From a virus: a DNA stretch of 25,540 bases. Within the stretch, counting starts at the first letter, position 1. The number at the start of each line of letters is the position of its first letter. The translations under genes and the position numbers were made by a program. Below the pieces are notes generated by a model. That model saw only the letters and a list, made by a program, of their open reading frames with translations. It had not been told where the DNA came from and did not search any database. Positions 1-25,540 of the stretch are shown piece after piece. The DNA lies in IMG/VR virus record IMGVR_UViG_3300024520_000456, positions 1 to 25,540 of that record. One strand, 5' to 3'.

Positions 1-1
1 T

Positions 2-142
2 GCACCAGCTAGGGAGTTTGATTTAGCTGAGGAGACACCAGAGAAGAAGAAAAAACAGCTAGACGTTCAGAAAGCGTTAGCTGCTGCTGGTTTAGGAAAC
101 ATTAAACGAAACAAACGAAAGAACTTCGAAAAAAAGGAGTAG
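2..142 (+). CDS. C-terminal end of an upstream phage gene (partial)
   Basis: Only the last 46 codons are present, open from the window edge to a TAG at 140-142. The tail is strongly charged: an acidic stretch (DLAEETPE) followed by lysine-rich runs (KKKKQ, NKRKNFEKKE). Its stop codon overlaps the ribosome binding site AAGGAG (134-139) of the next gene. From gene order in tailed phages, with scaffold and capsid genes downstream, a portal or portal-associated protein is a reasonable guess. The fragment itself carries no diagnostic motif, so this is inference from position only. Confidence 0.6.
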   Translation, partial: APAREFDLAEETPEKKKKQLDVQKALAAAGLGNIKRNKRKNFEKKE

Positions 143-144
143 TT

Positions 145-417
145 ATGTCAGGAGCAATAAACAAAGCAAGGCGTGGGTTAAGACCTACGACAAGTCAGCA
201 CAGGGTTGGCACAGGAACAGACAACAAAGCTAAGATTATAACTGTTACTCAAAACTCAACAGTGCCAAGACTAGACTTAACAACTGGGCCAGACAATTCA
301 ATGAGTTCACCGACAGGCACAGGTTCAGGTGGTGGAGCAAGGCGTAAAGCTGTTACCACAGGCCCACAGAATGAAGGCAAGTCAAGGAACAGAGCCAGTG
401 TCAGCGAAACCATCTAA
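145..417 (+). CDS. Small hypothetical head-region protein, Ser/Thr/Gly-rich
   Basis: This encodes 90 residues and starts with ATG six bases after AAGGAG. The protein is rich in Thr, Ser, Gly and basic residues, has no hydrophobic core pattern, and is predicted by eye to be largely disordered (GTGSGGGARRKA near residues 52-63). I do not recognise a family. It lies between a probable portal-region gene and a conserved small protein upstream of the scaffold, so a minor role in head assembly is possible but unproven. Its last 47 bases overlap a 27-codon basic reading frame (371-454) that I do not call a gene. Confidence 0.55.
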   Translation: MSGAINKARRGLRPTTSQHRVGTGTDNKAKIITVTQNSTVPRLDLTTGPDNSMSSPTGTGSGGGARRKAVTTGPQNEGKSRNRASVSETI

Positions 418-443
418 AAAAAGAAAACGGAGGAAGAGAAATC

Positions 444-677
444 GTGGCTACTAAAAAGAAACCGAATCTACCGGACAAGAAGATTGTCAAGGCAATCAGA
501 GAAGGAAACGATTCGAAGAAGAACCAACGTTGGGTTCGTAACGACAACATAGAAAAGATGCAAAAAAAAGGTTGGAAGGAAGCAGGCAAGTTAAAACAAA
601 TCAGAGCAGGGGTTCGCAACGCATTCGGGATTAAGTCAAACTCACCTGAGATGACGTTAATGGAAAAAGGAGCTTAA
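444..677 (+). CDS. Small conserved-type phage protein upstream of scaffold
   Basis: The gene uses a GTG start; GGAGG lies 10 bases upstream at 429-433 and supports it. The product is 77 residues, basic and mostly helical. It contains RWVRNDNIEKMQKKGW in the middle and ends in MTLMEKGA. From memory, short phage proteins near portal and scaffold genes often combine a 'RWV-ND-...-GW' block with a terminal 'D/T-L-MEK' block, so I think this is one of them, but no function is established. It ends one base before the scaffold start and is presumably co-translated with it. Confidence 0.65.
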   Translation: MATKKKPNLPDKKIVKAIREGNDSKKNQRWVRNDNIEKMQKKGWKEAGKLKQIRAGVRNAFGIKSNSPEMTLMEKGA

Positions 678-678
678 G

Positions 679-1563
679 ATGACAGAAGCGACAGACCAAA
701 AACCGGTCACGGAAATAGATGATAGAGAGTTAGATACAAAGATCACAGAGATAAGCCAAAAGCCTGAAAAGACTGATGATGATAACAAACAGTTGGAAGG
801 TTTAAAAGGTGAGAAACAAACACGTTATCAAAAAAGAGTAGATCAACTTACGTGGAAGGCTAAACATGCAGAAGAACAGTCAGCGGAGAAGGACAAACGT
901 ATTGCAGAGTTGGAGGCGGCGAAGGTTGAGCCAGCAGAGACACAACCTGCAACCATCAAAAAAGATTCCATCGAAATAGACGGGAAGAAGCATTTCACAG
1001 ATGAGGCATTGATGTCCATGAGAGATGCCGGAGAACTAACGGATGCAGAGGCGTATAAGATGCAACGCAATCGAGACAAGGCTGAGTTAAAGCACGAGTT
1101 AAAGACAGACTTTGAGACTGAACAGCAACAGAGTGCTGATGCAAATGCACGAAGGGCTGATGGGGAGAAGGTTTTAAAAGAGTACCCGCAGTTTGACAAG
1201 AACCATGCGGAGCATAACCCTGAGGATCCGTTGTATAAAGAGGCATCAAGAATATACGCTAATGGATATTCAGCTAATCCCAACGGGTTTAGTTTAGCAA
1301 TTAAAGACGCTAAGGCGATTCTAGGGTTAGACAAGAAAGCACCGGATGTTACAAACGACTTAAACGTATACTCACCATCTGCACCGGAAGGACCAACGAC
1401 AAAGGAGACGCCTTTAAACGATGATGAGAAAGAGGCAGCAATAAGGCAGTTTGTTCACGCAGCAGAGATTAACCCTGTTACCAACAGAACGTATACCGAG
1501 AGTGAAGCAATAGCTAAATCACAGAAAGCTAAAAACAATAGAGCTTCAAGGAGGATAACATAA
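679..1563 (+). CDS. Putative capsid scaffolding protein
   Basis: The product is 294 residues, very hydrophilic and acidic, with almost no hydrophobic clusters. Long charged helices at about residues 45-85 and 120-165 fit a coiled coil. The C-terminus is short and basic (KAKNNRASRRIT), as in scaffolds that bind the inside of the procapsid through a basic tail. There is no cysteine. It sits two genes and one terminator upstream of the major capsid protein, the usual place for a scaffold. The ATG at 679 follows AAAAAGGAG. Its stop overlaps the next ATG by one base. No Ser protease motif is visible, so I do not call it a fused protease-scaffold. Confidence 0.75.
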   Translation: MTEATDQKPVTEIDDRELDTKITEISQKPEKTDDDNKQLEGLKGEKQTRYQKRVDQLTWKAKHAEEQSAEKDKRIAELEAAKVEPAETQPATIKKDSIEIDGKKHFTDEALMSMRDAGELTDAEAYKMQRNRDKAELKHELKTDFETEQQQSADANARRADGEKVLKEYPQFDKNHAEHNPEDPLYKEASRIYANGYSANPNGFSLAIKDAKAILGLDKKAPDVTNDLNVYSPSAPEGPTTKETPLNDDEKEAAIRQFVHAAEINPVTNRTYTESEAIAKSQKAKNNRASRRIT

Positions 1564-2114
1564 TGGTTGAAACTAAAAAAGAGGTTAAACCAGAGATTAA
1601 GTCAGAAGTAAAATTAGAAACTAAGTCTGTAGAACAGGTTGATGTTCACAAACAGAATTTAAAGAATTTAGGGGATGGTAAAGATGAGTATAATGTCCGC
1701 ATTATAAGAGACTATTATGGTGCAGTGGACATTTTCTATCTTGAGAACAAAGATCCTAATTATGCATATAGATTTATACGAGATAACGCAAAGAATATCT
1801 CGGAGAAGACTACCAATCTGTTACATATGAAAGGTGGTTGGCAGTTAGTCCCAAGAGAGCATCTCGTCAATGTTCTTAAACTTGATCCAACGAGGGACGT
1901 TTCACCAGACGGATTATGCAGGAGAGGTGATCAGATCTTGGCTCGGATGCCTAAAGAGCTTTTCGATGAAAAAGAAGAGATCAAGAGGAAGAGAGCACAA
2001 GATCCGGTAGACGCTGTAGAGCGGAAGATGAAGAAGGGCGACCCAAATGTGGGCGGATCAGAGATTCATGAGTCAATGAAGGGAATACAGACTCAAGAAG
2101 ATCTGGATATGTAA
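1563..2114 (+). CDS. Hypothetical head-region protein
   Basis: The product is 183 residues. Residues 1-35 are a lysine/glutamate-rich, probably disordered arm. A folded domain follows with YRFIRDNAKNISE, GWQLVPREHL and CRRGDQILARMPKELF. This order (aromatic-Arg block, 'GW-x-VP', then 'RGD-x-LARMP') recalls small proteins found between scaffold and capsid genes in many phage genomes, whose role is unknown. The 'RGD' is part of that block and need not imply cell adhesion. The start is supported by AAGGAGG upstream. It is the last gene before the hairpin at 2157-2205. Confidence 0.65.
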   Translation: MVETKKEVKPEIKSEVKLETKSVEQVDVHKQNLKNLGDGKDEYNVRIIRDYYGAVDIFYLENKDPNYAYRFIRDNAKNISEKTTNLLHMKGGWQLVPREHLVNVLKLDPTRDVSPDGLCRRGDQILARMPKELFDEKEEIKRKRAQDPVDAVERKMKKGDPNVGGSEIHESMKGIQTQEDLDM

Positions 2115-2156
2115 TAGAAATATTACAAGTGTAACAAAAAGGGTAACTTAAAAACT

Positions 2157-2205
2157 AAGCCCCTGTGCAATACAACTTATAAGTTGTATCTGTGTGGGGG
2201 TTTTT
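2157..2205 (+). terminator. Rho-independent-like hairpin upstream of the capsid genes
   Basis: CCCC (2160-2163) can pair with GGGG (2197-2200). Between them lies a perfect 20-base palindrome, ATACAACTTATAAGTTGTAT (2170-2189). The structure is followed directly by TTTTT. The two stems are separated by an internal loop. This has the form of an intrinsic terminator. Because the next ribosome binding site begins only 10 bases later, it may instead lower read-through between scaffold and capsid genes, or serve as an RNA-processing or protecting stem for the abundant capsid mRNA. Confidence 0.65.
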
Positions 2206-2222
2206 CATTAAGGAGTATTAAC

Positions 2223-2792
2223 ATGGCGAACAGAGATGCACCATACGGGTTTCAGCCTGTTGCTATGCTAGATGGTTCCGCTATTCCTGTTAGACGTTTT
2301 CCTTTGCTATCAACTCACATTATTGTAGCTGTGGGTGATTTAGTGGAGTGTCTTGCAGGGGGTACTGTTGATGGTAATGATTTACCTGGCACTGTACCTG
2401 AACAGCAAGTTGGTTGCATTGTTGGGTTGTATGATACCAACGGTGTACCAGCAGGACATCCCAATAGTTCTATTGCGACGAAGCATATAGCAGCATCAAC
2501 GGGTGGATTCGTAGATGTAGCGTTACAGTTGCCTGGAGCGGTTTTTCGTGCCCAGACATCTGGAACAGTTGCTGAGACAGGAAGGTTTGCGTCAGTAGAC
2601 ACAGACACTTATGTCGCAGCAGACACAACTACGTCACAATCAAAGTTAGAGTTGGGCTCAGCTACAACTGGAGCAGCAAATTGGCTAATCATTGACAAGG
2701 TTAATGAACCTGGCAATGCTTGGGGAGCTAACGTTCAACTACTAGTCGTAGCGTGTGAAGGTTTCTGGAACGCTGCACTAGCAGGTGTATAA
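2223..2792 (+). CDS. Putative capsid decoration / head structural protein
   Basis: The product is 189 residues. I place the start at ATG 2223, behind AAGGAG, rather than upstream inside the hairpin. The opening MANRDAPYGFQPV is very like the N-termini of head structural proteins encoded just before the major capsid gene in many aquatic phages. The body is Gly/Thr/Val-rich with alternating hydrophobics (GDLVECLAGGTVDGN, GCIVGLYDTNG), fitting a beta-rich decoration or stabilising protein. It contains three cysteines, an odd number, and has no signal peptide. It lies 20 bases upstream of the capsid gene, and both are probably expressed strongly from the same message. Confidence 0.65.
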   Translation: MANRDAPYGFQPVAMLDGSAIPVRRFPLLSTHIIVAVGDLVECLAGGTVDGNDLPGTVPEQQVGCIVGLYDTNGVPAGHPNSSIATKHIAASTGGFVDVALQLPGAVFRAQTSGTVAETGRFASVDTDTYVAADTTTSQSKLELGSATTGAANWLIIDKVNEPGNAWGANVQLLVVACEGFWNAALAGV

Positions 2793-2812
2793 GAGCATAA
2801 AGGAGGCTAGAA

Positions 2813-3715
2813 ATGGCAATTACTACAAGCACAATAGTCGATGCTCTTGACGCCAACTTGAACGAGATGTTTCAAGACGGACTCACCAATTGGGGTGATG
2901 AGCACGCTAAAATCTTCACGGTTGGAAACTCTGATAAGCAATCAGAAAAAGATTCTTACGAATCTGGTTTCCAAGCGATGCCTGAGAAAACAGAAGGTGC
3001 GTCAGCAACATACGACACCATTCTTGCAGGTATCTCAAAGACCTACACGCATAAGACTTATGCACAAGGTTACGAGATCACCGAAGAGGCAGTAGAAGAC
3101 AACCTACGCACACCGGAAACTTTTAACAAGTTACCGCAAGCGTTAAACAGAAGTGCAATCGAAACAGTCGAAGTTACAGCAGCTAACATTTTTAACAACG
3201 GCTTTTCAACAAACGGGTTCGATGGTGTGCCGTTATTTTCTACGACACATCCGAATCTGGATAATAGTACACAGGCAAACCGTCCTTCAACAGACGCTGA
3301 TTTGTCTGTGACATCATTAACAGCTGGTCTTACAACCATCGAGCAGTATGTCGATGAAAGAGGTCTTAAACGACCTACAAAGGCTGTTATGTTAGCAGTA
3401 GCAGTAGACAACTGGAACGTAGCTGAAGAGCTGTTAGGTTCTGAGTACAAACCGTACGTAGCTAATAACGAAGTCAATGCTTTACAGAAGAAAGACTTAC
3501 GTTATTTCGTATGGCACTACCTAACAGATGCTGACGCATGGTTCTTATTGTCAGAAAAATCAGAACATAAGCTCAAGTTCTTCTGGAGAGTTCGATTAGG
3601 AGCTTTAAAAAGAGGAACTGACTTTGATTCTACTAACCTTAAACACTTGGCCCGTATGCGATTTTCAGTGGGATATTCTCATTGGATGGGCACATACGGA
3701 ACCAACGGAGCGTAA
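2813..3715 (+). CDS. Major capsid protein (Mu gpT-like, HK97 fold expected)
   Basis: The product is 300 residues and lacks cysteine. The features fit the Mu gpT-like major head subunit family: an N-terminal segment with DALDANLNEMFQDGL, a central block with YEITEEAVEDN, the block DGVPLFSTTHPNLDNSTQAN (about residues 137-156; Mu-type proteins have a similar 'F-x-TTHP-N' stretch), and a C-terminal RFSVGYSHWMGTYGTNGA. It starts at ATG 2813 with AAGGAGG at ideal spacing, as expected for the most abundant virion protein. It follows the putative decoration protein and is followed by another strong ribosome binding site. Confidence 0.85.
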   Translation: MAITTSTIVDALDANLNEMFQDGLTNWGDEHAKIFTVGNSDKQSEKDSYESGFQAMPEKTEGASATYDTILAGISKTYTHKTYAQGYEITEEAVEDNLRTPETFNKLPQALNRSAIETVEVTAANIFNNGFSTNGFDGVPLFSTTHPNLDNSTQANRPSTDADLSVTSLTAGLTTIEQYVDERGLKRPTKAVMLAVAVDNWNVAEELLGSEYKPYVANNEVNALQKKDLRYFVWHYLTDADAWFLLSEKSEHKLKFFWRVRLGALKRGTDFDSTNLKHLARMRFSVGYSHWMGTYGTNGA

Positions 3716-3726
3716 AGGAGGTTACG

Positions 3727-4065
3727 ATGAGAAAAGTAATCTCTTTAATTATTGGGTTGTTGCTTATAACAAGCCTGTCTTATGCTCAAGCTACAAGAAA
3801 TGCGTCCAATAGTACGATTCAGTTTAATCGTACAAACTTCGGAAATGTTGGAGTTCATGGACTCGCTGTTTTCGGAAACCCTGGATATATATCAATGAGA
3901 GCGTTAGAAGCAACAGATGGTGACACTCCTGCTGATTATTATCTATGGGTTGATCACACAGGTGACCTGTGTATTGCGTCTCATGCAACGGTTGTTGCTG
4001 ATTCGGGATTCCCTGATGGAGACTGGAATAGCATAACTTGTAGTGTGGTTGGTAGTCAGTCGTAG
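3727..4065 (+). CDS. Small exported protein with Sec signal peptide, virion block
   Basis: The product is 112 residues. I place the start at ATG 3727, just after AAAGGAGG. The first 20 residues are a clear Sec signal: MRK, a run of Ile/Leu/Val, then SLSYA|Q. The mature part is about 92 residues, beta-rich, with two cysteines (GDLCIAS and SITCSVV) placed like a disulfide pair. It contains YYLWVDHTGDL, a style common in phage fibre or head-fibre domains. It directly follows the capsid gene, the usual place for a head fibre or decoration gene, but the export signal is unexpected there. Function unknown. Confidence 0.7.
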   Translation: MRKVISLIIGLLLITSLSYAQATRNASNSTIQFNRTNFGNVGVHGLAVFGNPGYISMRALEATDGDTPADYYLWVDHTGDLCIASHATVVADSGFPDGDWNSITCSVVGSQS

Positions 4066-4079
4066 TTTAACTTGGGGGC

Positions 4080-4102
4080 GGGGAAACTCGTCCCCATTTT
4101 AT
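4080..4102 (+). terminator. Short GC hairpin with T-rich tail before the ligase-like gene
   Basis: GGGGA (4080-4084) pairs with TCCCC (4091-4095) around a 6-base loop and is followed by ATTTTAT. It may be a weak intrinsic terminator closing the capsid operon. It also occupies the place where a ribosome binding site for the gene at 4104 would be expected, and no AGGAG-like sequence is visible there. Confidence 0.45.
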
Positions 4103-4103
4103 C

Positions 4104-5393
4104 ATGAACAAGTTATATAAACTAACTCTCATAGGTATTTTAATAATACCGTTATCTTCGATCTTTCCGCATCTATTGAAGATAGTCCCTAAGTGGCAAT
4201 TTCTACTTGGGATGGCAGGCACTGACGTCTGGTATATACAACTGATCTTTTTGTTGATCTTTATTTCACTAGGTCTTTCAACTGTTCTTTGGAAATTTAA
4301 CAAGTTTGTCTCGATATTTACAGTCTCTTGTATGTTCTCGACCCTTTTAATGAGACATCAAGACATACGGGATATTATGGCTCTTTTTGTTGTTCAGTGT
4401 ATGTGTCTCTTAGCTTACGGGATAAGTAAGATGACAAGAGGCCAGAGGGTGAATATTTTAAGAGCTATAGTCCTTGTCTTTATAGCTCAGTCAGCTTTAG
4501 TCATAGCACAGTATTTTAACGCTGACCCGTTCTTTGATTATATAGGCAACACGTCAATGGACGACACTGTAGGACTGGTAGGAAGTCACAATCAGGTAGG
4601 TTTGTTTCTAGCAGATGTTGGACCGTTGATTGTGATCTTTTATCCGTACTTTATTCCGATTTTAATCTTTTGTCTTTGGTGTTCGACTACGAGTTCAGCA
4701 TGGGCTGGATGTATCGTAGCATCGTTGTTAGCGGCATTTTACATTGGAAAACGGAAGTTTGTGTTCCTATTTGCATTATTCTTGATTTGTACCGGAATTT
4801 ACGTTCAGAAATTTGAATCAGTGACAGTACAGACATTTAAAGAGCGGGCGAGGTTAGTAGAGCACACAGTAAGATCAGTTCTTAACGAGAAGATAGTTAC
4901 TGAGGTAGTACATTCTCAGATGGGATTAGTTAAACAAGTCATTACTTGTAATCAGTTCTTCGGGTTCGGATTAGGAAAGTTTATAAGGATTTCACCAAGA
5001 AGCGAGGGTCAGTATTGGGTAGTAAGTCACGACAAGATTATAGAAGACAAGGAAGACACGTTAACAGGGATGGTTCCGCAACACAGGTATTCACACGCTC
5101 ACAACGATTATGCGGAGGTGTTCTTTGAAATGGGTTGGTTTGGTATTATTGCTTTGGTTTTGTGTATTGGTGATTTTATTCGAAGGTTCATAGTTAGCAA
5201 GAAAAGCAAGTTATTGATTGTATCGTTCTCGTGCGTAGTAGCACATTTAGTAACAGCGTTAGGAATATTTACAGTACATACAGCGGTGAGTGGATTAATG
5301 CTAATTTTATTTTGGGGAATTACAGAAGGGGAATTAAGAGAGGTGGACAATGGGGAGACGTGGTGGAAACAGGGGGTTCCCAAAATGGTATAA
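4104..5393 (+). CDS. O-antigen ligase / polymerase-like membrane protein
   Basis: The product is 429 residues with about 10 hydrophobic segments spread along the chain. A large soluble loop lies at about residues 235-340, before the last membrane segments. The loop ends in SHAHNDYAEVFFEMGWFGII (about 330-349), the hallmark of the Wzy/WaaL (O-antigen ligase/polymerase) superfamily, where 'H-x-H-N-x-Y-L/A-E-x-x-x-E-x-G' precedes a membrane helix. An earlier SHNQVGLFLAD (about 161-171) also fits this family. These enzymes act in the inner membrane, joining or polymerising lipid-linked glycans at the periplasmic face. Here the gene is inserted between capsid and tail genes, after a hairpin and without a clear ribosome binding site. 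Serotype conversion or superinfection exclusion is my inference. Confidence 0.75.
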   Translation: MNKLYKLTLIGILIIPLSSIFPHLLKIVPKWQFLLGMAGTDVWYIQLIFLLIFISLGLSTVLWKFNKFVSIFTVSCMFSTLLMRHQDIRDIMALFVVQCMCLLAYGISKMTRGQRVNILRAIVLVFIAQSALVIAQYFNADPFFDYIGNTSMDDTVGLVGSHNQVGLFLADVGPLIVIFYPYFIPILIFCLWCSTTSSAWAGCIVASLLAAFYIGKRKFVFLFALFLICTGIYVQKFESVTVQTFKERARLVEHTVRSVLNEKIVTEVVHSQMGLVKQVITCNQFFGFGLGKFIRISPRSEGQYWVVSHDKIIEDKEDTLTGMVPQHRYSHAHNDYAEVFFEMGWFGIIALVLCIGDFIRRFIVSKKSKLLIVSFSCVVAHLVTALGIFTVHTAVSGLMLILFWGITEGELREVDNGETWWKQGVPKMV

Positions 5394-5547
5394 GGGAAAA
5401 TTAATTAATGAGGCATTTGGAGATTTCTGGTATGGGGAAAGAGAAGGTAAGACTTGGTTAAGGGAAGGTAAACTAACAGATCGTGCCAACAGTGACACGT
5501 TAACAGATAAAGAACGTCAAGATATGGTACAAAGGAGGATGAGGTGA
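5350..5547 (+). CDS. Small charged hypothetical protein
   Basis: The product is 65 residues, rich in Arg, Lys, Gly and aromatic residues (MGRRGGNRGFPKWYKGK, FGDFWYGEREGKTWLREGK). The ATG at 5350 lies 44 bases inside the end of the ligase-like gene but has a GAGGTGG ribosome binding site at good spacing. The stop overlaps the GTG of the next gene, so translational coupling is likely. I recognise no family. Size and charge would suit a nucleic-acid-binding or minor head protein, but that is only a guess. Confidence 0.55.
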   Translation: MGRRGGNRGFPKWYKGKLINEAFGDFWYGEREGKTWLREGKLTDRANSDTLTDKERQDMVQRRMR

Positions 5548-5891
5548 AAAAGTTTTTATTCATAGGACTAATGTTACTAATGGCTGTTCCGGCTTATGCA
5601 GGACTCAAATCCAATGCATACCAAAGATGGCTTTCAGTAACAACAGAAACAACGATTACACTCCCGTATACGTCAAGGGATGTGTTTATACAAAACGGTT
5701 CATCAATAGACATTTGTGTAAACATAATCGGCGGGACTACAGGGGATGGGGCAACGGCCTGTGATGAGCCTGGAGCTTTCCAACTAGATGGAGCCTCTAG
5801 CCTGCAAATCAGGGACTTTCGTACTGACGCAATAAGTTTAAAGAGTACGGCAGCAGTTGCAAGTCCAATTACGGTATTGGTGACTTATTAA
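5544..5891 (+). CDS. Small exported protein with Sec signal peptide
   Basis: The product is 115 residues with a GTG start behind AAAGGAGG. Residues 1-19 form a textbook Sec signal ending AVPAYA|G. The mature part has about 96 residues and is beta-rich (repeated Thr/Ser/Val pattern, ending SPITVLVTY). It has exactly two cysteines, in IDICVNI and TACDEPG, spaced for an intramolecular disulfide. It looks like a small beta-sandwich capping or decoration domain. It lies between the ligase-like gene and a set of small head-tail-region proteins. Function unknown. Confidence 0.7.
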   Translation: MKKFLFIGLMLLMAVPAYAGLKSNAYQRWLSVTTETTITLPYTSRDVFIQNGSSIDICVNIIGGTTGDGATACDEPGAFQLDGASSLQIRDFRTDAISLKSTAAVASPITVLVTY

Positions 5892-6145
5892 TGCTTGAGC
5901 AAAGACGGGTACAGCCAGCGATATTTGACCGTAAACCTAAAGTCGTCTTAGACAAGAGATTTAAGTTTGCCAGAGAGTTAACACTAGGTGACAAGGGACA
6001 ATTAAAGGCTTTATTACGAATTAAGGATATAGAGCTTGTCAAGGATGCAGATTTAAACGAAATAAAGAAGTTTATAATTGTCATAGACAGAGCAGAGGTT
6101 TTTGAACCACAAGAGGTTAGAGTTGACAAAATTAAAGTCATTTAG
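5891..6145 (+). CDS. Small tandem-family protein 1
   Basis: The product is 84 residues, charged, with no signal peptide. It contains RELTLGDKGQLKALLRIKDIEL, then a second strand-rich segment (KKFIIVIDRAEVFEP). The 'L-x-G/E-x-G-x-L + alternating strand' pattern recurs in the next three genes, suggesting a family of small beta proteins made by tandem duplication. Such short genes between capsid and adaptor genes are common in phages and mostly uncharacterised. Its ATG overlaps the previous stop by one base. Confidence 0.6.
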   Translation: MLEQRRVQPAIFDRKPKVVLDKRFKFARELTLGDKGQLKALLRIKDIELVKDADLNEIKKFIIVIDRAEVFEPQEVRVDKIKVI

Positions 6146-6326
6146 AGACGTTACATTGGAACCCAGCTTCACGACGTTTGAAAACAGAGTACAAGGGCTT
6201 TCAGACCTTCGGGTGGGTGAAGCTTTAGAGTCAATTGTTAACTACGAGGTTGTAGAGAAAACAAAAAGCTTCACGATCTTAAAAATACACTTTGTCCATC
6301 TAGTCAACAATAAGAGGCAGTTCTAA
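6123..6326 (+). CDS. Small tandem-family protein 2 (TTG start)
   Basis: I choose the TTG at 6123 because AAGAGG lies at good spacing just upstream, giving 67 residues and a 23-base overlap with the preceding gene. A TTG at 6102 in the same frame is the alternative. The core DLRVGEALESIVNYEVVEK followed by KSFTILKIHFVHLV matches the strand pattern of its neighbours (VGE/GDKG, then alternating hydrophobics). No catalytic residues are visible. The stop overlaps the next ATG by one base. Confidence 0.55.
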   Translation: MTKLKSFRDVTLEPSFTTFENRVQGLSDLRVGEALESIVNYEVVEKTKSFTILKIHFVHLVNNKRQF

Positions 6327-6553
6327 TGACACATGAACATTTTATGCCGGATATGCCCAATGCAACACCAGAGATATTTATAGATACGACCAAGTTTTCT
6401 TTTGGTAACAAGCTTGAAGTTGGCGAGAAAGGTGCTATTGACTTTACATCGGTTATAGTTCGTGAACGGTTGGAAGAAGAGGACAGCACAAAACTAAAGA
6501 CATTGCGTTTATTAAATGCCAGTTTACAAAAAGAAGAAACGAGGAGAATGTGA
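6326..6553 (+). CDS. Small tandem-family protein 3
   Basis: The product is 75 residues. It opens with a short, Met/Pro-rich, probably disordered stretch (HFMPDMPNATPEIF). KLEVGEKGAIDFTSVIVRERLEEE then gives the same 'L-x-VGE-x-G + strand' core as genes 1 and 2. It ends with a charged C-terminus (QKEETRRM). Overlaps with both neighbours indicate translational coupling. Function unknown; a minor head or neck component is possible from position. Confidence 0.6.
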   Translation: MTHEHFMPDMPNATPEIFIDTTKFSFGNKLEVGEKGAIDFTSVIVRERLEEEDSTKLKTLRLLNASLQKEETRRM

Positions 6554-6738
6554 CATTTTTATCCAATTTACCGGAGTTCGAGATTCCTGTCAGTTCTGCG
6601 ACAGAGCTAGAGAATAAAACAATAGACGAGAAGGTTAGAGGTCAGATGGTCTTTGAGGTGATTGGAAAGGGCGAGGGAAACATTCGCATAAGAGTTAAGA
6701 GTATTGCGTTAGACGATAACAAAAGGATCATGTCGTGA
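6550..6738 (+). CDS. Small tandem-family protein 4 (GTG start)
   Basis: The product is 62 residues with a GTG start at 6550 behind GAGGAGA. ENKTIDEKVRGQMVFEVIGKGEGN followed by IRIRVKSIAL repeats the acidic-turn plus two-strand layout of the three genes before it. It is the shortest member. The stop region overlaps the GTG of the adaptor-like gene, so it may be coupled to it. Confidence 0.55.
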   Translation: MTFLSNLPEFEIPVSSATELENKTIDEKVRGQMVFEVIGKGEGNIRIRVKSIALDDNKRIMS

Positions 6739-7688
6739 TTAACTTTACAGAGATTGTAACACAGGTAGGGCGTATGCTTCAACGGTCAGGTGACGAAGAC
6801 TATGCTACGTTAATTAAAGACTGGGTGAATTGGACTCATCAGTTCGCAGGGCAGGCTTATGATTACTTCGCTGAGTTGGAGGGTATACATAACTTTTCAA
6901 CGGTAGCGAGCACAGAAGAGTATTTCATGCCTACAAGGTTCGACAAGCCATTAAGAATTGTAGATTTGACTAATGATATAAAGCTGACTATTAAGACCGA
7001 GGAAGAGTATTATGATGAGAATTTAGCTATTATTTCAGCGGCCTCTGAAGAGTCAGGTCCGAGTATTGCAAGGATGTACGGAGTTAGTGGGGTTATTAAA
7101 CAGATAAGCACGTCAGGGGACACGTTACAGGCAAAGAGTTCTGCAAGTGAAAATACGAATGTTACAGTAAGAATAGAAGGTTATGTAGACTCCGCATTGA
7201 CCATTCTGGACTTTGAGGACATAACGGTCACTGGCACGTCTGCAACAACAGCGACATCTCCCAAGACGTTTTATAAAATCTTACATCACAGCAAGGACAT
7301 AGATTCTTCTGGATATATCACGCTAGAAGATTCGTCTAATAATGATCTGTCTATTCTTTCCTCAATCCAGAGGGTTGCGTATCACAAAGTAATGAAGTTA
7401 GGCAAGATTCCAGATCAAGCTAATTCAATGAGGGTTTTACTTAAACAAGCCCCTAAGAAACTAGTAGATAATAACGACTACCCGTTTATAGATGCAGATG
7501 ACTTTTTTATTCTAGGTTCAGCAGCATACGGACTTTTACAGGAAAAGGAAACGATTGATCGAGGGAATGTTTTATTTTCAAAAGCCAACGAGAAGTTAAC
7601 ACTTTTAATAGCTGATAGACAGCGACGTTTAGGGCCAGACTTTCAACACAAGATAGTGAGTCCTTTGATTCAGTCACATAGAGCTTAA
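6735..7688 (+). CDS. Putative head-tail adaptor / connector protein
   Basis: The product is 317 residues with a GTG start. The N-terminal 60 residues (FTEIVTQVGRMLQRSGDEDYATLIKDWVNW in outline) and the C-terminal part (DADDFFILGSAAYGLL, ETIDRGNVLFSKANEK) are helical, as in adaptors that bind the portal (T7 gp11, P22 gp4). Those are about 166-196 residues long. The extra length here is a central beta-rich insert at about 105-215 (NVTVRIEGYVDSALTILDFEDITVTG in outline, Thr/Ser-rich) that looks like an immunoglobulin-like domain. It contains no cysteine and no signal peptide. It sits directly before the nozzle-like gene, the expected order. Confidence 0.55.
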   Translation: MINFTEIVTQVGRMLQRSGDEDYATLIKDWVNWTHQFAGQAYDYFAELEGIHNFSTVASTEEYFMPTRFDKPLRIVDLTNDIKLTIKTEEEYYDENLAIISAASEESGPSIARMYGVSGVIKQISTSGDTLQAKSSASENTNVTVRIEGYVDSALTILDFEDITVTGTSATTATSPKTFYKILHHSKDIDSSGYITLEDSSNNDLSILSSIQRVAYHKVMKLGKIPDQANSMRVLLKQAPKKLVDNNDYPFIDADDFFILGSAAYGLLQEKETIDRGNVLFSKANEKLTLLIADRQRRLGPDFQHKIVSPLIQSHRA

Positions 7689-9323
7689 ATGAAAAAACTA
7701 TTTTTATCCTTAGCGATAATCTGTTCTTTGACAACAGCCTTGTTTGCACAACAAGGACTTCAGAAGGTAAGGATAGACGATTTCTCCGGAGGAATGAACA
7801 GCCGGTCGGTAGTTAACAAGCTAGAGCCGAACGTAGCCGCTTCTGTAGTTAACGTAGACATTAGCAGACCTGGAGAGCTTTCTACCCGCAAGGGTGAGAG
7901 TCTTTTTGTAAGGGACGTCGGCAGCACGTTCTTTCGTGGATTAGGAAGATTTGATCCTGATATGGCTACGTCTTATCTAGTAGCTGCATCAAGAGCTAGC
8001 GTTATCTCTGCACTCTCGACAGATACACAGTGGAGAATTGAAAACTCAAGCAAAGACTTAACCGAAGGACAAGACACTCAGTTTGTTCAAGCTGACAAGG
8101 TTTTGTTTGTTTTGAATGGACAGGACAACACCTCTTGGTGGGATGGAACAGTTTACAACGCTGGAGGAACATATCCTACCTCACCTCCCAAGGCAAAGTA
8201 TGGAGCATGGCTTAAAAACTATCTTTTTCTAGCAGGAGAGCCGACACAACTTGATTGGGTATACTTTTCAAACAACTTAGTTCCTACAGTCTTCTCAGCA
8301 ACAGACATCATCAAGATAAACACCGGAGACGGTCAGGCAATTCAATGGCTAGAACCGTTTAGGATAGATGAGGTTATTGTTTATAAAGAACGAAGCGTCT
8401 TTCTTTTAGATACAACTTCAACGTCTGATCCTTTAGATGCTGATAGTGGCTGGACAGTACAACCTATCTCAAAGACGATTGGTTTAATCGCTCCACGATC
8501 TGTGGTTAACATTGGTAACGATCATTGGTTTTTATCAAGCAATCCGATAGCTGTTAGAAGTCTTGCAAGATCAGAGTTTGACAAGATTCTAGTAGACAGA
8601 GTTTCTGATCCAATACAGGACGTGTTTGACGGTACTGGTTCTCTAGTAATCAATCAATCAAAGATTCAGAAAGCAGCAGCGATACTCTTTGATAATAAGT
8701 ATATCATTGCTATTCCGACAGGAACATCTGCGGTCAACAATACAGTCTTTGTTTTTGACTTCTTGATAAACGGTTGGTATCGAATAGACGGTTGGTACCC
8801 GACAAACTGGTTGATCTTTGATGAAAGACTTTTCTTCACAGATGCAAATGACGGACGTGTAATGGAAGCTTTCGCTAATAACACAGGTGACTTTGTTATC
8901 GGACCGTCCAACATAAACAGTGCTAATCCAGACCAACCTATTTGTTTTGAATATTTATCGAGAGAGATCGACTTTACAAATCAAGAAGGTGTCGGGCCTG
9001 AGAATTTTAAAATGCCAGACGCAATCGAGGTTGAGTTTGAGCCTACGGGAAACTATGACGCAATCGTCTATGTCAATGTTGATCAGAACGGATGGGCTTC
9101 TGTAGGCTCTGTTAATCTAGCAGGAAATTCTTTAACTTTACCAGTAACACTTCCAGCAACGATAGGAAATGGTGGGGTTTCAAGAAAGACTTTTCAGATA
9201 CAAAGTAAGAACGAGTTCAGGCGAATACAGATACGAATAAGACAGTGCGGTTTAAGTCAACAGGTCAAGTTTAGACGGGCTACGATTTTTGCCAGACCAA
9301 AGAAGTGGAGACGAGAGAATTGA
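7689..9323 (+). CDS. Tail nozzle / tail-tube-like virion protein with signal peptide
   Basis: The product is 544 residues. After a 20-residue Sec signal (MKKLFLSLAIICSLTTALFA), the mature protein begins with VRIDDFSGGMNSR, then LEPNVAASVVNVDISRPGEL and STRKGESLF. The 'DFSGG-N-R ... N-V-DI-x-PG-x-L-x-x-RKG' opening is typical of phage nozzle/hub proteins. The body has propeller-like repeats (WWDGTVYNAGG, NYLFLAGEPTQLDWVYFSN, NDHWFLSSN, GWYRIDGWYPTNWL). The mature part has two cysteines (PICFEY, RQCGLS). The start abuts the adaptor-like gene and matches the adaptor-nozzle order of T7-type phages. A signal peptide on a tail-core protein is very unusual, because nozzles are normally assembled in the cytoplasm. 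Confidence 0.6.
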   Translation: MKKLFLSLAIICSLTTALFAQQGLQKVRIDDFSGGMNSRSVVNKLEPNVAASVVNVDISRPGELSTRKGESLFVRDVGSTFFRGLGRFDPDMATSYLVAASRASVISALSTDTQWRIENSSKDLTEGQDTQFVQADKVLFVLNGQDNTSWWDGTVYNAGGTYPTSPPKAKYGAWLKNYLFLAGEPTQLDWVYFSNNLVPTVFSATDIIKINTGDGQAIQWLEPFRIDEVIVYKERSVFLLDTTSTSDPLDADSGWTVQPISKTIGLIAPRSVVNIGNDHWFLSSNPIAVRSLARSEFDKILVDRVSDPIQDVFDGTGSLVINQSKIQKAAAILFDNKYIIAIPTGTSAVNNTVFVFDFLINGWYRIDGWYPTNWLIFDERLFFTDANDGRVMEAFANNTGDFVIGPSNINSANPDQPICFEYLSREIDFTNQEGVGPENFKMPDAIEVEFEPTGNYDAIVYVNVDQNGWASVGSVNLAGNSLTLPVTLPATIGNGGVSRKTFQIQSKNEFRRIQIRIRQCGLSQQVKFRRATIFARPKKWRREN

Positions 9324-10513
9324 AAAAGCTAATTATAGCTATGTTGTTTCTTACATTAACTACTGTAAAAGCCTACGCAGGTACAGTTGAGACGTTCTTT
9401 CTTTACGGACCTACTAGCACACTTACTGATACGAATCTAAACGGTAACTTTAACAATATACGAAACACGCTTAACGGTGATTTAGATAATGAGAATGTCA
9501 ATGTGTCAGGGTTCAGATTTGTCGAGATTTTAGGTTCTTTACCAGCCGCAGGAATCGTAGGAAGAGTCGTGTTCTTAACGACAGACGGAACGCTTCACTA
9601 CGACGACGGCACACAGTTTAACTCGGTAGTAGTTTTTAAAGGTACGGTAGCACAAGGACAGATAGTCTATCACGATGGTACAGACTTTGTGTTAAGAGAT
9701 GCAGGACCGAATCATTATCCGTTAGTGACTAGAGGTGTCGGAGACGATCCTGAGTGGGCACAACTAGAGTTAGCTTCAGCGGTGACAGGTGAGTTGCCTT
9801 TAATTAACGGTGGCACAGATACAGCGTTAGTTGACCCTGGTAGAGACGGTCTTTTATATTGGAATAATACAAGTAATAAAGTAGCTTTTTTAAATGCACC
9901 GATTACGTCTGACACATTACAGTTTTCTTCGATTATCACAGTAGACGGAACTTGGACATCACCAGGAGGTGTTACACAGATTCATGTAGCGATGGTAGGC
10001 GGTGGCGGAGGCGGTGGTGGTGCTGATGGTGCAAATCCCGGTGGCGGTGGAGGTGGTGGTGCAGGATGTGAATTTATGTTTACAACAACAGAGAATACAG
10101 GATATGTGATAGATATTGGAGCTGCTGGAATAGGCGGGAATACTTCAGGAGGAGATGGGACAGCAGGAGCGGAGACAGCCTTTGACACAGGAGGATTAGA
10201 TATAACAGCAGCAGGTGGTTCTTTAGGTAGTGGAATTGGTGGAGGCGGAGTTGGTGGGGCAGGAGGAACAACTACGAAAGATGCAGGAGCAGCACCGGCG
10301 GCAGGTACTTCTTGTGAGGTAGGTGGTGCAGGGGCTAATAAAGGTGGTGGCGACGGAGGCGGTGGTGGTGGTTCAATGTTAGGTCAAGGCGGTGCAGGCG
10401 GGTCAGCGGGAGGTGGGTCAGCAGGAACGTTCGGTGGTGGTGGTGGAGGAGCAGATGCAGCGAGCAATACAGGTGGTGCAGGTGGAGTAGGTATCGTAAA
10501 AATATCTTGGTAA
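9320..10513 (+). CDS. Exported tail fibre / adhesin with poly-glycine C-terminal domain
   Basis: The product is 397 residues. I choose the TTG at 9320, which overlaps the preceding TGA and gives a standard signal peptide (MKKLIIAMLF...VKAYA|G); a GTG five codons upstream is possible. The N-terminal half is fibre-like (NGNFNNIRNTLNGDL, TGELPLINGGTDTALVDPG, GLLYWNNTSNKV). From about residue 210, GTWTSPGGVTQIHVAMVGGG opens a long glycine-rich region with several runs of 6-8 Gly, ending GGVGIVKISW. This resembles glycine-rich tail-fibre tips and gp38-type adhesins with polyglycine helices. There are two mature cysteines (GAGCEF, GTSCEV). It probably binds a host surface receptor. Confidence 0.7.
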   Translation: MKKLIIAMLFLTLTTVKAYAGTVETFFLYGPTSTLTDTNLNGNFNNIRNTLNGDLDNENVNVSGFRFVEILGSLPAAGIVGRVVFLTTDGTLHYDDGTQFNSVVVFKGTVAQGQIVYHDGTDFVLRDAGPNHYPLVTRGVGDDPEWAQLELASAVTGELPLINGGTDTALVDPGRDGLLYWNNTSNKVAFLNAPITSDTLQFSSIITVDGTWTSPGGVTQIHVAMVGGGGGGGGADGANPGGGGGGGAGCEFMFTTTENTGYVIDIGAAGIGGNTSGGDGTAGAETAFDTGGLDITAAGGSLGSGIGGGGVGGAGGTTTKDAGAAPAAGTSCEVGGAGANKGGGDGGGGGGSMLGQGGAGGSAGGGSAGTFGGGGGGADAASNTGGAGGVGIVKISW

Positions 10514-10519
10514 ACAAAA

Positions 10520-10822
10520 ATGATTTGTCACCTTGAGAATAAAGACGGATATGTTTACGCATATATATGTTGGGAGCTAGTTAATGAAGACGGATTAAGG
10601 GATGGCGATATAGTTAAGGATCACATATATATAGACGACTTATGGATTCACGAAGAATACAAAACAAAGTTTGGGGAAAGAAAGATCATCTTAGATTTAT
10701 CACAAGAGATTTTAAATAACGAACTTTCTGAAAATACGAAATACGTATATTGGAACAATATGAAGAGAGGGTACAAATTATCAAGATTATTTGATAAGGA
10801 ATATTTCAGGAGGAAGAAATGA
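10520..10822 (+). CDS. Small GNAT-fold-like protein
   Basis: The product is 100 residues. A central IYIDDLWIHEEYKTKFGERKIILDL resembles the beta4-alpha3 part of GNAT acetyltransferases ('I-D-x-L-W/x-V-H-x-x-Y-R-x-x-G'), and the C-terminal KYVYWNNMKRGYKLSRLF fits the following strand and helix. The acetyl-CoA loop is degenerate (KTKFGER rather than R/Q-x-x-G-x-G/A), so it may be a non-catalytic or divergent form. It lies between the glycine-rich fibre and the first ejection-like protein, with a 4-base overlap with the latter. No clear AGGAG precedes its ATG. Confidence 0.45.
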   Translation: MICHLENKDGYVYAYICWELVNEDGLRDGDIVKDHIYIDDLWIHEEYKTKFGERKIILDLSQEILNNELSENTKYVYWNNMKRGYKLSRLFDKEYFRRKK

Positions 10823-11718
10823 GCAGACCTAAGACGCCACAGATAAACATACCAGCAGCACCTAAGCTACCTACGGCATCAGAGTTATTTCAGCAATCAC
10901 TAGCGTTTAATCAAGAGAACTTTCCTTTAGCGACAGGTGCGAGGGAGGGTGCGTTAGGAGATATATCAACTCCTGAGTCTACAACAGCGTTCTTTGAGGG
11001 TTTTCAACCTACGAGTCTTGAAGAAGCGTTAGCCCATGAACAGTTTAAGCAGTTGTTTCCAGAAGGTGAAGCAGGGACATTTGAGAGATCGACAAATCAA
11101 TTACTGTCTCAGCGTGGACTGCAAGGTACTGCAATAGGGCCAGAGTTAATCGGTAGAGCAGAGCAAGACGCACAGATACAGGTAGGCGAGTTTTTAAGAG
11201 GACTGGCAGAGCAAAGAGCTGTTGGAAACCTAAATGCAAGGCTAGGGATAAACCCTATTAATGACTTGGGCCCACAAGCACAGCTTGGAGGACAACAGTC
11301 TAGGCAACAAGGTAATTTTGATTTTCAAACAGGACTAGCTAAAGCAGAGGCAGAATTTCAAAATGCGTTAAATGAGTTTAATAGAAAACAAGCCTTTTCA
11401 AAAACTATAGGCACTATTGGCGGTTTAGCTGGCGGTGCATTGTTTGGCCCGTTTGGAGCTGCTGCTGGTGGAGCATTGGGTGGCGGGTTGTCTGGTGGCG
11501 GATTAGAAGGAGCACTGGGTGGGGGGCTTGGTGGTGCAACTCAAGGTGGACTCTTCGGAGGGCCAGTTGGATCATCTCAGCGTCAAAGTGTAGGACAGGC
11601 ACAACCAGTATTTCCAATCTCTCAAGGGAACGTTGCAGGGACAGGTCTTTTTGGATCAAAGTTTGGTGGACAGACTCAAAGTGAGATATTAGGTGGTAAC
11701 ACAAGTAGATTTATATAA
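10819..11718 (+). CDS. Putative DNA-ejection (internal core) protein 1
   Basis: The product is 299 residues, with ATG behind CAGGAGGAAGAA. The N-terminal half is Gln/Glu/Pro-rich and helical. Around residues 190-245 there is a glycine/alanine-rich hydrophobic stretch (TIGGLAGGALFGPFGAAAGG, then further GG-x-GG units) suited to membrane insertion. The C-terminus is Gly/Gln/Ser-rich. Size, composition and position before two larger helical proteins match the gp14-type protein of podovirus ejection machines, which inserts in the outer membrane during infection. It has no signal peptide and no cysteine. It resembles the family by layout, not by a diagnostic motif. Confidence 0.6.
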   Translation: MSRPKTPQINIPAAPKLPTASELFQQSLAFNQENFPLATGAREGALGDISTPESTTAFFEGFQPTSLEEALAHEQFKQLFPEGEAGTFERSTNQLLSQRGLQGTAIGPELIGRAEQDAQIQVGEFLRGLAEQRAVGNLNARLGINPINDLGPQAQLGGQQSRQQGNFDFQTGLAKAEAEFQNALNEFNRKQAFSKTIGTIGGLAGGALFGPFGAAAGGALGGGLSGGGLEGALGGGLGGATQGGLFGGPVGSSQRQSVGQAQPVFPISQGNVAGTGLFGSKFGGQTQSEILGGNTSRFI

Positions 11719-11733
11719 TCAAGGAGCAATATA

Positions 11734-13026
11734 ATGGGCAGATTCGTAGGTTCAGAATTTACAGTAAAACCTCCTAGTGACTTCTTTAATGAGCAGATAT
11801 TAAAGCAGAAACAGCAACAGAAAGAGTTTCAGCAGGAACAACTTTCTCAGAAACAAGAGTTTCAACAACAGTTAGAGGTCGCAAAGTTTAGAGCTAAAGA
11901 AGCAAAAGACCTTGCACAATTCAAATTTGATATTCAACAGAAAAATCCTCTTACACAATTTTTAAATACATTTAAAGTTGCAGATGCCCTAGAAAAGGCA
12001 GGTAATTCTGAAGCAGCGAGGGCTTCGATAGTTGCCGGTGGTTTTGGAAATGTTGTTCAGGATTTTGATAAACAACAAGAGAATGTTGGCGGAAAGTTTG
12101 GTCAACTTCCTCAAACACAAGAAGTCCAACCTTCAAGACAAGACATAGAAGCACAGCAATCTTTAGCTACCAAATCTGATCTATTTCCTACGAAGTTTAA
12201 ACAAGAAAGTTCTCTTCTAGGCGGGACCCGTCTTACTCCGACCGAGATAAAGTCTGAACAAGGGATTAAAAGAGCAAAAGCAGTTGAAACAGAAACAGCC
12301 GAAAGCGTAAAGAAGTCGTTTGGTTTAACAGATGAATTTACGAAAGCTAATCGAAACTATTTAAGAACTGTGGCATTGTTTAGCGGGATAGTTGGCCAGT
12401 TAAAAGGAAAACAAAAAGAGCAAGGTGGTTTGGGACTGTTTCAAGGTGCATTTGGTAAGGTGGGAACAAAGCTTAAAGTGCCTGGCTTTGGCAGAACATC
12501 TTCTTTTCCTGGTCAACTTGATGAGACAGCTATTGGTTTAAATAGTATTTTAACAGGACAAAATCGAGTAATTAAATCTGTCGTAGAAATGATACGAGGA
12601 ACGCTACCAACAGAGTTTGATCCACCGGATTTTGCTGCAAGTAAAATTGCACAAAGCATTACGAATACTTTTAAACTTAACAAATCTTTTGAACTTGGTA
12701 TTTTATCTCCAGATCAGATTGAGTCTTTATCTGCCGGTGATCCCAACTTTGACTTGGCGGGTAAGTTAGATCAGATTGTATCACTATCACCAGAAGATAA
12801 TGCAGAGTTAGAAAAACTTATTGAAGGAATTTTATCAACTCCTGCAACTGCTAAAAGAACACTAGAACCTGAGAGAAACAGAACTTCAGGTGCAAGGGTT
12901 GCAAGCCCTGGTCTTGGCAGGGGTCTTGATGCTAGAAAACAAGTAGAGAAAGCGAAGCAATTAAGAAAACAAAATCCCAATATGTCTAAAGAAGAAATAA
13001 TTAGGAGGATTAAGGGTGGCAGATGA
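11734..13026 (+). CDS. Putative DNA-ejection (internal core) protein 2
   Basis: The product is 430 residues, with ATG behind CAAGGAGCAATATA. Residues 18-70 form a Gln/Lys/Glu-rich coiled coil (many FQQ and KQ repeats). The remainder is helical and soluble, with a basic C-terminus (QVEKAKQLRKQNPNMSKEEI). There is no cysteine and no signal peptide. As the middle of three consecutive long, helical, low-aromatic proteins between tail and fibre genes, it fits the gp15-like member of podovirus ejection proteins, which forms a periplasmic tube. This assignment rests on context and composition. Confidence 0.55.
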   Translation: MGRFVGSEFTVKPPSDFFNEQILKQKQQQKEFQQEQLSQKQEFQQQLEVAKFRAKEAKDLAQFKFDIQQKNPLTQFLNTFKVADALEKAGNSEAARASIVAGGFGNVVQDFDKQQENVGGKFGQLPQTQEVQPSRQDIEAQQSLATKSDLFPTKFKQESSLLGGTRLTPTEIKSEQGIKRAKAVETETAESVKKSFGLTDEFTKANRNYLRTVALFSGIVGQLKGKQKEQGGLGLFQGAFGKVGTKLKVPGFGRTSSFPGQLDETAIGLNSILTGQNRVIKSVVEMIRGTLPTEFDPPDFAASKIAQSITNTFKLNKSFELGILSPDQIESLSAGDPNFDLAGKLDQIVSLSPEDNAELEKLIEGILSTPATAKRTLEPERNRTSGARVASPGLGRGLDARKQVEKAKQLRKQNPNMSKEEIIRRIKGGR

Positions 13027-14749
13027 GTTCACGTTAAAGGATTTTGAGGACGAATTTAATGAATCGGATTTTGAAGAAAGTTTGCCTCAATTTATAGGAA
13101 GTCAGTTTGGAAGAGCGGTAGAGAAAACTCGCACAGAAGGAATTGGCCCAATAACAGGTGGAATAAATATTGCATTGGGTGGTCTTCCCAAAGCTGGATT
13201 AGAAAAAGTCAGTCCTAGAGCAGCCGAAGCAATATTCCCAAAAGCAGAAACATTCACTGGCAAGGTAGCAGAAGGTGCTTTTGGTATAGCTGGATTCTTA
13301 AGAGGTGTGGCTGTGAAAGCCGGCAGTCATCTTTCTAAACTAATATTGCCAAAGATAACGACTCCAACATTAAAAGGCATCAGCCCAGCGGCACAGACAG
13401 CAAGAACTCTTGGTAGAGATGCTATTAAGTTTGGAACAGCAGGTGCATTACAAACACCGGAAAATGAGCAGGGAGATTTTATCGCTCCACGTCAAAGAGC
13501 TTTTCAAGCGACGCTTGGGGCAACAGCAGGGCCAATAGGATTTGGTGCAGGAAGACTTATTAGTAAGGGTGCTAAAGGTGTAAGCAATCTTGCAGGAGCT
13601 ATTAAGAACTCAATAGATAGAAATGGTGCGTCTATAACACAGCCTGACTTTGTTAGAACGACATTAGCACCAAAGCTTAATAATTTATTTCAATCGTCAT
13701 TACAAAAGTTTGATGATAATTTTCAGAAGTTTGCTATTAGAAAAATGAGAGTTCCTAAAGAACAGGTCGAACATATTGCCAATCGTGGCACAAATGTTGT
13801 AACACAAGCTACCAGTCAGTCTGGTGGGAATGTTCAAGGGGTACTAAGTACGGCAGATGACGCTTTAGCTAGTCAACAGAAAGCAGTAGATTCTTTATAT
13901 GAAAATTCTTTAAATAGTATTCAAGCAAATGTAAATCCAAGAAGTGCGTTAGCATTTGCAAAGAACAAGCTAACTGCATTAAGATTTAGAACACTTCAGG
14001 GAGAAAGAACTGATCTAGCAAAATCTATCAGTAGAAACAAAGCTCTTGGTGTTTTAGATGACTTCTTTGAACAAAACAGAGTGACGGGAATACAAACAAG
14101 AGCAACGGCGACACCTGCTGATATAAACAAAGAACAGTTTATCTTTTGGAGAGATTCTATAAGCAAATCTATGCGAGGAGCGTCTGATTCTGAAAGGCGC
14201 ATATTAAAACAGTTCTCAGATGCATTTCATAAAGATGCAGAAAGATCTGGGTTTAAGGGGATCATTGATGCAAGAGATAATTTTGCCAATTTACAGAACA
14301 CTATAAGCCTTAGGGACAAAGTTACAGAACAGCAATTAAACAAAGCTTTTAAATTAACAAAGGCACAAGCGAACAATATTTCACAGCTAGAGAAGAAACT
14401 GGGGATTGAGTTGCTTAATCCTTCAAAAGATATTGTTTCTGGAAGGACACTAGAACAGAAGCTATTAACACAAAAGTTAGATGATGCTGTTTTAGGAGAA
14501 AGTGAATTTTTTGCTAAACAGTTAGATCAAGGATTAGATAAGGCAAAAACTGGAACAATCAAACAGGGATTAAAAGATTTATTAGGATCAGATGATGCTG
14601 TTAATCAAATTATAACGGATTTGGAGAGTTTTAGATTTCTTCAAACAGGGAAGCGTAGAGCACTGCAGGGTGGTGCAGCAGTCGGAGGAGCATTAGCTCT
14701 TCGCAAGTTTGGATTGTTGGGCGGTGGATTCGGTGGTCAAGATCAATGA
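13016..14749 (+). CDS. Putative DNA-ejection (internal core) protein 3
   Basis: The product is 577 residues, with a GTG start overlapping the previous gene by 11 bases behind AGGAGG. An acidic N-terminus (residues 1-25) precedes Gly/Ala-rich amphipathic stretches (GPITGGINIALGGLPKAG, EGAFGIAGFLRGVAV, GATAGPIGFGAGRLISK), then long coiled helices up to the Gly-rich C-terminus (GGAAVGGALALRKFGLLGG). This is the largest of the three, as gp16 is in T7, but I see no lysozyme/transglycosylase motif at the N-terminus. There is no cysteine and no signal peptide. It probably travels inside the capsid and enters the host envelope with the DNA. Confidence 0.55.
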   Translation: MADEFTLKDFEDEFNESDFEESLPQFIGSQFGRAVEKTRTEGIGPITGGINIALGGLPKAGLEKVSPRAAEAIFPKAETFTGKVAEGAFGIAGFLRGVAVKAGSHLSKLILPKITTPTLKGISPAAQTARTLGRDAIKFGTAGALQTPENEQGDFIAPRQRAFQATLGATAGPIGFGAGRLISKGAKGVSNLAGAIKNSIDRNGASITQPDFVRTTLAPKLNNLFQSSLQKFDDNFQKFAIRKMRVPKEQVEHIANRGTNVVTQATSQSGGNVQGVLSTADDALASQQKAVDSLYENSLNSIQANVNPRSALAFAKNKLTALRFRTLQGERTDLAKSISRNKALGVLDDFFEQNRVTGIQTRATATPADINKEQFIFWRDSISKSMRGASDSERRILKQFSDAFHKDAERSGFKGIIDARDNFANLQNTISLRDKVTEQQLNKAFKLTKAQANNISQLEKKLGIELLNPSKDIVSGRTLEQKLLTQKLDDAVLGESEFFAKQLDQGLDKAKTGTIKQGLKDLLGSDDAVNQIITDLESFRFLQTGKRRALQGGAAVGGALALRKFGLLGGGFGGQDQ

Positions 14750-14776
14750 TACAAATTCAAAACATAGGAGATAATC

Positions 14777-15064
14777 GTGGGATTACCATTACACGGTCAC
14801 GCACCGATAATACTTAATTATACGATTCAAAACACTGACACATGGGAAGAGGTCACTGGAACAGGTGTTAACGGGGTACGTAAATGGATGATAAAATTAC
14901 GAGAGAACAGTGCCAATACTTTTGACATAGCATTTGAGGACTCTGCACCATCTGTTCACATGAGTAATTCAGGAGTTGGTCTAAGCATGGACAATTGTGA
15001 CCTCCCGACAGTCTTTATTAGAGGGACTGCCACAGATGTCGTGGAAATCCTTTACTGGGGGTGA
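14777..15064 (+). CDS. Small virion-associated hypothetical protein
   Basis: The product is 95 residues, with a GTG start behind AGGAGATAATC. It appears beta-rich, with YTIQNTDTWEEVTGTG at the start, NTFDIAFEDSAPSVHMS in the middle and VFIRGTATDVVEILYWG at the end. The layout resembles small phage head or tail beta-sandwich proteins. Unlike its neighbours it lacks a signal peptide and has a single cysteine. It ends one base before the GTG of the large fibre gene, so it could be a base, adaptor or chaperone for the fibre, but no function is established. Confidence 0.6.
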   Translation: MGLPLHGHAPIILNYTIQNTDTWEEVTGTGVNGVRKWMIKLRENSANTFDIAFEDSAPSVHMSNSGVGLSMDNCDLPTVFIRGTATDVVEILYWG

Positions 15065-15065
15065 C

Positions 15066-18000
15066 GTGAAAAAATACTGTTTACTTATTTGTTTTCTTTT
15101 AACTACTTCTTTGGCGTATGCTCAGGGATTCGGACGACTGCATACTGACAAAGCCTACCAGATAAAAACCAATACCAACTTATTTGAACCATCCGGAATA
15201 CTTACCGCATCAGATAAAACTGTGCAGTTAGCTTTACAGTCTTTATCGGCATCTGCCGGCACAGCTTCCTCGTCTGCGTGGGATGCTCTAACAGATCCAT
15301 CCGGTAATAGCACAATAGCGATGGGGTCTAACAATACTTCATTTACAGGTGCGTGGGCGAATACATGGACATCAACTTTAGCGGGAACCTTCTTTACTCT
15401 TGACGGTGCAAATGGTCAGACAGCTCTAGACATTACTGACGGTAATTTACTAGTCAACGACACTTCGACATTTACAGGTACAGTTAATTTATCTGCTGAC
15501 TCAGTTAATACCATAACTGAGATTGCTACTGCATTGAAGAGTGGAGCTGATGGAACGGTAGTTACTGGTACTAAAGGAGACGCTGGAAAATGTGCTGAAT
15601 GGAATGCAGACGGCGACTTAGTAGAAGCGGCAAGTGCAGCGGCGTGTGGTACAGGAGGAACAACAAATTGGAGCACCATTGGCGATCCTACAAAAGATGG
15701 AACAATCGCAATGGGAACAAATAACAGTGCATTTACAGGAGCATGGGCCAATACGTGGACAAGCACCCTTTCTGGACAGTTTTTTGAGATTGATGGAGTA
15801 AATGGTCAAACAGCTTTAAATATATCTGATGGCAATTTATTGGTCAATGATACATCAACTTTCACTGGAACAGTTAATCTCTCGGCAGATTCGGTAAACA
15901 CTATAACAGAGATAGCGGCAGCATTAAAGACTGGTGCAGATGGAACACTAGCAACAGGAACAGCAGGATCAAATGGAGAGATTGCATCATGGAATACTGA
16001 TGGCGACGTTGTTGATTCAAACTTGATTGTGAGCACCTTAACTGATGAGCGTGTTTGTGAGTATGAATCTACTGGGACATTTTTAATCTGTGATACTGTT
16101 AAAGATGCTTCTGGTGCCTGTGCAAGCGGTTCTCTTTGCTCAGGAGGACATGAGCATGAGTTAAACAATATTCTTGATCCAACAGGAGATACCAGCATAA
16201 CAATGGCTGGAAACAATTTTGCTATGTCAGGTGCAAATACGTCTACATGGACAAGCTCATTAGCAGGAACTTTCTTTACACTCGATGGTGCCAATGGTCA
16301 GGTAGCTCTAGATATTACAGATGGAAACTTGTTGGTCAACGACACTTCTACTTTCACAGGGACAGTTAACCTTTCAGCTGACTCGGTAAATACTATAACA
16401 GAGATAGCAGCCGCATTAAAAAGCGGTTCAGATGGAACCGTAATAACTGGAACAGCTGGTGGAGACGGTCTTTGTGCCGAGTTTAATGCTGACGGAGATT
16501 TGGTGGAAGCTGCAAGTGCTGCAGCCTGTGGTACTGGAGGGACAACCACTTGGAGTGCAATAGGTGATCCCACAAAAGACAATGCAATTGCAATGGGAAC
16601 CAACAACACATCTTTTACAGGAAATTGGACAAACACATGGACGAGTGATTTATCCAGTACGATGTTTACTATTAACGGTGTTGATGGACAGATTGGTGTA
16701 GATATTATAGATGGTGATTTACAGATAGCAGATACAACAAACATTGGTGGTGCGGCAGGTGTTGCTCTTGATGCTACTAATGGAAAACTTGCAATGACAG
16801 GTCTTGGTAGTGGTGGCACAGCAGAAGATTTTACCATTGATTTAGACTTTTCTAATCTTATTCAGTTTAGCTCAACATCAGGTGCGGGTATACAGTCATC
16901 AATAGGTTATACTCAGGCAGATGGCGTTGCTATGAAGTGGGGCAATTTACCTGACTCACAAATTTCATATAATACTACTGGTCTTGATAGCCTTAATTTT
17001 GGCCTTGTTGTTGGAGCTGACACATCCTCTGGATATGTAAGTATTATGGAGCTTGCTGATGACAATGATGTTGATAGACAACCATTAGCAAATACTGCTA
17101 ATCCTACGTTAAGAATATACTCAAGTGATGCAGCTGTGGCTACGGACTATATTGAATTTTTCCATGATGCAGATAATGGGATTATTCAGATGGGTGCTGC
17201 GGATATAAACTTAGAAGCCACAACCGTAAAGATAGGAAACGGTGCAACAGCAGCAGGTATATTAGCAATTCAAGAAGATACAAACGACGGAGCAAACAAC
17301 GCTACATTTACAGTTCCCACTCTAGCAGCAGACACAGATTACATCTTACCACCTGACGACGGGGATAATACAGAAGTTCTACAGACAAACGGTACAGGAA
17401 CATTGACATGGGTAGCGAATGCTGGCGGAGGTACAACCTGGAGCGATATAGGTGATCCAACAACAAGCGGAAATATCGCAATGGGATCATATAACAGTGC
17501 CTTTGCAGGGGCATGGGCTAACACATGGACATCAAGTTTGGCGGGTGTTTTCTTTACCATTGATGGAGCTGACGGGCAGACGGCTCTAGCTGTCACAGAT
17601 GGTAATGTAGTTATTACAGACACGTTCACAGCCAATGGTATTAATGTCTTGGGCGATGGTGCTGATAACTTCTCGGTAGCATCAGATGGTATAGATATTT
17701 CTACCTCTGGTGTTGTAACTAACGGTTCTTTTGATAGCGACAATAATACTTTTACAAACATAGCTTTATCCGAAACAAATATTACTGCTGGCACTGGTAT
17801 AAATATTTCCACAGACACAGTATCTTATGATGGTACTTATGATGAGATAGGAAATGCTGGTACAACCGCAAGTATGGACTTTACGTCAAATACTAATACA
17901 TGGACAAGCTCACATGATGGGGCAACATTCTTTACAATATCTGATGGTGATACAGCGTTAGCCGCAGATACAGAGCTTCTAGAGTTAAACTTTTCAGCCG

Positions 18001-18263
18001 ATGGTGACGCCGAAGGTATATTCTTGATAATGAAAGACAATGTAGTTGATGAGGTTTTTAAGGTTGAAGCAGAAGGAAAGACTACAATAGGTAATGCAAC
18101 AACTAATTCTTCTGTTACATTTGGTAACGGGTATACGGCTGATCCATGTGGGACATTAGCTGAAGGAGCTTTATTTTATAATACAACTGCCGATGAGTTC
18201 TGCTATTGTGACGGATCTTCAGTAGACTTGAGAATAAAAGATTCAACAACAGCATGTTTCTAA
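15066..18263 (+). CDS. Large exported tail fibre with internal repeats
   Basis: The product is 1065 residues. I choose the GTG at 15066, behind GGGGGTG, because it gives a signal peptide (MKKYCLLICFLLTTSLAYA|Q) like those of neighbouring genes. The body holds repeats beginning at about residues 72, 202, 367, 496 and 792, each running 'W-x-x-I-GDPT-x-x-x-IAMG-x-N-x-F-G-x-W-x-NTWTS' then 'FF-x-IDG-x-(N/D)GQ'. A region at about 735-790 has FTVPTLAADTDYILPPDDG and LQTNGTGTLTW, seen in many phage fibres. The C-terminal 45 residues are Cys-rich (DPCGTL, EFCYCDG, TTACF). Mature cysteines total 12. It likely trimerises and contacts the host surface. Confidence 0.75.
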   Translation: MKKYCLLICFLLTTSLAYAQGFGRLHTDKAYQIKTNTNLFEPSGILTASDKTVQLALQSLSASAGTASSSAWDALTDPSGNSTIAMGSNNTSFTGAWANTWTSTLAGTFFTLDGANGQTALDITDGNLLVNDTSTFTGTVNLSADSVNTITEIATALKSGADGTVVTGTKGDAGKCAEWNADGDLVEAASAAACGTGGTTNWSTIGDPTKDGTIAMGTNNSAFTGAWANTWTSTLSGQFFEIDGVNGQTALNISDGNLLVNDTSTFTGTVNLSADSVNTITEIAAALKTGADGTLATGTAGSNGEIASWNTDGDVVDSNLIVSTLTDERVCEYESTGTFLICDTVKDASGACASGSLCSGGHEHELNNILDPTGDTSITMAGNNFAMSGANTSTWTSSLAGTFFTLDGANGQVALDITDGNLLVNDTSTFTGTVNLSADSVNTITEIAAALKSGSDGTVITGTAGGDGLCAEFNADGDLVEAASAAACGTGGTTTWSAIGDPTKDNAIAMGTNNTSFTGNWTNTWTSDLSSTMFTINGVDGQIGVDIIDGDLQIADTTNIGGAAGVALDATNGKLAMTGLGSGGTAEDFTIDLDFSNLIQFSSTSGAGIQSSIGYTQADGVAMKWGNLPDSQISYNTTGLDSLNFGLVVGADTSSGYVSIMELADDNDVDRQPLANTANPTLRIYSSDAAVATDYIEFFHDADNGIIQMGAADINLEATTVKIGNGATAAGILAIQEDTNDGANNATFTVPTLAADTDYILPPDDGDNTEVLQTNGTGTLTWVANAGGGTTWSDIGDPTTSGNIAMGSYNSAFAGAWANTWTSSLAGVFFTIDGADGQTALAVTDGNVVITDTFTANGINVLGDGADNFSVASDGIDISTSGVVTNGSFDSDNNTFTNIALSETNITAGTGINISTDTVSYDGTYDEIGNAGTTASMDFTSNTNTWTSSHDGATFFTISDGDTALAADTELLELNFSADGDAEGIFLIMKDNVVDEVFKVEAEGKTTIGNATTNSSVTFGNGYTADPCGTLAEGALFYNTTADEFCYCDGSSVDLRIKDSTTACF
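15279..17640 (+). repeat. Degenerate protein-level repeats in the fibre gene
   Basis: Repeat units start near 15279, 15669, 16165, 16551 and 17439. The first three share a 29-residue core (GNLLVNDTSTFTG to NTITEIA) at 15441-15527, 15831-15917 and 16323-16409. The three cores are identical in protein, yet copies 1 and 2 differ at 21 of 29 codons, all synonymously. The repeats are therefore clear in translation but weak at DNA level. Confidence 0.85.
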
Positions 18264-18274
18264 GAGAGGTGATT

Positions 18275-18685
18275 ATGAAAAAGTTTATAATAGCTCTAGG
18301 ATTAATACTGGTATTGCCAACAATAGTTTATTCTCAAGAAAGAAGGATAACGATTGATCAAACAGGCTGGACTATGGACCAAAAGGTAATGTTTATTTCA
18401 ATGGGTTACCGTATTGCGTTTCAGAATGGAGAGAATATTGTTCCCAAAGCGGATAAAAATGTTTTAGTTTTTCAGGGACTTTCTGAAGATACAGCAAGCA
18501 AGATTACGGCAACGACACTGATAGATGAGTTTAATGAGCATACAGCAGAACAGGCAATAGCAGAAGCGAATGAAGCAACTAGAGTGAATAATTTAAAAAC
18601 ATCCATCAGATCGAAATTGCGAAATGGAAGAGGATTAACTGATGCGGAAATTGATTTTCTTAACATTCCTAATCTTAGGGATTAG
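18275..18685 (+). CDS. Small exported protein next to the fibre
   Basis: The product is 136 residues. ATG 18275 is preferred for its GAGAGGTGATT ribosome binding site and because it opens the signal peptide MKKFIIALGLILVLPTIVYS|Q. The mature part (116 residues) has ITIDQTGWTMDQKVMFIS and then a helical, Glu/Ala/Thr-rich second half (EHTAEQAIAEANEATRVNNL), ending in RGLTDAEIDFLNIPNL. There is no cysteine. Size and position after a long fibre gene would suit a fibre chaperone or fibre-tip partner. Its last 44 bases also encode the signal peptide of the next gene in another frame. Confidence 0.65.
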   Translation: MKKFIIALGLILVLPTIVYSQERRITIDQTGWTMDQKVMFISMGYRIAFQNGENIVPKADKNVLVFQGLSEDTASKITATTLIDEFNEHTAEQAIAEANEATRVNNLKTSIRSKLRNGRGLTDAEIDFLNIPNLRD

Positions 18686-19931
18686 TACAACTGCATTTGC
18701 GACAGAACAGATTTTAGTAGCTGGTTCTGATGATACTCAGCAATCGACAAATACAGAATATTTGGCTATTGCAGGGAATGCTTCATTAAACCAGACAAAC
18801 TGGACAACAGGTGAAACAAATAGAAGGACCGTTATTCCTACGGCTGGTGTATTGTCAGAGTTGCGGGTAGAGGCAACAACCGGACCAGGCACAGGTAATA
18901 CTCGTGTTTATACAGTAATGATAGATGGCGGTGCGACGGCTCTTGCCTGTACTTTAAGTGCGGCAGAAACAAACTGTAATTCTGCTGCGACTACTTTAAC
19001 GGTATCAGCCAATGAAGCCGCAAGTCTACGAAATGCTGTAACATCCGCACCAGTATCAACAGGTGATGCTCATTGGTCTCTTAAGTTTACTCCAACAACG
19101 AGTAAAGAAACAATTATAATGGGTGGTTCGGCAGGAGCTTCAATAGGGACAACCTCAAATGTCAGAGCACCTATGCACGGCTTAAGACCAAGTGTAACAA
19201 GTTCAACTCCTAATACCTCAGTAAGATTCCCAACGGCAGGAACATTGGAAAACATGTACATTAAAGTAGAGACGGCTCCAGGTGCTGGGACTACAAGAGT
19301 ATTCCAATACGGGTCAGTTGATTGTACGATCTCAAACGCTGAGACTGAATGTAACAGTGATACTGATACACAGGCGGTTGTTGCAGGAGAAGATTATTGG
19401 TTAGAGATTGATGTAACAGGTACACCAGCGGCTAGTCAGGGAGAGTGGGGTGTTCAGTTTACTACAACAACAGACGGTGAATTTGTAATAGCCATGTCTA
19501 CAAATAATGCACATCATGGTTCAAGTACAGAATATTCTATATTAAGTGCAGGACAAAACACTTGGTCCGGTACCATAACTAATAGTGATAACTTGATGGG
19601 TGAGATGACTATCTCAGATATATATGTGAAGTTGGATAATGACCCAAGTTCTGGAGATAGTTACGCGTATACTCTCATGCAAGATGCAGGGGCAACCTTA
19701 TTAACATGTACTATATCAAACACCGAAACTGAGTGTAATGGTGCTTCCGATATTTCAATAAGCAATGATGAGTTAGGTTCCACAAGAGTTGTCCCTACCA
19801 GCAACCCTGACTCAGCAGATGCACAAATATCGTATTTAGGAAAGATAGCTGTGGGTGGTGGAGGAATCTCAGCAACAGGGACGATAGTCGAAGGTGGTTC
19901 TATTTTTGAAGGAAATGTGATTTTACAATAA
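18642..19931 (+). CDS. Exported three-repeat adhesin-like protein with paired cysteines
   Basis: The product is 429 residues. ATG 18642 opens the signal peptide MRKLIFLTFLILGISTTAFA|T, with AAGAGGA about 9 bases upstream. The mature protein has three beta-rich repeats: a 'G-x-L-x-x-(L/M)-x-(V/I)-x-(V/L)' strand, then 'R/A-V/Y-x-Y-T', then a cysteine hairpin. The hairpins are ACTLSAAETNC, DCTISNAETEC and TCTISNTETEC, six cysteines in all, probably one disulfide per repeat. The C-terminus is Gly/Ile-rich with a short repeat (GTIVEGGSIFEGNVILQ). It probably acts as a receptor-binding or surface-displayed protein of the virion. It is the last gene of the fibre block. Confidence 0.7.
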   Translation: MRKLIFLTFLILGISTTAFATEQILVAGSDDTQQSTNTEYLAIAGNASLNQTNWTTGETNRRTVIPTAGVLSELRVEATTGPGTGNTRVYTVMIDGGATALACTLSAAETNCNSAATTLTVSANEAASLRNAVTSAPVSTGDAHWSLKFTPTTSKETIIMGGSAGASIGTTSNVRAPMHGLRPSVTSSTPNTSVRFPTAGTLENMYIKVETAPGAGTTRVFQYGSVDCTISNAETECNSDTDTQAVVAGEDYWLEIDVTGTPAASQGEWGVQFTTTTDGEFVIAMSTNNAHHGSSTEYSILSAGQNTWSGTITNSDNLMGEMTISDIYVKLDNDPSSGDSYAYTLMQDAGATLLTCTISNTETECNGASDISISNDELGSTRVVPTSNPDSADAQISYLGKIAVGGGGISATGTIVEGGSIFEGNVILQ

Positions 19932-19940
19932 AGGTAAAAT

Positions 19941-20201
19941 ATGAAAGTCTTAAAAACACCGGCTTTTTGGGTAGGAACAATAACCGTTCTTGTACCGGCT
20001 GTGCTTGCTGTTACAGCAGGTTACGGGGCGATCAAAGCAAAGGTCGATGGTCAAGAAAAGGTTGTGGACGAGGTTAAGGTTGACGTTGGTAAGAATAAAG
20101 AAAAAATTAACGTTAATGAAAACAGGAACATTGAACACGCAATCATTCTTGAGAGAACCATTAAACTGGTAGAGAAGCTAGAGAGAAAGCTAGAAAAGTA
20201 A
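19941..20201 (+). CDS. Membrane-anchored coiled-coil protein (holin- or i-spanin-like)
   Basis: The product is 86 residues, with ATG behind AAAGGTAAAAT. One hydrophobic segment at about residues 8-30 (FWVGTITVLVPAVLAVTAGYG) is followed by a lysine/glutamate-rich coiled coil to the end. One N-terminal membrane helix plus a periplasmic coiled coil is the layout of an inner-membrane spanin subunit (Rz-like). A small single-pass holin or a bacteriocin-UviB-like protein is the alternative. It opens the presumed lysis/host-interface segment after the fibre genes. Confidence 0.5.
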   Translation: MKVLKTPAFWVGTITVLVPAVLAVTAGYGAIKAKVDGQEKVVDEVKVDVGKNKEKINVNENRNIEHAIILERTIKLVEKLERKLEK

Positions 20202-20226
20202 TCCATCCCAAACTAAGGAGGATGAA

Positions 20227-20994
20227 ATGAAGATTCTACTTTTTGATATTGAAAACGCTCCGAGCATAGGTTATCTATGGGGGTTATATCAAGAGATCTC
20301 AAGCACGAAGTTTATTAAAGATGACTGGTACGTTCTTTGTTGGGCAGCGAAATGGTTAGATAGTGACAAGGTAATGACCTCGGCCTTACCTGACTATCCT
20401 TTGTATAAGAAGGACATGACGAATGATAAAGAGGTTTTAAAGTCCTTGTGGGGATTATTAGATACGTGTGATATAGCCATAGCTCATAACGGCAGATCGT
20501 TTGACAGACGCAAAGCTAACGCAAGATTTATAAGAAGTGGGATGAACCCGCCATCTCCGTATAAGATGATCGACACTCTCCTAGAGGCTAGAAACAACTT
20601 CTTTTTTACATCCAACAGACTTGACGACTTAGGTGTTTATTTAAAGGCGGGAAGGAAAACCCCGACGGGCGGGTTTGATTTGTGGAAAGATTGTTTAGCA
20701 GGTAAGAAAGAAGCGTGGAAGCATATGGTTGATTACTGTAAGCAGGACGTTGTTTTGTTAGAGAAGGTTTATAAAAAGATGCGTCCTTGGATGAATAGGC
20801 ATCCGAATACAACTCTTGATGATTTGGGTGGAGTTCCGAAATGTCAAAAGTGTGGATCAGAGAAGTTAGAGAAAAGAGGGGTAGCGTATACTCCTCAGTC
20901 GAAGTTCCAAAGGTTCATTTGTAAAAGCTGTAAAGGCTGGGGCAGGTATAAGATTAGTCAAGGAACATCAAAAGTATCTAACATATCGGGGTGA
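20227..20994 (+). CDS. DEDD-type 3'-5' exonuclease with C-terminal zinc ribbon
   Basis: The product is 255 residues, with ATG behind AAGGAGGATGAA. The motifs of the DnaQ/RNase H-like exonuclease fold are visible: FDIEN with D7 and E9 (motif I), IAHNGRSFDRRK with D93 (motif II) and YCKQDVVLLEKVY with Y170 and D174 (motif III, Y-x3-D). It resembles the YprB/RNase_H_2-type exonuclease group. A treble-Cys pair, C206/C209 and C232/C235, forms a C-terminal zinc ribbon. It probably trims single-stranded DNA or RNA ends in phage DNA metabolism. A nuclease between lysis-type genes is out of place compared with the usual modules. Confidence 0.75.
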   Translation: MKILLFDIENAPSIGYLWGLYQEISSTKFIKDDWYVLCWAAKWLDSDKVMTSALPDYPLYKKDMTNDKEVLKSLWGLLDTCDIAIAHNGRSFDRRKANARFIRSGMNPPSPYKMIDTLLEARNNFFFTSNRLDDLGVYLKAGRKTPTGGFDLWKDCLAGKKEAWKHMVDYCKQDVVLLEKVYKKMRPWMNRHPNTTLDDLGGVPKCQKCGSEKLEKRGVAYTPQSKFQRFICKSCKGWGRYKISQGTSKVSNISG

Positions 20995-20998
20995 GATA

Positions 20999-21181
20999 AT
21001 GACAAACTTTGAAAAGATACATGAAGAGTTAATCGAGATAGAGACGGTTTACGTGGCGATGGATGACAAATTACACAAGATGCTAGAGATGAACGGAAAG
21101 CTAGGTAAAAGGATTGATGTTATAAAGAGGTATATTAGAAGACAGCATTTAACCGAAAAGTCAAGGGGGAAGAAGAAATGA
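20999..21181 (+). CDS. Small helical hypothetical protein
   Basis: The product is 60 residues, nearly all helical and charged (NFEKIHEELIEIETVYVAMD, then KLHKMLEMNGKLGKRIDVIKRYI), with a basic C-terminus. It overlaps the ATG of the lipoprotein gene by 4 bases. It could be a dimeric coiled coil; no family is recognised. The ribosome binding site is weak (GGGGTGAGATA). Confidence 0.55.
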   Translation: MTNFEKIHEELIEIETVYVAMDDKLHKMLEMNGKLGKRIDVIKRYIRRQHLTEKSRGKKK

Positions 21182-21345
21182 AAAAATACATTCCTATACT
21201 ACTAGTATTGATTTGTATTACCGGCTGTGCAACGCATAAGAAGTTTTCAGTTAAAATGAAGGGTGAGTCTATCAAGAAGAGTCTGGCAACGATTGAGTGT
21301 AAGAACTGTGAGGTTGAGCTTCTAAGAGAGTTTAAGAATGAATAA
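21178..21345 (+). CDS. Small lipoprotein (possible o-spanin)
   Basis: The product is 55 residues. The N-terminus is KKYIPILLVLICITGCATHK, a signal sequence with the lipobox ITG|C (Cys17), so signal peptidase II cleavage and lipid anchoring are expected. The mature part is about 39 residues, basic, with two further cysteines (ECKNCEVEL). Its size suits an outer-membrane spanin subunit (Rz1-like), which would pair with the coiled-coil protein at 19941, though it is not proline-rich like lambda Rz1. A surface-exclusion lipoprotein is the alternative. The gene is just below the usual size cut-off. AGGGGGAAG precedes its ATG, and the stop overlaps the next start. Confidence 0.75.
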   Translation: MKKYIPILLVLICITGCATHKKFSVKMKGESIKKSLATIECKNCEVELLREFKNE

Positions 21346-21871
21346 GATAAGATATATCGATCCGAGAGAGATTCCAGTCAGTGATCTTCCCTTAATAGTA
21401 TTCTCTGACTGTACGTCTGGACTATTTTCTTTCTTGACCAAGTGGCGGACTAAAAGCCCTTGGAATCACGTGATGTTTATGTTAAGATCTGAATGCTTTC
21501 AGAGTCAGGGAAACATGTTTAGTGAAGTCCCATTATCGAGATATATGAAAAGACTAAGCCGGATGAAGTTTTACCAGATGATAGTTACAGAGGAAGAGGC
21601 CATATATTTAAAGCTATTAGTTGATCAAGATCTAAAGAAGTCTAAATGGGCACTTCGGTACAACTGGTTAGGAATCTTGACTCAGGCATTACCAGGAAAG
21701 TGGAATAGAAGGTTTGGCGGGCAGGGAAAGTATTGCTCTCAGAATGTGGCGTATTACTTAAATAAAATCGGATGGAACATACCCACTTATCCAAATCCTG
21801 GGGAGTTAAACAGACTAATGGAAACTTCAACGGACAAAGTTAAATATTTGGGACATTACAGTGGGAATTAA
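21338..21871 (+). CDS. Permuted NlpC/P60 (YiiX/LRAT-like) hydrolase
   Basis: The product is 177 residues. The N-terminal part contains SDLPLIVFSDCTSGLFSFL then SPWNHVMFM, with His44. The C-terminal part contains KYCSQNVAYYLNKIGW with Cys133. A histidine before the nucleophilic cysteine ('C-S-x-x-V/L' at a helix start) is the circularly permuted order of the YaeF/YiiX/LRAT branch of NlpC/P60 papain-like enzymes. These cut peptide or acyl bonds in cell walls or lipids. There is no signal peptide. Next to a lipoprotein and a coiled-coil membrane protein it could be an endolysin or a virion-entry hydrolase; the substrate cannot be told from sequence. Confidence 0.6.
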   Translation: MNKIRYIDPREIPVSDLPLIVFSDCTSGLFSFLTKWRTKSPWNHVMFMLRSECFQSQGNMFSEVPLSRYMKRLSRMKFYQMIVTEEEAIYLKLLVDQDLKKSKWALRYNWLGILTQALPGKWNRRFGGQGKYCSQNVAYYLNKIGWNIPTYPNPGELNRLMETSTDKVKYLGHYSGN

Positions 21872-21965
21872 AAATTGGTTTAGAAAATGGCGGATAGGAA
21901 TACTGAAAAAGACATGGGCTGAGACACGGATGAAATGGTGCATATTTTTTAAGCGAAAGTTTTAA
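21861..21965 (+). CDS. Possible 34-residue basic Trp-rich peptide
   Basis: A GTG at 21861, inside the end of the hydrolase gene, opens 34 codons to TAA at 21963-21965. The peptide has four Trp, five Phe and about 12 Lys/Arg against a single Glu (NWFRKWRIGILKKTW in its first half), strongly cationic and potentially amphipathic. The ribosome binding site is weak (GGGACATTACA). It could be a membrane-active lysis peptide or a chance reading frame. Confidence 0.3.
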   Translation: MGIKNWFRKWRIGILKKTWAETRMKWCIFFKRKF

Positions 21966-22053
21966 TTAAATAATTTCTTCAAACTATTTTTCTCTCATAT
22001 TGTAAGCCTATGGAACTAAAAGACTTACGGCAACAGAAAAGAAATAAAAAAGG

Positions 22054-22081
22054 TTTACAACCGATGAAAATATTATATAAT
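22054..22081 (+). promoter_or_regulatory. Sigma70-type promoter for the downstream operon
   Basis: The -35 box is TTTACA (22054-22059), the spacer is 16 bases, and the -10 box is a perfect TATAAT (22076-22081). The predicted transcript starts near 22088. It lies in the only sizeable gap of the window (21966-22256), at the border between the structural/lysis genes and the DNA-metabolism genes. Confidence 0.6.
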
Positions 22082-22087
22082 TTTAAG

Positions 22088-22256
22088 TAGGTACAACGAG
22101 GTAAAGCAACATGATAAAAAACGCTTTGGCAGAAGCAACAAATTCGGGGATCATTTTTTATTTTAAAAATCAGCCCCTATTAGACGATCTTTTACCCTTC
22201 GATTCCCTGGGTATTAGACCTGCCGTCTGTAGGGGCTTTATTTATGGAGGTGTAGC
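22088..22256 (+). promoter_or_regulatory. Structured leader with two mutually exclusive hairpins (attenuator-like)
   Basis: Hairpin A: GGGG (22146-22149) with CCCC (22174-22177), plus ATTTTT/AAAAAT (22053+100 to 22070+100, i.e. 22153-22158 with 22165-22170). Hairpin B: AGCCCCTA (22172-22179) with TAGGGGCT (22230-22237), AGACG/CGTCT (22182-22186 with 22224-22228) and TACCC/GGGTA (22193-22197 with 22209-22213), followed by TTTATTT. The same CCCC is used by both, so they cannot form together. B has a terminator-like tail and ends just before the GGAGG of the gene at 22257. No riboswitch class is recognised. Confidence 0.5.
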
Positions 22257-22260
22257 ATGA
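22111..22260 (+). CDS. Possible 49-residue leader peptide through the attenuator-like region
   Basis: ATG 22111 follows CGAGGTAAAGCAAC and is open for 49 codons, ending in a TGA that overlaps the ATG of the next gene by 4 bases. It opens with IKNALAEATNSGIIFYFKNQ; Cys41 is its only cysteine. The reading frame passes straight through both hairpins described for 22088-22256, so a translating ribosome would melt hairpin A or B. It could be a regulatory leader peptide coupled to the next gene, a real small protein, or chance. No amino-acid-specific codon run is present. Confidence 0.35.
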   Translation: MIKNALAEATNSGIIFYFKNQPLLDDLLPFDSLGIRPAVCRGFIYGGVA

Positions 22261-22430
22261 AGTTTGAAGAGTTTATAGAAGAGAAGTTCGCAAGTATGTA
22301 CGGTGGGCTTGATGATGAAATGGCTGATTCTTACAATGATTGGCTAGTGGATCAAGATCCCTGCACCATTATAGAGTGGGCAGAAGAGTGGCACAACAGT
22401 CATTATGTGCCTATCGGAGGTTCAAAATGA
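22257..22430 (+). CDS. Small acidic hypothetical protein
   Basis: The product is 57 residues, with ATG behind TGGAGGTGTAGC. It is acidic and helical, with many aromatic residues (KFEEFIEEKFASMYGGLDDE, TIIEWAEEWHNSHYVP). Its stop overlaps the next ATG by 4 bases. It is the first gene after the structured leader. Small acidic early phage proteins are often inhibitors of host or defence proteins, but nothing in the sequence proves that here. Confidence 0.6.
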   Translation: MKFEEFIEEKFASMYGGLDDEMADSYNDWLVDQDPCTIIEWAEEWHNSHYVPIGGSK

Positions 22431-22918
22431 CAGACTACGAACACATCAAGCAGTACACTATCGCATCTATCGCTTGTTCTCTGATAGTGCTGTTGGTCTT
22501 CTTGGCTTTAAGCTGTAATGACTTGAAGCCAGCAGTGGCAGAAAATGTCCCATACCCCTTGAATTTAGGTCAAATTAAGCTCTCAGAGGGTGGTTTAAGC
22601 GACTTTATGCCTATCAACGAAGCCCAAGTCAACATCATGGCAGATGCCATTTTTTGGGCTGAAAATAGCAAGCGTTACCCTTACGGCGTTAAATCCATTG
22701 ATACAGGAGGCAACCATGATTACGCCAGACAGATTACAGTCAATTCAATTAGAAACGGTGTTGCTAGGTATGAGGGTCGCTCGGCTGATGATGGAAGAAC
22801 TTTCCTTCAGCATTTTGGAGCAAGGTGGTGTCCGGCAGATGCTCATTCGCTCAATAGAAATTTCATATCCAATGTTGAATTCTACATTAGAAATCCTAAA
22901 CCGGTGAGGGTACAATGA
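22427..22918 (+). CDS. Membrane-anchored lysozyme/transglycosylase-like protein
   Basis: The product is 163 residues. I choose ATG 22427, behind CGGAGGTTCAAA, rather than an upstream in-frame start. Residues 12-29 form a hydrophobic anchor or signal (IASIACSLIVLLVFLALS) followed by Cys30, which might be a weak lipobox. The folded part has DAIFWAENSKRYPYGVKSI (about 73-91), with E79 as a possible catalytic acid, then GGNHDYARQITVNSIRNG, HFGARWCPADAHSLNRNFIS and a final aromatic helix. The 'A-E ... PYG(I/V) ... AR-x-x-x-N-(T/S)-(I/V) ... R-(Y/W)-CP ... N-x-N-x-x-x-N' pattern resembles lysozyme-like proteins I have seen in bacteria and phages. A peptidoglycan-cleaving role is inference. Confidence 0.5.
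   Translation: MTDYEHIKQYTIASIACSLIVLLVFLALSCNDLKPAVAENVPYPLNLGQIKLSEGGLSDFMPINEAQVNIMADAIFWAENSKRYPYGVKSIDTGGNHDYARQITVNSIRNGVARYEGRSADDGRTFLQHFGARWCPADAHSLNRNFISNVEFYIRNPKPVRVQ
22716..22907 (+). CDS. Possible embedded out-of-frame gene
   Basis: Inside the lysozyme-like gene, in another frame, ATG 22716 lies 5 bases after a perfect AGGAGG (22705-22710) and is open for 63 codons to TGA at 22905-22907. The product would be hydrophobic-amphipathic helical (RLQSIQLETVLLGMRVARLM, EELSFSILEQGGV). The outer frame looks more conserved, so this could be a true overprinted gene or a chance frame with a chance ribosome binding site. Confidence 0.3.
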   Translation: MITPDRLQSIQLETVLLGMRVARLMMEELSFSILEQGGVRQMLIRSIEISYPMLNSTLEILNR

Positions 22919-23178
22919 TGGTCATAATGGGCTTATTAAAAAGATTACAGAGAATATTTCCAGGTCAGGATGTTTCCATTTATGTCAACTTTAACTGTTT
23001 CGGTTCCCTTAAATGTGGGACAGAGGTAGAGTACTGGGTTCATCATCCAGTAGAAGACGGAAGCAGTAAGTGTGAGGCTTTTGTGGCAATAAGGGACTTA
23101 TGCGATTACGTTAACTCAATCGATGACCATATGCCAACAGTAGATGAGGTCATTGAAAAAGGAGGTTTCCATGCGTAG
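22915..23178 (+). CDS. Small hypothetical protein
   Basis: The product is 87 residues. ATG 22915 overlaps the previous stop by 4 bases; a second ATG at 22918 is nearly equivalent. It contains an amphipathic basic start (GLLKRLQRIFPG) and then SIYVNFNCFGSLKCGTEVEYWVHH and a helical tail. Two of its three cysteines (NCFGSLKC) could pair or bind a metal. No family is recognised. The neighbours belong to a dense set of short early genes. Confidence 0.55.
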   Translation: MMVIMGLLKRLQRIFPGQDVSIYVNFNCFGSLKCGTEVEYWVHHPVEDGSSKCEAFVAIRDLCDYVNSIDDHMPTVDEVIEKGGFHA

Positions 23179-23398
23179 AGTAACCAGGCAAGAGAGAGAA
23201 GACGAAGAGTATTCAGCACAGGTAGAAGATGAATATGCTCAACTAAACTATGCACAATGTGATTATTGTTTATGCACACATAAGATAGAGGACTTTTCGA
23301 TATTTAACGCTCATGAGAGAATGTGTGATGGATGCGGAAAGGAGGAAGCAGATGAAAGTCAAGAAGAACGAGAACCTATCGTTACAGAAGGTAATTAA
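23171..23398 (+). CDS. Small zinc-ribbon-like protein
   Basis: The product is 75 residues, with ATG 23171 behind AAAGGAGGTTTCC, overlapping the previous gene by 8 bases. An acidic first part (RQEREDEEYSAQVEDEYAQL) precedes CDYC (Cys30, Cys33) and CDGC (Cys52, Cys55), a four-cysteine zinc ribbon, and then another acidic tail. It overlaps the nuclease gene by 47 bases. It may act as an adaptor or nucleic-acid-linked accessory; no specific function is recognised. Confidence 0.6.
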   Translation: MRRVTRQEREDEEYSAQVEDEYAQLNYAQCDYCLCTHKIEDFSIFNAHERMCDGCGKEEADESQEEREPIVTEGN

Positions 23399-24071
23399 CG
23401 ACGAGTTATTATCTGAACAAGAGTCAAGAAAAGGCCGGAAGAGATCGGGTAAGTGGAGTCCTTCTTCTTTAGGCGGTTGTTATCGTAAACAATATTGGAA
23501 CCGTTTAGATGAGCCAAAGACTAATTTACCCGATGCCAGAACCTTAAGAGTGTTTAAGGTCGGTAACTTCTTTCACGAGTTTATTCAGGACTTAATTGTT
23601 AAGCAATTTCCAGAGGCCAAGATTGAGCAGAAGGTTGAGTCAGACGATGTGTTAGGCTTTGCTGATATAGTTCTAGAGAATGAGGTTATCGATGTGAAGT
23701 CTATGCACTCGTATGGTTTTAAATACCTCGACGAGAATGGCTATGATATTGAGAAAGAGAAGTCAGATCATGTCTTTCAAGTTATGACTTATGCCTTGCT
23801 ACTAAATAAGGAATTCGTTAGAATGGTATATGTCTCTAAGGACGATCTAAGGATAGCAGAATTTCCATTAGTGTTGAACGATTGGTGGAAGATGAAGATT
23901 GATAACGAGTTTAAGGTCTTGAGCGGTTTTTGGGAGTCAAAAGAATTACCAAAAGCCGAGCCTAGACTTTATTTTAATAAAACAAAACAGAAGCATATGG
24001 AATGTAACTACTGTAATTTTCGTGATAAATGTAATGAGACGGAGGTGATGAATGGAAATTCAAGACGTTAG
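23352..24071 (+). CDS. Cas4/RecB-like Fe-S PD-(D/E)XK exonuclease
   Basis: The product is 239 residues, with ATG 23352 behind AAAGGAGGAAGCAG. The full Cas4/AddB-type nuclease signature is visible: Cys43 in LGGCYRKQYW, His75 in GNFFHEF, Asp105 in LGFADIVL, EVIDVKS with Asp114 and Lys116, QVMTYA (Q143-x3-Y147), then Cys218, Cys221 and Cys227 in ECNYCNFRDKC. The one-plus-three cysteine arrangement binds a 4Fe-4S cluster in this family. No cas1/cas2 or CRISPR array is nearby, so a recombination exonuclease paired with a phage annealing or replication system is more likely than adaptation. It overlaps the coiled-coil gene downstream by 20 bases. Confidence 0.85.
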   Translation: MKVKKNENLSLQKVINDELLSEQESRKGRKRSGKWSPSSLGGCYRKQYWNRLDEPKTNLPDARTLRVFKVGNFFHEFIQDLIVKQFPEAKIEQKVESDDVLGFADIVLENEVIDVKSMHSYGFKYLDENGYDIEKEKSDHVFQVMTYALLLNKEFVRMVYVSKDDLRIAEFPLVLNDWWKMKIDNEFKVLSGFWESKELPKAEPRLYFNKTKQKHMECNYCNFRDKCNETEVMNGNSRR

Positions 24072-24366
24072 AAATAATCTAGAGACTTTACCGGACGAGA
24101 TTGAAAAAGCTGAGTTTGCTTTCTTAGAGCAAAGGGCTATTCTTGAGTTCATGGAAGACATGAAGAAGAACTCTATTGCTCTAGAGAAACTTAAGCATGA
24201 AGGAACGAATGTCGAGAAGGAAACAAAGGCTCATGCCTCAGCAGGGTATAAGATTTATTTTGAAGGCATACAAGCGCAGTCAATTAAGGTAGCTGAGTTA
24301 GCTGCTAAATTTCACGGATTACAGAATAAGTTTGAAGGGATGAGGAGCCTAAATAAAAATGTCTGA
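24052..24366 (+). CDS. Coiled-coil protein beside the nuclease
   Basis: The product is 104 residues. ATG 24052 overlaps the nuclease end by 20 bases, behind GGAGGTGATGA. It is nearly all helical: NLETLPDEIEKAEFAFLEQR, then a charged coiled coil with KHEGTNVEKETKAHASAGY, and a second helix up to LQNKFEGMRSLNKNV. Small proteins with this 'LPD-x-I...A...L..QN-x-F-x-x-x-RSL' helical layout are common near RecB-like nucleases in phage recombination modules. A partner or accessory role is inferred from coupling only. Confidence 0.65.
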   Translation: MEIQDVRNNLETLPDEIEKAEFAFLEQRAILEFMEDMKKNSIALEKLKHEGTNVEKETKAHASAGYKIYFEGIQAQSIKVAELAAKFHGLQNKFEGMRSLNKNV

Positions 24367-24553
24367 TTTCTGCACATTCTATACAAGCTATGCCCTTGAG
24401 TGCGGATCATCACCGGTATTAGAAAACGGATGGTGCTCACATCATCAAGGTAAGACAGAACCGAGTCGTCGTAAGCCTCGACAACAGGACTTCTCCGGCG
24501 ATTCTAAATGGAGAGTAGAACAAAAGATGTATCAAGCGAAGGAGGGAAGATGA
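24359..24553 (+). CDS. Small Cys/His protein
   Basis: The product is 64 residues. ATG 24359 overlaps the previous gene by 8 bases; no strong ribosome binding site is visible. Cys5, Cys15, Cys26, His28 and His29 (NGWCSHHQGK) could form one small zinc site. The second half is basic and disordered (KTEPSRRKPRQQDFSGD). Its stop overlaps the next ATG. It may bind nucleic acid; no family is recognised. Confidence 0.55.
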   Translation: MSDFCTFYTSYALECGSSPVLENGWCSHHQGKTEPSRRKPRQQDFSGDSKWRVEQKMYQAKEGR

Positions 24554-24879
24554 GACTAGGACTAACTAAAATCATTGGTGAGAATCAGTACAACTTTTCA
24601 TTTGACGGTGCAGACCTATGGGAATGCATCATGGAAAGTCAGAAGGTAAGTATTTATGACATTAAAGAGTGTGGGCTTTGTCATACATCATTCTTAAAAC
24701 TAATAGCTTATGAGACTAAAGAAGACAAGTATAAGTATGTAAAGGTGTCCTGTAATAAATGTAAAGGGAGCTTAACTCTAGGACAAGCCAAGTCTGATAA
24801 TGCTTATTATTATCGACGAGACAAAGATACGGGAAATCTCGATTGGCAGGCGTTTGTAGAAAAAGAAAAAACAAGTTGA
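24550..24879 (+). CDS. Zinc-ribbon protein, possible ssDNA/replication accessory
   Basis: The product is 109 residues, with ATG 24550 behind GCGAAGGAGGGAAG. The N-terminal half is strand-rich (LGLTKIIGENQYNFSFDGAD, then a helix LWECIMESQ). A zinc ribbon follows, with Cys41/Cys44 (ECGLC) and Cys68/Cys71 (SCNKCKGSL), then an aromatic, charged tail (YYYRRDKDTGNLDWQAF). Similar small zinc-ribbon proteins occur next to recombination nucleases and replication initiators in phages. Its stop codon lies inside the TTGACA of the promoter at 24876. Confidence 0.6.
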   Translation: MRLGLTKIIGENQYNFSFDGADLWECIMESQKVSIYDIKECGLCHTSFLKLIAYETKEDKYKYVKVSCNKCKGSLTLGQAKSDNAYYYRRDKDTGNLDWQAFVEKEKTS

Positions 24880-24905
24880 CACAATGGTTGGGGGCGATCT
24901 ATAAT
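24876..24905 (+). promoter_or_regulatory. Consensus sigma70 promoter overlapping the replication-gene start
   Basis: TTGACA (24876-24881) and TATAAT (24900-24905) match consensus at all 12 positions with an 18-base spacer. The -35 box overlaps the stop codon of the upstream gene. The -10 box covers the first bases of the ATG at 24904. A transcript from here would start near 24912, after that ATG. Confidence 0.6.
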
Positions 24906-25540
24906 GTCTAGTAATGGAAGCGGTACCGAGACAATTCAAATTAAAACTAACGGCTCATCTGAGGACACAATTCCCTTCCAGGGTCTTGGTGTCGCTTCCA
25001 ACTCGGATGAGCCTTTCTTTCAGATCATGGGAAATGGTTGGATAAAACTTCATCGATCTATCGATGATTGGTACGCCACAAACGATCCAAAGAGGGCATG
25101 GCTTTGGATAACCCTCCTCCTTCTCGCAAGCCACAAGCAAAAAGAGTTTATATTCTCAGGCGAGACGATTAGATTAGATGTTGGACAGTTTATAACGGGT
25201 CGAAACTCGTTGTCGGAGCGAACAGGCATAAGTCCTTCAACGATAGAGCGTTATTTAAAAGAGTTTGAGGATCGTGGTCAGATTGAACAACAAAAAGACA
25301 GCAGAAAGCGTTTAATTACAATAGTTAAGTACAATGACTACCAAAATGTGGACAGCAAGCGGACAGCGGACGGACAGCACGTGGACACAATCAATAAAGA
25401 TAAGAAAGATAAGAAAGAAAAGAATATAGCCAAAAAGAAAATTCCTCCTTTACAGACTGATGTTCAAACATACTGTGTTGAGCGAAATAACGGAATTAAT
25501 GTAAGCAAGTTTATTTCCTATTACGAGGCAAGGGGGTGGA
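24904..25540 (+). CDS. Winged-helix replication-initiator-like protein (partial, runs off the window)
   Basis: The frame is open from ATG 24904 to the window end (212 codons, no stop). From about codon 42, MGNGWIKLHRSIDDWYATND, then WLWITLLLLASHKQ, IRLDVGQFITGRNSLSERTG, ISPSTIERYLKEFEDRGQIE and LITIVKYNDYQNV form the winged-helix domain of phage replication organiser/DnaD-like initiators. A lysine-rich linker (INKDKKDKKEKNIAKKK) follows, then the start of a second domain. The first 41 codons are low-complexity, overlap the -10 box and the hairpin, and may be leader RNA; the true start may be ATG 25027, which begins exactly at the domain but has no clear ribosome binding site. Confidence 0.7.
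   Translation, partial: MSSNGSGTETIQIKTNGSSEDTIPFQGLGVASNSDEPFFQIMGNGWIKLHRSIDDWYATNDPKRAWLWITLLLLASHKQKEFIFSGETIRLDVGQFITGRNSLSERTGISPSTIERYLKEFEDRGQIEQQKDSRKRLITIVKYNDYQNVDSKRTADGQHVDTINKDKKDKKEKNIAKKKIPPLQTDVQTYCVERNNGINVSKFISYYEARGW
24952..25021 (+). promoter_or_regulatory. Long hairpin with T-rich tail near the start of the replication gene
   Basis: GGCTCATCTGAG (24952-24963) pairs with CTCGGATGAGCC (25002-25013) over 12 positions with one G-U pair. An inner GACAC/GTGTC stem and a CCCT/AGGG tip extend it. TTTCTTTC follows directly (25014-25021). It could be an intrinsic terminator, an attenuator or a translational control element in a leader RNA from the promoter at 24876. Confidence 0.5.

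Follow-up and report, generated by a model that had tools for sequence, protein, structure and literature searches.

To our knowledge, tailed phages build their entire virions in the cytoplasm. The virion block described here raises the question of how such a particle might be put together when the genes for its exposed parts begin like those of secreted proteins and the genes for its internal parts do not. The window, which is the whole stretch of DNA that was analysed, is a 25,540-base IMG/VR virus record of class linear, and such records are often a fragment. The genes given below with both end coordinates lie on its plus strand.

Signal peptides in the virion block

The block opens with a scaffold-like protein (679..1563), assigned from its position 5' of the capsid gene, and a small decoration-like protein preceding the capsid gene (2220..2792), also assigned from position. 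The major capsid protein (2813..3715) matches PHROG 371, major head protein (E=6.5e-22). The head-tail adaptor-like protein (6735..7688), for which a PHROG search gave zero matches, is named from its position before the nozzle, and the ejection-like internal proteins 1, 2 and 3 (10819..11718, 11734..13026 and 13016..14749) are likewise named from position.

The original prediction was that seven other genes of the block carry Sec signal peptides. Their coordinates and N-termini are as claimed, and all seven are of the Sec/signal peptidase I type. With a slash at the predicted cleavage site, the N-termini are MRKVISLIIGLLLITSLSYA/Q in a small protein (3727..4065, signal peptide residues 1-20), whose gene has the SD AAAGGAGG; MKKFLFIGLMLLMAVPAYA/G in a second small protein (5544..5891, start GTG, residues 1-19); MKKLFLSLAIICSLTTALFA/Q in the tail nozzle (7689..9323, residues 1-20, up to 23); MKKLIIAMLFLTLTTVKAYA/G in a fibre-like protein with a glycine-rich C-terminal domain (9320..10513, start TTG, residues 1-20); MKKYCLLICFLLTTSLAYA/Q in a large repetitive fibre/adhesin-like protein (15066..18263, start GTG, residues 1-19); MKKFIIALGLILVLPTIVYS/Q in the product of 18275..18685 (residues 1-20); and MRKLIFLTFLILGISTTAFA/T in a three-repeat adhesin-like protein (18642..19931, residues 1-20).

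Low predictor scores for most of the seven had been named as what would speak against the idea; a rule-based test was instead positive for six of the seven. The rule requires a K/R n-region, a hydrophobic core and small residues at positions -3 and -1. Of the E. coli controls it accepted 10 of 13 exported proteins and none of 19 cytoplasmic ones. Among 44 virion proteins of T7, P22 and lambda it likewise accepted none (a single rule-positive lambda protein, the outer-membrane protein Lom, is outside the 44), and its false-positive level on shuffled sequences was 1.5%. The signal of the 9320 protein is judged by inspection, since a single Lys in the c-region is all that makes the rule negative there. 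Only two of the 18 other window proteins were positive, both of them membrane proteins (4104 and 19941). N-termini of this kind are missing from the capsid, scaffold, adaptor and three ejection proteins, which agrees with the claim made for them.

Apart from the nozzle, the exported proteins are putative virion components, as suggested by their position and fibre-like sequence. The 9320 protein matches PHROG 863 (tail, 2.3e-20), PHROG 6202 (tail fiber, 4e-12) and Pfam Gly_rich_2. A signal peptide is also present in the 15066 homologue of contig G007 (8214-11534) and in a relative of the 18642 protein in G002, and no homologue of the 18275 protein was found in the first set of related loci. Extra fibre/depolymerase-like cassettes inserted in G007 and L020 are mostly signal-bearing, and one of them has a glycoside-hydrolase-123-like region.

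Conservation in the clade and identity of the nozzle

Searches with the capsid and the nozzle yielded a clade of about 24 related phage contigs, inside which the capsid protein is 70-83% identical. In four exported families, 53 of 57 homologues are rule-positive (18/18 for 3727, 14/14 for 5544, 13/16 for 7689 and 8/9 for 9320), against 0 of 92 in nine families of scaffold, capsid, adaptor, ejection and neighbouring proteins, these related sequences being non-independent tests. Signal peptides occur in none of the homologues of the scaffold-like (0/17), decoration-like (0/18), capsid (0/20) and adaptor-like (0/16) proteins or of ejection-like protein 1 (0/9). Ejection-like proteins 2 and 3 have none either, as is also the case for homologues of the former in L004, L006, L008 and L009 and of the latter in L002, L004 and L008. 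One failure in the 7689 family is L010, a distant, 25%-identical, signal-less outgroup nozzle; the other failures are within the clade, and their N-termini remain basic at the start and hydrophobic over a long stretch. Homologues without the N-terminal segment were sought as evidence to the contrary, and the segment proved to be kept; the split between internal and external parts recurs in the related contigs.

Outside the clade the picture changes. In 12 loci whose capsid proteins are distantly related (34-38% identity), the rule passes one long gene (L031, 341 aa) and one short gene (L066), and the ligase-like gene described below, sought in the same 12 loci, is absent from all. Three annotated phages have capsid or nozzle proteins that are related; the pattern is absent in two of them, and HTVC023P has two signal-like genes 3' of its capsid gene. 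The signal-peptide trait and the ligase gene are specific to the clade.

Judged from sequence, export of the exposed virion parts through Sec is very probable. At the level of prediction there is strong support for the claim that exposed parts leave the cytoplasm and internal parts stay, a split specific to this clade; among the outcomes offered with it, namely periplasmic completion, assembly after lysis or surface display, the sequence does not choose.

The nozzle deserves separate treatment. The 7689 protein had been called nozzle-like, and its predicted fold identifies it as a true nozzle. A sequence search against PDB returned chance matches only, so that a fold search was needed. The best Foldseek matches of its model (pLDDT 64) are phage nozzles, those of Pa223, VP1, SU10, P22 (gp10), PhiM1 and T7 (gp12), with E values of 7e-16 for the Pa223 tail, 3e-11 for P22 gp10 and 2e-7 for T7 gp12. 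In fold alignment the nozzles reach Z 20-24, yet unrelated propellers reach Z about 19. The model thus has the nozzle beta-propeller fold of P22 gp10 and T7 gp12.

A signal-like N-terminus is found in 24 of 24 clade nozzles (the window and 23 homologues), including the most distant ones (L131, L134 and L135; 41-45% identity). Mean identity in the family is 36% in the signal columns versus 57% in the mature part, and D/E is absent from every nozzle signal aligned; the property of a signal is therefore kept while its letters drift. The nozzle gene begins at the stop codon of the adaptor-like gene, in an order conserved in the clade and usually without an SD of its own, which is consistent with coupled translation.

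These features bear on the idea of partial export, in which a fraction of the fibres and small proteins would go to the cell surface or be set free, there to block receptors or rival phages, and unexported copies would build the virion. The adhesin- or fibre-like character of several exported proteins fits this idea, but the nozzle is left unexplained: it is a structural ring without a receptor role, for which surface display makes no sense. Moreover, a search for SD-backed internal starts from which an unexported, cytosolic form could arise found none conserved. Partial export is rated as unlikely.

Cysteine pairs, a ligase-like enzyme and the host

Mature exported proteins of the window contain 2, 2, 2, 2, 12, 0 and 6 Cys (in the order 3727, 5544, 7689, 9320, 15066, 18275 and 18642), and the scaffold, capsid, adaptor and ejection proteins contain zero. 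The six Cys of the 18642 protein form three C-x8-C pairs. In the 5544 family (n=15), the two Cys (Cys58/Cys73 in the window) are both present in 9 members, both missing in 6 and single in 0. In the 3727 family (Cys82/Cys105), both are present in 6, neither in 12 and one in 2 (Fisher p=0.001), statistics that overstate independence because the sequences share ancestry. Such paired gain and loss in two small exported families is as expected of disulfides. An even Cys count was rejected as a general test of export: it fits the window's exported proteins and fails for the nozzle family, most homologues of which have one conserved unpaired Cys, so that the disulfide argument does not extend to the nozzle. 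The crAss001 tail contains disulfides, and signal peptides are unmentioned there (PMC10172136); disulfides alone are therefore support for, and not proof of, extracytoplasmic folding.

It might be supposed that the hydrophobic N-termini have no relation to Sec and stay on the virion proteins, for example for membrane insertion at infection. Several tail proteins have hydrophobic N-terminal helices, and removal of the first 20 residues of P22 gp7 by a host protease (record annotation) is a precedent for N-terminal processing outside Sec. This explanation is improbable. Unrelated proteins, some of about 110 residues, share a K/R start that leads into a hydrophobic core and on to an A-x-A-like site, often with Q after it; that combination is the signature of a signal peptidase I substrate. 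The Cys pairs in the two small families also argue against it.

Between the two small exported genes lies a gene for a multi-pass O-antigen-ligase-like membrane protein (Wzy_C, WaaL/PglL-type; 4104..5393), which is found between exported genes in nearly all loci that have both flanks (L125 was not resolved). Enzymes of the Wzy_C superfamily work on the periplasmic side of the inner membrane. The Wzy_C profile is detected in 12 of 12 members of the gene-4104 family (E<=0.01), the window protein alone being under Pfam's cut-off. Sequence-profile matches in PDB are 9rmk, named oligosaccharyltransferase (6e-13), and WaaL 7tpg (2.7e-10); the higher score of 9rmk does not prove a PglL-type function. 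The model aligns with the WaaL fold at Z 20.7 and rmsd 4.0 over 293 residues. FtsW, which came first in plain Foldseek with weak scores, was discarded as the closest fold when a second alignment placed WaaL first. The 4104 protein resembles WaaL and PglL in sequence profile, fold and a conserved H-N-D motif, and differs from them in being encoded by a phage, within a late virion block.

The WaaL fold gives some support to a reading in which the exported genes other than the nozzle gene are not virion genes: they would convert the host surface, and the ligase-like gene would serve serotype conversion. The gtr conversion cassette of P22 and the integrase of one clade member (G001) speak for it as well. 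Nevertheless, the nozzle too bears a signal, the fibre-like and small exposed genes stand in the virion block in conserved order, and an integrase looked for in G000, G002, G003 and G007, which are possible fragments, was not found. Surface conversion is given a low probability, slightly below that of partial export.

The ligase-like gene, together with a small o-spanin-like lipoprotein (21178..21345; lipobox ITGC, from a lipobox scan with SD), whose spanin role is putative, suggests a host with an outer membrane. The Euryarchaeota archaeon K_DeepCast_300m was considered as host and rejected, the only genome-contig match being the phage contig L135 in that MAG. Tetranucleotide correlation of L135 with the other contigs of the MAG is 0.28-0.37, as compared with 0.53-0.76 among those contigs; because of this unlike profile, L135 is probably misbinned and gives no host.

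A proposed route of assembly

In the route that we propose, the capsid, scaffold, adaptor and ejection proteins would be made and assembled, and DNA packaged, in the cytoplasm. The nozzle, the fibres/adhesins and the small exposed proteins would pass through the host Sec translocon, lose their signals to signal peptidase I and fold outside the inner membrane, where disulfides would form in some of them and the phage membrane enzyme of WaaL/PglL fold could add glycan. Filled heads would meet the tail parts, and the particle would be completed, once the inner membrane has been breached by the lysis system. The analysis shows the sequences themselves, their conservation and restriction to the clade, the folds of nozzle and ligase, and the pairing of cysteines; from these we infer that export takes place, that signals are cleaved and glycan is added, and where and when assembly ends. 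Export followed by completion at lysis is given somewhat better than even chances. The fuller version, with two compartments, one for cytoplasmic head filling and one for a Sec-exported, disulfide-bonded and phage-ligase-glycosylated nozzle and fibres that join the heads only on mixing at lysis, is more tentative and falls somewhat short of even.

Periplasmic completion, in which filled heads would arrive at the inner membrane or pass through it ahead of lysis and whole virions would gather in the periplasm, draws on the same evidence for export (the rule and its conservation) as completion at lysis. It needs filled heads to be moved across a membrane, and we know of no route for a filled capsid across the inner membrane; among the genes of the clade, none suggesting capsid transport across a membrane was recognised. 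It is given the same low probability as surface conversion. Assembly at lysis needs the fewest extra assumptions among the outcomes. A point against it is the part that the nozzle of known short-tailed phages has in sealing the packaged head; here heads would have to retain their DNA nozzle-free until lysis.

The clade shares with P22 and T7 the gene order capsid-adaptor-nozzle-ejection proteins and the nozzle beta-propeller fold, whereas none of 24 virion proteins tested from these phages has a signal peptide and the clade's nozzle and fibres bear one. Coat proteins of the filamentous phages (Inoviridae) are exported via the host Sec system, and the clade is like them in passing virion proteins through Sec. 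Filamentous phages leave the cell by extrusion, without lysis, and fill no capsid beforehand; the clade consists of tailed phages with capsid, adaptor and nozzle, and the window, with its major head protein and nozzle, does not encode a headless and tailless extruded filament. Sec export of filamentous-phage virion proteins is the subject of a review (PMC4823517). Tailed phages already send endolysins through Sec (PMC6116005), including one with a canonical signal peptide (PMC8951688). Those are lysis enzymes, whereas the exported proteins of the clade are predicted virion components. No Sec-exported nozzle or fibre of a tailed phage is reported in the full-text literature searched, whose coverage leaves out most subscription journals and preprints.

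If real, the trait of this clade gives short-tailed phages that are ordinary in other respects an assembly route of a new kind. For annotation, it warns that a signal peptide is no ground for excluding a virion protein. Export of nozzle and fibres by a clade would, if true, be a second way of building the commonest kind of virus, and it would open three points to direct test: whether exposed parts fold in an oxidising compartment, whether phage tails are glycosylated and whether lysis is when particles are completed.

A ligase-like gene in the late virion block

An O-antigen-ligase-like membrane protein of WaaL/PglL fold is encoded by the phage itself at 4104-5393, in the late virion block, and this gene is kept throughout the clade. 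The product is a candidate enzyme for protein O-glycosylation or for modification of the host surface. Several clade members carry inserted genes directly after the ligase-like gene that look HNH-endonuclease-like by eye (3020-3643 in contig L098, 11269-11811 in L020, 9416-9916 in L025, and one in G006).

Fibre-like, adhesin-like and spanin-like proteins

Internal repeats that carry regularly spaced cysteine pairs are found in the products of 15066-18263, where C-x17-C occurs several times, and of 18642-19931, which has C-x8-C three times. The fibre cassette of L020 includes a gene (14145-18167) whose 1340-residue product bears a signal peptide, contains a region resembling glycoside hydrolase 123 and is possibly an exported depolymerase. 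At 21178-21345, close to where the late genes of the window finish, lies a gene for an o-spanin-like lipoprotein of 55 residues with a lipobox.

Lifestyle and distribution

An integrase is encoded in one clade member (G001, 15266-15700, minus strand), and thus at least one of these phages may be temperate. The clade phage contig L135 (VGTM01000014.1) has been placed in a Euryarchaeota MAG; its composition differs from that of the remainder, and therefore it is probably misbinned. In Pelagibacter phage HTVC023P (L093, 18264-20339), two neighbouring genes 3′ of the capsid gene have signal-peptide-like starts, and the signal-peptide trait may also extend, weakly, outside the clade.
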